Assembly: GCA_949130485.1 (NCBI GenBank)
Contig: OX422183.1
Coordinates: 28,026,816-28,090,815, forward strand
Direction: 5' to 3'
Length of the DNA: 64,000 nt
Source of the DNA: Agelas oroides
Taxonomy: Eukaryota > Porifera > Demospongiae > Agelasida > Agelasidae
Both the position numbers and the translations under genes were made by a program. Of this stretch, positions 1 to 64,000 are shown in pieces. Numbering within the stretch: position 1 is the first letter of the stretch; every line of letters begins with the position of its first letter. The notes below the pieces were generated by a model that saw only the letters and a list, made by a program, of their open reading frames with translations, did not search any database and was not told where the DNA came from.

Positions 1-790
1 GGACCCTCTGTATGGTAGATCTTAAATAGCCAGCCTTTTACTGACCTGCGCATCCCTCTACCGTAGTGTGGGGACACTCTGTTATGGTAGATCTTAAATA
101 GCCAGCCTTTTACTGACCTGCGCATCCCTCTACCGTAGTGTGGGGACACTCTGTATGGTAGATCTTAAATAGCCAGCCTTTTACTGACCTGCGCATCCCT
201 CTACCGTAGTGTGGGGACACTCTGTATGGTAGATCTTAAATAGCCAGCCTTTTACTGACCTGCGCATCCCTCTACCGTAGTGTGGGGACACTCTGTATGG
301 TAGATCTTAAATAGCCAGCCTTTTACTGACCTGCGCATCCCTCTACCGTAGTGTGGGGACCCTCTGTATGGTAGATCTTAAATAGCCAGCCTTTTACTGA
401 CCTGCGCATCCCTCTACCGTAGTGTGGGGACCCTCTGAGGCTCTGTATGGTAGATCTTAAATAGCCAGCCTTTTACTGACCTGCGCACCCCTCTACCGTA
501 GTGTGGGGACACTCTGTATGGTAGATCTTAAATAGCCAGCCTTTTACTGACCTGCGCATCCCTCTACCGTAGTGTGGGGACCCTCTGTATGGTAGATCTT
601 AAATAGCCAGCCTTTTACTGACCTGCGCATCCCTCTACCGTAGTGTGGGGACACTCTGTATGGTAGATCTAAAATAGCCAGCCTTTTACTGACCTGCGCA
701 TCCCTCTACCGTAGTGTGGGGACACTCTGTATGGTAGATCTAAAATAGCCAGCCTTTTACTGACCTGCGCATCCCTCTATACCGTAGTGT
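1..790. repeat. 71-bp minisatellite, about 11 copies
   Basis: A unit of about 71 bp, recognised by TATGGTAGATC and CCTCTACCGTAGTGTGG, repeats head to tail from the window edge to about 790. Starts of ATGGTAGATC at 12, 84, 155 and 226 give the period. Copies differ by single bases (CACTCTG or CCCTCTG, TCTTAAA or TCTAAAA), with one small insertion near 430. The unit ends are partly self-complementary (GGTAGAT against CTCTACC). The array continues beyond the left edge, so its size is unknown. Confidence 0.95.
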
Positions 791-1963
791 GGCATAGCAT
801 AGCCATCGGTGTAGCAACCGTCGCAAAGATTGCGATGGATTTCAGCTGTCCTTGTTCCGAAGTGTTGTTCTCCAGTCTGGATTTGTTTTGAGCTACTGGC
901 TTTTATTCCACTTTCGTAAGACAGTTTCTATATAGACAGGCCAAGATTTGATTATTGAACACTCTCGGAAAAGTCGTGCGGCGTGGTGCCGGAGGAAGCA
1001 GGGGTCCCCTTTTCCCAATGGAGTCCCCAATTAACAGTGGAAATGGGGACTGGGGGTCCCTAAAGTATTGTACTTATGCTCCCGAGTTTACGGTACGAGT
1101 TCCACATTCCCAAATCGCGCTTGCACCAGAGGTCGAAGTTCCGATTGCCCGCGGTGATCCACCCTCTAGTGTTCCACCCCTTTTTGAATCACCCCTGGTA
1201 GGCGTATACATAGCTATCTTGTGTGTCGCTGTTCATGATGAACGTCTGGAGGACACTGCTGCTTCTCACAGGTATGAACTGTTGGAGATGGTACCGCACT
1301 TATTCTACACAATCCAATGTAGCGCAATTCTGCATTTATGGGTTGAGCTAAGTACAACCGAACACTTTTGTGTACCTTGTGTTTATATTGTGCAACTGCA
1401 TGCGTATGGATCTCAACACTGAGACTGGGGTGCACTGTCTGGTGTGTGAGGACAGTGGCAGTATACTCAGGTCACTAGACCTACCCCCTTCTTCTCTAAT
1501 TGTGAAGAGGAGCTGGATTGAAATACCCTGTAGATTTGATGGACTGGGAACAAAATTAAGAGATTCGAAATATAGATTGTTATATGCATTTCTATTCCTC
1601 CTGTGTCATTGCAGCTCTGTGTATCAATGTGAAAGAATCAAAGTTGATAGGTAAATTACTTGCTGTGTTGTTATGTAGAGCTACATACCTTTGACCAACA
1701 TGGATATTTAGATGTTTATTGCAAACAAATTAAAACCACAGTAAATTGTGCGATAATGCGTACAGATTACTGAGCATCTATCATGTTCTCAGTGTTTGGA
1801 TCCAGGCTAGATATCCATGGTATAGCTAAGTTTATCCTTCTGTGATATTTATGCTGTTGAAAGTTGGTTTCACATTCTACATGTACAAGAGTGCTTTTAG
1901 AATGCTATTTAAGTGTTAAGAACAAGGTATAGCTTTTGGGAGTAATTCTAGCCATGTTTCCAG
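791..1963. other. No recognised exon; 5' side of the death-domain gene
   Basis: The stretch has one long open frame (about 955-1422) with no homology I recognise and no ATG at its beginning. An ATG at 1018 in that frame was tested as a first coding exon: its candidate GT donors (1093, 1198, 1272) leave phase 0 or 2, whereas the next exon needs phase 1. So the first exon and promoter are not identified here. Confidence 0.5.
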
Positions 1964-2317
1964 CTGCAGATGATCGCCCAACCCTTCAAGAACTGCGAAA
2001 ATTTCCAGCAAAAGATGGATTTAAGGACATTGTGGCTGAGATTCAAAATGATTATGAGAACTTAGGAATACAACTCCTGAATGACAGTGATGGTCAGACA
2101 GTAATGGGCATAGAGACAGCTAAACGTGGTCATCCACTCCACATTACAGTTACGATTCTCCGGCAGTGGCTACAGGGGAAAGGGAGATTGCCTGTTACAT
2201 GGCAGACATTGGTAGAGTGTCTGCGAGATGCAAAATTGAATGCTGTAGCAGGTTATATTGATGATGCATTTTCCCGAGAAGGTCCTTCCAAGGGGCAGCT
2301 ACAACAACCATCATCTG
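1964..2317 (+). CDS. Death-domain exon of a long multi-exon gene
   Basis: The exon reads 118 residues and looks like a death domain, a six-helix adaptor fold used for protein-protein assembly in signalling. Recognisable pieces are LGIQLLNDSDGQTV, ILRQWLQG, VTWQTLVECLRD and a last helix NAVAGYIDDAF, the usual spacing of helices 2 to 6. It begins after a TTTCCAG acceptor and ends at a GTATGT donor. Both ends are phase 1, so it is a symmetrical module that could be duplicated or skipped. The residue after the donor joins cleanly in frame to the membrane exon at 4585. The start codon lies upstream and was not found. The domain assignment is by pattern recognition; a related DEATH/DED fold is possible. 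Confidence 0.75.
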
Positions 2318-2538
2318 GTATGTGACCATTTCAGTCTGTATGTGACCATTTCATGTACTGTATGTGACCATTTCATGTACTGTATGTGACCATTTCATGT
2401 ACTGTATGTGACCATTTCGTGTACTGTATGTGACCATTTCGTGTACTGTATGTGACCATTTCGTGTACTGTATGTGACCATTTCATGTACTATATGTGAC
2501 CATTTCAGGTACTGTATGTGACCATTTCATGTACTGTA
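2318..2538 (+). repeat. 22-bp tandem repeat starting exactly at a splice donor
   Basis: Ten copies of TATGTGACCATTTC, first at 2319 and then every 22 bp from 2339 to 2515 (the first step is 20 bp). The array starts on the GT of the death-domain exon donor, so nearly every unit carries a GTATGT splice-donor hexamer. One copy is altered to TATATG near 2491. Copies vary only at ATGTACTG or GTGTACTG. Confidence 0.95.
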
Positions 2539-3665
2539 ATAATAGAATTATCTGTTGTGAGCTAGTGCTACTTGTTGTTTTCCTTGCCTTAGAGTACCCA
2601 TAGCTGGCTATGTATACCCTCTTACGATCTAGACATTGTTAATCTGGAATTATTGGTATACTATAGGCAGTGATTGCATGCAGAGGAAAATGATTATTGA
2701 AGCATTCCATACTGTGCAGCTATATGGAAGCCTCTAAGTTGAATCTTAGGGACCCAACTTAAGTACACAAAGTCGCTACTCACCCATCCTTTTTTGTCAG
2801 GATTATAGTGCTATTTTCTGTGAACATAATTGAAGAAGATAAGCAACATTCCAAATTGTTTATTCAAGTTGACAATAATTATGAATGTTGTTGCATAGTA
2901 CTTTTGTTAACTGTAATGAAGACAACGACAGCTAAAGTAGTTGAACGAAGAGTTTTGTTTTTATGTATCAACACTAATCACTAGCATGCATTTTGTTGGC
3001 AAAAGGGATTGGAAGTCAGTAATTAGTGGTTCGTACCAGGTAGTGATTAGTACTATGTGATAATCATATGGGCTGCCATAGTGATCTGTATTGAAAAGTG
3101 AAATGACTCTACAAAGCCAGAAAGCTATGGCATTTTTCAGTACAAAGTATTTTCCATGGGCATTCCAATGAATACTTCATGAATATGAAAGAAAGATCCA
3201 TCTAAAATGTAAGTTGTGGTATCCACTGACTAAGAACAAATGGGGGCTGTTTTGTAAGTCGATTTAACCTTTTGTTATGACCTTCTACATGTTTATGTCA
3301 GTTATGTATTGAATTACATGACAATGTACTAGCTTCCAACCTGATCTTGTCTGTCCGTACGTAGAGTAGTGATAAAATTCCTCAAGCAGTGTTGTTGTGC
3401 AAGTACTAGCTGAAAGTCACTTTCAGTATATTGTACAGGTCCCTACTGATGAGGGCTGGTATTGGCTGAAACACATCCTGCACAATGGGTGACTTTGCAT
3501 AATATCTAGGCCTTCCTTTTTTAGGGAGATGTGGTTTATTGTTTTTTCATGTGTATGTTATCCAACAAAGTAGTTATCTGATGCCAGGATAGGCCAATTA
3601 TACAGCTTCCCCTCTATTACGAGCTATAGCCTTATATATATGGTCAATTTTCTTTAGTTACCAAG
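2539..3665. other. Intron, no recognised feature
   Basis: AT-rich sequence between the donor array and a possible alternative exon. No open frame of note, no repeat family seen elsewhere in the window and no strong hairpin were noticed. Confidence 0.5.
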
Positions 3666-3745
3666 GTACCTCAACACCAGATCATCTCAAGAGCCCATCT
3701 CCCATTGTGGACAGACTCAGACCTAGACTCAGACCTAAGAAGTAG
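3666..3745 (+). CDS. Possible alternative terminal exon (soluble isoform)
   Basis: After an AAG acceptor preceded by TTTTCTTTAG, the phase required by the death-domain exon (phase 1) gives 26 codons, GTSTPDHLKSPSPIVDRL followed by a basic RPRLRPKK, then TAG at 3743-3745. A Ser/Pro-rich linker with a basic end is plausible as a C-terminus. Splicing to it would end the protein before the membrane segment. An AATAAA lies further down at 4381. Splice support is modest and no donor follows, so this could be chance. Confidence 0.35.
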
Positions 3746-4584
3746 CTAGATCATGATTTATTGATTGTATATGTTTGATTGTTGGGTACACCCTCAGTAT
3801 TAGCCCTTGGCTATTGGTGGTATCCCTTGTCATGCTTCTGTGTGGCATAAATTGTTATAGAAAAAAAAAACCTCCACACTGTATCAACCATATACCTAGG
3901 GAATATCAATATACCCTAGTCATAACGGACATTAAAGTGCTATTTATTGGGCTAAAATGGGCAAACTAACAGTCGCGCGCATTGCCACTTACCTTGGATT
4001 GTACATAGTATGCATGCACTGTTTCCACCTGGGTTCTAATACAACAATTGCCGTTGAGAAAATTCCAGCTCCAAACAGCTTTATTTCACCTTCTGCAAAA
4101 TGGCACAAAGTTACACGGTTCACTAGTAGCCAGCCATGTAACTACAGCTGCTTGAGCATGGCAATCGTACACTATTAATGAGTCTTGAGATCAAATTTGG
4201 AAAATTTTGTGCTAAACCAAGCTGAGAGTGACGGTACTCACCGATCTTTAGGCTGTCAGACCTGTTACAGGATAGTAAGGTCAAGTAGATCAGCTAGTAA
4301 CAGCTCATGTTTCAAACATGCAGACCATCAGCATCCATGCTTTCTCCAGTGTTTTGTTCCTGGATATCAACAACCACTAAAATAAACGAATGAACACTGG
4401 TTGCTAGCTGTGAGTCTCATATTCGTGTCATAGCACGGGTTATATATAAATGGGCCTGGCAAAAACTGGACATGTAGCTATGTTAGGATTGTTTCTAGTC
4501 TACAAGTTTATGTCTTATTGGGTAGATCGTGGGTTATTGGTATGTGTTTAGCATGTGTGAGCATTGTCTTTTCTACTCCTCCAG

Positions 4585-4671
4585 GGATGGTACCAATTGT
4601 GGTAGCAATAGTGGTTGGAGGGATTCTGATTGCACTTGTGCTGGTGATGGTGATGGTGACGAACTTTAGAG
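4585..4671 (+). CDS. Transmembrane-helix exon
   Basis: An 87-bp exon between CTCCTCCAG and a GTACAT donor, phase 1 at both ends. It encodes MVPIVVAIVVGGILIALVLV and a short MVMVTNFR end: a single uninterrupted hydrophobic helix ended by Arg. It joins in frame to the exon before (2317) and after (8542), giving death domain, membrane helix, then the basic segment IKQRNKKK. By the positive-inside rule the C-terminal part would be cytosolic. The exact intermediate exon set is inferred from phase only. Confidence 0.7.
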
Positions 4672-6530
4672 GTACATGTAATGTTTCTGTTGTTCAATTT
4701 AGCTGCATCAATACGTACTATCAATTTCTTAGGTGTATCTCGACTATGCCATGTACACATGCAAAAGTAATTCAGTTCTCTAGCATTTTTCAAGTTTAAG
4801 TTTATAGCTAGAGATAGGGCCGCCAAGAGAGCAGAGGGGCCCTGGGGAGAACTTTTCATGCGCGAAGCACACACAAAAAGGTTTCAAAAAATTAATTTTA
4901 GAAAGAAGTTTGGGGGCCCCTGGGAAGTATCCCCTGTTCCCATCCCCTCTCGGTGGGCCTGGCTAGAGACACATAACTGAATACATGGACCTGGATTACA
5001 GACTCTACCCCAAGACACCAAATCAGCAGCAAACCAACTACGACCTTTTTCCATAGTACACAGCCAATAAAACTGTCTTGTTTATTGCTACATACCATTG
5101 TTGTGACTTCATTTTGTATGTATGAATGTTCAGGAATTTGGGATCTGGGAGATTTAAAAGACAAGTGTATTATAGCAGACTTTGTCTTCTCTTCTGCTTC
5201 TAATCTGAAGACAGCTGTTTGGCTGCCTGTGCCATTGCTAGTTTCTGCTATTTCACTACTTTCTCCAATTGAGACACAATAGTTAGCGATATTTTTTCGA
5301 TGGTTATAGGCAAGTTGCACTTGCATATGTGCACATCAAGCCAGAATGTGCTTGCTTAATGTTACCCGGCATTGAAGTACATATGTGACCTCCAGCACAC
5401 ACCAATTAATGGCTCCTCATAAATAGTAAGGTTATAGGGTGTTATGTACACCACATTGAAGCACTTTAGTCCTGACCGCTACACCTTTGCTGGAAAATTT
5501 TCTTGTGTGTTTTCAATGTCAGTTTTGATCTATATGCTAACATTTTCGATGCAAAAAAAAGGGGTAAAGAGGAATATTTTATGCGCTTCACTTAGGCGTG
5601 CTGTCCAGGGTATCCAAGATTTACTTCATGCACTTAGAAAGCCAGTAAATGAAGTTGTGCCTGAAGTTGGCTTGTTTGGCAAACTATAAGCTCTCTTGCT
5701 GGAGTTTCATGAATCTTTCTCTGCCCTAGAGTCTCAGAGATTGTTGTCTAGGCCATGATATTAAATATCATTGTTTCTCAGGCAATTGTGCATGCCAATT
5801 TCCATCCGCGTGATAATTTTCTAATAATGGTCACAGCGACAATTTTCCCTCAAGCATTTGCATTTACCTTCGTAACCAGTACCTCATGTAGACTTTTCAA
5901 TACGTGTTGTGATCCATTCAGTCTCTAGTTGTCCCTCAAAGAAGGACAGTCTTTTTGTTGATACAAATCTGCAACATTCTGAGGGGCTTGTATCTCGTGA
6001 ATGAGCTCGCAACCATGGCAGTAGTCTTCTGACTACATTTTGAGTAAAGCAGGTTTGTTTTCAACTAACTATCATTGCCTGAATTCAGCTATTTTACAAG
6101 ATATAATGCAATGAATTAACATTACAGTAAAAGGGTTATGCACATTGTGACTTTTGGACTTATCTGAAGGACAGGTTAGCCTCACAAGGCAGACCCTTTC
6201 CGTTTCCACGCCGGCGGTACCGATCACATATCGCATATGGACTACAGGAACCGATCAGTGCTGCGGAACAGAAAAGGTCTTGCTTGTGAGATTAAGCCAA
6301 CAGTTTATAAGCATAAGCAAAAGCAGATGCAGTCCTCTTCAAACCAGGTCACTAATTTAGATTTTAAATAGCTGACACACGCATGGTTTCAGTAGAAAAA
6401 ATTGCCTGTGAAACAATGTATTATGGTCCAAGTGCGGCTTATTTGCTGGATCCAAGCAGCTCTTTGATCTTGAGTTTTACTGGTACGGGCAATCACTTTT
6501 CTTGAGCTAGGCTTGGTTGTTAGAATAGTG
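4672..6530. other. Intron, no recognised exon
   Basis: There are open stretches on both strands: 5085-5282 (+) and 4898-5326 (-, with one hydrophobic segment near 5020). Neither shows a recognisable family or paired splice sites with the right phase. The rest is AT-rich and featureless. Confidence 0.45.
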
Positions 6531-7366
6531 TTAACCCTTTAGCCCTTTAAACACTGAATTTTTTTCACTGGAGATTAGTTTTAGCCTAAACATGCCTTTA
6601 ACGCACCGTATCTCCATTTGTGTCAAAGCTCTGACTCCAAAACTGAGCCCAACTCCACTTCCAGCCTTAGCAAGCAGACACGTGACCTTAACCACGCCCC
6701 CTCATTAACGAGCATGCAATGGTCAGCACTCTCGATTGGCAAACACCCGCTTAGAGCCCAAGAAGCCTTCCCTGCCAGAAATGAACCCCCTGAAAGGTGA
6801 GAGTAGCATTTTCTAAGCCTGCTCATGCAGCCAGGCCAAGAGTTGGCCCACCCGGTGCCAACCACGGTCCTTTTGCAGCCAAGCCTAGCAGCTGCCATGT
6901 GCACAGCACCCTGCGGGCAGAGACTATCTTTTCTGCACAGTGTGCAGAAAAGATAGTCTCTGCGCGCTGGCACGCAGGTCACCCGCAGGGTGCTGTGCAC
7001 ATGGCAGCTGCTAGGCTTGGCTGCAAAAGGACCGTGGTTGGCACCGGGTGGGCCAACTCTTGGCCTGGCTGCATGAGCAGGCTTAGAAAATGCTACTCTC
7101 ACCTTTCAGGGGGTTCATTTCTGGCAGGGAAGGCTTCTTGGGCTCTAAGCGGGTGTTTGCCAATCGAGAGTGCTGACCATTGCATGCTCGTTAATGAGGG
7201 GGCGTGGTTAAGGTCACGTGTCTGCTTGCTAAGGCTGGAAGTGGAGTTGGGTTCAGTTTTGGAGTCAGAGCTTTGACACGAATGGAGATACCGTGCGTTA
7301 AAGGCATGTTTAGGCTAAAACTAATCTCCAGTGAAAAAAATTCAGTGTTTAAAGGGCTAAGGGTTC
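6531..7366. mobile_element. Fold-back element: two head-to-head copies of a TTAA MITE
   Basis: The two arms (about 6531-6949 and 6950-7366) are near-perfect reverse complements meeting at CTGCACAGTGTGCAG. The outer ends read TTAACCCTTTAGCCCTTTAA and the mirror image AAAGGGCTAAGGG. Each arm is homologous to the single-copy elements at 31753-32271 and 32607-33112. Identical long open frames on both strands are a by-product of the palindrome, not genes. The right arm keeps a few extra bases near 6970. It sits in the intron between the membrane exon and the 8542 exon. Confidence 0.9.
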
Positions 7367-8541
7367 ACAGAAGCTCTTCTTTGTTGCTCAGCAAGGTACA
7401 CTTACACAAGTTGTGCCTCTCTTATGCAATACTGCCTTGCACACAAATAGTGATGCATACAAAATACGCATGTACTATAGCATTTGTGGGAATCACTCAC
7501 ACTGACCCCAATGAACATGTGCATGTCAACAGTTCCACAGTCTCCATCATATCCAAGTTAATTGTTGACTTAAATATTATGGTGGACAGTATTGATGTTA
7601 AAATTAATAGGAAATAGATGGTAAATGTGGGAAATAGATCATCTGCATCACGTTTATGCAGAGTATTTTGTATCACTTCAATGTTATTGTCGAATTTTAA
7701 AACTATGAAGGTACAAATTGCAATGGACAGACAGACAAACGAGACAGACTGCTTCTGCAAGATTGTTTTACAAACACACTTTTGAAATTGATGTGGCAAC
7801 TATTGGCTCTTTCATTCTATTAAGATATTTATGTATCCACAGAGCTGCACGAAGTTGAGAACATTTTGCTATAGTTATCAGAAGAACAACAATGCCGTTT
7901 GTTGTGTACCAGAAATTGTTTTCAGGGTTGGTTAGTCCTTCTGAAAGAAGAGATGCGATGAGATAACACTCATCGTCAGTAATGACAGGAGAAGATGCAG
8001 TTTTAAAAGGGAAATGAATACACACTTATCTACTGTGTTTTATATTCAACACTTGGTCAATTGTTACATATGCATGCATATGATATGTGCTCTGCTGAGC
8101 AAATCTGAGTGAATGACTGCATGAAGGTCATCAAAAAGGTCAGTAGTCTAGCCCAGCAATGCACTTGACAATCTAGTCTAAAATGACATGATACGATGTT
8201 TTCTTAGTGCCTTTTCAGCCTAGTATATATTCTTCCTCTTAGTTGAAGTTTATGCAAGTATTAAACACTTATGAACAATTAGTTAGGCAGATGCTTCATC
8301 ATCCTGGTGCTAGGCGATAGTTTCTTGTGCCAATGTATACAAGTATAATGATATTTGGCAAGGTCTATATCATGTCCATGGTACTTAGACACTCTCTGCT
8401 TCTATTGCACTGCAATAACTAGTAGTTTCAGTTAAATTTAATTTTGTGTATAGGCCTTTACCAACAGAGTGTATACCTGGTTTTTGTTACTTTTACTCAG
8501 AAATGCTCTATTGCTTTTATCCGTAACCCCTCACATTACAG
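7367..8541. other. Intron, possible weak minus-strand open frames
   Basis: Two minus-strand frames (7768-8025 and 7497-7799) have hydrophobic stretches but no recognised family and no clear splice signals. A frame running into the next exon from 8469 looks like a signal peptide but starts at GTG and is cut off from the coding exon by two AG acceptors, so it is taken as intronic. Confidence 0.4.
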
Positions 8542-9249
8542 CTCACTCTGTTACAGATGACAATGAAATTAAACAAAGAAATAAGAAAAAAATTGTTGGA
8601 AAATTTTCCAAGTTGCTCAACAAAGTACGCAGAAAGATGAAAGAAAAGCCAATCAGTGAGGATTTCAGGTTCCTTATGAATAGCTACTTTCTAAAAGAGT
8701 ACATCTCAAAGTCATCAGACGTAAATGAAACTTTTGACACAGTCAATCGCCTCAAGTTGTGGGACTACTGGAACTATGAGGTAATAGCAAATATTGTTCA
8801 GGAGTTTGCAGCTGATGATCCTGAACTGACATCAATGATGGAAGCTTACAAGCAAGATCTAGAATCCTACAAAGTAACGGAAAAACTGATTGATCATATT
8901 GCTGCTTTCAGTTTGATACCAGAGGAGGAAGACGAACTTAAGCAAGCAGAAAGATATGACCAGCATTACTACAAAACGCTCTCAATGAAGCTCCGAATGA
9001 GATTTACTGACCACTCCTTGAAATACATTGATGACCTTTGGAAAGAATTTGCTACCCTGTACAGTCTACCTCCTCGTGTGGCTCTACTTGACCGTGTACA
9101 CAAGGGTTGTGTTTCAATTGTTTGGCTTGTTCCATCTCACCTAACTCCTCAGATCCTTGATGCAATACCTCTAAGTGGTGATTTCTATCACAAACATGAT
9201 ATTACAGGAGCGGAGTTTGATGGGATATGCATTTATCACGAGTCACAAG
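8542..9249 (+). CDS. Large exon: 236-residue alpha/beta domain after the membrane helix
   Basis: The biggest host exon in the window. It starts after CACATTACAG (8542; an alternative in-phase acceptor gives 8557) and ends at a GTAACT donor, phase 1 both ends. The protein starts basic (IKQRNKKKIVGKFSKLLNKV), has an all-helical middle with LKLWDYWNYEVIANIV, and ends with DRVHKGCVSIVWLVPSHL and DFYHKHDITGAEFDGICI. This resembles an unnamed domain I recall after death or membrane segments in large sponge gene families; I know no biochemical function for it. In this gene it would be the first cytosolic domain, followed directly by the coiled-coil array. The exon call is strong, the function is unknown. 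Confidence 0.8.
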
Positions 9250-9385
9250 GTAACTAGTTAAGTACTTCTGACATACCTAATAGCTAATTAGGCTTTTGTA
9301 ACATTTCCTATTTGGTACAGTATCACGCAATGTTGTGTAGATCCTAACATCAGGTGGCGAGCAAGCAATGAGTTAGCTACTGCTT

Positions 9386-9814
<429 letters not shown>

Positions 9815-9867
9815 CCTCCCAGCTATGATTGTGTTGCAATTTGTTTTAACTTGTTTCTTTTCACTAG

Positions 9868-9902
9868 CTCATGGTGGCAAGCATGAAAGGGAACATTTTG
9901 AG
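9868..9902 (+). CDS. Adaptor exon converting phase 1 to phase 0
   Basis: A 35-bp exon between TTTTCACTAG and GTACAC. Two bases complete a phase-1 codon from 9249, then HGGKHEREHFE in frame, ending phase 0. This is the link that lets the phase-1 front modules continue into the phase-0 coiled-coil exons. Its charge pattern already looks like the array. Confidence 0.75.
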
Positions 9903-11728
9903 GTACACAGTGTAGTCATATAGGACAGACCTTCATATTTCATGTACAGGTACAAGTCTAAACTGCACACCAAGATGCCTAAACAGGGTAACTTAATTGA
10001 AAAGGTTTAGTTTGTGCTACTTTGTAGCTAATACTTCATATACTCCTCAGAAGACGCCAGTCACAAGTTAATCTACCATGAATAGCAAGACATGCTTTAC
10101 CCTACACTTTACGACATGTCTTTTTTTTACTGCATCCATCTTTGTTGCTGAGCTTAGGCATAGTGCTCCATATCATTTTTTAAATGGGAATAGAATAAAA
10201 ATGCTGGGTGTTTATATAGGCTTATTGAGTGTGTGACATCACTAAGAGGGGATTTTTTACTGTTTTTTTTTTTTTTGGGGGGGGGGGGGGGGGTTTGCTT
10301 TAAGGGTGAGGTGGAGTAGTTGGTGAAGAGAGGATTGTTGGTGAATGAGCCTTTAATTTATTTTTTGGGTGCTTCATGGCACTAATCAATATGCACTCAG
10401 ATTGGAATGCTTTTTCTTGCCTGTGGATTTACAAAGTTCTTACGAGTCTAAAAGTTAAGGTCTAGCTAAAAAGCTTTATCACCACATAAGGGGAAAATCC
10501 ATTATAGAGCTACAGTGAACGGGGAGGGTGGTACAGCTGGTGAAGGGAGGCATGTTGCCAAATATTCCCTGGGTAGGTGCACCATGACACTAGCAAATGC
10601 ACACTCAGATTTGATACCCACTGCCTTCCTGTTGCCTGGCAATTACTTTATTGAGGTGTAATCAAGATTAAACCACAACCCAAGAAGACTAAACAATGTC
10701 AGAAAAAATAACTGTTGGAAGTCTAGGTGTATACTCACCTCGCTAAAAGTTTTTGCCGTCTAATACTACTTTGCCGTGCCTGTTAGTGAATGAGAGTTTC
10801 ATTCCTGGTGCAACATGACACTAAATGTTATGCACTCAGAGTGGATGTCCTGTGTTTCTGTTTATCATTATATTATATTCTGTAAAATTTATCTTGCAAG
10901 TCGAGATGTAGCCTTGCACCTTGTGGTTGTTGTGTGGATTACCTATATTGTGCTCTTTGATATTATGACTGTGCTTCACATATTCACCTTTGTAGGTTGC
11001 ACAAGAAGTAGAACTTGTAGACACTTAAATTATGCTAATTCTGCATCCAAATTGGTAGATAATTAAAGCATTTTGCAAGAGACATATTTTCATTCATGAA
11101 TACTTTGCAAATTAATGTTTTCTAAGCAATAGTACATGGCAGTAATGGTTGGCTTTTTGAATCTAATCTAGCCACATATCACTGAACCTGCATTGCACTG
11201 AACCTGAAGTCACTAACAAGCCATTTTGCCTCCAGTAAATGATTTGCCAGTACAGCTGCTCAAGCTTGTAAATTGGAGAATTGATGATACCCGTATAGGG
11301 CTAACTTTATTTCTTCAGTTGTTACAAATAATGCTTTAATTTGTGTTCAGGTTGTATTTTGTATATGTAATGTCCATCTGAATAGTTCAAGCTTACCTGG
11401 AAAGATAGGTAGATAATGCTTTTAAGGAATTTGTATGACTTGTCTACGTTTTTTCAATGTGATTGTGTGTACCAAAGAACAACACAAGAAGAACATCAGG
11501 GGTTGGTAGAGTGCTTTCTAAAAATATGAATTCTGTGATGTAATTGGGTGTGCTGGAGGAAATTACAAAAGTAAAGAACCATGAACTTTTAGTGTATATC
11601 ACATCCATCTGAATAGTTATGCTCAGCTAGAAAAGATGTGATGCTGTTGCAGTTTCATTGCACCACTCTGTGAACTAAAGATTTGTTTCCTGTTAAGTTA
11701 TGCATGCTATACTCACCCATGTGTACAG
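9903..11728. other. Intron with homopolymers and a degenerate exon trace
   Basis: Contains a T run followed by a G run (about 10261-10293) and, near 10995, a TTTGTAG followed by codons for VAQEVELV that may be a worn coiled-coil exon. No intact exon was seen. Confidence 0.4.
11472..11590 (+). pseudogene. Two decayed coiled-coil exons
   Basis: 11472-11511 (AAAGAACAACACAAGAAG..., ending GGTAGAG) and 11555-11590 (GGAGGAAATTAC...) align to the consensus exon and keep the upstream GTAATTG-type intron end, but have lost acceptor, donor or frame. Confidence 0.55.
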
Positions 11729-11773
11729 GAGGAAAGGACAGAAAAACACAAGAAGGAACTTCAGGCATTGGAG
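11729..11773 (+). CDS. Coiled-coil exon 1 (45 bp)
   Basis: GTGTACAG acceptor, GTAAAC donor, phase 0-0. Encodes EERTEKHKKELQALE, close to the array consensus: charged helix with hydrophobics at positions 11 and 14. Confidence 0.8.
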
Positions 11774-11906
11774 GTAAACAGTAGATACTACATAGTGTTT
11801 GTATTCAGGTTACATCAATCTGACTAGTTCAATCTTCTGAGTGGATCATGCTTGCATGACCCATTATGTGACCTGTCTCTCAGTTTTGTTCATGCTTTAT
11901 GCACAG

Positions 11907-11951
11907 GAGGAATTGAAAGAACAACACAAGAAAGAACTTCAGTTGTTGGAG
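11907..11951 (+). CDS. Coiled-coil exon 2 (45 bp)
   Basis: GCACAG acceptor, GTGAAC donor, phase 0-0. Encodes EELKEQHKKELQLLE. Only 133 bp of intron separates it from exon 1, the tightest early pair. Confidence 0.82.
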
Positions 11952-11998
11952 GTGAACAACAAAAGTGTGCTTTAACATGTGATGTAATTGTGTGTGCT

Positions 11999-12020
11999 GG
12001 AGGAAATAAAGGAAGCATGT
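11999..12020 (+). pseudogene. Decayed coiled-coil exon fragment
   Basis: GGAGGAAATAAAGGAAGCATG follows the conserved intron tail GTAATTGTGTGTGC, but the acceptor AG is lost and a TAG follows. Confidence 0.5.
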
Positions 12021-12194
12021 AGCTTTTGTTTATGTCGAACCATTTGACTAGTTCAGTGTTTTGAAGTGGTGGACATTTTGTGCAAGTATTGTTTAATTGT
12101 ACATGTACTATACTTGAGAAGTTCATGATGTGGAACTGCTTAAGCTTTGTTCTGTATTAAATTATGTCCACAAATAATGTAATTATCTATACAG

Positions 12195-12239
12195 GAGGAA
12201 ATGAAGGAAAAACACAAGCAAGAACTTCAGACATTACAG
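12195..12239 (+). CDS. Coiled-coil exon 3 (45 bp)
   Basis: CTATACAG acceptor, GTATGT donor, phase 0-0. Encodes EEMKEKHKQELQTLQ, ending in Gln rather than Glu. Confidence 0.82.
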
Positions 12240-12358
12240 GTATGTAAGTAACATTGTTCTTACCCATTCTGTCTTTTGAAGTACAGATTTACATGTGGAT
12301 GTAAACAACAGTCAGTGCTTTTAAAAATGGTTGTACCATCATGTAATTGTGTATGCCA

Positions 12359-12390
12359 GAGGAAATAAAAGAATAAAGAAGCACAAACCT
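12359..12390 (+). pseudogene. Decayed coiled-coil exon fragment
   Basis: A GAGGAAATAAAAGAATAAAG trace after GTAATTGTGTATGCC; the TAA in frame and the lost donor show it is dead. Confidence 0.5.
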
Positions 12391-12486
12391 TTTATGTATA
12401 TGTCACATCCATGTAACTAGTCCATCGCCCACTTGATACACTTTGTTCTCTGTGAAGTTACATGTGCTATGCTCACTGTATTGTAG

Positions 12487-12540
12487 ATTCTACAAGAGGA
12501 AACGAAGGAAGTGCATGAGAAAGAAGCTCTTTTATTGGAG
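12487..12540 (+). CDS. Coiled-coil exon 4 (54 bp)
   Basis: TATTGTAG acceptor, GTAAAC donor, phase 0-0. Encodes 18 residues, ILQEETKEVHEKEALLLE. The acceptor type (GTATTGTAG then a six-base extension before CAAGAGGAAA) is shared with the exon at 33679, suggesting common descent. Confidence 0.78.
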
Positions 12541-12737
12541 GTAAACAACAAACAGTACCTTTCAATGCGTGTTCCTGTTTAGTTACACACTTCTCAGTGT
12601 GTGTTCCTGTTTAGTTACACACCTTGTGCATGTCACATCACTCTCACAGAAGATGCTGATGCAGTTTGATTGCTATGCATTTAAATTGTCTTAAGTTTTG
12701 TTTTATGCTGTGTTCACTTATGATCTGACTGTGTACA

Positions 12738-12782
12738 GGAGGAAGGCAAGAAACAACATGAGAAAGAGCTTCAGGCATTAGA
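12738..12782 (+). CDS. Coiled-coil exon 5 (45 bp)
   Basis: GTGTACAG acceptor, GTAAGT donor, phase 0-0. Encodes EEGKKQHEKELQALE. The following intron was blown up to 15.6 kb by the composite transposon at 12893. Confidence 0.82.
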
Positions 12783-12896
12783 GGTAAGTAACATTATTCT
12801 TTTCCATTATCCATAGCAGTACAGATGTGCACAAGCTAGTACTGTATTTCCTTGATCTGACACCGAGGCTACTATTTTTTCTTGGCTGTTCATTAA

Positions 12897-14247
12897 CCTT
12901 CGGCGCGTATGCGCAGCGAGGGTTACAGTACTTCGTTTGTCTGTCTGTCTGTGTGTATGTATGTATGTCTGTTACAACTATCTTGGCTCACCTGGCGGCT
13001 AAATCTCTGATGTTTGGACACAGATAGGCTTCAAACCGAACGAGGATGTGCTCAGGGCAGTTAAGGACTGAGAACATTTTTGCCCGCGCACGCCGCTTAT
13101 CAAAACTGTCATGAGATTATTCACAGCTGCAAGTAATTATTCACAGTTGTGGTTATGTTAGCATTGATATGATAGTCATGAGAAAGGAATGCATTCTTTT
13201 TTAGGTTTTCTAGATTGTAGCTTAGTATATATATAGGCCTCCATTAGCCATGGTATGAGCATTCAAACTGGCAAACAGTATAACAGTAAGTCATGAAGAT
13301 GTTGAAAGATTAGTCATTGATTGAATATGTATAAACGTGACAGTTAATCTACAGTAAAGGTCAGAGATTGTCATCCAGGGTTTCAGTTCTACAGCATCAC
13401 TCTGGGGCTATTTCAACACCAGTGAGACTAAATGCAACTTCAACACCTATTCCAAACAGTAACAAGTAATAAATAACAAACTCCAGCTACTGCACAATCT
13501 ACTTGTTTAAAAGTTGATGCTGAAAACCCCAACACCTCTAACAGCTATACAGCTCATGAGTTGCTTTGCATGCGCAATTCACTTCTACTAGACTCCGTCA
13601 GGCTACAGAGACTCTTAGCCGCGAGTATGCGCGACTACTACACTTCCTATACCCGAGATCACAATCAGCAGTCATGCATACCAGCAAACGAGGGTCTGGC
13701 TTACATCTCACTGGCTAGTTGTGCATCCAAGCTAGCTAGATCATCAGCAAGCCGAAGTACCAACTCACTTCTTATACCTTGGCTCCACTGCCCATTCACG
13801 CGCGAATCATGTGACAAGAATGTAACTAGGGATACACATGACCTCGCTCCGCGAACGTCCGCGTTTGCCCTCGTATTTCCCAAGTATAGTTTCTACGTTC
13901 CCAATCCATGTATCCTGGGAACCAGACCAGTCTTACCATGTAAAAAATGGCTGCTGTTGTCAGCTTGAGTTGGTAGAGCAAGGAGTGTGTTTGTCTTATG
14001 GTACAGTCGCTATTTGTCTGCCGTGGGTTGCTCACGGGTGGAACTGTCATACCAGTAAGTTTGGTAGCTGTTGTGCCTACCGTTCTGGAAAAATCCGTGT
14101 TTTTCGGATATCTCACTGCTGCATCTGTTTCCCTTGGGCTACCGACACAGTTCGCTCACAGTTGTTTAGTAACAGCCAGAGCTTTCATGCCTGCCAGTCT
14201 GATAGTGATCCCGTAGACCATTGTTGAGATATCGAAGTTTTTAGGCC
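12897..14247. other. Left arm of the composite transposon, non-coding
   Basis: Holds short GT-rich repeats (12938-12970) and no recognised gene. Open frames around 13561-14227 on both strands match nothing I know. The Ngaro element interrupts it immediately after TTTTTAGGCC. Confidence 0.45.
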
Positions 14248-14517
14248 AAATGTAGTTTAACCAGGAAGGTTAAAGTAGGTTAACGGTCGACAGTCCGGGC
14301 GGCCGCGCGGCGGTGCAGGCGCGATAGCGAGGCGGTGGCGCTGCGGCGCAGCGGTGTGTAGTGTCCGGAAGTGTCACGCGGCGGCGCATAGCAGCGGAAG
14401 TAGAGTGGTCTATTTAGCTGGCGGGTGGAGCTGGCAGTGCAGCAGTGTGCAGCGAGGACAGCGTGTAGAGCAGTTCGGTGGCGTGTAGAGCGGTTCGGTG
14501 GCGTGCACAGTAATTTC
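14248..14517 (+). repeat. Ngaro repeat A1
   Basis: A 270-bp segment beginning AAATGTAGTTTAACCAGG and ending GTGCACAGTAATTTC, repeated almost exactly as A2 (19655-19924). Very GC-rich middle with three GTAGAGCRGTTCGGTGGC-like units. The gag start codon follows five bases later. Confidence 0.93.
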
Positions 14518-14521
14518 AGCA

Positions 14522-16043
14522 ATGGCAGAGGACGAGAGCGCAGGCCAATTCCCTCCATTCACTCCCGAACAATTGCAATGGATTGATCAACTTATCACCG
14601 CGCGAACTGAGACAGACAACTCGAGAGTGGGGAATACGGGTGAAGACACCTCGACTCCTGTTTCTGGCCCCTCGCCTATCTCGTTGGTGACTCCTCCGGC
14701 GGGCAGTCTAACTCCGACCAATACCCTCGTCACTCCGGCGTCACGGGGAGGTAAGCTAGGGACGGGGGGGTTGGTGGGATGGGAAAGTGGGGTAGTGACA
14801 GTTTGAATGTGTTGCCTAGTGTTGTGCATGTGCCAAGCATGGCTCGACGGCAAGCTGCCGTTCAGGACTCCAAGGGGTCATTTGTCATTGCCAATGCAAT
14901 TGCCAGGTTGCCATGCTGGCAACTCTGCCTGCGGTGAGCATGGCCTTGTGCAGAACTATAGTTCTAGCTGGGTCACGGCTCGGTGGCCAGGCTGGCAGCC
15001 CTAGCAGTGTTATGTCACAGCTGCCAAGCTGGCAGATGGACTGCGCGCCCTGGCAGGGCCGTTGCAGCCTCCTTGCATGGTGTGGCGGCCAAGCATGGCA
15101 TGGTAAGCCATATCATTTCTGTCTGTTTGTTGTGCTCATTACAGGTCTACCCTTGACCGTGCCGACTTCCATGGCGGTCAGCTTTGCGCCAGTGTTTTCA
15201 ACCACGCCCGGTGGAATTGACCCGGTGGCAGCGGCGCTGAGTCGGGTGGGGCTCCCCTCATCAGAGTGTGCACAGACGGCTATTGTTCCTTTAGTGAACC
15301 CGGCGGTACCTCCAGTGGCCGACCTCTGTGGGGGGGCTGCGGCGATTCCAGGTTGGGGGTCTGTGCCACCTCGATTGACGAAGAAGATACTGGCACTGGA
15401 GTTCGTAGACATGTGGGAGCTGTTACCAGAATCATGGCGATTGGAACCGGCTGAGGCTGGTTGCTGCCATTCTCGTCGTCCGAGGCGTGGGGTGGTTACG
15501 AATTTCCCATTATGGGTGGAATGCTACGCCGCCCTGGTGGCTACCTTATCGACGCGGTATCCAGCGAAGATGCCACATTTCATGGCCTATTTACGGACAA
15601 TAACAAGGGCAAGTCGGAATTTCGAGGGCACGGCGTGGGCGTCGTATGATATGGCGTTCAGACGCCAGGCGGCAAATCTGCGGTCACTGGATTGGGGTGT
15701 CATTGACTCTGCTCTATATAATGAGGCATTCACAGGTCGGGCTCGGCTGATTCCGAGATGTCGTTTCTGCTTGGCAGACACCCACGACACCAAGGAGTGC
15801 ACCTTTGCGCCGGAGGAGAGACAATCACCAGTCCGGGCATTCTCTTTGCCTCGGGAGCAGAGATCTGTGCAAATCTGCCAATTGTTTAATAAGCCAAGCG
15901 GTAATGCCTGTAGGTACAGGCATTGTCGCTATGCCCATCTGTGCTCCAAGTGTCGGCGGGGCTCTCATCCAGCAGCGGAGTGTACAGGTCGCCACAGGCG
16001 CTCCCCATCCCCGAAGGAGGGTCGGCTAGGAGCAGCTGTCTAG
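14522..16043 (+). CDS. Ngaro gag-like protein, two exons
   Basis: Exon 1 is 14522-14750 (starting MAEDESAGQFPPF) and exon 2 is 15145-16043. The 394-bp gap has a GTAAGC donor and a CATTACAG acceptor, and removal leaves one 375-residue frame ending in TAG. Residues of the second exon give a conserved capsid-like block (ILALEFVDMWELLPESW, then MAYLRTITRASRNFEGTAWA) and a C-terminal cysteine/histidine region (CRFCLADTHDTKEC, then CRYRHCRYAHLCSKC, then H..EC) like a nucleic-acid-binding zinc knuckle. It precedes the RT gene by about 600 bp. Role by family: particle formation. Start choice: first ATG after A1. Confidence 0.8.
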
Positions 16044-16670
16044 ACAGCTTGAGTGGGACTGTTTGCCTGGTGATTATGCATTGTAGTAGTGTTGGTAGGT
16101 GATAGTTGTGTTTTGCATGCAACATTCCAAGATCACTTTTTCATAAATTCATGGACAACATTCAGTAGGGTGTGAAGTTGTAGGGGGGAGTAAGCAGGAT
16201 GGTCAAGCTGATCTTCCATCCCCTCTGTATATGGTGAATTTCAGGTGTCGGGTTCTAAGTATGTGCAGCTGTAGAGAGATAAAGGTTGATGGAGTCTTTA
16301 TACTAGAACAATGTATAGGGAGCATTAGCATTCCTAGTCATTGTTGATATTAATCAAACTGCACAATGACTAATCAGAACATGAGGGCCACTTCAGTTAA
16401 GTAGAGACATGGGGTTAATTAAGAGGAGCATGTATCTGTAAGAGATTTAAGTGGGAGACACAGGACCAATTAGTATCCTAATACAAGGATGGGGCTGTAG
16501 TACAGTGTGTATTTGCATGAATGTCACTAGGTCATGCCATGAATCTCAGTGCAGGTGTTGTGTTCTGGTTGAGCTGTTAGAGTGCATATAGGTCACTTGA
16601 GTCAGGCTTGACAGTGGAGGTGGTCCTGGTTAACTTTTCTTTCCATTACTATATAGGATGGTACCCATAC
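16044..16670. other. Ngaro inter-gene region
   Basis: AT-richer than the flanking coding parts. It ends in a good acceptor (CCATTACTATATAG at 16656) just before the RT frame, so RT may be made from a spliced message rather than from its own ATG. Confidence 0.5.
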
Positions 16671-18416
16671 ATGCCGGACCTCCTGTGTCTTCAGGCAGCA
16701 ACCCCCAGTGCCTCACCCTACCTCCCACCAGAGCTACGGGTGGTGCATTCACCATTACATGACCACTTGGATGCTTGGCGAACTGCTCTGGGGGCACACC
16801 CTGATCTACAGTTTGCTAGCTACATCTTGGCTGGGATCCAGTATGGTTTCCGAATTGGTTTCAGCCGCCGTCAGCAACTGGTGCCAGCCATTCGCAATGC
16901 CCCATCAGCGACAGAACATCCAGAGGTGGTGGAGCAGTACTTGACAGAGGAAATCTCAGCAGGTCGGATTATTGGTCCATTCTCGGAAGACGACATTCCG
17001 GGCATCCAAATCAGCCGCATGGGAGTCATCCCAAAGGGTCACACCCCTGGTCGATGGAGGCTGATCACTGACCTGTCATTTCCACCCGGTTCAAGTGTGA
17101 ATGATGGTATTGACTCAGAACTGTGCTCACTGCAGTACACATCAGTGGAGAAGGTGGCAAGGGTGGCCCAGAGGTTGGGGAGAGGCACGCTGCTGGCTAA
17201 GTTGGATGTGCAGGCTGCATATCGCCTGGTCCCAATTCACCCTGATGATCGCCCACTGCTTGGGGTTAGATGGGGTGATGCTTGCTATTTTGACGGGATG
17301 CTCCCGTTTGGCTTACGTTCAGCACCAAAGATTTTCACATCAGTAGCAGATTCATTAGAGTGGTGCCTGCGGCAGAGTGGGGTGACTCACATTGACCATT
17401 ATCTGGACGACTACATCACCATGGGTGCGCCAGGAACGAGTGAGTGCCAGCACAACCTCTCAATCATGTTGGATAAGTGTGAGGCCCTGGGAGTACCAAT
17501 TGCACCAGAGAAGCTGGTTGGCCCATCTTCATGCTTGACGTTTTTAGGTATTGAAATTGATACTGATGAGGGGGTGATGCGCCTGCCGGCAGAGAAGTTG
17601 GCCCGAATACAAAGTCAAGTTTGCAGCTGGTCTCAGCGTCAGGTTTGCCGCAGGCGGCAGTTGGAGTCTCTCATTGGCCTCCTCCAGCATGCCTGTCGGG
17701 TGGTGCGCCCAGGGCGGTCCTTCCTCCGGCGTATGATTTCACTGCTCAGCCACTCTTATCGCCCATACCACCACATTCGCCTAACGAAGCAGTTCAGGGC
17801 TGATTTGTGCTGGTGGCACACCTTCCTGCCCGCATGGAACGGGGTGTTTGTGCTACCACCCCAGTCTCAACCTTCCGCTTGCTTTGCATCAGACGCTTCC
17901 GGCCAGTGGGGATGTGGAGCATGGTGGGATGCACGATGGTTCCAGTTCAGGTGGCCCCAATCAGCGACGTCGTACCACATCTCTTTCCTGGAGTTGGTAG
18001 CGGTGTTGATGGCTTGTGCAGTGTGGGGACCAATGTGGCGAGGTCGGACAGTCTTGTGTTGGTGTGACAACCAGGCAGCAGTTTGTGCCATAGCAGCGCG
18101 GTCATGTCGGGATGCTAAGATGATGCATTTGCTCCGCTGCTTGTTTTTCCTTGAGGCATTTTGCCAGTTTGAGTTGGTGGCCAGTCATGTTCCAGGGATT
18201 TATAATGGGTTGGCAGATGATTTATCCCGTAATCGGCTCTCCTCTTTTCTCTCGAAGATCCCCCAAGCATCCAAGGAGCCGACAGCAATTCCTCCTCAGC
18301 TACCTCAAGTGCTACTGGATCCAGGCCTCGATTGGACCTCGCCCAGTTGGACCCAGTGGTTCAATTCTATTGTGAGAATGGACTCGCAGCCTCCACCCAC
18401 AGGACATACCGAGTAG
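16671..18416 (+). CDS. Ngaro reverse transcriptase / RNase H
   Basis: An intact frame of about 580 residues. RT motifs in order: GVIPKGHTPGRWRLITDLSF, LLAKLDVQAAYRLVPIH (first catalytic Asp), MLPFGLRSAPKIFTS, HYLDDYITMG (the YLDD box), then CLTFLGIEIDT. RNase H follows: ACFASDASGQWGCGAW, FLELVAVLMA, LCWCDNQAAVCAI and NGLADDLSR, so its acidic residues are present. It makes DNA from the element RNA. The first ATG in frame is used as start, but the frame is open back to 16608 and an acceptor at 16656 may matter. The 3' end overlaps the recombinase frame. Confidence 0.9.
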   Translation: MPDLLCLQAATPSASPYLPPELRVVHSPLHDHLDAWRTALGAHPDLQFASYILAGIQYGFRIGFSRRQQLVPAIRNAPSATEHPEVVEQYLTEEISAGRIIGPFSEDDIPGIQISRMGVIPKGHTPGRWRLITDLSFPPGSSVNDGIDSELCSLQYTSVEKVARVAQRLGRGTLLAKLDVQAAYRLVPIHPDDRPLLGVRWGDACYFDGMLPFGLRSAPKIFTSVADSLEWCLRQSGVTHIDHYLDDYITMGAPGTSECQHNLSIMLDKCEALGVPIAPEKLVGPSSCLTFLGIEIDTDEGVMRLPAEKLARIQSQVCSWSQRQVCRRRQLESLIGLLQHACRVVRPGRSFLRRMISLLSHSYRPYHHIRLTKQFRADLCWWHTFLPAWNGVFVLPPQSQPSACFASDASGQWGCGAWWDARWFQFRWPQSATSYHISFLELVAVLMACAVWGPMWRGRTVLCWCDNQAAVCAIAARSCRDAKMMHLLRCLFFLEAFCQFELVASHVPGIYNGLADDLSRNRLSSFLSKIPQASKEPTAIPPQLPQVLLDPGLDWTSPSWTQWFNSIVRMDSQPPPTGHTE

Positions 18417-19249
18417 CGTTAAACCGGTTTTCCAAGTTTTGTATGGAGTATGGTGTTAATCCATTCCCTGTGTCTGAATCAATACTGTGTTATTTTGTAG
18501 CATCTCTGGCACGACAGGGTTTGGCCCCTGCAACGATTAAGACATACCTGTCTGGGGTTAGACATGCCCAGATCATGAGAGGTTTTGAGGAGCCACGACA
18601 ACATTCGACCCTCCCACGCCTTCACTTGCTACAGGCAGGAGTGAAGAGGGTGCGGTTTCAGCAGGGCATCCCCCAGGCAAGGCAGCGATTGCCCATCCTG
18701 CCATCCCATTTGCGGCAGATCAGAGCTGTATGGAGCTCGTCACCTGACCCTGATGTGCTGATGTTGTGGGCAGTGGTTACTCTTGCGTTCTTTGGATTTT
18801 TTCGATCCGGAGAGATTACAGTTCCCTCAGTTACGGCATTCAACCCTACTCTCCACCTATGCTGGGGTGATGTCTCGGTGGACAGTCGAGAGACACCTAC
18901 CATGATAAAGGTACATTTGAAGGTTTCAAAGTGTGACCAGTTCGGCCGGGGAGTCAATGTGTTCGTTGGTCACACAGAGGATGATCTGTGCCCAGTCGTG
19001 GCTGTCCTGAACTATATAGCCCAGAGAGGTGAACAGTCAGGACCTTTTTTCTGCTTCAGCGATCACACTCCCCTCACTAAGGCACGTTTCATCACAAAAG
19101 TGCGGGAGGCGTTAGCGGCAGCGGGAGTGGATTGTTCCAGTTACTCTGGGCACAGTTTTCGGATTGGAGCAGCTACTACTGCAGCGCAGGCAGGTGTAGC
19201 GGACTCTGTGATACAAGCACTAGGGAGGTGGACTAGCGCAGCATTTTAG
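18332..19249 (+). pseudogene. Ngaro tyrosine recombinase, cut before catalytic Tyr
   Basis: Begins within the end of the RT frame (85 nt overlap, -1 frame). It has an N-terminal SAM-like part (STHRTYRVALNRF, LAPATIKTYLSGVRHAQI) and a catalytic part with FFRSGEI (first Arg), a Lys in VSKCDQFGRG, GHSFRIGAATTAA (His-x-x-Arg) and LGRW. The frame ends in TAG at 19247-19249 inside a T run. The remaining C-terminus with GYIRTP, which holds the expected nucleophile Tyr, continues in another frame to about 19313. A 1-nt loss is the simplest cause, so this copy is probably unable to integrate, unless it is a sequencing error in the homopolymer. Confidence 0.85.
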
Positions 19250-19459
19250 GATACATTCGCACCCCGCGGGAGCAGTTAGCTAGGGTAGCTAGAGTCTTGG
19301 CTAGAACTGATTAGTATAGTACACAGAGACTGCTCTTTGCTGTTTGTAATTGTAGTTGATGGGTGGTAGTAATATGTTGGTGCTTGCAGCTACGTGAGTA
19401 TTTGGGGTTCCTTGGGAGAGGGTACAGCGGCCTGGTTCCCAGACCGCTGTAGAATGGTT

Positions 19460-19654
19460 GGGCGAGAGTGGAGCCCCTGAACGGGACTCCACACCTGAGT
19501 GTATGACCCTCCACCAAGCATCCCCCAACAGATACTAAGAAACTTACAGGTGGTGGAGGGTAGGTAAATAGAAGCGCGGCGGCCCGGACTTCGTCCAACA
19601 CCTCACGGATTGATGCAGGTTGGGAAGTCTGCCTCACGTGGAAGGATATGAGTT
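19460..19654 (+). repeat. Ngaro repeat B1
   Basis: A 195-bp segment from GGGCGAGAGTGGAGCCCCTG to GGAAGGATATGAGTT, repeated as B2 at 20010 with a few substitutions (GCGAAAG, CCAAACC). Directly abuts A2. Confidence 0.92.
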
Positions 19655-19924
19655 AAATGTAGTTTAACCAGGAAGGTTAAAGTAGGTTAACGGTCGACAG
19701 TCCGGGCGGCCGCGCGGCGGTGCAGGCGCGATAGCGAGGCGGTGGCGCTGCGGCGCAGCGGTGTGTAGTGTCCGGAAGTGTCACGCGGCGGCGCATAGCA
19801 GCGGAAGTAGAGTGGTCTATTTAGCTGGCGGGTGGAGCTGGCAGTGCAGCAGTGTGCAGCGAGGACAGCGTGTAGAGCAGTTCGGTGGCGTGTAGAGCGG
19901 TTCGGTGGCGTGCACAGTAATTTC
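19655..19924 (+). repeat. Ngaro repeat A2
   Basis: Copy of A1, same length (270 bp). In this layout B1-A2 would act as the junction template for circularising the element. Confidence 0.92.
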
Positions 19925-20009
19925 TCCCTCCCAGACCCACCCACTTACAGACATCAATCCGCCGGTGTTGTTTATTCCTCTTTCCACCCCACTGGGTGTG
20001 ATCAGGTCC

Positions 20010-20204
20010 GGGCGAAAGTGGAGCCCCTGAACGGGACTCCAAACCTGAGTGTATGACCCTCCACCAAGCATCCCCCAACAGATACTAAGAAACTTACAGG
20101 TGGTGGAGGGTAGGTAAATAGAAGCGCGGCGGCCCGGACTTCGTCCAACACCTCACGGATTGATGCAGGTTGGGAAGTCTGCCTCACGTGGAAGGATATG
20201 AGTT
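20010..20204 (+). repeat. Ngaro repeat B2 and right end
   Basis: Copy of B1; ends GAAGGATATGAGTT. The next bases (AACTTCCGG) belong to the host transposon. The 85 bp between A2 and B2 (19925-20009) is single copy. Confidence 0.9.
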
Positions 20205-20324
20205 AACTTCCGGTTGACGACGACGACGACGACGAAAAATCTCAATAGAGGAATTGCATCTGACGTCACGTTCAATGACGTAATCTTTATCCGCCATTTT
20301 GGAAGGCACGGGTGCGCAGTCAAG

Positions 20325-21811
20325 ATAGTGAACACCTGTTGTGTTGTGGGTTGTGCGAATCGCCACGGAAGAGATAAAGGTTGTTCGTTCTTCAAGATAC
20401 CAAAAGTTATTACTCACCAAGGAAAAAAGGCGAGAGAACTATCCGAAAGAAGACGGATCGCGTGGCTTGCCAAGATAAACAGAAAGGACTGGCTGCCTGG
20501 ACCGGGCTCGCGTGTGTGTTCTGTCCACTTTGTCTCATCTAAACCTGCCTCGCTCTTCGATGAAACAAATCCTGATTGGGTGCCTTCACTCAGGATGGGC
20601 TATGAGGACAATTGTAGTGCTGAGTCAAGCTGCGTTCGCTATCAGCGGTCGGAGGAGAGAAGGAAGAGGAAGCGAGATCTAGATGCAGCCGAAGAAGCGA
20701 AGCGACTACGTGAGGAAGGTGAAAGTGAAGATCTTGTTTCAGGTGTTGCTTGTCAAACTGATGAATCAATGACTGATTTAGAAGCACAAGCAAAAAGTTT
20801 AGAAAAACAAGTACAAGAGTTGCGTGCAGAGCTGGAGATAACATGGAAAGACAACCAAGCAATGAGAAGTGAGGTTACAAATTGGAAATCCCTCAATGCA
20901 CAGCTAACTCGGTCTCCTGATGTTTTGAAGGATAATCCACAGCTGCTGAAGTTCTATACAGGCATACCTGAATGGACAATATTTATGGCCCTGCTGAATT
21001 TGTTATATCCTGCAATTCCTGATACCCCAACATGCAAATTAAGCAAATTTAGCATGGTGCTAATGTTTTTAATGAAAGTCTGGCTTAATCTTTTTGAAGA
21101 AGACCTGACTTTCCGCTTTGGTGTGCATAAGTCAACTGTATCTCGTAACTTCCATAAAGTTTTAGATGTAATGGCTGTCCGAACAGCACATTTGATCAAG
21201 TGGCCAGACAGGGACACACTCCAAGAAACTTTACCTAGCAGTTTTAGGCGATTTTTCAAACAATGTTGCATCATCATTGACTGCACTGAAGTTTTTATTG
21301 AGAGGCCATCTGATCTACTAGCGTGAGCACAGGTTTGGAGCAATTACAAGCATCACTCAACACTTAAATTTCTTATAGGCATTACTCCACAGGGAACAAT
21401 ATATCATATGTATCCCCTTGTGCTGATGGAAGAATGTCGGACAAGGAGATTGTGGAGCATTCCAACCTTATTGATTACCTCTTACCTGGAGACATTGTGA
21501 TTGCTGACCGAGGCTTTACCTGTGATGATTATGCCCGGATGGCCCTTGCTGAGGTTAAAACTCCACCGTTTACGAAAGGCAAGGAGCAACTGGAGAAGGT
21601 TGAGGTGGATTGGAGTCGAGAATTGTCAATTGTTCGCATCCATGTTGAACGAGTGATCGGCATACTCAAGCAGAAGTACACCATACTGCAGGGAGTGCTT
21701 CCAATTAGAGCTGTTTCTGATATGGATGAACAGCATGCTAGTGTAGATAAGTTAGTTAAAGTGTGTTGTGCTCTTGTAAATCTTTGCCCTTCAGTGGTTC
21801 CACAAGACTAG
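20325..21811 (+). pseudogene. THAP-domain DDE transposase, broken
   Basis: The N-terminus has a THAP zinc finger, a C2CH DNA-binding fold: CCVVGCANRHG, then RRRIAWLAKINRKDW, then RVCSVHF. A coiled segment follows (LEAQAKSLEKQVQELRAELE), then a helix-turn-helix FRFGVHKSTVSRNFHKVLD and a DDE_Tnp_4-type catalytic domain with IIIDCTE, VIADRGF and HVERVIG as the three acidic sites. Lesions: the codon where ATG is expected, just before VNTCC, is ATA at 20325; a TGA interrupts at about 21324; and the frame shifts by about 2 nt between 21380 and 21434. Its 3' end overlaps the opposite gene by 21 bp. It is probably the mobilising enzyme of the 13 kb element. Confidence 0.85.
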
Positions 21812-24237
21812 AATGATACAGACTTTAATAAGTTGATTTAGAACTGTGATAACTACATCATTACAAAAAGGGTTGGTATTACAATCTACATGCACAACAG
21901 ATGTAGAAGTAGCTTTCGCTGTTTTCTTTCTGTTGAATTGCGGAAGCTTACAACAAGATGGACAGTACCATTTTCCTTTTGGGGGGCAGCGAATCCTTAG
22001 GCAATCAAAGTGAAACCATTTAATGGTACACTTACCATTATCACAACAAATCATGTCACCATAACAGGGCTGTGCACAGTAACACCACAATTTTTCTGGA
22101 TCTTCAGCTTCTTCCTCTGCTGGTTGCTTAGTTTGTGAGAGAACTTGCACAACACCAGAGCTGTCTGCTACTGGTTTCCTTGTGTACCACTTTCCAATCA
22201 CTTCTGGTAGAACTCCATACACAAATACATGTTCGACTTTCTGAGCAGCTTCTTCGTAAAATACTCTGTCTCGTGCAATCCTCTCAACAGCTATGCCACA
22301 TTCTGTCCATACAACAAAGTCACCATAATCCACATTACACACATTCATTTGGACCTGCACCTGGTAGTAGTAAGAATGTTGTCTACGCAGGACCTATTCT
22401 CCTGAGGTGTTCTTTATCATACAGAAGTTTTCCTTCTCATCATCTGGAAAGCCATCTTTAAAGCAGTGAGGACACTTTACTTCCAGTGTTCCCTTCCCAC
22501 AGCAATCACAACTGATAGCACCATCAGGAGTTGCACCAATGAAAGGTCTTTCCATGCTGATGAATAGCCCTGCATCCTTCACCTGAAAATTTGTGTGCTC
22601 AGCAGACCTAGCTACACTATAGGCAGTTATTGCATCCTTCTCATGACAACAGCCCCACCTATGTATAAAGCATCAAAGCAAAGAAAACAAAAAAAGTGGT
22701 GTAAATGGTGAGGAGAGAGAGAGAATCAGTTATAGTTGTTCATGCTCACTGTACAGGCTTTCACGAGTTTAAACCATGTGTGAGAGACAGACTGGGAAAG
22801 ACAAATAGTACCTTGTGCTTTCTGTAGAAAACTTATATGCTTAAGTGTGGGTAGCAAATCCATTTGATCAGGCTTTGTGAGGGCATACTAGGATTTGTGC
22901 ATGTTGCTTCTTTGAAATTAGAGGCAGTTATCCGTCCAGCCCTCTGCTGAAACCAGCTCTTGTTTGAAGCCTGCCCGACTGTCGATTGCTCTAGATATTT
23001 CACCTGATCTGGAGTCACCTGAAAGAACAATTAAGGGCATGCAGGAGCCTCACATACATTATAGTGAAGAGCTAGCTATACCCGTTACCCACCTTGATGG
23101 TTTTCACTGCTTCTTCACATGTTTTCACTAAAGTCCATTGCAAGACTGTCAGGTTTGTACATGTGCGAAATAGGAGTAGGTAAACTGGAGTTGCAAGTGC
23201 GTGGATGAATTGGGCAGAATATGGTGGTGTGAGCTTCAGAATGGCTGGCTTCAATTCAGCAAGATTTAATGTGCTGTAAAACGCATCCAGTTCAGATTGA
23301 GTGGGTGGCTCAATGAGTTGCATCCATTTGCAAGAAGTTGTTGTATCTTGCTTCTTGTTGTTGGGGCTCGTGAAATCAATGCTCTTGATATATGCAGCAG
23401 TCACCTTAATTTTAACCAAAGGGTCCAAGTAAACAGTAGATTTTAATGAACTGAAATGGAAGTGAACTTACATCTTTAGCAACTGGAAGCCATGAACATG
23501 CCTTGGAGGTACAAGCTGTTGCTCCAGATTTGCTTTGTGCTTCGTATGCTTGCACCAAGCATGAAAGTACTGCAGCAATGTGAGAACACGCCTCACCAAG
23601 CCTGTTGTGTTAGATGCATGGCATTGCAAGTGCTGAACATGAATTATGATACAGGAAGTGATATATCATACCCTGCCATGCAATTGCAGTGAGCAGCAAC
23701 AATTTCACCGGTGTGTTGGCAAATTACCCATGGAGTGAGAGGAGTAGCAGTCATCCTTTGTGAATGCTTTACCTAAAGACATCATGATATAGACTTTAGC
23801 AGGGCATTATGCATGCATTTACTTCATTTACTTGTACCTTTCCCATCACGACCCATCGAAGATCATCACCGACTTTAAACTGATGCGCTTTCAGGTCGTG
23901 GACCCAACCAGCCTTCACACAGCTGTCACCTCCAGTCATGCCTTTCCATGCCTGGGAAATAATGCATCACTTTTTCAAACCAAAAATTGTTGTGATGACT
24001 ATAAATGTCAGTGAGATTAACCTTTATTTCCTCTCGGGTGTAGGGGCTAGGTGTCGACATACAGTATATGAACATATCACTCCACTGCACACAGGGGACT
24101 ACATCAAGCTCTTTCAGCCACATATCCTTTGGAATAGCGTATGGATCGCTTTTCAGCCCACTCTCCACAACTTTCGCAACATATCTTGCCCTCGATTCAG
24201 ATGACAGGGTATGCACATACTCCGAAGTTCGCTCCAT
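21791..24237 (-). pseudogene. SWIM zinc finger + YqaJ exonuclease + PHD finger gene, broken
   Basis: A spliced gene read leftward from ATG at 24237. Exons deduced from matching phases: 24237-24022, 23951-23838, 23772-23672, 23601-23472, 23404-23093, 23028-22812, 22658-21791. Exons 3 and 4 form a SWIM finger (HCNCMAG joined to LGEACSHIAAVLSC). Exons 6 and 7 form a YqaJ/lambda-exonuclease-like nuclease (WFQQRAGRITASNF, then PFIGATPDGAISC, GTLEVKCP, YYYQVQVQMNVC). The end is a PHD finger (CYCAQPCYGDMICCDNGKC, then WYCPSCC). Breaks: a +1 (or -2) shift near 22830 and a TAG at 22396-22394. Such genes ride with THAP transposases, perhaps helping process ends or DNA intermediates; that role is inference. 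Confidence 0.85.
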
Positions 24238-24795
24238 AAGTGTTGCGAATTGTCGATTGAAATGTCACACGCGCGCGTCCTCTCAGCCTGCCTTCCAACA
24301 TGGCTGCATGGCAACCGTTGCTAATTAAGGAAGTCACGTAAATGCAATTCCAAGATTGAACCCGGGCAAGAGTCACCCACCTAACGTCACCGAGGTATCG
24401 TTGCTAATAGCGACCGGATGTAGCTGTTTTTGACAGGAAGTTAGGGCTTTACGACCGTTGCTCAAGTCGAACTCGTTTGCCAACTGGTGTACTAAGAGTA
24501 CCAACCGAGAAACTTACCATGACCATGAGAAGGTCACCATTCATCCGCTGGAAAAATTCCAGATTTAAGCGTTTTTATTGCTGAACCAGGTGGGCGTTGG
24601 CCGCCACAACATGTAAACAACGAAGTGGGCGGGGCTAATTATCTTGTTGTGTATTGTACAAAGATAAACAACTTTTAATTATGAATAGAAGCAAGAATTT
24701 GTGATTCACATCTAAGTAACAATAGCAGTTGAAATCCTGCATCATTTTTGCTGTTTTCATGTGGACCCGGTCCTTAACTCCCCTGAGTGTTTAAA
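24238..24795. other. Upstream region of the SWIM/YqaJ gene
   Basis: CpG-richer than nearby introns and presumably the promoter side of the minus-strand gene. No TATA box or repeat was recognised with confidence. Confidence 0.35.
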
Positions 24796-25079
24796 TTGAG
24801 CTGATTTCGCCAAGAACTTCTCGTTTTCAAGAGTTATGCTGCGATTCGTTTGCCACGGCGAGCGGTAGTCGGCCATATTCTAGTCTGAGAATGAGTTCAT
24901 GCGCCCTGGTCTGGGATCCCGGATCCCGGCCCAGGAGTACAGCGCAGCGCCGCAGTACTCCCGGGATCTCAGACCAAGGCGCGTGAACTCGTTCTCAGAC
25001 TAGCCGACGCGCTCGCCATGGCAAACGCGAATCGCAGCATAACTCTTGAACGAAACGTTCTTGGCGAAATCGGCTCAAT
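24796..25079. repeat. 284-bp imperfect palindrome (hairpin MITE)
   Basis: The arms start TTGAGCTGATTTCGCCAAGA and end TTGGCGAAATCGGCTCAA and stay complementary through GTTATGCTGCGATTCG and the GTCTGAGAATGAGTTCA region to a loop around CAGCGCAGCGCCGCAG near 24950. It is inserted inside the right arm of the composite transposon. Confidence 0.88.
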
Positions 25080-25951
25080 CTAAAGACATCCTCGTTCGGT
25101 TTGAAGCACATTGGTCAATACTGCTACAATATGTATGTACAGGCATGGCCCGCATTGCCAGAAATTTGAATAGCGCGGCGGTCACGGCGTTATTTCCGTA
25201 GCGTACGGAGTTATAAGTAAAACGCGGAAGTTTACGTTGTACCGTATTTGCAATTATCCGTAATTGTATATGCTAGCGTACATTTTTGTACCTATTTTGT
25301 ACGGATTTGGCAAATTCTGTGAACAAAACCTGCAAAAACTTTACGGCCAGTCGGGCAGAGGACATCAAAAATAAGTGAGTTATATCGTTAACCAATCAAA
25401 AATGAACTGCAAAAGTGTATATTTTTATTTCAGAAAATTTGAAATGCCTATTTTTTCACACTTCAATGTGTGAAAACACGGTAGAAATACTATCACGAAT
25501 GGCAAATTCTGTGACCTTCAGGAGCCATCACTGTAGATATCTGTGGCTAGTAGAGAGAAAGCAGAAGGTGAATATATCGTTAACAACACATTTACGGACA
25601 AGGTAAGCTTGTTACTAAAGTTAGAGTTTGAACCGCCATAGGCTCCCGTAGTAAAACACGAAGTACGTGTAACGGAAATGTAATGGACGTTTCCAAAGAG
25701 TGCAAAGTCCGTGTCATTACATTTCTGGCAAGGGTACATATCCAGGGTTACCAGGGAATGTCCCACAGATTCCTTACCTACTACACATACTCACTACATT
25801 AGGTAGGGGTTTGTTGGGGCAAGATAAAGGGATACTAGGACAACTTGGGACACTGTTTGCTAGCTATCTAGTTGTACCATCATACCGCATGAATTTCCTT
25901 CGCATACTTAGCTATGTCCTGTGACTCTGCATTAATACTATGCGCCGAGGG
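25080..25951. other. Right arm of the composite transposon, non-coding
   Basis: AT-rich with several short open frames of no known family, ending in the ACTATGCGCCGAGGG terminus. Confidence 0.4.
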
Positions 25952-25955
25952 TTAA

Positions 25956-26951
25956 GCACATTTTTATGTGGCTACTATTTGGAGGGTGGCAAGAATTGAG
26001 GGCAGTATCTATTCCTTTGGAAAGTCCACAAATATCAATGGCAGCTGGCAAAGGTATGTGTGAACGATACAGCTGGTCTAGGGCTACAGAGCCATTTATG
26101 CCACTGGACAGTCAGTTGACTCCTCTGCAGCTAGCCACAAATTGTGTGACAACTGATGGATGCTGGCAGTATAGTATGTGCAACCCTTCAGTCCTGCTGT
26201 CAGCCATGAAAACATATAGAACATGAAACAGCTCTAGGGTGACGGTTGTCAGCAATTATTTGTGCACATGTTTGTGTGCCTCCTATATGGGCAACTGGAA
26301 AACATGGAAATGTGGGAACGGAAATGGAAATGGAAACAGGAATGGGAATGGAAACAGGAATGGAAATAACTGAAAGATATGGCGAACCTGAACCAGTCTC
26401 GTGGGCATACTCTCACCAAGAGTCTCAGATAAGCCTGAACTAGCACCACACTGGGTACATTTTCTTCAATCCGTAAACTTACACCAGGGAGACGTAGCTG
26501 CTTTGTCATTGTGGGACCACGAGTAGTTGTGTATCGACTGACTGATAGCAGCCTGAGGTAGATGACCACACTGCTGGCATATGACAATGCAGTCATTTGT
26601 CCTGCCTGTTGGCTACCCAGCACAAAAACTTTTTGTCGTGTTCACTTGCTGCCTGAGAGCTGTAGGAATCATGTTTTATGTGGTACAGCCAGTGCATGCC
26701 CACCAGCCGCTATGGGGGTCTGGGGGCATGCCCTCCCAGAACAATGTTGAGAATTTTGGTACTTGAGGTGTATTTTGGAACCATTTGAGGCTATCCCTTT
26801 GTACATATGCAACACACAGACTTAATACATTATCACGAGAATGGTGAATACAACATACAGAGCCAAGCTAGCTACAAGTCCTGCATCATTCGGAAAGGTG
26901 GTCAAGTACCATGCTACAGTGTCTCTCTGTTCTTGTTGTGTTCATTTGCTA
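25956..26951. other. Repeat-derived intron sequence
   Basis: Holds a GGAAAT/GGAAACAGGAAT purine run (about 26311-26372) and a GGGGGTCTGGGGGCATGCCC segment near 26707-26760 that recurs at 60210-60230, a worn MITE end. GGGCAACTGGAAAACATGG at 26288 resembles the termini of the element at 30866-33530. Confidence 0.45.
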
Positions 26952-27960
26952 TCACAAAAATTTTCTGAGCTCATCCTTGTCATCGTCAAACCAAGGAGGA
27001 AGGTGGATTAGAGTATAAGACACCTTGTTCAATGTCTTACTGGCCTCAATCTGCTTTGAGGCCTTTTCCAAGAAGACTGGTCCAAATAGACTTGTTTTCC
27101 TCTTCTCATAATCCTCATTGACTAATGACTTAATCTTTGGATCGAATCTCAAGAAGCAAATTTTCTCCTGTCTGGAGTGATTGTATTCGAAACACTGCCG
27201 AGCAACACCTGTGCCCTATGCACGATCATTACAATGTCCTCCATGAACACTGTGGCATCTTTGTTGAGGAGATCAGCCAAAAGACAAGCAGGCCAGCTGT
27301 GCCCAAAAGTTGCTCTTGAACCCAGTTTTTCTGAGCCAAAATATGTGTCTTGCCTCTCTTGCTTTAGCTGCTCCTAGGTGTCATCATTCATCATTGCATG
27401 ACAATTTGGTTGATGGAAGCCTTTCATTATTGCCTCCTGTTCTTCACTGGACAAAGACTGATTAGCATGCTTTTCGAGAAATGTGGCAATTACCTGAGGG
27501 CCCTCTACCACCTTTGGGTCAAACTCAATTAGCTCTAGTGCTTCTGCCTCATCTAGGAGATTCACTACATCCTCTTTGTGCTCCTCTTGAGGTCGTTTCT
27601 GACTATGTGACTGCTCCTCCTCCTGAATATATTCCCTAGTTCCTGATTGTTCATCTCCCTATTAGCACCTCAGGGACCTTGCCAAAGGAGTGGCATGGGG
27701 TAACCCCCAAAGGTACTGGCAGGAACTGTGACAGCACAGTACCACCTATTTCCAGCCTTGTGTTTGAGACCGCAGGGGTAATGCCATGCCACCTGGTCCA
27801 AACTCCATAAATGTGTTGCAAAGTGTCTGGGGAAGGTTAGGGCCGATAGAATTACTACCACCCTTTCCACCATTGATATCAGTTGGGGATTTACCCTTCT
27901 CTGGCAGATTGGCACCCTGCTTCAATAAAGGCACATCTTCCACTCCTAGCTTCTGCAGGA
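26952..27960 (-). pseudogene. Degenerate gag-like gene of a retroelement
   Basis: Minus-strand fragments in order: KGKSPTDINGG (27880), LLDEAEALELIEFDPKVVEG, FLEKHANQSLSSEEQEAIMKG, a shifted region near 27200-27330, then FDPKIKSLVNEDYEKRKTSL and GPVFLEKASKQIEASKTLNK. I recall this arrangement in gag-like proteins of tyrosine-recombinase (DIRS-order) retroelements of sponges and cnidarians. At least two frameshifts and several stops are present, and no RT or recombinase follows. Confidence 0.55.
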
Positions 27961-28396
27961 GGAATACCGTCTTGGTAGGGTCCTGTTTTATCCACTGGTT
28001 ATCAATGGATGGGTTTGACTCAGAATCGGATGGATCGTTTTCCCATTTTGCTGGACATTCTCAGAACAGTTGATTGATTAGTACATGGTCCACAGCAAAA
28101 ACAAGTCATCTTTTGCCATCTATGCGAGCTTTTTGGAGTTGAAATTTTAATTTGTCTAATTATGTGGAGCTGTAAAATTGCTGTCTTGAGATGCAAAAAC
28201 ATGTGGAATACAAATTTCACAAAGTAAAATTCCTTCAGTGTTATGTGTCACATGTTAATATATTGTGTAACTACTGTACATATTTATGTGTTAAATTTTC
28301 TGATCTACAATATAATGGGAATCACCTTTGTTTTGTTCTCTATTAAACTTCCTACGTATATTCACTTGATGTAATTAATTTTAATTTTGTGTACAG
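27961..28396. other. Intron end before coiled-coil exon 6
   Basis: No feature recognised until the conserved acceptor region at 28380. Confidence 0.4.
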
Positions 28397-28423
28397 GAGG
28401 AAATGAAGAAATTGCGTGAAAAG
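28397..28423 (+). CDS. Coiled-coil exon 6 (27 bp)
   Basis: TGTGTACAG acceptor, GTGAAC donor, phase 0-0. Encodes nine residues, EEMKKLREK. Shortened at the 3' side relative to the 45-bp unit, so it may be a truncated copy using a new donor. Confidence 0.65.
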
Positions 28424-28495
28424 GTGAACTACAGTAGTGCTATTAAGCTATGTATTGTTCTCTACTGGATTACACTATGTTCATTTAGCCTCATT

Positions 28496-28581
28496 CCCAG
28501 GCCTCCACCGTTTTTGTTCTTCGGTTTGTGTTCAGTATACTATGATACACAAAAACGGAAGAGCGCCTGGGAACAAGGCTA
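28496..28581. mobile_element. 86-bp MITE with 9-bp target duplication
   Basis: Inverted ends TAGCCTCATTCCCAGGC and GCCTGGGAACAAGGCTA, inner complementary CCGTTTTTG and CAAAAACGG. ATGTTCATT is duplicated on both sides (28487-28495 and 28582-28590). Same terminal family as 36384-36985 and 48355-48932. Confidence 0.9.
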
Positions 28582-28586
28582 ATGTT

Positions 28587-28680
28587 CATTAGAGGTAAAC
28601 AACCATGAGTAGTTTTGAATGTGCATGGTGATGTAATTGTGTGTGCAGAAGGAAATATTTAGGGATAAAGAAACCGTAAA
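28587..28680 (+). pseudogene. Relics of coiled-coil exons
   Basis: ATTAGAG followed by GTAAACAACC (28589 on) is the 3' edge of a former exon plus donor, cut by the MITE. GCAGAAGGAAATATTTAG at 28645 is a second, dead copy with an in-frame TAG. Confidence 0.5.
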
Positions 28681-28690
28681 CTTTTTTGTG

Positions 28691-30114
28691 TATGATACAT
28701 GACTAGTTCAATCTTTGTTCTGAACTGGAAACAAAGGATGCTCGTGTGATTTGGTTGTACTATATACAAACTGTTAGAATGCGTAAAAAGATGTAGGCAT
28801 AGCATACTAAAGAAATGCAAACAAGGTAAGGATGATCTAAAAGTGGATACACCACATCCCTCCTCCTTTATTTTAGCCTTGAGTGCTTTCTGTGAAAAAA
28901 CATTAAGGGATGGAACTTTGTATGTTTACCTTCACTTTTATGTCCTCTTGCTTGGCCTTTTTTTTTGGTAACCCATCCATGTTATTAAAATGACCTTGTT
29001 TTCATTCTTGTTTACATATGGGCACATTTTGAAGATATATCTGATGAAACTAAAAAAGTGTAACCACACCCTAAAACAATGGTTTACCTACACATAGATA
29101 CGTAGCTCAAAGCAGTCTTATTCCCTGTAATGTTTCCAGTAAGAATCTAATTGCAGTGCCTAATGGATGTAGTTCTGTGTAAATTTAGCTTTGACTGTAG
29201 TTTTCAGTTAACAGTTTTCACTTAGCCCTGAGCTAGGGATCCCGACAAAGAATCCAAGAATGAACGAACTTGACTCAAGTATGCTGAAATCCAAGAACCA
29301 AGTGACCTTGTTTGTAAACTACAGTTACAATAGTTTCTATGACTTTTGTTCTTCCGAAAATTAATAAAGCGAACAGAGGGTTATGTGCCAAAATATGGCC
29401 ATTATGGGATATTTGATTTTATATGGGGATTATATATGAACTTACCTTTAACAGATATCCACGTGAGTGGTCCAGCTATTTTAATACTCTACCAATGGTA
29501 AATAATCAATTGCACTGGTGCTTGCTAAATTTACTTGTCAAAAGTCACTTGAAACTATCAATTATTCTTCTATGGGAGAAATGTATTGCAACATAAAATA
29601 ACAGCTAATTTAGTCTCTTGACAGCTATAAAGTTGATTGGTCCAGGCATTTTTGCACAAGATACATCAAGTGAAATCCATCAGTACCACTAGTTTCGTAG
29701 CGAAGCTTCAAAAGTCACTTGAACCGAACCAAGCCCAATTTTTGGCACTTAACCCTTTCAAGTCCAAGACTGAAAATAGCTTTGTAGCACCAACTTTTAT
29801 AGTCCGGTTTTTATATATCTCAGATAGATATGCAGTTCTAGTACAACAGATTTGAAATCGGAGCACCTTCGATTTTTTCGTTGGGAGCCCTACCTGAGCT
29901 ATGATTCAAGCTGCCAACACTTGAAGCACTAAAACTGGGGTAGTCCTATACAGTATGGCCTGAAAATGAACTTAGGCCAAATTAAAGATTTCCTAATGTA
30001 CTTGTGGAAAATTGAAATGAAAAATAGCAAGGAAAATTAGCTGCTACATGCTAAAATAGCTTGCATGTGGGAAGTTAGGAAAATGCTGTGTGCTTGTGTT
30101 GTGGCTAGCGCAAA
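28691..30114. other. Intron, nothing recognised
   Basis: AT-rich; an open frame at 29637-29855 has no recognised similarity. No array exon is visible. Confidence 0.4.
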
Positions 30115-30665
30115 GTCTTGCAGAGGTATTTTTATCCCGCGCATAAGCCCCCCCCCCCCCAACCATATATGCCTGTTACCAAAATTTACTGACAACTATG
30201 TGTGGCAGTCCCGTGTAGAAAATCGAAGGTTATTCCGTCGCATATTTCGATTGTATCGCTGTGTTTGAAGTGCCGTATTGCTGAACTTCCGGGGCTCATA
30301 TATATTCAATCATCTACGAAGCACGTATGAGCCCCGCCCTAACGGAAGTTCAGCGATATGGCGCTTCAAACACAGCAATGCGATCGAAATACACGACGGA
30401 ATAACCTTCCATTTCTACATGGGGCTGCCACATGCATAAATAACATCATTCCAGATGGCAACTGCAAAGTCATCAAATGCGTTCTCTTCTTCTATCTGGA
30501 CACGAAGTTGTGGGCGGGGCACCGGAAGGGAGGGCGTAATCGTGAGAGAAAATGTCGCATCCCGCGTGTAAGCCCCCCCCCCCCCCTGCGCTTTGTACTA
30601 AAGCTAAGGTTGCAAAAGGGGGGGGGGGGGGGGGGGGGGGCGTATTTTGCGGGACACTACGGTAT
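30115..30665. mobile_element. Element with poly-C/poly-G flanks, hosting a hairpin MITE
   Basis: The left part GGTATTTTTATCCCGCGCAT followed by C12 and the right part G28 CGTATTTTGCGGGACACTAC are inverted copies of one terminus. Inside it, 30202-30431 is a separate hairpin. Confidence 0.6.
30202..30431. mobile_element. 230-bp hairpin MITE
   Basis: GTGGCAGTCCC at the left and GGGGCTGCCAC at the right. The arms are complementary through TTATTCCGTCG and CGACGGAATAA and the GGGCTCATA / ATGAGCCCC loop edges. A sister copy is at 40828-41080. Confidence 0.88.
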
Positions 30666-30762
30666 TTGAACTTATTAGCTAAGAAAGAGCGTATATACTA
30701 CTAAGTTTCTTCTCTACTAACTATGCTGTGTTCACCTACAAATGATGTAAATGTGTGTACAG

Positions 30763-30807
30763 GAGAAGAGGAGGGAAAAACACAAGCAAGAACTTCAGGC
30801 ATTAAAG
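30763..30807 (+). CDS. Coiled-coil exon 7 (45 bp)
   Basis: GTGTACAG acceptor, GTAACT donor, phase 0-0. Encodes EKRREKHKQELQALK, the most basic unit of the array. Confidence 0.8.
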
Positions 30808-31323
30808 GTAACTAACATTGTTCCTACCTATTCTATCCTTTGGAGAACAGATGTGCACACTGCACAGGGCTCCTGGAAAAGCAGGGAACAGGAAACAGGA
30901 TGGGAACAGAGGGAGCAAAATAATTGACCAAGTTGCCTTCAAGTTTTACCTACCTTTGGTCCTGTGACAGCAGTCAACACTCTCTGGGATAGCAGCTATT
31001 AGACATCAGTGATCCAGACAACCAATAAGATGAAAATTTCCCCTGTTGTTACACCCCTATAGTACCACCAGTTATTTTCACTGGATGCCGTCATCGCACT
31101 TTCAAGTTAAGTAATGAGCAGTTTGGAGGAAGACAATGCCATGCACATCAAGATTAGCAACTGCTGTGGACTTACTATGAACAAGATTAAAATTGAAATT
31201 TCAATCTGCTAACAGCAAACCAACTAGAAGGAAAAATAGAAAATGAAAGCAGACTAACTCCATTAAAACAACACATTGTAGCTGGTGATGAGTTTTGATA
31301 AAATTGACTCTGCTGACAAGTTA

Positions 31324-31444
31324 TAGTTATAGCACAGTGCCAGGGATTAATGGCAGTAAACTTGCAGACCGAGTCTGAGCGTAGCCCGAGGACGAGGTTT
31401 GTTTACTACAGACCTAAATCCCTGGCCACCTGTGCTATAACTAT
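31324..31444. repeat. 121-bp hairpin MITE
   Basis: TAGTTATAGCACAGTGCCAGG and its inverted counterpart CCTGGCCACCTGTGCTATAACTA frame the unit; the middle has CGAGTCTGAGCGTAGCCCGAG. Confidence 0.75.
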
Positions 31445-31752
31445 TTCATATCCCACCTGATTGGTCCTTTGTTGTTATTACTGTAAACACATCTGTACAT
31501 GTGCAAGTGTTTACAGTAACTTCAATATTATTTACACACAACTGTATATAAAATCTGTACTATAGTGTAGCAATGTAGTGAAAAACACATAGAGAGGGAA
31601 TTATGGGCCATATTATCCCTTGTAGCCCTCAAGGAGAGAAAATATCACAGTTAAACCCCACCAGTTGTATAAGTAAAACTATACTAGGTGGGATATATGT
31701 CAACAAAATTCTTAAAGATGAAAATTGAATCTGCTGGTCAATTCTTATCCCA

Positions 31753-32271
31753 TTAAACCCTATAGTACACTTTTGATAACGTCATACTGCGCACTGCGCA
31801 GAAAAGATAGTCTGCGCGCTGGCGCGCAGGTTCTGCGTCAGCAGAAAGGGTGGCACAGGGGGAGGTGGCACAGGGGGAGGTGGCACAGGGGGAGGTGGGT
31901 GGGGTCACCCGCAGGGTGCTGCTAGGCTTGGCTGCAAAAGGACCGTGGTTGGCACCGGGTGGGCCAACCCTTGGCCTGGCTGCATGAGCAGGCTTAGAAA
32001 ATGCTACTCTCACCTTTCAGGGGGTTCATTTCTGGCAGGGAAGGCTTCTTGGGCTCTAAGCGGGTGTTTGCCAATCGAGAGTGCTGACCATTGCATGCTC
32101 GTTAATGAGGGGGCGTGGTTAAGGTCACGTGTCCGCTTGCTAAGGCTGGAAGTGGAGTTGGGCTCAGTTTTGGAGTCAGAGCTTTGACACAAATGGAGAT
32201 ACGGTGCGTTAAAGGCATGTTTAGGCTAAAACTAATCTCCAGTGAAAAAAATTCAGTGTTTAAAGGGCTAA
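31753..32271 (+). mobile_element. TTAA-type MITE, copy A
   Basis: About 85-95% like the copy at 32607, including CACTTTTGATAACGTCATACT at the left and AGTGTTTAAAGGGCTAA at the right. It contains three GGTGGCACAGGGGGA units. The TTAA sites are degraded. Open frames inside are shared by all copies of the family and are not supported as genes. Confidence 0.85.
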
Positions 32272-32606
32272 TGGTCCGTGTGAAGGCCGAAATCTGGGGG
32301 GAATAGTTTGTGTGGCTGAAGTGCATTTGAGCCCTAAGCCTTTGTCTGACCCTGCCTGAGTTGTAACCCGCTCCAAGTGGGCCATTAGTCTCATTATGGG
32401 CTATGAATCTCATTAACAAGCAGTTGGATACAGTTTGGCACATTGGGACTGGTTATGAATATCATTACAGCCTTGCAGAGACCAGCAGTGGCCAACTCAG
32501 TATTCTAAGCCCTTACTCGACACTGTCCGGTTGTAGTGGTTAACAGAGCCCTCATGAATATCATTAAATGCTGCCTTTTGTTTTGACTCACTTCACTGTT
32601 AATTAA

Positions 32607-33112
32607 CCCTTTAAACCCTATAGTACACTTTTGATAACGTCATACTGCGCACTGCCCAGAAAAGATAGTCTCTGCGTGCTGACGCGCAGGTTCTGCGTCA
32701 GCAGAAAGGGTGGGACAGGGGGAGGTGGGTGGGGTCACCCGCAGGGTGCTGTGCACATGGCAGCTGCTAGGCTTGGCTGCAAAAGGACCGTGGTTGGCAC
32801 CGGGTGGGCCAACTCTTGGCCTGGCTGCATGAGCAGGCTTAGAAAATGCTACTCTCACCTTTCAGGGGGTTCATTTCTGGCAGGGAAGGCTTCTTGGGCT
32901 CTAAGCGGGTGTTTGCCAATCGAGAGTGCTGACCATTGCATGCTCGTTAATGAGGGGGCGTGGTTAAGGTCACATGTCTGCTTGCTAAGGCTGGAAGTGG
33001 AGTTGGGCTCAGTTTTGGAGTCAGAGCTTTGACACAAATGGAGATACGGTGCGTTAAAGGCATGTTTAGGCTAAAACTAATCTCCAGTGAAAAAAATTCA
33101 GTGTTTAAAGGG
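32607..33112 (+). mobile_element. TTAA-type MITE, copy B
   Basis: A 506-bp element flanked by perfect TTAA (32603-32606 and 33113-33116) with termini CCCTTTAAACC and GTTTAAAGGG. It defines the family that also makes the fold-back at 6531. Confidence 0.92.
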
Positions 33113-33678
33113 TTAAGACAAAATGAAAGATGAAAATTGAATCTGCTGACAAGACTCAGCAAGTTTTTGCAAAAATGAATGAATGAAAATTAAATGTGCT
33201 GACAAGCAAATTCATGTTTTCGAACTGAACTTAAATTTTAACACTGAAAAATGCTGATTGTGCATTTTCAATGTTCTATATTTGCTCACAATGGCAAGAT
33301 TTACTTGAACAGCACAGTCTTAAATGCTTTATAAAATGGAAATTTCACTGGCCACAATGTTCACTGACTCCACTTCTTTCTTGTTCTACTCATGAACAAG
33401 ATTAGACTCCCACGAGTCATCCCTGGTTCTATTTATGAATATATGTTCCTAGTTGTTCCTGGCCATGCGGCTTTTTGTGGAAACTCCCATTCTTGTTTTC
33501 CATGTCCTGCTTTTCCAGTTGCCCATGTTCACATGGATTAGTTATTTTGTGGGAAGTATTAATGCTTTACTCCTGGTAATGCCTGTATGTATTGCACTCA
33601 CATAATGTACGACTGTACAATGAGAATCATCTATGTTTTGTTCACCTCTTACCTACATATATGCTCACTGTATTGTAG

Positions 33679-33765
33679 TGTCATCAAGAGGAAATGAAAG
33701 AGAAACATGAGAAAGAACAAGAGGTGATGAAGGAAAAATATGAGAAGGAACTTCTTTCATTGGAG
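33679..33765 (+). CDS. Coiled-coil exon 8 (87 bp, double unit)
   Basis: TATTGTAG acceptor, GTAAAC donor, phase 0-0. Encodes 29 residues, CHQEEMKEKHEKEQ followed by EVMKEKYEKELLSLE, two units read through in one exon. Either an internal duplication or loss of an intron fused them. Confidence 0.8.
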
Positions 33766-34010
33766 GTAAACAACAACCAGTACTTTTGAATGTGTGTTCC
33801 TGTTTAGTTACATACTTCGTCTATGTGATGTTAATCTGACTAGTTGTAAACAGGGAAATAGAAGATGCTGGTGCAATTTAATTGCGTCAGCATCATCTCT
33901 TTAGTTACACGCTTTGTACGTATATTTCACATCATGGGAAACAGATGATGCTGGTGCAGTTTGATATGCACCAATATTTGAATCCACTTATGATGTATTT
34001 GTGTGTACAG

Positions 34011-34055
34011 GAGGAAAAGAAGGAACTTTTTGAGAAAGAACTTCAGGCACTGAAG
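34011..34055 (+). CDS. Coiled-coil exon 9 (45 bp)
   Basis: GTGTACAG acceptor, GTTAGT donor, phase 0-0. Encodes EEKKELFEKELQALK; the usual His at position 7 is Phe here. Confidence 0.8.
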
Positions 34056-35737
34056 GTTAGTTACATTGTTTTTCACTCCATCCTTTGGTGTACAGATTTA
34101 CACAAGCACATATAGTCAGTTATATATATTAGTAACTCTTATACCTGGTAATGCCAGCACAGTAAATATTTTTGCGTACATAAAGTGGATCTGGAGGAGG
34201 GGCTGAAGGGAGCTGTAGCTCCCCAACCCATGCAATTGAGTAGGCATGCCTAGTGTACACAGTGAATTTTCATCCAACTCTTACATTGCCTACTCACAAC
34301 CTGAGATAACATCAGAAGCTACTGCGACTACATGTCCTTTTGGTGAACATGCCAGTACAATTGAGCTACTTGTTTACATTTCTGTTAATTAAAGGATGCT
34401 GTTGATAGATCTGCTTGAAAGTACTCAACCACTATAATGTGTGTAAGCAAATGTACCTTTCTGTGTCTATACCTAATCTGTTTCTGGTGAAGAGTCATGT
34501 CATGGGGTGGGTATACTAATAAATAATACCCAGAATTGGCACAGAAGGTCTAAAATTTAAAACTCTCATAGTGAAACATTTCACCACACCACCCTAGATT
34601 TCTGTGGGTATAGCCCATAGCACTATTTGCTGCCGCCCTATCATATTTCATCCTGTTGATGTAGTTATGTAGTTATGGTACCGGATGTGAAAATTGATGC
34701 TGTCACTCAGAGTGTTTTTCTGCACATTTATTTGAGGAGAAACTTAGAAAGAATCGAAAGGCTTCTGAAATTGCAAACTAATGAAACTTTATTGTGTCTA
34801 TTCTGTCGGTAAGTTAGGATTCCAAAAAAAATGATGATTTTGAAATCACTTTTGTAAGCATGTTCATGCAGTTTCACCGAAACTTGGGTTGTACAAACAA
34901 CAGTATTACACTATAGCTTCATGATGTGGTGGTCCAAGGATTGTACAAACATCCAAACAACATGCAAACTTGGATGATATATTACACTTTGCAAACATTC
35001 ACATTTGAACCCTTTTCATTTTTGGTAGTGAAACTGACCTCATTCTGTCTACAATGACATTATACTTGTAAAAATGGAAGAGTGGAGTGTAAAACATTGT
35101 GGAGCGAGCACAAGCGAGCTGCTGCTTGACTAGCTAAGGTTTCAGTAGGCATTACCAGATCACAACATACAGCTTAGAAGGTCTTGCATCACATTGAAAA
35201 TTTAGATTATTTTGAGGCAAAAATAGAAGAAAGTGAAGTGCAGTACAAAAAGGATTGTGAGGGCCGGTGGTTGTCCAGTTGTTGTAGCTCAGTGCCAGAG
35301 TATATAATAGTTATGTTTTGTAAGTACCGTAATCTCTTGAAAATACGCCCATGGGCGATGAATTATTTCTCTTGAAAATACACCCACTTCATGTGAGCTC
35401 ACACACAGTTAGGTATTGTCTAGCCCTATTTATGTACGCATGTACTGATTCTTCAATGCCTCTTTTGTCATGTGGTGCAGTAACAGCAAATGGTGTCTGC
35501 CTTCACTTACATATGTGGCATCCATCTGGGTGCCCTGCAATAGTTCAACATCCAGTCAAATTGTAAAACTAATGATGGGTGTATAAATTTTCAGTTTGGA
35601 GATAGTATAAAGCAGATTCTTCTCCCGAGGATCAGATCAGGAAATGTCTGTGGATAAAAGTACTGCAATAAATAAATGTTACACAGTAGGTCATACGTCT
35701 CTGATAATATTCTACTCTGTTGTAATTGTGTGTACAG
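34056..35737. other. Intron, no confirmed exon
   Basis: AT-rich. A charged open frame at 35178-35260 was considered (see rejected). An AATACGCCCATGGGCG piece near 35340 looks like a MITE end. Confidence 0.4.
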
Positions 35738-35791
35738 GAGAAAATGAAGGGAATGAGAGGAGATCATCAAAAAGAAGTTCGGAAACTGGAG
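35738..35791 (+). CDS. Coiled-coil exon 10 (54 bp)
   Basis: GTGTACAG acceptor, GTAGAC donor, phase 0-0. Encodes EKMKGMRGDHQKEVRKLE, 18 residues, a clear sister of the exon at 45452. Confidence 0.8.
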
Positions 35792-36383
35792 GTAGACAAA
35801 ATAACATTGCTTATCACCCATTTAATCTTGCATCCGTTTGGTCTCTGCATGCACTGATTGCTAAATCAGATAAGAATCTTCAGATCTACAAAGTATGCAA
35901 TTAAAATATGTGTAGGTGGCATTCAATCTGAGCACACCTCACTAGCTCAAACTTCTAAAATTAATGATGCGTGTATAGTTTTATTGGCAACAAACTGCAC
36001 AAAAAACAATTTGAGTTTGTACATGATTGATACAATAAATATGTCACATTAAGATTTAGTGCAAAAGACAAATTGTCAGATCACCTGGATCACCTATATG
36101 TAAAAACACATGCACTGTAAATGTATACCATGCTGACCTCATGTCCAGAGTCACAGTTTTGTACCTACGTATCAGGCTAGTATATCCTTCTGCCATGATT
36201 CTCTAGTGTGACTCTTTTGATGCAGTCACAGTAAAAGTTCAGACCCTGAGATATAACGGAACCATGTTTGTACCCAAGAAATTGTTACATGAACATAAGC
36301 ACTGTAGCAGGATTAGCAGCTAAATAACCGACATACCTTTGTGTCACTGTCTAAGAAAAATTAGCCCTGTTCTCAGTCCTTAC
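35792..36383. other. Intron, nothing recognised
   Basis: No repeat family or exon seen up to the target duplication at 36375. Confidence 0.4.
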
Positions 36384-36985
36384 TAGCCTCGTACCCAGGC
36401 CACGTGGGAGGAGGAAAAAGTGGCCTGGTATCCACTGTTTGCGCATGCGCGAATAAAAACATGGGGTATCGTATACCATCGTTTACGAACCGTTAATCTT
36501 TACCATATAAAAAGCGAGGACTTTGATAAAGCGCTCAAGTTCGCTCTTTGTTGTATTGGAAAATGAGATTTCACGTTGAAAGCAGAGCGGCTGGATGCAA
36601 TCAAATGTATCTACGATGGTAAAGACGTATTCCTGTGGCTACCCACGGGATTTGGTAAGTCCATCTGCTACGAGACTCTGCCGTTTGTTTTCAACTACAA
36701 GCGCAGTGACGGTGGAACCGGCGGTGGTTGTAGCGTAGTCCTTGTCGTGTCACCCCTTGTGTCTCTGATAATGGAAGCCATCACCGCATAAACACAGCTG
36801 CCACACTGCAAGCCGTATATCTGGTTTGGTTATTTCTCCGCATAACAACCACGTGTAACTTGTCCATAATTTTTTATTTTTTTATTTTTATTTTTTTTTA
36901 TTTTTTTTTCTTTCCATAATCGGACTCGTTCGCGCATGCGCAAACAGTGCTTTCCCTCCTCCCACATGGCCTGGGTACTAGGCTA
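36384..36985. mobile_element. Mutator-like non-autonomous element with captured helicase fragment
   Basis: A 602-bp element with inverted ends TAGCCTCGTACCCAGGCC and GGCCTGGGTACTAGGCTA and a perfect 9-bp target duplication AGTCCTTAC (36375-36383 and 36986-36994). Sub-terminal CACTGTTTGCGCATGCGCG is also mirrored. A 9-bp duplication with long TIRs is the Mutator (MULE) hallmark, and the gene fragment inside resembles Pack-MULE capture. Confidence 0.85.
36576..36791 (+). pseudogene. Captured RecQ-like DNA helicase fragment
   Basis: A 71-residue frame with LKAERLDAIKCIYDGKDVFL, WLPTGFGKSICYE (Walker A) and VVLVVSPLVSLI (motif Ia), the start of a RecQ-family ATPase core. It ends in a stop right after and has no DExH box or C-terminal half. 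It has no intron inside. The element boundaries lie 190 bp either side, so it is carried cargo. It would not unwind DNA; whether it is transcribed is unknown. Confidence 0.8.
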
Positions 36986-36994
36986 AGTCCTTAC

Positions 36995-37597
36995 TTACAG
37001 TACACAAAGTGGAACACCTGATGTATTTTATCACATCAATGACACCAATGTCTAGCTAGGTAGATAGATGGGGGAGACGTCCTCGACTGAAAGAAGAGCA
37101 TGAAGCCTTTTCTTGTATTGTCTGTCCAAATGCTGGATTTCAGTTTCGGTCCAAACAAAGAGAAGAGCACATGAGCAAAATGTAATGTGAATGACATCTG
37201 TGTCCACTTATGTAGACAAATGGGGAGAAGGAGTTCCCAACAGAAATATTCCAGACCCTCCCCCTCCATTTTTGCACACTGTAAGTGATCAAAAACTGGC
37301 AAGGCTAAAAAAGAATTACATCAGACTGATGGTTGTCAGCTCTTGACATGTTGTCAGTGTTGTACATATTTACTGCACAAGTGCAAGCAAACATATAATT
37401 GCCTGTTTGTGAGTTGCAGGCATAGCCTCGTTGGAGTGCTTCCTAGTATGTGTTAAGGAGAGCCTTTTTTGTTTTTGATCAGGAAATGCTTGTGAAGTGG
37501 TACTGTATTACATATTGTTCTGTGTGGGTCACTCACTATTAATGTACTCTCCATTATATTTTGCTGTGTTCAATTGTGATGTAATTTGTGTGTACAG
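36995..37597. other. Intron
   Basis: A short stretch near 37431 (GTTGGAGTGCTTCCTAGTATG) matches 51360 and shows this intron belongs to the duplicated blocks. Otherwise featureless. Confidence 0.4.
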
Positions 37598-37645
37598 GAG
37601 AAAGTAAAGGAACAGTGCCAAAGAGAACTTGAGGCAAAAATGGAG
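37598..37645 (+). CDS. Coiled-coil exon 11 (48 bp)
   Basis: GTGTACAG acceptor, GTAGAC donor, phase 0-0. Encodes EKVKEQCQRELEAKME, 16 residues with a Cys at the position of the usual His. Confidence 0.8.
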
Positions 37646-37675
37646 GTAGACAAACCATATTATGTAACTTGCCAC

Positions 37676-38147
37676 TACAGTGGAACCCAGCTTAATGGAC
37701 ACCCCTCAACAATGGACACCCACGATATACTGAAACTCCCAACTGTCCTTCCATTCACAACCCCTGAATAGTGGAGACCCCACTACTCCATATAACGGAC
37801 AGTTTTCACCGTACCAATTGGTACTCAAACAATTACTTAACGACCATAATTTAGCGGACACTCGTCGACCTTTTTCAGCAAGATTGTCCACCATCACTGC
37901 TGTAGTTAACAACGTGACATTAGATTAGCGCTGTTACTCGTAGAACTAGCCTATGCTTAGCCTTCCCCACCAGCGTACAGCAAAGGAAAGCTCTGAAAAT
38001 GCAGCCATGTTGTGCTCGACAGCCTGATTACGCATACCACACCTACCATAAACTGGTATACCGGAGGCCCCTGAGTTAGGGACACCTCGCTATAAGGGAC
38101 AAAATATTGGTTCCCAATGGTGTCTGTTATAGAGAGGTTCCACTGTA
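37676..38147. mobile_element. TA-flanked mariner/pogo-like MITE
   Basis: Ends CAGTGGAACCCAGCTTAATG and an inverted ATAGAGAGGTTCCACTG, with TA on both sides (37676, 38146). ATGGACACC/GGTGTCTGTTAT sub-termini are typical of Tc1/mariner-pogo elements. No transposase inside. Confidence 0.85.
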
Positions 38148-38437
38148 TTCCCTCTCTAAAATGAGGTGATACAAAGATCTCGGTCAATACATATTGTGTA
38201 TACACTCACTCTGTTTCCTGTCTCAAGATTTTTGTTGACTAAATATTCTGGAACATTTCAGAAATTAGTAACCCTGCACAATATGGTGAATGAGAGAACC
38301 TACATAATTCTTCCAGGGAAATCACCATGGAATATATGCTACTGTTTAAACACAATACTACGTGAATCACTTACAAAAGATATTGATTTCTCTATTATAT
38401 TACACAAAGTTTGCCTGTGTTGTAGTTGTGTCTACAG

Positions 38438-38482
38438 GAGGAAATGAAGGAAAAACACAAGAAAGAGCTTCTTTCATTGGAG
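38438..38482 (+). CDS. Coiled-coil exon 12 (45 bp)
   Basis: GTCTACAG acceptor, GTGAAC donor, phase 0-0. Encodes EEMKEKHKKELLSLE. Confidence 0.83.
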
Positions 38483-38638
38483 GTGAACCACAAATAGTGT
38501 TTTTAAAATTGTATTTAATATATATTTTAATGCTTCACATTCAGTAATTCACGTATGCGTGCATGAATGTATTTCATACTTTAAGTAATGTGCACAAAAT
38601 GAAGGCCATGTTCACCTATGAAATATTTGTGTCTACAG

Positions 38639-38683
38639 GAGGAAATCAAGGAAAAACACAAGAAAGAGCTTCTTTCATTTGAG
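38639..38683 (+). CDS. Coiled-coil exon 13 (45 bp)
   Basis: GTCTACAG acceptor, GTGAAC donor. Encodes EEIKEKHKKELLSFE, two residues different from exon 12, so duplicated recently. Confidence 0.83.
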
Positions 38684-38844
38684 GTGAACCACAAATAGTG
38701 TTTTAAAATTGTGTGGAATGTTTAGTGAGGTATATTTTAATGCTTCACACTCAGTAATTCACATATGCGTGAATGTGTTTCATACTGTAAGTAATGTGCA
38801 CAAAATGAAGGCCATGTTCACCTATGATGTATTTGTGTGTACAG

Positions 38845-38889
38845 GAGAAAATGAAGGAACAACACAAGAAAGAACTTCAGGACTTGGAG
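38845..38889 (+). CDS. Coiled-coil exon 14 (45 bp)
   Basis: GTGTACAG acceptor, GTAAGC donor. Encodes EKMKEQHKKELQDLE. Confidence 0.83.
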
Positions 38890-39861
38890 GTAAGCAACTA
38901 TAGTGCTTTTACATAATGTGTGGGTGCTGAAAGAAAGGAAATATGAGCTGTTTGCAATTTTTAAATCAGTGAAAAGCCTTAAGTCAAACCTATTGTAAGA
39001 CAGCATAATCATCTACCTCGTAGCTCTAGGCTCACGGAGTACAGTCAAATACGTGTCAGACAGATCTAACGATCACACTGGGATGAGCCAATTGAAAAAT
39101 TAATTACATCAAGCAAATGTGGCCAGCACACCCATGGGAAAACACCACTCTAAAAATATCCCACTGCAAAAAATTGTGAGGTAAAAAAAAAAAAAACATC
39201 CCAGGCTAAACAGAGTCCATCCTGAGCTGATGACTATAGGACCTTCTCCCATTTTCCAGGCTCTTCTTTCCTAGGCAAGTGAAAGAACAGACACCCCAAA
39301 ATAAGACATTGATACATGCGATATCAAGCTTCATGGCCTAGTCCCATCTTCTCTGCTTCCCATACTTCCTGTAGCAAGGAACGTGAGGAAACAACAACAC
39401 TTTTTTTTTGCAGCAGGAGTAGTTGTTGAGAGAGTACTACCTACACTTAGCTCCTGCTTCATTACACCACCCAGCATTCCACCGTTCCAAAGCACTCTTT
39501 AATTCCCCCATCTCCAATAAACTATCTTGCATACCCGTGTCATCAATTAGCTATATTTTGCCTATCTTGCATATATACCTCCACCTCTAGCAGACTCCAA
39601 TCTTGCATACCCGTGTCATCAATTAGCTATATTTTGCCTATCTTGCATATATACCTCTAGCAGACTTTGTTTCCACTACCAGCCACACCCTCCAAATGCA
39701 TGCACAGTACTACCAATTGGAGGTTATTTTCCATCTAATTTAAAAACAACAGAAAGTGCATAAGAATATGTACAATTATAGCACTAAAATATTTATGAAA
39801 CATAACAATATGTTAATCACCCTATTATGTTACTATTCCTGTGTTGCAGTTGTGTGTACAG
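38890..39861. other. Intron with a 76-bp direct repeat
   Basis: TCTTGCATACCCGTGTCATC begins at 39525 and again at 39601, with about 60 bp of near identity in each copy (through 39665). The rest is unremarkable. Confidence 0.6.
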
Positions 39862-39906
39862 GAGGAAATGAAGGGAAAACATAAGAAAGAACTTCAGACT
39901 TTTATG
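39862..39906 (+). CDS. Coiled-coil exon 15 (45 bp)
   Basis: GTGTACAG acceptor, GTAAAT donor, phase 0-0. Encodes EEMKGKHKKELQTFM. Confidence 0.8.
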
Positions 39907-40101
39907 GTAAATGGTAAATAGTTTTTTCTTGTTAAATTGTGTACAAATGTTTCATTATTTATTGAGGTGCTTGCATTTACGTACATTCAGTACTTCCCAA
40001 ATGCATTTCATGCACTGTAAGTAATGTCATGCAAAGAGAATTACACATTTTATTCTCTGTCTAAGCTACAAATACTATGGTTCCCTATAATGTGTCCACA
40101 G

Positions 40102-40146
40102 GAAAAAATGAAGGAACAAAACAAGAAAGAACTTCAAGCATTGGAG
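40102..40146 (+). CDS. Coiled-coil exon 16 (45 bp)
   Basis: GTCCACAG acceptor, GTACAC donor, phase 0-0. Encodes EKMKEQNKKELQALE; Asn replaces the usual His. Confidence 0.8.
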
Positions 40147-40287
40147 GTACACAACAATATGTGTACTGTGATATTAATGTGTGCAGGAATGTAAATTTTA
40201 GATTAATGAAGTCAAATGGATTGTCAAGCAGCATATTAAGATCATCCACCTTGTACCTTCAGAGTCAAGTCAGGGCATGCCCGTGAA

Positions 40288-40335
40288 ATGGTACTGAAAG
40301 AAAAGCAACACCAGAAAGAAAAGCATAGAAACATT
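40288..40335 (+). pseudogene. Possible dead coiled-coil exon
   Basis: TACTGAAAGAAAAGCAACAC and CAGAAAGAAAAGCATAG look like a worn unit; no acceptor or donor remains. Confidence 0.35.
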
Positions 40336-40620
40336 ATAAGTATACCACTTGTTTTTCACCCATTCTGTTTAAAAGCCCTTAGCATGTATGTACATAAAGT
40401 TGGTGTACCTGTTTGGGTTAATCCACACTAGTTCAACCATTACAATTGGAAAACTGATTATGGTGTATAATTAGATTAGAGCAAAGCTTTGGAGGCAGTG
40501 ATTGGGGTGAACACTAGTGAGTCTTACACTAGTGAGACTGCTTTGTGCACGTGTGTGTAGGTTTGCCACCACTTTTTGGAAATTTCAGATTTAAATACTT
40601 CACACAGATCAGTCTTATGC
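40336..40620. repeat. Block duplicate partner of 45526-45850
   Basis: ACCACTTGTTTTTCACCCAT through GTGTGTGTAGGTTTGCCACC is shared with 45530-45830 at moderate divergence. Confidence 0.8.
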
Positions 40621-40827
40621 ACTTCAGCTCAGCTTAGAGTGAGAATGAAGGCTGTTTACTTAAAGACTACAGCATCAATTGGAAAGAGATCTGAGTAAAA
40701 ATGAAATATGTACATAAGGCAACTTCTAAGCTACCTGAACCACACGAAGGACACTCATCCAAGCTGAACTTGAGTTCAACTCCAGTTCATCAATGTGTTG
40801 TAATTGTGTCTACAGCATAATACAAAA

Positions 40828-41080
40828 GTGGCAGTCCCGGATAGAAATCGAATAATATTCCGTCGCGTATTTCGAGCACATCACCAAGTTTGACTCGCTA
40901 TAGCGCTGAGCTTCCCCTAAGGGCGGGGCTCATACGTGCTATGTAAACGCATGAATATCTGATACATCTATGAAGCGCGTATGAGCTCCGCCCCTAGCGG
41001 ATGCTTAGCGCTACAGCGCGTCAAACTCGGTGATGCGCTCGAAATATGCGACGGAATAATATTCGATTTCTATTCGGGAC
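40828..41080. mobile_element. 253-bp hairpin MITE, sister of 30202-30431
   Basis: GTGGCAGTCCCGGATAG at the left; CTATTCGGGAC at the right. The arms pair through ATTCCGTCGCGTATTTCGAG and CTCGAAATATGCGACGGAAT, loop around 40950. Confidence 0.88.
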
Positions 41081-41157
41081 TAATTTAAATTAATATGTAA
41101 GATTTGTGTAGGCAGTACCCACAATAGTTTGTGTTTCCAAATTGATAGACCAAAATG

Positions 41158-41768
41158 AGAGGACATGTATAGCAGATTATAAAGCTTTTAAAGTTTGCCG
41201 AAAGTAATGTGAATCAAGTGCCTTCTGGTATGGTCTGTATATAGAAAGACTCGGGGAGACTACAATTATCCAAATTCTTGACTAACTGAAGCATCCAATT
41301 AATGAGCCATGGTGGCACTGTGAACTGAAAGTGAAGAAAATGTGACTCATTTGAATGACAATAGTCTTGATTAATTACAGACCAAAAGCAAATGTTTGGT
41401 GGTGAATTACAGTGAAAAACTTAGATTGATAGACACCTTGTTAATTAGAGCCTTTCTTTTAGAGGGGATGCCTCACTGGTACTGTAATGCTATATAGACT
41501 GACTTGCCCACTAGAAGTTTCAGTTTTGCATAAATTATCACTATATAGTACTTTGAAGGTTTTCTTGCAACATGCCCTCTTTTTTGATGCTTGCTTAGAT
41601 TCTACCTGCAAAGATCTGAGCAAAAGTGCCTAACACATAATTAATTAATGTACTACTGTGTGAGTCATTTATGTATGTTGTGTCCCTGCTATATTATCTA
41701 CTGTGTTGTAATTGTGTACACAGGAGATGGTGAAGGAACAATGTCAAAAAGAGGTGCGGGCATTGAAA
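41158..41768. repeat. Block duplicate partner of 51280-52254
   Basis: Shared: ACATGTATAGCAG, GAAAGTAATGTGAAT, the ATGAGCCATGG segment, TTAGAGCCTTTCTTT and GTACACAGGAG-type acceptor, the block ending with an array exon in each. Confidence 0.75.
41724..41768 (+). CDS. Coiled-coil exon 17 (45 bp)
   Basis: GTACACAG acceptor, GTAGAC donor, phase 0-0. Encodes EMVKEQCQKEVRALK, again Cys at the His position. Confidence 0.8.
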
Positions 41769-42046
41769 GTAGACAAACCTATGTAAAATATTATTTTAAG
41801 CTGGTAGCTTAGAGTTTGTTCACTAACACTCAAGAAAAGCAATGTGAAGACATCTGAGTCAACCAATAGGTGTATAGCTAATGACTACCAGTTCTGTCAT
41901 ATACAACCACTCTGTTCGAAAGTTTAGTTGATTTTTGAAGTGTTCAAAAGCAGGTGACCTTTATATTGAAAATCAGAGAATCTTAATTCTTCCACTATGG
42001 AATATGTGTTTGTGTAATCTTTATAAAACACCTTACTGATGTGAAT

Positions 42047-42997
42047 TACCGTAGGGCCGTTTTTAATTGCGATGGTCTAATAATTGCGAATTGCGAGTTT
42101 TGGTTCAGTTCGCAAAAATTGGAACGCAAAAATTAACTGTGAGTATACGGGTATACCATGTACCAGTGTGTGAGCACGTGACTAGCGTTACTAAGTATTG
42201 CGAACGGTAGAGAATTTGTTCACACAAGTCGGAGTACGGAAGTCACGCGTCGTAACAAATTACGTCAGAATTACGTCAGAATTTCGATATTAACAAGGAG
42301 CTGTTCGTAATCCGTCGCGCTATACCGTTGATTAGACTGTACAGTCCGTTGGTCGACCGAAGTTGCTTGTTGGCCAAATGGTTTAGGGAAAGGGTTAGAG
42401 TTAGGGTAAGGGTTAGGGCTGGGGCCAGGGACTGCATTACTTCTTTTTTTTCTTTCTTACAGAATGTGGTGAAAATCTTCTCTTCGTTGGTTGGATAGCC
42501 TCTGGATGTGTCACACGTCACGTGAGCGTACTCCGACTTGGGTGAATAAATTCTCTCCCTAAACGGCGTGCCATGTGAACGTGGGCCCATACGAAAGTCA
42601 ACCTGTGGTCACGAGTCGTCGTCGATACGTGAAGCCAGTGAACAAGCTTTCGGTACGTGGCCGACAACAACGCCACATGTTCGAACTGCAACTGCCCTTG
42701 GATCGTTGGCATCGTCTTATTCCATATCTAGCTACAGGTAGCTGGTTTTTCTCCCACCAAAGGGGTCCATACTCATTTGCAAATATGATGGCCACGAACA
42801 ACACTCTCTAGGCAGTACATATCGGGCACGATGACTTGACTTCCCGTCTTCTCTAGCTCTCTGTGCTGTCACATGTCGCGTTACTGAATTATTCTATTAG
42901 TAGCCCACCCCAATTGGCACCGAACGCAGTATGCAATTGGCTTGAAAAGTGCAGAACGCAAACATTAAATGCCGCAATTAAAACCGGTCCTACGGTA
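42047..42997. mobile_element. TA-flanked element with TACCGTAGG termini
   Basis: Left TACCGTAGGGCCGTTTTTAA, right TTAAAACCGGTCCTACGGTA, inverted. Inside is a telomere-like TTAGGG-rich patch (42388-42420) and open frames of about 100 codons on each strand (42276-42811), unrecognised. About 950 bp. Confidence 0.8.
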
Positions 42998-43068
42998 CTT
43001 ACATAATATTATTTTATGGTATTGCTGGTACTATGCGCTCTGTTGTAATTCACTAATTGTATGTACAG

Positions 43069-43128
43069 GAGGAAATGAAGGAGAAACATGCAAAAGAACT
43101 CCATGCGAAAGAACTCCAGGCTTTAGAG
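43069..43128 (+). CDS. Coiled-coil exon 18 (60 bp)
   Basis: TGTACAG acceptor, GTATGT donor, phase 0-0. Encodes EEMKEKHAKELHAKELQALE; the repeated AKELHAKEL shows an internal 15-bp duplication. Confidence 0.82.
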
Positions 43129-44627
43129 GTATGTACATACCACTGATTACTAGCTTCCAACCAACTCTGTGTTGCTGACTGGCTCTGTCCTGCTCAGAAC
43201 AGTTAAGGCTTCCCCCAAGTTGATTTTGGTCCTTCACCCTTTATGCTTTGAGCAAGTATTACTACCCAGTGACAGTAACAGCAGTCTCTGATTCCAGGTC
43301 CAATATATTAATTGACAACATACTCTTGAAGTTAATTATAGCCACAAATCTAGCCATCTGAAGTTCTGCATAAATTGCCAAAGGTGATAGGTCCATCATC
43401 ACTGAAAGTGGTTCAAGCCATGTTTCTATCTCCTGCTCTCAGAAACTGGTCACACTCCGGTTCAATAGTATATAGCCCTCAGCATATACTACTTCACCAG
43501 AGGAGGGAGGACATGACGTCACATAGTAGCGACAATTAGCTCACTCTGATGACATTCCAAGGGCAAGAATCGTGGATGCAATCTACAAGGATCGCTCTAC
43601 GGACTAAGCCACGATGGGCGCATAGTGTTTTCGACTAAGCTGAAGCCATCTGGCAGGTCAAAATTGGCTATTATGACTCACCTCGCAGGCTATGCTTGTA
43701 GCTAAGATGCCAGGTTAATGCTGGGTGAGTCACTGGAGCCCATTTTAACTGCCAGATGATCAGCTTTGTCAAAAACCTTGGATGCCCATTGTGCCCATCA
43801 CGACTTTGTCAATAGAGCTGTTCGTTTAGCTTGTATCCACACTTCTTGATCTTGAAATGTCAGTTAATTGTAGCAATCACATGATCGCATCCTCCCTCCT
43901 CTGCTATTTCACAGGCATTGATAATACAAAGCACAGGCTAATGGCCAGAATAATGCTATGAAGCATGAACATGAAGCTGTAAATTGTAATGCCACTTCTA
44001 TAAATTAAGGCAGTATTTTCATATACTTTATGAATAATACATTTGGGGATGGCTTACCTATTCTGAGTGTGTCTGTACAGATATTGCCAAAGTAGCTGAT
44101 AAGAGCAAAAGAAAATGTTTCATGCCGGTGCCTGCACTTTTTGTTGTCTGACAACCTTGAGCTTGTTGCTTTGGGCAGCCTCTTGGTTGGGGAATTATAT
44201 GGAATGTCTAATTCTAATTGTGAAATGTCTGATAGAGTGAGAACTATGCATTATGGAGTGTCATGTGCATACCTATTAAAAAAAATTGCCTCCACCTTAA
44301 ATTATTCAAACATCTGCTCTAGGTTAAAAGGCCTGTATTTTATGGGCAGTACTAGTCAGTTTGAATGCTTTCACGAGTAACAAGATTGTTTACATTTGTG
44401 GAGATTTGGCTGGGAGGATGAGTTGTCTTCTGTTCACTGATGATTACGTACAAGTACAGTTTCCATGCTAATGTGCTTATAGCTTAAAGGTTCACATGAG
44501 GAAAAGAGAACCAAGTTGTGTAAATGTGTCTCTTGTGCATAAAACTACACATCCTGTGCCTTATGTTATGCTGTCTCTTATGCTATGCTATGTTCTCCTC
44601 TTGTGATCATATGTCCACCATTATCAG
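43129..44627. other. Intron, right part duplicated at 53450
   Basis: The first kilobase is unrecognised; from 44085 it matches 53450 on. Confidence 0.45.
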
Positions 44628-44660
44628 AGAAGACTTCAAGAAGAACAGGTAAATATTTTG
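44085..44660. repeat. Block duplicate partner of 53450-54225
   Basis: CATGCCGGTGCCTGCACTTT, TTGAGCTTGTTGCTTTGG, ATAGAGTGAGAACTAT and the RRLQEEQ exon with its ATGTCC acceptor region are shared. Confidence 0.88.
44628..44648 (+). CDS. Coiled-coil exon 19 (21 bp, one heptad)
   Basis: ATTATCAG acceptor, GTAAAT donor, phase 0-0. Encodes RRLQEEQ. Duplicated at 54189 with identical protein and one synonymous change, which supports it being real. Confidence 0.72.
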
Positions 44661-45451
44661 TAATATTAATCTCCCACTGCTGTGGACAAACTAATTTAAA
44701 GGTGGAATAATGATCCGCAGCAAGAGTGCATGATGATGTCATGTGTTCTAAAAATAGAGCGTACCTTCGCACAAGTTTGCAGTTCCACGATCACAATTCA
44801 CTGTTAGCCTCGTAGTGAATAAGATGTAAGCACTTTAAGCTTACCTAGCAAGTTCTGCCTACTCAAGAAGTGTTCTCAGCCTTTTTCTAACATGACAAAC
44901 TTAGTTTACTTACAGTGCTACCTATGCCTGATGGTCAAAGAGATTCACGAAGCCTTTCAGTCAAACTCAGGAGCTTCTCTTTAGGTACATGTAATGCACA
45001 GTTCTTGTCCAACTGATGAAGCCGGCCTCCAGCTTGGCTGTTTTGGAGCTACTTTTACTCATGTTTTCACTCACATGTAGCTACAACTCAAATGGATGTG
45101 CTGTTATATAGTATAATTGTGTGTGAGATTCCGCACTCTTCTTCCTCCCTCCATACTACAAATGAAGTCATCACGTGCTCTTGTCTGTAGAAAACTATCG
45201 ATATATTAAATTGTGTAATGTAATGTAATTGCATGTGAACAAGGAGATAAAGGAACATGAGCGTTTTTAAATTTTAGATCAGTAAAAGTCAGATGTACTA
45301 AATGCATTTTGAGGCAGCATCAAGTAGCTTTAGATTCAGAGCGTGAGGTCAGGGAATGCCTGTGAAATGATAAATGTTCAGTGTGAGTTACCTTGGTTGT
45401 ACTCTCTCTTAGACTGTGCTGTGTTGAACTGTATTTTAATTGTGCGTACAG
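44661..45451. other. Intron with one exon relic
   Basis: No element recognised; the worn exon is at 45241. Confidence 0.4.
45241..45265 (+). pseudogene. Decayed coiled-coil exon
   Basis: AAGGAGATAAAGGAACATGAG after the GTAATTGCATGTG intron tail; the acceptor AG and donor are gone. Confidence 0.5.
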
Positions 45452-45505
45452 GAGAAAATGAAGAGAATTAAAGAAAATCATCAGAAACAACTTCAGGAGT
45501 TGGAG
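45452..45505 (+). CDS. Coiled-coil exon 20 (54 bp)
   Basis: GCGTACAG acceptor, GTATAG donor, phase 0-0. Encodes EKMKRIKENHQKQLQELE. Confidence 0.8.
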
Positions 45506-45525
45506 GTATAGACAAATATAACATT

Positions 45526-45850
45526 TACATACCACTTGTTATTTCACCCATTCTGTTTAAAAGCACTTTTATGACAGAATGGGTGAAATAACAAGTGGTA
45601 TTTCTGTTCATTTAGTACAAGTCATGTATATGACATAAAGCTGGTGTACCAATTTGAAAGCCCATACTAGTTAAACCTATACTAGTTCAACCTATCCAAC
45701 TGGAGAACTGATGATGGTGTATATTTTGACAGAAGATAGTAATTGGGGTGAGTAAGAGTGAGCCCCATACTAGTAGGAATGGTTGTGCACTTGTGTGTGT
45801 AGGTTTGCCACCACTTACTTGAAATTTCAAATACTTCACAAAGATCGTTT
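45526..45850. repeat. Block duplicate partner of 40336-40620
   Basis: Shares GCTGGTGTACC, TTCAACC, AATTGGGGTGA and the AGGTTTGCCACCACTTAC run in the same order. Confidence 0.8.
45529..45601. repeat. 28-bp perfect inverted repeat
   Basis: ATACCACTTGTTATTTCACC through TTCTGT (45529-45556) is exactly mirrored at 45574-45601 around a 17-base loop. The paralogous place at 40336 has only the left arm, so the right arm was added by an inverted duplication. Confidence 0.93.
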
Positions 45851-46956
45851 GAATGCCTTTATACACTATGCAAAATAAAACCCACTCATCCAGACATGCT
45901 AAAGTTTAGGTTTGGGCCTATTTGTGGATCATGAATCTCATTAACAGCCATGCTAAAACTGGTAACAGCCAAGTCTGTGTAATAAGCCTTTAGCCTGACT
46001 GTATCTGTCACCAGAGTTCTTATGAATATCATTAAATGGCTGCTTTATGGGCTGTTTTTGCTCTCATTAACAACCCTTTAACCACTGATCATGCTTTTTA
46101 GTGTCGTCTAACTTTGGCTGCATGCTATCAGTTGGTGCAATCAGTTTTGAAGATAGGTTTTGCGCTAGCAAACAAGGTGGGATAGGGGGGAGGTGGGTGG
46201 GCATAGTCATGACATGCCTTGCACATGGCAGCTGCCTTGGCTGTCTGTAGAACAGCCTTCGTCAGCACTGGCTGGACCATCTCTCACCTTGTTAGCACAA
46301 ATGGGCACAGAAACCACTCCTCTCTCCTTGTAGGGGTACCCATGCAGAAATAACAAGCTTGTACAAGGATGCTACAACTTTGTCAACAAGGTTGTGACAG
46401 GGTTGTGGACATGCTTGTCACAACCATGTCACAACCATGTCACAACCTTGTCAGTACTTTGTATATGAAACTGTAAACAGACTTAGACAACCATGTAATA
46501 AGTATGTACAACCTTGTCACAAGGTTGTTACAAGACTGCCAAATTTCGTTCTGACAAGGTTGTACAACTTAATTTCAAATTCAAAAATCCAATACTCTGA
46601 TCAATCCAATGATCAACAATCATATAGTGTTACAACACATACACATAATATGCATACTGACTCGAGTTCAGAAAGTCTAGGACAACAACACTATCAGGAA
46701 GTTCATTAGGTTAGAATTCCATGAAGCAGCTATAATTAAGTGTAACATTCAGTATTCTTCATCACACTTGCTGGTAAGCTAGGTTTCGTTTCAGCTTGTA
46801 CAGCTTTGATGGCCTGGCCCAACTTCTTTGACAACTCTGAAAGAAAGGATTTGGCACATCATGTCACTGTAATGGACACTGTCCTGAAGCATGCTTGTGT
46901 ATATGTAATGAGTAACGAGACTCAAACTGCATCTTCGTTGCTGTACCTTGAGTTAA

Positions 46957-47605
46957 CTCATTGCACGCGGGAGGCCACTTTAGTGGCCCAATAATTGCCA
47001 GTTAGCCCACGCAAAGGCCACTAAAGTGGCCCATAAAGTAGAACTCACCGTTTACCGTGAAGCTAAGAAGCTTAGCGAAACTCGGGGGTAGGCCCCTTTA
47101 TATTTAGTAGTAATGAGGCTAGACCACACCTTTTGGCTGACATCTTCACTCTGGGAAGGCAGGAAGACACGGTGCTAGTTCAGGTGATCGCAAGTTTAGC
47201 CGAGGTAGTCAGACATGAAGCTTTTACTCAAACACAGCAAGCAACAGCCTCCAGATTTCACTTGAGGTAGGAGTTCTACCTTCAAATAACTTGGAAACTG
47301 GCTTATAAGTCAGAGCTGTAAGCATCCAGTGGTAGAATCGTGCCGTTTCAAATTGAGAGTCAGCTACTATGTATAGGGAGTAGAGAAGGGCTTCAAACAA
47401 GTAGAAATAGCTTACTTGGCAGCAATACACCACTTAGATAAACTAGTCCAGCCTAGTTATGCACTATGTACACAATTTAAGCCACTGCCCAGCCAGGGCT
47501 TGCTAGCACACTTGTCAATTTTGACCTTCAGACTTGACAACGCTGATTATGGGCAATTTCTGCTTTGCTAAACTGAGCATGTAAATTATTTGCGTGTACA
47601 ATGAG
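46957..47605. mobile_element. 649-bp TTAA MITE
   Basis: TTAA at 46953 and 47606, termini CTCATTGCACGCGGGAG and its inverse ATTTGCGTGTACAATGAG. Near the left end, GGCCACTTTAGTGGCC (46973) and GGCCACTAAAGTGGCC (47016) are inverted copies of each other. Confidence 0.88.
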
Positions 47606-47734
47606 TTAAGATAGCTAGCTAGATATTTAGCTGATACAGAGTAGCCTCGTTTCCAGGCTAATTGCACATGTCATAACAAGAGAAAAGGAACAGCCAGCTG
47701 TGAGATAGATCACATGATGAGTAGTTCCCAAAAT

Positions 47735-48262
47735 TGGTTCGAGCCAGTGGCTGTCTACAATCACTGGACTGGACTAGTGGACTGGACTGGTGGACTGACA
47801 CTGAAAATCATTTTCTAAGAAGCCTGTGTTATGTTAACCCTAAACTTTTATACACAGAGGTGAAACATTGTATTGGGTATTGATTGAATAGCCTCGTTCC
47901 TAGGCACTTGCTTGAAAAATCGGGTGAGCTAGTGCCTGGGAATGAGGCTAGAGCATTACAGTGTAGCTGTATGCTAATGTGGTGTAATGATGACCACTTT
48001 CACTGAAGTCAGGTTGTTTAGCACTATAACATATGGAATGAGAAATCCATTACATGCCGGGTACACCTTAACTAATGCTGAAGGCCTAGTAAATTATTTG
48101 CTCCAGGACAACGGTATAGCTACAGAGAAGGCTACAGGATTCCACACAACTCCACAGACGAGTGAGTCTCGTTAGAAAGCGTAAAAAATGATTTTTAGTG
48201 TCAGTCCACCAGTCCAGTCCACCAGTCCAGTGACTGTAGACGGCCCGAGCCAGTAGAGAAAC
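47735..48262. mobile_element. TIR element with GGACTGG repeats
   Basis: The left arm CACTGGACTGGACTAGTGGA to GACACTGAAAATCATTTT (47762-47817) pairs with AAAATGATTTTTAGTGTCAG through CCAGTCCAGTGACTG (48186-48240). A 62-bp hairpin MITE is nested at 47889. Confidence 0.8.
47889..47950. mobile_element. 62-bp micro-MITE
   Basis: TAGCCTCGTTCCTAGGCACT and GTGCCTGGGAATGAGGCTA inverted, almost no loop; same terminal family as the 36384 element but no clear target duplication. Confidence 0.8.
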
Positions 48263-48354
48263 TAGAGGCATGTGCCAAATGTACTTTGATTAGCCTAAGA
48301 TGGTAACAGAGTGACCCACTGTATACAGCCTATAAACAACCCTTGCCCTTGGGC

Positions 48355-48932
48355 TAGTCTCGTGCCCAGACTATTTTTCGCACACGGAGGGGAAAAATAG
48401 TCTGGTCAACTGCCTATTCAATTTTTGTTCCAAGGAATGTGGCACTCCAATCAGATTGCTTCATGCAAATGACGTCACGTACAGCCATAGATAGCTATCA
48501 AAGATGGCGAGGCAGTTGAAGCGCTATGCAGGAGACTAAGCCTTGTAAAACCAGAGAACGACCGGCGAAGGAATGCCAAGACTTCTGTGAACGGGCGGTG
48601 TGTGTTTCTGAGCTTGAAAACTGGCAGTGTGAAGTTCCTTAGGCTTTCAAATGTCATTAAGATTGTCTCACGGCTTTCTGAGGTTGGCAGAGGTTTCATG
48701 TTTTGTGAATCTTCGTTTCTTGGCGTTCGGAAGCTCCGAGAAGGATGATCCCTGCAACAAGCCGTCTCTTTAGAGCTCTTTCGTAGTTTCAAGCTTTGTG
48801 TGACGTCACATAATACATTTTTGAAGACGTTGCATCACCAATTTTTAAACCGCACGGAACAAAAATTGAATAGGCAGTTGACCAGACTATTTTTCCCCTC
48901 CGAGTGCGAAAAATAGTCTGGGCACGAGACTA
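48355..48932. mobile_element. 578-bp element with 9-bp target duplication
   Basis: The inverted ends TAGTCTCGTGCCCAGACTAT... extend about 75 bp. CCCTTGGGC is duplicated (48346-48354 and 48933-48941). The interior has a 105-codon minus-strand frame (48475-48792, KLRKSSKETACCRD...) with TGACGTCA sites at both sides; it may be another captured fragment, unrecognised. Confidence 0.88.
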
Positions 48933-49560
48933 CCCTTGGGCTGCGCCCTCGGGCTCAGGTGATTTATGGACCATAAAACCCTGTCTACCTAATACATAAT
49001 GATACTGTACAGGCTCATTGCTACGTCTGAATATAATAATCCACTTTCATAGCCTATATAGGTCATGCACAATGTATAGCTGGTACAACAGCTTGCAGCA
49101 TACGCAATAAAAAAACACAATGGTAGACAGCTGTACCTGAAACAGCAAAGATGAAATATCCCATGGGCTTGACTTGCTCCCAGAAGCATACTCTCTTCAC
49201 TAGTAGGGCAGCACTGGGCGTGTAGGCTCAAGCCATTATGAGCAAAGTATGGTGGAAACTCTGTCTTCCTCCAGCCACTGCACGTATACCATTTTTAAAC
49301 CCGTCTTTACGCAGCTGTTTTTAATCTTCAGTACACGAGGCGTGGCGCGGACTTTGCGTTTCACGTATGCGCATTGCGCAATTCTATTTGAAGCACACTC
49401 TATGGCGGTTCCTATCAAACTTTCACGCGTTTGCAGGACAGCTCATTGTTTGATAAAAGCTTTTTGAAGAAACCATAAAACGTGGCTGTCAGCCCTTGAG
49501 TGCCACTGATTGACCACGTAACCACATTTACTCAGAGCACTATCAAACAATGCAGTGCTG

Positions 49561-49591
49561 CAGGTGATAACCCCCCCCCCCCCCCCCCCCC
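49561..49591. repeat. Poly-C run
   Basis: About 23 uninterrupted C bases starting at 49569 after GGTGATAA. Confidence 0.9.
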
Positions 49592-49746
49592 TGGAAACAG
49601 GGAAGCTAGAGTACAAGACTACCAAACAGAGGAGCTGGGTACAAGACTACCAGCTCACTGCTTGATTCTCTCCCACTCCCAAAATGTGGCAAGACGGTAG
49701 GTGTTCTGAGCATCACGCAGGGCAGACCCTTATCATAAAAATGTTA

Positions 49747-50410
49747 TAGAGTAGCTCATCAATCACCGGACACCACTTAATTCTGGACACCATCAAAGTG
49801 TCGGACAACAAATCTTTAAAGGTTGTATAGCTGCTACCTGATCTGACCTACTCTAGCTAGACCGTGACATAATCAATGAATTTCTCCTTTCCATGTCCTC
49901 GTTCCACACTTCCCCTATTTCGTTTCGAAGGCGCGCCATGTGCTAGGGAAAACCACTCCCGTTCGGTTTGCGAGATGTTGTAGGCAGTGTTGACATTGAC
50001 CCAAGCTGTTTACATTGAGTTGGTTGTAAGCCCTCCTCCAGCGAGCGCCTGCATAGCCGCATGCATGTACACAAACATTGCCGTGGCTTCCGGGTCGAGA
50101 GTACGCTCCGATCGAACATCGGAGTGCTAGCTAGCTATTTGTGTGTAGCGCAGCTGTAACCTATTTGCTAAAACCCTACAGAAACATAGTCCGCAGTTAG
50201 GGGTCACTTTCCGAGTACCGATGGTTCGGACAATTGCTACTTTTAAAGCTGTGACTGCATAGATCTTAATCGAGTGAGCCTGGCAGTTATCTATCTTGTT
50301 TGTCTTGATGATGTGAAGAAGCGTCCCAAGTACGGACGCATAGCGTTCAGCAGTCTGAGAGATATCGTGCTGTCCGTGTGATGGTGTCCGATAACGGATG
50401 GGTTACTCTA
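49747..50410. mobile_element. 664-bp TIR element
   Basis: TAGAGTAGCTCATCAATCAC at the left and GGATGGGTTACTCTA at the right with GGACACCA and TGGTGTCC inside, mariner-like. No gene inside recognised. Confidence 0.75.
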
Positions 50411-51279
50411 GTTGTACGGAAGAGCAAAAAAGATAGCCACATGAATGAGCAACTCATATACTATGTGCATCTCACATGCACGTAACATACAACACGCAGC
50501 ACACAGTGTGCATGTCGATACTGACCAGGAAACATGTATGTTACATGTATGTTGGATGTATGTTGCATGCATGTTTTTCAAACCAGCACACACGATGTAC
50601 GAAACATGCATGTCACATGCAGGTACCTGGTAACAACAACAAGAGCATAAAAAAAACAGGTTTTGCAGTAGTTAATTTATCTCAAACTTGTGTAGGGTCT
50701 TGTGACAGCTTGTCACAACCTTGTGCAAAGATACCAGTTTGTCACCAGGTTATAACAACCTGGAAACAAACTGACAACCTTGTTTCCAGGTTGTCATAAC
50801 CTGGAAACAAGGTTGTTGATAGCATGTTTCTTGTATACAAGCTTGTTACAACCATGTCACATGCTTGTGCAACCTTGTCATTTTTGTATGGGTACCATTT
50901 CTTGATCTGTAGGCAGTTTTCAGTCACTGACAGGTGGAGCGTTTGCTGGTCAAGAGCCCTGACCATTGAAATCTTGCTAATGAGTGGGTGTGGTTAAAGT
51001 CATGAACCCACAGAGATGTGTCAATGAAGCTTTGGCTCACGTTTCCAGTGCTAGCTCCAAGCAGCAGTGGAAATACGGAGTAGAGAAGGTATCCGTAGCC
51101 AAAAAGGACCTCCAGTAAATAGCCTATGGTGGTTAAAGAATTAAGCTGCCTCATCACGCTCATGTAAGGAATTACATATGCATGATGTACTGGAGTTCAA
51201 CTAATGAGGCGTGACAAAATACTCTGAAAACTGCTTGTTGAAAGTCTCATTCAATTCTCTGAATATTGGAGTTTGGAGA

Positions 51280-52260
51280 TTATGTACATGTATAGCAGCT
51301 TTTAAAGTCTGCTGAAAGTAATGTGAATTGAGTGCCTTTTGGTATGTTCTGTAGAAAGTCTCAAGGAGTGTTTCGTAGTATGTGTTAAGAGGTAGCTAAA
51401 TTACTTTGGGTAGGTGGCATCCATCTGCAGTACCTTGCTTGTTCAAGCTTCCACGTTTTAGAACAGTTAAAGGATTACGGTGAGACCTTGATTATCTGTA
51501 CCACAATTATCCAAATTCTTGATTAACTGGATCTAAAGAATCTGGAGAATGATGTCTCAGCATCCATTGAATGAGCCATGGCGGCTGAACTGTTAACTTA
51601 CAGTGAACAAAATGTTAGAGATGTGTAGTCTTCATTAGATACTACTGACCACAACAATAGTTTGAAAGTGAAATACAGTGGAAGCCTTTGAATACTAGAC
51701 ACCTTGTTAATCAGAGTCTTTCTTTCGGGGGATTAGTCAGGGAATGGTTCATTGATACTGTAAGGAGGACATAGTTGATCAGTTATTGCTCAGACATGCC
51801 CATGCACTAAAAGATGCATGAAGTTCACGGTAATTTCAGTTTGGCATAAACTATCTCCATGGTCCTTATACATTAGAATTTTTTCTTTAGTCATTAAAAG
51901 CAATACAGAGACATCAGTCAATCAATCAGTCACCATGTGTATGATGACTATCAGTTTTGTGCATGTGCACCAACTCATTAGTGAAACATGAGCAATTGTA
52001 TGGTAAATGAGAGAATTAGCCTTGGCCTTGCCCATCTTTCCATCACTTGCAGCATGTTGGGAGAGCCTGTAATGAGGCTATCAGAGAATCTAATTCTTTG
52101 ACTTTGAGGGGAATGACTATGATTAAAACACAATACTAATGTCGATTACTTGCATAGAATTATGTTGTGCTCTTGTTGGTGTTCACCTCTGTTGTATTTG
52201 TTTGTACAGGAGGAAATGAAAAAGAAACATGAAAGAGAACTCCAGGCATTAGAGGTACGT
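51280..52260. repeat. Block duplicate partner of 41158-41768
   Basis: Same order of shared words as in the partner and ends with an array exon (52210). Confidence 0.75.
52210..52254 (+). CDS. Coiled-coil exon 21 (45 bp)
   Basis: TTTGTACAG acceptor, GTACGT donor, phase 0-0. Encodes EEMKKKHERELQALE. Confidence 0.82.
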
Positions 52261-52350
52261 ACATGACACTGTGCACACAAACTTAGTTCTGTTCTCCTGT
52301 AAGCTACACAAACTACATACGCTGTCTGTTCACCTGCGATGTGTGTACAG

Positions 52351-52396
52351 GAGGAAATGAGGGGAAAAACATGAGAAAGAATTTCAGGAATTAAAG
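52351..52396 (+). pseudogene. Freshly dead coiled-coil exon
   Basis: Perfect GTGTGTACAG acceptor and a near-consensus exon, but one extra G (GAGGGGAAAAACATGAG) shifts the frame into TGA, and the donor GT is replaced by GCTTTC. The gene must skip it. Confidence 0.8.
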
Positions 52397-53449
52397 CTTT
52401 CTACCATTATGTTGCTTAGATCTCCCTTGACTCATGTGCAAGAGGGTTGTGGTTGTAACTTGACATAAACCAAATATTTGGACCAAAATACTTAGGGAAA
52501 GCTCTAGGGCATCTTGTTAAGCATGGTAGAAGATTATTCTCTGCTCAGTGGAGTTGGAATTATAATTAAGGTTACGATGAACAAGCTGTGCACGCGCTTA
52601 TTTATAATTATATTTATGACGTATGCCCGCAAGTCAGAATGCATTCCTACTGTTACTAACTTTGCGTCAATTTTAGTGAACTATTTTTATTTTCTGCGGA
52701 AGATAACAGCTCAACGGCCTTCCGTACTAAATTTTCGAGGTCGACTCGTCAAGTTTTGCCAAAAACATTCTGGACAAACCGTCAGAAAATGGCTTTTTCG
52801 GTCGTGGTTTACGAAGAATGCTACTCAAAATTTTATGTAGCGCCCACATTTCGAGCGCTGCTTGAAAATTGCCATCGACTCGACCTACATACTTGTGCTA
52901 GGAGACTAGTAACCGAAAACGGTGAGTTTGAGGGCCGTCAGTAAGCAGATATTTGACGCAAAAGAGTTTATGTGAAGGCTTTGTTCTGGATGGTGTGGAT
53001 TATATGCTGCTAGAGCTGTTATGACCAAAAGAGCATTGTGCATAGCCTGGTCTTCGGTATCTCCATAGGCTTTTGAAGCGCTAGAATACCTCCAAGCACT
53101 CTAGAGTTATAACGCTGACATTCAAGCGCATTTATTGAATTTTGAGATAGGACAGGTTGTTCATCGTAACCTTAAGGTAGTAGTTGGTGGCTGGTATGCA
53201 TGTTAATTAGTAGCTACCTGAATCCACTCAAATTTTTCATGAATAAGAGGAACTATAGCTGTCCATTTAGAACTCACCTGACAGTGTGCACTGAGCATTT
53301 TTTTTTCAAAGCAAATAAAGCCTATATTGCAAATTATTTTCATCTTTCACTAAGGTCTGTAATGATCACATTGTTAATGTAAGTTACCACATATGTGCAG
53401 CTAATTGTTACCTTGTACATACCATGGGTGTTGGGAAAATAGCCAGTAA
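52397..53449. other. Intron with unrecognised open frame
   Basis: 52514-52840 (+) is open and basic but has no recognised family. Nothing else was seen. Confidence 0.4.
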
Positions 53450-54225
53450 GAACTAAACAAAACAAAACCATGCCAGTGCCTGTACTTTTTTTGTCTGACA
53501 AATTCCTTGAGCTTGTTGCTTTGGCCAACCTCTTGGTAGCGGCTTACTAGGGACAATCCTCAAAGTCTTAAATGTCTAATGTGATTGTACTCTAAAAATA
53601 TGAATTAGTCAGGATGTCTAATTCTAATATAGAGTGAGAACTATACATCATGGAGTACGGTATAGTACTTCATATGCAGACATGCCAATTAAATCACCCC
53701 ATGACCATTGCAAATTTTTTCCCACTTAATAAAAAATGGCCATTGCATCAAAAATGTATAGAAAATGATTTGTTCAAAAGTCTGCTATAGATTAAATAAG
53801 GGGTGAGAATCAGAGTTATGGATATTAAAAACTTAATTTATAAGCCATACCATTCATTTCATGAGCAACAAGACTGTTTACATTGCTGGAGAATTGGTAG
53901 TGGGCATGACTTGTTTTCTGGCTCAGCTGATAATTACCAGACACACCTATATACAAGTGCAGTTTCCACGCTAATGCGCATATAGCTTAATGGTTCACAT
54001 ATACATAAGTCATGTTTCTGGTCTAGAATATTGATATGAATGTGTCTCTTGTGCAAAAAAAAATTACACTTCCCGTGCCTTATATATACATGTAATCATA
54101 TTTGAATTAAGTAATTTGTATGTTGTGCTCTCTTTTATACTACGCTATATGTTCACCTCTGTTATACCTGCATGTCCGCCATTATCAGAGAAGACTTCAG
54201 GAAGAACAGGTAAACAACATTTTGT
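53450..54225. repeat. Block duplicate partner of 44085-44660
   Basis: Ends with the second RRLQEEQ exon and shares the TTGAGCTTGTTGCTTTGG and GTTTCCACGCTAATG stretches. Confidence 0.88.
54189..54209 (+). CDS. Coiled-coil exon 22 (21 bp, one heptad)
   Basis: ATTATCAG acceptor, GTAAAC donor, phase 0-0, RRLQEEQ, copy of exon 19. Confidence 0.72.
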
Positions 54226-54695
54226 AATATTGATCTCCTACTGCTGGAGACAAAAACTAATTTAAGGGCGGTTTAATGAACTGCAGCACTGTTTTGGGGC
54301 AGTTAGGATGTCAATACATAAACATTCCTAAATACATAAACATGCTCCAATGTACTCAAGGATGGCTAGATTTGTACATACAAATTTTAGCCCACTCTCA
54401 GTATAGCGTATAATCTATGCCCTCTTTTTCGGTATGTACTCATTGTAACATGTCTTGTAAATCGACTTTCTTCTGTGATATGTTTCAGTGGTGCATTTCA
54501 ATATTAGCCAATGTTATTTTGACTGAAATGAAATTAATTTAATTTTAAATTTGGTGGCAACATCACTAAATGCCAAAGTTTCAAATTAAATTCTCTGCCT
54601 AACTTTCCAGCTATATACTACTATACTTATATATATCATCTTTGTTGTACTGTCTATTATTCTATGCCACATATTTTCTCCTGTGACATAATAAG

Positions 54696-54728
54696 GAACA
54701 ACATGCGAAAGAACTTGAAGCATTACAG
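54696..54728 (+). CDS. Coiled-coil exon 23 (33 bp, 11 residues)
   Basis: ATAATAAG acceptor, GTAAGT donor, phase 0-0. Encodes EQHAKELEALQ, one hendecad. The acceptor lacks a strong pyrimidine tract directly before it. Confidence 0.65.
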
Positions 54729-55819
54729 GTAAGTAACGTTGTTTCTGCACATATAGATGCTTTTCTATTTGGAAAACTATTGGGTCAGGCCCATGATACA
54801 ACAAAATTAAGTTGAAGTGGCGTTACTATCAGGTGGATGAACTGGACTGTGACCTTGCTTCAAGTGGAAGGATAAATGAAAGTACTGATACATGTGTGCT
54901 ATTTTCTACCAGCCTAAGGAGACTTACTCAACTTTTATATCACAGCAGTTGTCATTGTAGTATGTACAGTTCAAGTGCTAAGGCTGAGAACTAATTATTG
55001 TGACTTACAAAATTTTACCACCAACAAATGGAATCGATGGTCATGCAAGATTTGACAGTGGCCAAACAAGTTACCTTAAAATAAAAAAAAACATATCTAT
55101 TTGCAAAACCTGGGTGTATGTGATTTTCTTTTAATCCACTGCTAACGTGAGTTATGACCAAGAGTGTTGTCACTTCAATGACCACACACGTCATCCTAAC
55201 TTCCAATTCTTGAACCTTGCTAGCTGCAAATTTCTAGTAACAGATTATTTATTGAGCACAGCCAACTGAGCTACAAGTCACTTCAACACTTCAGAGTAAT
55301 GCACATGTAGCTATTGGTTTGCTGCACTGTCCTGTACGTAGGTTAGCAGCACTTAATTGCACCTCTATAGAGCATCAATGGAGATCTCTCACAAGGCTTG
55401 CTTAGGGTTCATAGCTCCTATACAACTCAAATCAATAATTTATGTCCCCAAAGAAGTACTGTGTGATTGAGCTAAGGGTCCTGCTGATCTTTTGGGTGTT
55501 ACAATTGCAGATTGTGTTTTCTACAATATGATGTGTAGCTGTAACTTACTTTCTCACTAAAAAAGCAATCAACTTAAAGCAATCAGCTTATTTGTTGGAT
55601 GTTACCCCTACGAACCCACTGCCGTACCTACATATTATCTCCTCCACCCATACCACTTTGAGTTTTAAATTTAGTTTGCTAAGCAACATCCAACAAATGC
55701 TGGGCGAAGAGTACTTGAAGGCAGAGTGCATGAAGGCAGAGTGATTTAAGCCTGAATCTTATGTAGATGCAAGGTATTAATACAATGCTCTGAATGAGTA
55801 GCTAATCAATTTTTGACAG
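54729..55819. other. Intron, repeat-bearing
   Basis: A copy of a small hairpin repeat lies at 55588-55697. No exon is visible before the tail exon. Confidence 0.4.
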
Positions 55820-56765
55820 GATGTGAATGGTGATGGTGGTTCTTTTCCGAATGTTGAGGATCATGCTGCTTCTAAGAGAAGGGCCAGTTACCCTGGAGCA
55901 CTCAAGCAGCGCAGTACACCCCTAACAACCCAAACACATAACCAGGAACATGGGGTAAGCATGTTACGAACTAAGTCAAACAGACATGGTTTCAATTCAA
56001 ACATGTCCACACATACAACATTCTAGTATGCCATTTCACCACAGTATTACTTGTAACAAACAGTTACATTTCGTAGATGGAACAACATGAGCCCGAAAGG
56101 CAAATGCTGTTCCATCTGGGGAATGTAACTTATTTGTTGGATGTCATCCCTAGCAACCCACTGCCATACCCTACTATCACTTCCAACGATTTTACATCAT
56201 GTTATTCAAGTTCAAAGATTTGGTAACCTACAGCAAATGCGTGTGTTAGGTTCTGTGTGACTGCTCTTTAAACTGGTGAATTGGTTGCAATCATCATGAA
56301 TGTATGTCATGAAGCCATTCAGCTACTCTCTCAATATTCACATGCAGAACTAGCTACCAGATCCATCTAGAAAGCTTCCCTATCAAACACTAAAATTGCT
56401 CCATTCACTTGTAGCCAATGATGCAACTAAGCTACAGTGTTCAATCTATGCTGAACTTGATTCTAGTTCTCTAATTCTCCATGTTTCTACATAGCTGCTA
56501 TAATGCAAGTCGTAACTCAGGCAAAGCAAATCTCTGGAGTAGAGAATAGTTACCGACATTTCCTTCGTAACATAACATTCTCTACTATTTCCATTCATTG
56601 TCAATAATATTTACGTATATTTCCTGTTTGCTGTTTCATCTGGGGAATTAACTCATTGCTTGTTAGCCCTAGCGACCCAATGTCATACCGATTATCATTT
56701 CCACCCATTCCATTTTTTGTTGCTCAAGTTTAAATGTTAATTAAACAACATCCAAGAAATGTGAG
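55588..56765. repeat. Three copies of a small repeat with TTTGTTGGATGT arms
   Basis: 55588-55697 has TTTGTTGGATGT and inverted ACATCCAACAAA at its ends. 56130 (TTTGTTGGATGTCATCCCTAG) and 56655-56760 (ending AACATCCAAGAAATG) are diverged copies with shared GCAACCCACTGCCATACC-type interiors. They flank the tail exon on both sides. Confidence 0.65.
55820..55954 (+). CDS. Tail exon after the coiled coil (135 bp)
   Basis: TTTTTGACAG acceptor, GTAAGC donor, phase 0-0, 45 residues: DVNGDGGSFPNVEDHAASKR, then RASYPGALKQRSTPLTTQ. Not coiled coil; Ser/Thr-rich and basic with KRRAS (a possible basophilic kinase site). It follows in frame from the array and still has a donor, so the gene goes on beyond the region I could resolve. 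Confidence 0.72.
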
Positions 56766-57061
56766 GTGAATGTTGGGCAGTTTGAGAATGCTGACTTACG
56801 TAGTTGGAGTGTGAGGATCCCAACCATAAACAAAATAGCTAGAGGGAGGATCCTCCCGAAGAGGAGTGTGGCCTGGTTCGATATGCAACTGAAGCTGTTG
56901 CAGATGCAAATCCCAAACAGTTCCAAATTCTATAGTGTGCTTGGCCAACATGGACTTAAGTGGAATCGCATTGTGAGTGGTATACTGTCATGTTCATTTT
57001 TCCGATACTAAGCAATGAGCTGACATCCTGGATCAGATTGGGGAGTAGATTAGGTCCTTGA
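55955..57061. other. No confirmed exon
   Basis: An open frame at 56766-57011 (+) is unrecognised. A 48-bp exon candidate at 56077 is part of a hairpin (see rejected). Confidence 0.4.
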
Positions 57062-57600
57062 TCAGAGGTACCCCGCGTCAACTTGCAAAATGTGATTCAC
57101 CAGCAATCGAGCAATGGTCTCACTTGCTTGATCTTCTGCAATGTATTGGATCATGCTGTTGAGCTTAGGGTCAGCACGCTGCTGCTTAACCATTTTCTCC
57201 GCCATTGTCGGTGGTAACCTGTCTGATGAATTTGTCCACTTCCAAATTTGCTGGCAGTGCGGGGCTTCTGGATAAAGCATCAGCATTAGCATGTTTTCGG
57301 CCAGGCCAATACTTGATTTCCACGTTGAACTCAGCAAGAGTCTGGCTCCATTGAGTAAGCCTCCCAGATGGGTGATGGACTTTCAGCATGGCTCGTAGGG
57401 GAGCGTGATCTGTAGGTCAGTAATCCCATTGTTGTTCTCACGTTTGGATAGGGTGCAGCTGGCGTAAGCCGCTGGATGCATCTGTCCATCTTCAGCTTCT
57501 GCTCCAGCACAGCACCAAGTCCCTGGCCACTGGCTTCAGTACGGAGGATAAAAGATCGGAATAAGCCAACACAGGTGGTTAAGTAAGCAACTCCTTATCG
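57062..57600 (-). pseudogene. Gypsy RNase H remnant
   Basis: Minus-strand words GQGLGAVLEQ, GRLTQWSQTLAEFNVEIKYW and GRKHANADALSR are the end of a Ty3-type RNase H; broken by at least two frameshifts, the last near 57250. Confidence 0.78.
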
Positions 57601-57623
57601 AATGACTGCTGACACTGAAGGGT

Positions 57624-57978
57624 CTAGTCATCTGCTTTGAGACCTGATTCCTCTATCAGCAAAACTGAATCCTTCGTCCAACAATGGTCAGGTTCAAACA
57701 CGACTGGGCAGTTAGTAAAAGCAATTTCAGCCATCAGGGCCTTCACAAATGTAACCCTTCTACCTGGCACCCTTTCGCTTGAATCAACTGCACTGTTATA
57801 TTTTCCTTGATGGTGAATCTCCACCACATGACTCTACACCTGGGGCAGGTATCATAAGAACAAGGGATATTACCACGTTGATACCTAATAGACATGGCTC
57901 CCCTTCAGCTCCTACTTCATAGCATAAGTAGACTGTAGATACCACTGACTTCCCCTGCCATTCAAACATCACTTCCAC
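57624..57978 (-). pseudogene. Gypsy protease-region remnant
   Basis: Pieces VYLCYEVGAEGEPCLLGINV and LMIPAPGVE, then a stretch ending EESGLKADD, fit the region between protease and RT of sponge gypsy elements. Shifted near 57820. Confidence 0.6.
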
Positions 57979-58724
57979 TTGGGCTCAATTAGGTATGGGT
58001 CACTGACTGTAGTCCTGCAATACCAGATCAAGGGGCCTGAGTGCTCCTACTGGAATCTCAGCTTCCAGTCCAACCTTCTTGAACAACCCAAACGACATGA
58101 AGACCCTGGGTCCGCCATGCCATCAACAAGACTGCCAGCCACCTTCATGGTCACATAGTACAGGGGAACAAAGTGACCCATGCAGAGACAGCATCCACAG
58201 CAGCTTTGGACTGGTAGGCACTTGACGTGTGTTGAAACTCAGCTCTTGCCAGTTCATCAGCAAGTCTCTCACATGCTCGTCAAGACTCTCCCCTCTCTGG
58301 GATGTTTTACCACCTGTAACTGTCCAACTGGTAGCTGTCCTGGTTGAGTCCCTTCCTACCGCTTCTGATGGGGGCCTCCCCTGCGGGCAATCCCGCAGTT
58401 TGTAGCATGTGCTGCCACACTTCCCACATCTCTAGTGTCTCCTTGGGGTGGATGAATACTTGGCAAAATTTCATCAGGATGGTTCTTGTTTGTCTTGTGT
58501 TGCCTGTTCCAACAACCTTGAGTGATCTGTGCTACATGTCTGATGGATCTTGTTCAGTTACCTCTCTTGTCTTCAGCAGCTCTGGATTGTTGCAAACAGT
58601 TTCCAACATCTTTTTGTAGACAGGAGCAATTTCCCCTGGCACTTCCTGCCTCTTCAGCTGGTTCTTTCACTCTTGCCTTAGACTTTAAGTCTTGGTCTAT
58701 CTGGACCGCATTCCGTAATTCCAG

Positions 58725-59580
58725 TCAAGCAATGTCTTGAACTTCCGGGTATACTGTGAGCTTCTGCTTCCTCTTAAGGAGCTGAGTGGACGAGAATGTC
58801 TCCCTTCGGACAGGGGCTAGTCGGCTCCTCAGACCACCAACAGCGATGCCAAATCTGTATTTAGACTCCTCTGGCAGAATACTGAATAGCTGTTCAACTC
58901 GACCCTTCAGCCGCAGCTCAAGTTGCAACAACTTCTCATGATCATTCCACTGTTATAATTCGGTGTTCTTCTCCAGCTTTCAATCAAATGTGTCCTTGTC
59001 ATTTTGGGCTTCTTCACCAGCAAAGGTTGGCAAAGATGGTAGGCTAAGATGGACAGTCTTGTTGCCCACCCCACTGACATCTCAATAGTCTTGCTTGGTT
59101 CTTGGTGGAGGTGCACATCTTTGGTCCCTTGTCAGCAGGGGTGCACCCGTTCCCTGAGATGGTGCCGCCTGATCTAGTATTCGTGTTCGGTACATCATCC
59201 ACCTTTTGACTAAGCTTTTCTTTGAGTAGTGCGATTAGTTCATCACGAGCTTCCAGTTTCTTGTGATGACCGGCTTGAGCACAATTTTTAGCTCGGGCCG
59301 CCTGCAGTTCCATTTCACGCTCGCAGCATTCCAGCTTCCACTCCAGCTGGTTTATTCTGTTGTTAGCGTTGTCCAGGTCCAGGTCCAATTGGGTCGCATG
59401 TTCCTTCGTGGTGGCAAACTCAGTCTCCACCTCCTTTAATCCACCGCAAACCTTGTGTCATGCATCTTCTAATTTTTGTTTGACCTGGTCAACTTTCTGC
59501 TGCAGTGCGATCAGCAGTTGTTCAGCTTACTCGACTCATCTGAGTGCTTCATCTCTTGCAACCTCTACACCATGATTCAC
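58725..59580 (-). pseudogene. Gypsy gag remnant
   Basis: A long helical part (ATQLDLDLDNANNRINQLEW, ARDELIALLKEKLSQKVDD) followed by LELRLKGRVEQLFSILPEES and LLKRKQKLTVYPE, as in the gag of gypsy elements. Three frames must be joined, so it is broken. The zinc knuckle was not found. Confidence 0.65.
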
Positions 59581-61233
59581 CCACTTGAGCGTAGACTAGA
59601 ACCCCATGACACTTTCATATGCAAAGCACTATTTTATAAAATACAAGTCGAGCCAGGCCTTAATATACTTGATTACATGGTAGGATATTCTGATTAGATG
59701 CATCCTGCAGTTATTCAGCATTCAAAGAGATTATAACCTGAACATATAGTAGTTATGCATATTCCATGATGTTCTTGTGTGTCTATCCAGCAGTCCAAAA
59801 TTGTAGTCTGTCCAATATGTCAAAGCAATTTCTTTCTCAAGGAATTTAGTTGTTGTTTCCTTTAGTTTCCTGTTCTCCTTCCTTCTTTCTTTCTGTCTTC
59901 TCTGACCCTAAACAGCTTCCCATATGTGTGGAAGTCTTGCTACCACCCTCTTACACTGGCTACACTCTGAGTGGAGTATGGAGTAAACCTCCTTCTGCAG
60001 CCTATTCTTGTCAATGGGAGGTGATATCAATAAATTGGGTAGGCACATGGTTGCATAAACCAAGTATCTCAACAAGTTCATCAGGGGCGGATCCAGAGAT
60101 TGAAGAAGGGGGGCACACATAGAGTGGGGGTTGGTGCAGCCATGTGGTGTGCGCAGTGCATGCAGTTTTTATCGAATGGCGTGTGTAACGCACAGCATTC
60201 TAGGGGTGTCTGGGGGCATGCTCCCCAGCAAATTTTTAAGATTTAGACCATAATTTATGAGAGTGCTTCTGAGGCTGTCGGAGATCACCATAACCACACA
60301 AAATTTATGGCAACTGGACTGTAACTCAGGCCATTCATCGTATGGTCGTTTCTCGGAGCCCCTTCCCTTCGGAATCAGCCTTTGTATATGAGGCACTGCC
60401 ACAGAACTGTCTCTTGGGAGCTGCAGATTTGAGTGCTTTATGTTTGCAGGACATGAAGCAGTGATTCATATGGAGATGTGCGCTGTGTCGGAGTAACTAC
60501 GTGCGCTAAGCGCGTGGTAAACCTTCACATTTAGCGCTTGCTCAGTCCCGAAGACGGGGGAGGGAATGGCCTTGAACACAGTATTTACAGTAGTTTTATT
60601 TGAGTCAATGGCATGACAATTAAGTACAGCATAAAAGTGTGTTGATAGTGCAAGAGTGAGGAAATGAAGTGGGAAGGAGGGTAGAGACAAATTAAAATGT
60701 ATACATAACATTTTGTGACATCTGTTCGCTTCTGTCTTCTGGTCTTTTTCCTTTGGCCACTATTTTCCTGTGTTGTTTGCGAGTCATTGTCGGAGGATGA
60801 AACAAACTGTGGCCAGCATCAGCAACCGTACCGAAGATGGCTCAAGTTGAAGCATCCATGGCAACTTACTCCTTGTTTGTCATGGCAGCTACGGACCGAC
60901 CATCAACAGCTGGCTGCTTGTAGACCGTACAAATTATACATGCCAAGTTGAGATCACATCAGGTAAGGGCCGTGCATAAATGGCACTCATATGCGCCAGA
61001 GATTCAGCTCGTTATTTCAGCGTGAACCTCACTCTATTCATGTGTAGCCATAGTAGCTGCCTTGGCTGGAGAAATGTCACTGCATGCAATTTGTGATACC
61101 TATACCTTTGGTGAGGACTATCAAATTTGGCTTATAACCGCAAATAGTAGACAGTGACAATCCTGCTGTGTGCCATGACAAAATAGAACATAAGCCGTGT
61201 GCTGCTTGCTCAGGCTCGCCCCATGATGATGAA
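59581..61233. other. Intergenic/intronic with a MITE fragment
   Basis: CAGGGGCGGATCCAGAGATT at 60083 through GTCTGGGGGCATGCTCCCC near 60230 is the typical end of a widespread animal MITE type; related fragment at 26707. An open frame at 60715-60951 (+) is unrecognised. Confidence 0.45.
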
Positions 61234-63146
61234 TCATCTGACTAGTTTATCAGAAGAGAGTTCACGGTGATGAAGGTAGGTCTGTGACCGATCAATTTCT
61301 GAATCAATTCCCTGCCTTCTACACAGTGGTGAGTTAATGAGGGTTCCTTCATAGCATTTTTGATGAACTTTCATTACTGTTGCACCACTGGGGCCTTTCG
61401 CTGTAAGAAAATCATGATAGAATCTTATCCCAGGTAACTCAGTGTGAAGAAGCTCTCTCCAGCGAAATACACCAGAGCCATCCTCTACATGGGTAAATGC
61501 ATGCCGTTCACAAACAACTTTTAGTTCAGTGATGTTAAACACATCTGAGGTGTTGTATGTAGCTATCAGAGAACAAGCAGTCTGGGGCAAACTCAGTGTG
61601 ACCTGCTACCATAAAACTTACATGTATGTGGTCGATGTTACTGCTTGAGACCATTTCAACATACCAGGCAAATAAGTATCGATTTTTGTTGGTACCATTG
61701 TCTAGAAAAATACAAACTCTGTTGATCCATGGGTAGGCCAAACGAACAGTTTGAAGGTGATTCTCCAGAATATAACAAGTGTAAACTGATGTTTTAAAGC
61801 CTCCAGTTGATCAGTGTCAGCTTCACTAAGGCTAGCTTTCTGCTCAAGCTCAGCAATCTTTTTCCACATACTTCTACACCTCTCAATCATTGCATAATGG
61901 AATTCACGAGCTTTGAAAGCATCTTCCTCCATACACTTTCTTTTGTGTTTCAATCTTTGTTCCCATTTGGTGTATTTCATTTCTTTGAGCACTTCCTGAC
62001 TCCACTAGATGCTTTTTTGTTGCTTTTAGCGACTTTAGTTTCACATCACGCTCTTTGCATTATCACAGTAGTCGGTCATAAGGGGGCACAATGCATGTTT
62101 GAGCCTGTGCTTTTTTAACTAACTAGAGTGGGAGCTACAGTGCCCAATATTGCTTCCTACCCAAATTTACGCACATTGACTCCCCCTAAGAATGGAGAGC
62201 CAAACTACAGTGAGAAAGAAAATCATCACTTATGGCTCAGAGAGAACAAGGTAAACCAGAAGTGAAGTCTGGGTCAACAGTGCATGACTCCCATTTGGCT
62301 GAGTGTCTCCATCCACAAATTGTAGAATGTCCTGTAGAATAGAATGTTATATTTACTATGCTTGTTTCTCCTATGGCTACAACCTTCACTGTGATGAGGG
62401 ATAAAGAGCTACAGTGTATTTATCTGATACGATAGTACTATAGATGTTTGTGTACTTGAAATGGACAGTGTCATGAATGTTATACTAACTTACCTGTTGC
62501 ACATCGGATCAGATTTTGTCCTGTTCAATGTTTTGCCAGCAAGTCCATGCCTCTCATGTGGGTAACGAACCATCACTGGCGCTGCTGTGTCTGATTTTTC
62601 CACCAAGCCTGAAAACTCTCAGAGGGGATTTCTGGCATCTAAATATAGTCAATGAGCCTTTCATTTTTGACATCTGCCTTTTTCATTTCTCTCACGGGTT
62701 CCTGTGCCTACTTTTGTTTTATCTTCCTTTGCTTGGCTAGACGCTCAGAATGGACACTGATGTAAGCGAGAATACAGTAATGACAGTAGCGGTAGTTACA
62801 GTGTGCATCAAAGAGGTTTTCCCTAATCCAAATATATTCTGTTCATATACTTCCTCTTTTCCATGCCTACCTATATCATTGAACGCTTTGCCAAGTTTCT
62901 GCAAATGGTAATGACAGGCACTGCACCCTCGTCGGAGTCTTTTAGGCAAGGGTTCTTCGCACGATAGTTGTGAATCATTGGTAAACGATCGTAACAGATC
63001 GCCATCATGCTGCTTATAGGCAGCGCGTACCTGACCTCCAATGTACCTCTCTGCTTTCCTTTGCCACTTTTGGCGTCTACCAGACGGTGTAGCAGTCTCC
63101 CTGGCATCAATACTATGTAAGTCACCTTTTCAAGTGCAGTATTCAT
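61234..63146 (-). pseudogene. Broken transposon-associated gene of unnamed family
   Basis: Read leftward: a Cys/His part (63146-62737, with GCSACHYHLQKLGKAF), a coiled part (61992 on: YTKWEQRLKHKRKCMEEDAF, KKIAELEQKASLSEADTD), then INRVCIFLDNGTNKNRYLFA, VSFMVAGHTEFAPD and YNTSDVFNITELKVVCERH. I recall LDN..NKN and AGHT.FAPD in a transposon-associated family widespread in sponges and cnidarians, probably an RNase H-like nuclease; that role is unproven. Breaks: frame changes near 61760 and 61565, and the first half of the nuclease domain is missing. Confidence 0.6.
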
Positions 63147-64000
63147 TCATAGTCAGCTCGATCTTGGCGATCCTTGGCCCCAGGACTGGCCAGGAGCACC
63201 AAAAAAACTCCATTAAAAAGCGGAAGAGCTATGGAAATGAGATTTCTGGCTAGTTTTCTCATAGAACTACGTGAGACAAGTTACTTGGGAGGAAACAAAC
63301 CTTTTATTTCCTCCTCCATTTCATGGAAGTTATGTCATGCACGTAAGCTCACGACTGACACATGTGAAATCTGTTCAAAGCACACAGTGAACAAAGTGTG
63401 AGCAGCATGCATGCAGTTGAATGCATGCATACCACGTCTGTGTAGCATAGTTGTGGCTCACATCCATGCAGCCAAAAGGTAGCTATGCAGGAAATATATT
63501 TAGGCAGAAGAAATGACCTGAGTGTGAACAGAACAGAACAGGCATGCACATGACCTAACTACAACTTAATGAAAGAGGTGTCAGGACAAACAGAGACTAA
63601 GCTATATTGCACAAGCCTGAAAAGTAACAGTACCATTTAGAACTATGTCTGTAGCTACACAGCACTGGCACAAATTACTAAATAACTTAGGTCGGTTAAG
63701 GCGGTCCCAAATTGCATTCTTCGTGAGAGAAGTGAGCTTTGATAGTAAAAATAATTGCCGATTTGAGGTGTAAAAACACATAATACTTGCTTCTTGGAGT
63801 TTCAGATTGTATTTGGTATAGTGTCCCTATCCAGATAGCTTAAACAAAGAGCTTTCGCTCAATATCCACTGCATCAGGATTGAAAGGCATTTGACGTTCC
63901 GCATAATAGCAAAAATTTACAGTCCCGTACAGCTTTGTGCGCCTTTTATAACAGAGTAAGTGTTTACATTTTTAAACTCTTCATGCCCATAGCTTCTTGA
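63147..64000. other. Nothing recognised
   Basis: Short open frames only; no repeat in common with the rest of the window was noticed. Confidence 0.35.

What the first reader, a model, noticed from the sequence alone, without database searches (positions are those of the whole stretch)
11729..54728. An exon array: 23 or more mini-exons, each one coiled-coil unit, over 43 kb
Seen: at least 23 tiny exons between AG and GT sites, all phase 0-0, 13 of them exactly 45 bp and encoding variants of EEMKEKHKKELQALE, adding up to 348 residues. Known: coiled-coil genes usually have few large exons or unrelated cuts. Inferred: one helix module per exon lets the rod grow or shrink by exon gain, loss or skipping, spacing a death-domain/membrane head from its tail in a length-adjustable way.
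Basis: partly seen in the sequence, partly recalled or inferred. Interest (0 to 1): 0.92.

Follow-up and report, generated by a model that had tools for sequence, protein, structure and literature searches.

The report
Mini-exon array encoding a helical rod
A gene of an animal, probably a sponge, appears to build a long helical rod from 23 tiny interchangeable exons, most adding about four helix turns, and related copies have gained and lost such exons; collagen genes are built in a similar way, but from a different kind of protein, and no RNA evidence was available.

Summary
In detail: 23 AG-to-GT segments, all multiples of 3 and phase 0-0, 13 of them 45 bp, 348 residues. A model built from other loci only finds 21 of 23 (not the two 21-bp ones); all 30 hits lie on the + strand. 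A broadly collinear paralog 1.07 Mb away has 29 such segments, 437 residues. In 18 matched pairs exons are 84% identical with 3 gap columns, 60-bp flanks 68% with 309. At least six array loci, all on one contig. One carries five near-identical 149-bp exon+intron units in tandem; some window copies are decayed: exons are born and die. Phases allow joining to a death domain, a perhaps optional TM exon and an unknown domain X. The rod does not look like a heptad coiled coil: hydrophobic period 3.76 (paralog 3.71), almost nothing at 3.5, which suits a right-handed coil; a single helix stays possible. One repeat per exon is known from collagen: a new variant of a known kind. No RNA was available: splicing, skipping and rod function are untested.

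The parts
1954..2317 (+). death-domain exon, phase-1 donor (start codon inferred)
   Evidence: Pfam Death in 6 of 10 family members at E<=1, best 8e-06; the window's own member E=0.06, 13.9 bits against a cut-off of 22.6; FAS death domain E=1.5e-4 with the family profile; donor GTATGT
4585..4671 (+). transmembrane exon, 87 bp, phase 1-1 (perhaps optional); other acceptors fit too
   Evidence: 19-residue hydropathy 3.34; shorter counterpart in the paralog with gaps that keep the frame, read by eye; none flagged between death domain and X at two relatives
8542..9249 (+). domain X exon, phase 1-1, unknown domain
   Evidence: 144 matches in the own genome at E<=0.001, 150 of 201 candidates scored; no Pfam family at 0.001; no PDB fold at E<=0.001
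9868..9902 (+). linker exon, 35 bp, phase 1-0 (candidate, picked because its phase fits)
   Evidence: AG/GT and phase; no conservation test
11729..11773 (+). mini-exon 1, 45 bp
11907..11951 (+). mini-exon 2, 45 bp
12195..12239 (+). mini-exon 3, 45 bp
12487..12540 (+). mini-exon 4, 54 bp
12739..12783 (+). mini-exon 5, 45 bp
28397..28423 (+). mini-exon 6, 27 bp; in-frame 18-bp shortening of a 45-bp exon of the paralog
30763..30807 (+). mini-exon 7, 45 bp
33679..33765 (+). mini-exon 8, 87 bp (holds an extra 11-residue unit)
34011..34055 (+). mini-exon 9, 45 bp (42 bp in the paralog)
35738..35791 (+). mini-exon 10, 54 bp
37598..37645 (+). mini-exon 11, 48 bp
38438..38482 (+). mini-exon 12, 45 bp (not paired with a paralog exon)
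38639..38683 (+). mini-exon 13, 45 bp
38845..38889 (+). mini-exon 14, 45 bp
39862..39906 (+). mini-exon 15, 45 bp
40102..40146 (+). mini-exon 16, 45 bp
41724..41768 (+). mini-exon 17, 45 bp
43069..43128 (+). mini-exon 18, 60 bp
44628..44648 (+). mini-exon 19, 21 bp, RRLQEEQ
   Evidence: not found by the model
45452..45505 (+). mini-exon 20, 54 bp
52210..52254 (+). mini-exon 21, 45 bp
52351..52396 (+). decayed mini-exon (frameshift, donor lost); intact in the paralog
54189..54209 (+). mini-exon 22, 21 bp, RRLQEEQ; counterparts in the paralog and at the 16.67-Mb locus
   Evidence: not found by the model
54696..54728 (+). mini-exon 23, 33 bp; counterparts in the paralog and at the 16.67-Mb locus
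55820..55954 (+). candidate tail exon, 135 bp, phase 0-0 (weak)
   Evidence: AG/GT and frame; only its own match in the genome, not seen in the paralog

Best explanation
This is a real, many-exon animal gene (probably a sponge) coding for: death domain, perhaps a transmembrane segment, domain X, then a long charged alpha-helical rod. The rod is coded by phase 0-0 mini-exons, mostly 45 bp = 15 residues = about four helix turns. New exons arise by tandem duplication of an exon with its flanking intron; because each exon is symmetric, adding, losing or skipping one changes the rod without changing the frame. The rod most likely self-associates as a right-handed helical bundle close to 15/4 periodicity, and so sets the spacing and number of the death domains. 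Shown at DNA level: the segments, frames, exon-restricted conservation, paralogs, duplications and decays. Inferred: splicing into one mRNA, self-association, signalling role.
For: 23 symmetric segments, 348 residues. A model without window sequences finds 21 of 23, all 30 hits on +. Paralog with 29 segments, 437 residues. 18 of 18 compared pairs keep AG, GT and an open frame in both copies; exon identity 670/801 with 3 gap columns, flanks 1197/1769 with 309. dN/dS 0.49 over 17 pairs, bootstrap 0.33-0.77. Phases can run from death domain (out 1) through TM (1-1), X (1-1) and a linker (1-0) to the array (0-0). At 19.87 Mb a domain X exon with a phase-0 donor lies upstream, on the same strand, of array exons. 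Tandem 149-bp exon units, 98% matches. Hydrophobic period 3.76 in the window, 0 of 500 within-exon shuffles as strong; periods above 3.63 give right-handed supercoils (PMC4786415, passages).
Against: No transcript. The paralog's death domain has one in-frame TAG, so that copy may be damaged. Differences fall evenly on codon positions (44, 39, 41), so dN/dS is only modest support. Pairs were chosen by hand; 5 of 23 exons are left out, and two pairs (41724, 45452) are not in the same order in both copies. The linker exon was picked because it fits. The paralog's period is 3.705, with little power at exactly 3.75 (2.3 against 31.7 at its peak), and short stretches of the window rod scatter between 3.3 and 3.84. 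E-to-K pairs at i+4 are enriched (41 against 23.5, SD 3.6), which also suits a single alpha-helix. No homolog of the joined rod was found among predicted proteins or PDB chains.
Confidence: 0.65

Rival explanations
1. The rod is a stable single alpha-helix (ER/K-type spacer), a monomeric stiff lever whose length is set by exon number.
For: E+K+R make up 53.7% of the 348 residues, no proline; E-to-K i+4 pairs 41 against 23.5 expected, SD 3.6, on a 332-residue version of 21 exons.
Against: 21.6% L/I/V/M/F, in a regular stripe, more than a single alpha-helix should need (recalled).
Confidence: 0.3
2. The array is a decaying relic: the gene once made a rod, but today the mini-exons are mostly skipped or the gene is dead.
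For: Decayed copies inside the array; TAG in the paralog's death domain; paralog units without a clean acceptor AG at 16991 and 53086; dN/dS near 0.5 with even codon positions; transposon frames in one intron.
Against: Exon-restricted conservation and indel pattern in 18 pairs; bootstrap dN/dS at or above 1 in 1 of 1000.
Confidence: 0.15
3. The mini-exons belong to a separate gene, not to the death domain and domain X upstream.
For: Two to seven kb of intron between; no domain X in the 70 kb held around the 29.1-Mb array, and no death domain or X in the 30 kb held around the 16.67-Mb array.
Against: Phases that chain; death domain and array in the same order at two loci; domain X and array on one strand at 19.87 Mb.
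Confidence: 0.2
4. A repeated non-coding element that mimics exons.
For: Units share flanking intron sequence.
Against: All 30 matches on one strand, exon-only constraint and indel pattern, the six loci found are all on one contig.
Confidence: 0.03

Closest known systems
Fibrillar collagen genes (45- and 54-bp exons)
   Same: Rod coded by tandem small exons, many of 45 or 54 bp, each a whole number of structural repeats, thought to have grown by exon duplication (PMC4450265 and PMC2852846, passages).
   Different: E/K-rich helix-forming sequence instead of Gly-X-Y triplets; a death domain upstream; young exon duplicates and decayed exons visible.
Schistosome micro-exon genes (MEGs)
   Same: Very small symmetric exons that allow frame-safe alternative splicing (PMC4350168, passages).
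   Different: MEG products are secreted or gland-associated; here large death-domain and X exons precede an array of variants of one helical unit.
VASP tetramerisation domain
   Same: Right-handed coiled coil on a 15-residue repeat (title of Kuhnel 2004 in the reference list of PMC4721544; that paper itself was not held).
   Different: No sequence match of the rod in the PDB at E<=0.001; here about 23 units, one per exon, with histidine at position 7 in 10 of 13 45-bp exons.
Troponin T small alternative exons
   Same: Small alternatively spliced exons 4-8 in TNNT3 (PMC2447309, start of abstract in a listing).
   Different: A handful of exons; not an array of one repeated 15-residue unit.
Sponge death-domain immune-type genes
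   Same: Expanded death-domain genes and some TM-bearing NLRs in a sponge (PMC12909245, passages).
   Different: NACHT and LRR were not tested here; the partner is domain X and a mini-exon rod.

Membership tests
Fibrillar collagen | Gly-X-Y triplets | tested here: not met
   4 glycines in 348 residues, no proline
Fibrillar collagen | Tandem exons of 45/54 bp with whole codons at both ends | tested here: met
   13 of 45 and 3 of 54 among 23, all phase 0-0
Schistosome MEG | Most of the coding region in very small symmetric exons | tested here: inconclusive
   348 of about 790 predicted residues (775 with 21 mini-exons, plus 16) if head and tail candidates belong to the gene
Schistosome MEG | Alternative splicing of the micro-exons | not testable with these tools
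   no RNA data
Heptad (left-handed) coiled coil | Hydrophobic period 3.5 | tested here: not met
   power 0.0 at 3.5 against 21.2 at 3.76 in the window; 1.1 against 31.7 at 3.705 in the paralog
Right-handed 15/4 coiled coil | Hydrophobic period near 3.75 | tested here: inconclusive
   window peak 3.76, power 19.1 at 3.75; paralog peak 3.705, power 2.3 at 3.75; both above 3.63
Right-handed 15/4 coiled coil | Oligomer with right-handed supercoil | not testable with these tools
   needs biophysics; the joined rod was not folded
Single alpha-helix | Enriched i+4 salt bridges and few hydrophobics | tested here: inconclusive
   pairs enriched, but 21.6% hydrophobics in a stripe
Death domain | Match to the Death profile | tested here: met
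   6 of 10 family members at E<=1, best 8e-06; the window's own copy is below the cut-off, 13.9 against 22.6 bits; FAS 1.5e-4 by family profile
Death domain | Six-helix fold | tested here: inconclusive
   model mean pLDDT 53, helical; no fold search made

The most novel reading that the evidence does not exclude
A genetically adjustable molecular ruler: a death-domain protein whose reach and oligomer geometry are set by how many roughly four-turn helix exons a gene carries or splices in, forming a right-handed, histidine-layered rod, with at least six such arrays on one chromosome still gaining exons by tandem duplication and possibly differing between individuals.
Probability: 0.3. Interest if true: 0.8.

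Novelty: new variant of a known kind. Interest (0 to 1): 0.6.

Why it matters
Exon-per-repeat construction is textbook for collagen, where the duplications are ancient. Here the same logic appears for an alpha-helical rod, and some duplications are recent enough to see exons being born (five near-identical 149-bp units) and dying. This makes the old idea that fibrous proteins grow by exon duplication directly testable in one genome, and offers a natural series of long 15-residue-repeat rods for studying right-handed coiled coils. If exons are also skipped, it would be a length-tunable death-domain scaffold.

Tried and rejected
Heptad coiled coil: rejected by period. Chance or a strand-neutral repeat: rejected. 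A strict rule that exon lengths are whole helix turns: 7, 11, 15, 18 and 29 residues fit, but 9, 16 and 20 do not, and copies are not independent, so not claimed. A functional UG-rich acceptor element: TGTGT lies within 30 bp upstream of 13 of 23 exons against 6% of all AG sites of the window, but shared descent can explain it. Homologs of the joined rod: none at E<=0.001 among the 7996 and 7990 candidates scored. Identifying domain X: Pfam at E<=1 gave 13 families, each in 1 of 18 members, best 0.0098; PDB profile best Atg17 at 0.0055; Foldseek none at 0.001. Tail exon 55820-55954: unsupported by paralogs. One pair had wrong coordinates (dN/dS 0.404 there); the set was corrected (0.49), which is the value reported. 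Papers: searches (10 of 19 listed; 17 of 17; 4 of 4; 7 of 7) listed no paper on an alpha-helical mini-exon array of this kind, judged by titles and starts of abstracts only; that is not proof of absence.
Full report
Observation. The window lies at contig C1:28026816-28090815 of a 259-Mb, 141-contig genome. Between 11729 and 54728 there are 23 segments with AG before and GT after, all divisible by 3, all open in frame 0: 13 of 45 bp, 3 of 54, 2 of 21, and 27, 33, 48, 60 and 87; together 348 residues. Against chance: 28 + strand and 1 - strand windows reach a 15-residue score of 22; three shuffles, one strand each, gave 0, 1 and 1. A sequence-only model built from 25 units of other loci gives 30 window matches up to E=1, all 30 on +, and covers 21 of the 23; the two 21-bp segments are missed.

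Paralogs. DNA searches find array units at C1 16.67, 19.61, 19.79 and 19.87 Mb (- strand) and 28.04-28.08 and 29.10-29.14 Mb (+ strand); the tool calls such counts lower bounds. All found are on one contig; 19.79 Mb was not read. The 29.1-Mb copy is broadly collinear with the window from the death domain to the last mini-exon, with some units out of order. I list 29 segments there with AG/GT and open frame, 437 residues; at least two more units, at 16991 and 53086 of the joined stretch, lack a clean acceptor and are not counted.

Constraint. For 18 matched exon pairs, identity is 670/801 in exons with 3 gap columns (one pair, 45 against 42 bp), and 1197/1769 in the 60-bp flanks, splice sites left out, with 309 gap columns; all 18 pairs keep AG, GT and an open frame in both copies. 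Pairs were chosen by hand from the matches and by likeness; two (41724, 45452) are not in the same order in both copies. Left out, 5 of 23: 28397 (27 against 45 bp), 33679 (87 bp against a shorter partner), 38438 and 43069 (no clear partner) and 44628; also the decayed 52351. dN/dS over 17 equal-length pairs is 0.49 (bootstrap 0.33-0.77; 1 of 1000 at or above 1), but differences are even over codon positions (44, 39, 41), and the paralog's death domain has a TAG. The exon-only conservation and indel pattern are the stronger evidence.

Gene context. Upstream lie a death domain (1954-2317; Pfam Death in 6 of 10 family members at E<=1, best 8e-06, the window's own copy below the cut-off; FAS by profile 1.5e-4), a TM segment (4585-4671) and domain X (8542-9249), which has 144 matches in the genome at E<=0.001 with 150 of 201 candidates scored. 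A search with death domain, TM and X joined found 46 predicted proteins, the window's own included, without names, 43 of the other 45 from ENA. Phases can chain as 1, 1-1, 1-1, 1-0 (linker 9868-9902, picked because it fits), 0-0. Death domain and domain X lie in the same order on one strand at C21:5.25, C1:15.66 and C3:3.22 Mb. A scan for a phase 1-1 hydrophobic exon between them found none at C21 and C1:15.66; the same scan missed the paralog's own shorter TM-like exon and found one ahead of X at L029, so the TM exon being optional is only a suggestion. At 19.87 Mb, domain X ends in a phase-0 donor and array exons follow on the same strand; about 3 kb in between could not be read. In the 30 kb held around the 16.67-Mb array no death domain or X was found, and no X in the 70 kb around the 29.1-Mb array. 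Downstream of X at C1:15.66 and C21:5.25 Mb no array was seen in the roughly 9 kb held for each.

Birth and death of exons. At 16.67 Mb five VKMKEDHEKELQTLK-type exons sit in a 149-bp tandem; TRF gives 4.8 copies, 98% matches. At 19.61 Mb a pair of exons is repeated about 1.8 kb apart. At 19.87 Mb one exon holds 11+11+15-residue units, and window exon 33679-33765 holds an extra 11-residue unit. Window exon 28397 is the paralog's 45-bp exon minus 18 bp in frame; 52351 is frameshifted and has lost its donor while the paralog's is intact; weak relics lie near 11453, 11533, 11977, 12338 and 28628. A 21-bp RRLQEEQ-like exon and then a 33-bp exon near the end of the array recur at three loci.

What the rod is. 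Positions 1 and 10 are E in 13 of 13 45-bp exons, 11 is L in 12, 14 is L in 11 and F in 2, 7 is H in 10. The hydrophobic period is 3.76 in the window and 3.705 in the paralog, with almost no power at 3.5 in either; 0 of 500 within-exon shuffles reach the window's peak. Against a clean 15/4: the paralog has little power at exactly 3.75, and short stretches of the window rod scatter from 3.3 to 3.84. Periods above 3.63 give right-handed supercoils, and 15/4=3.75 is as right-handed as heptads are left-handed (PMC4786415, passages). Salt-bridge spacing keeps a single alpha-helix open. The joined rod was not folded; domain X gave a moderate model (mean pLDDT 74) without a convincing fold match, and the death-domain model was poor (pLDDT 53).

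Mechanism. Most likely each symmetric exon adds about four helix turns; the rod self-associates and sets spacing and number of death domains. The exon array is shown at DNA level, splicing and self-association are inferred, and the signalling role is by analogy to known death domains.

Known kinds. Collagen genes are the closest precedent, with 45- and 54-bp exons; schistosome MEGs share small symmetric exons; VASP shares a 15-residue right-handed repeat. None fits as a family. That the organism is a sponge is my inference from recalled sponge-type death-domain families and from the many death-domain genes reported for a sponge (PMC12909245, passages); no call names the species.

Noticed in passing
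window 14820-19249 (+): Retroelement with a reverse transcriptase frame followed by a tyrosine-recombinase-like frame (RVT_1 2.9e-13; Phage_integrase 5.1e-05, below its cut-off), DIRS-like by recall, in the 15.6-kb intron between mini-exons 5 and 6.
   Followed up: partly
window 20202-21326 (+): Frame with THAP and HTH_Tnp_4 domains, transposase-like, in the same intron.
   Followed up: partly
window 6623-7276 and 31756-33032: An inverted repeat (nearly the same frame on both strands at 6623-7105 and 6794-7276), with further copies at 31756-33032 and in the paralog region: probably a foldback mobile element.
   Followed up: no
window 1-790: Tandem repeat of about 70 bp just upstream of the gene, seen by eye.
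   Followed up: no
about 4.1-4.6 kb before the window start (L019) and about C1:29148400-29150870 (L015): Ankyrin-repeat-like segments near both arrays, by impression one repeat per exon.
   Followed up: no
G000:C1:28035356 and 143 further places: Domain X is a large unnamed family (144 matches) without a Pfam or PDB assignment here, sometimes inside frames over 1000 aa.
   Followed up: partly
window 46329-50892: Stretches 91-99% identical to the paralog region near 29.13 Mb, well above most other matches: a shared young insertion or gene conversion.
   Followed up: no
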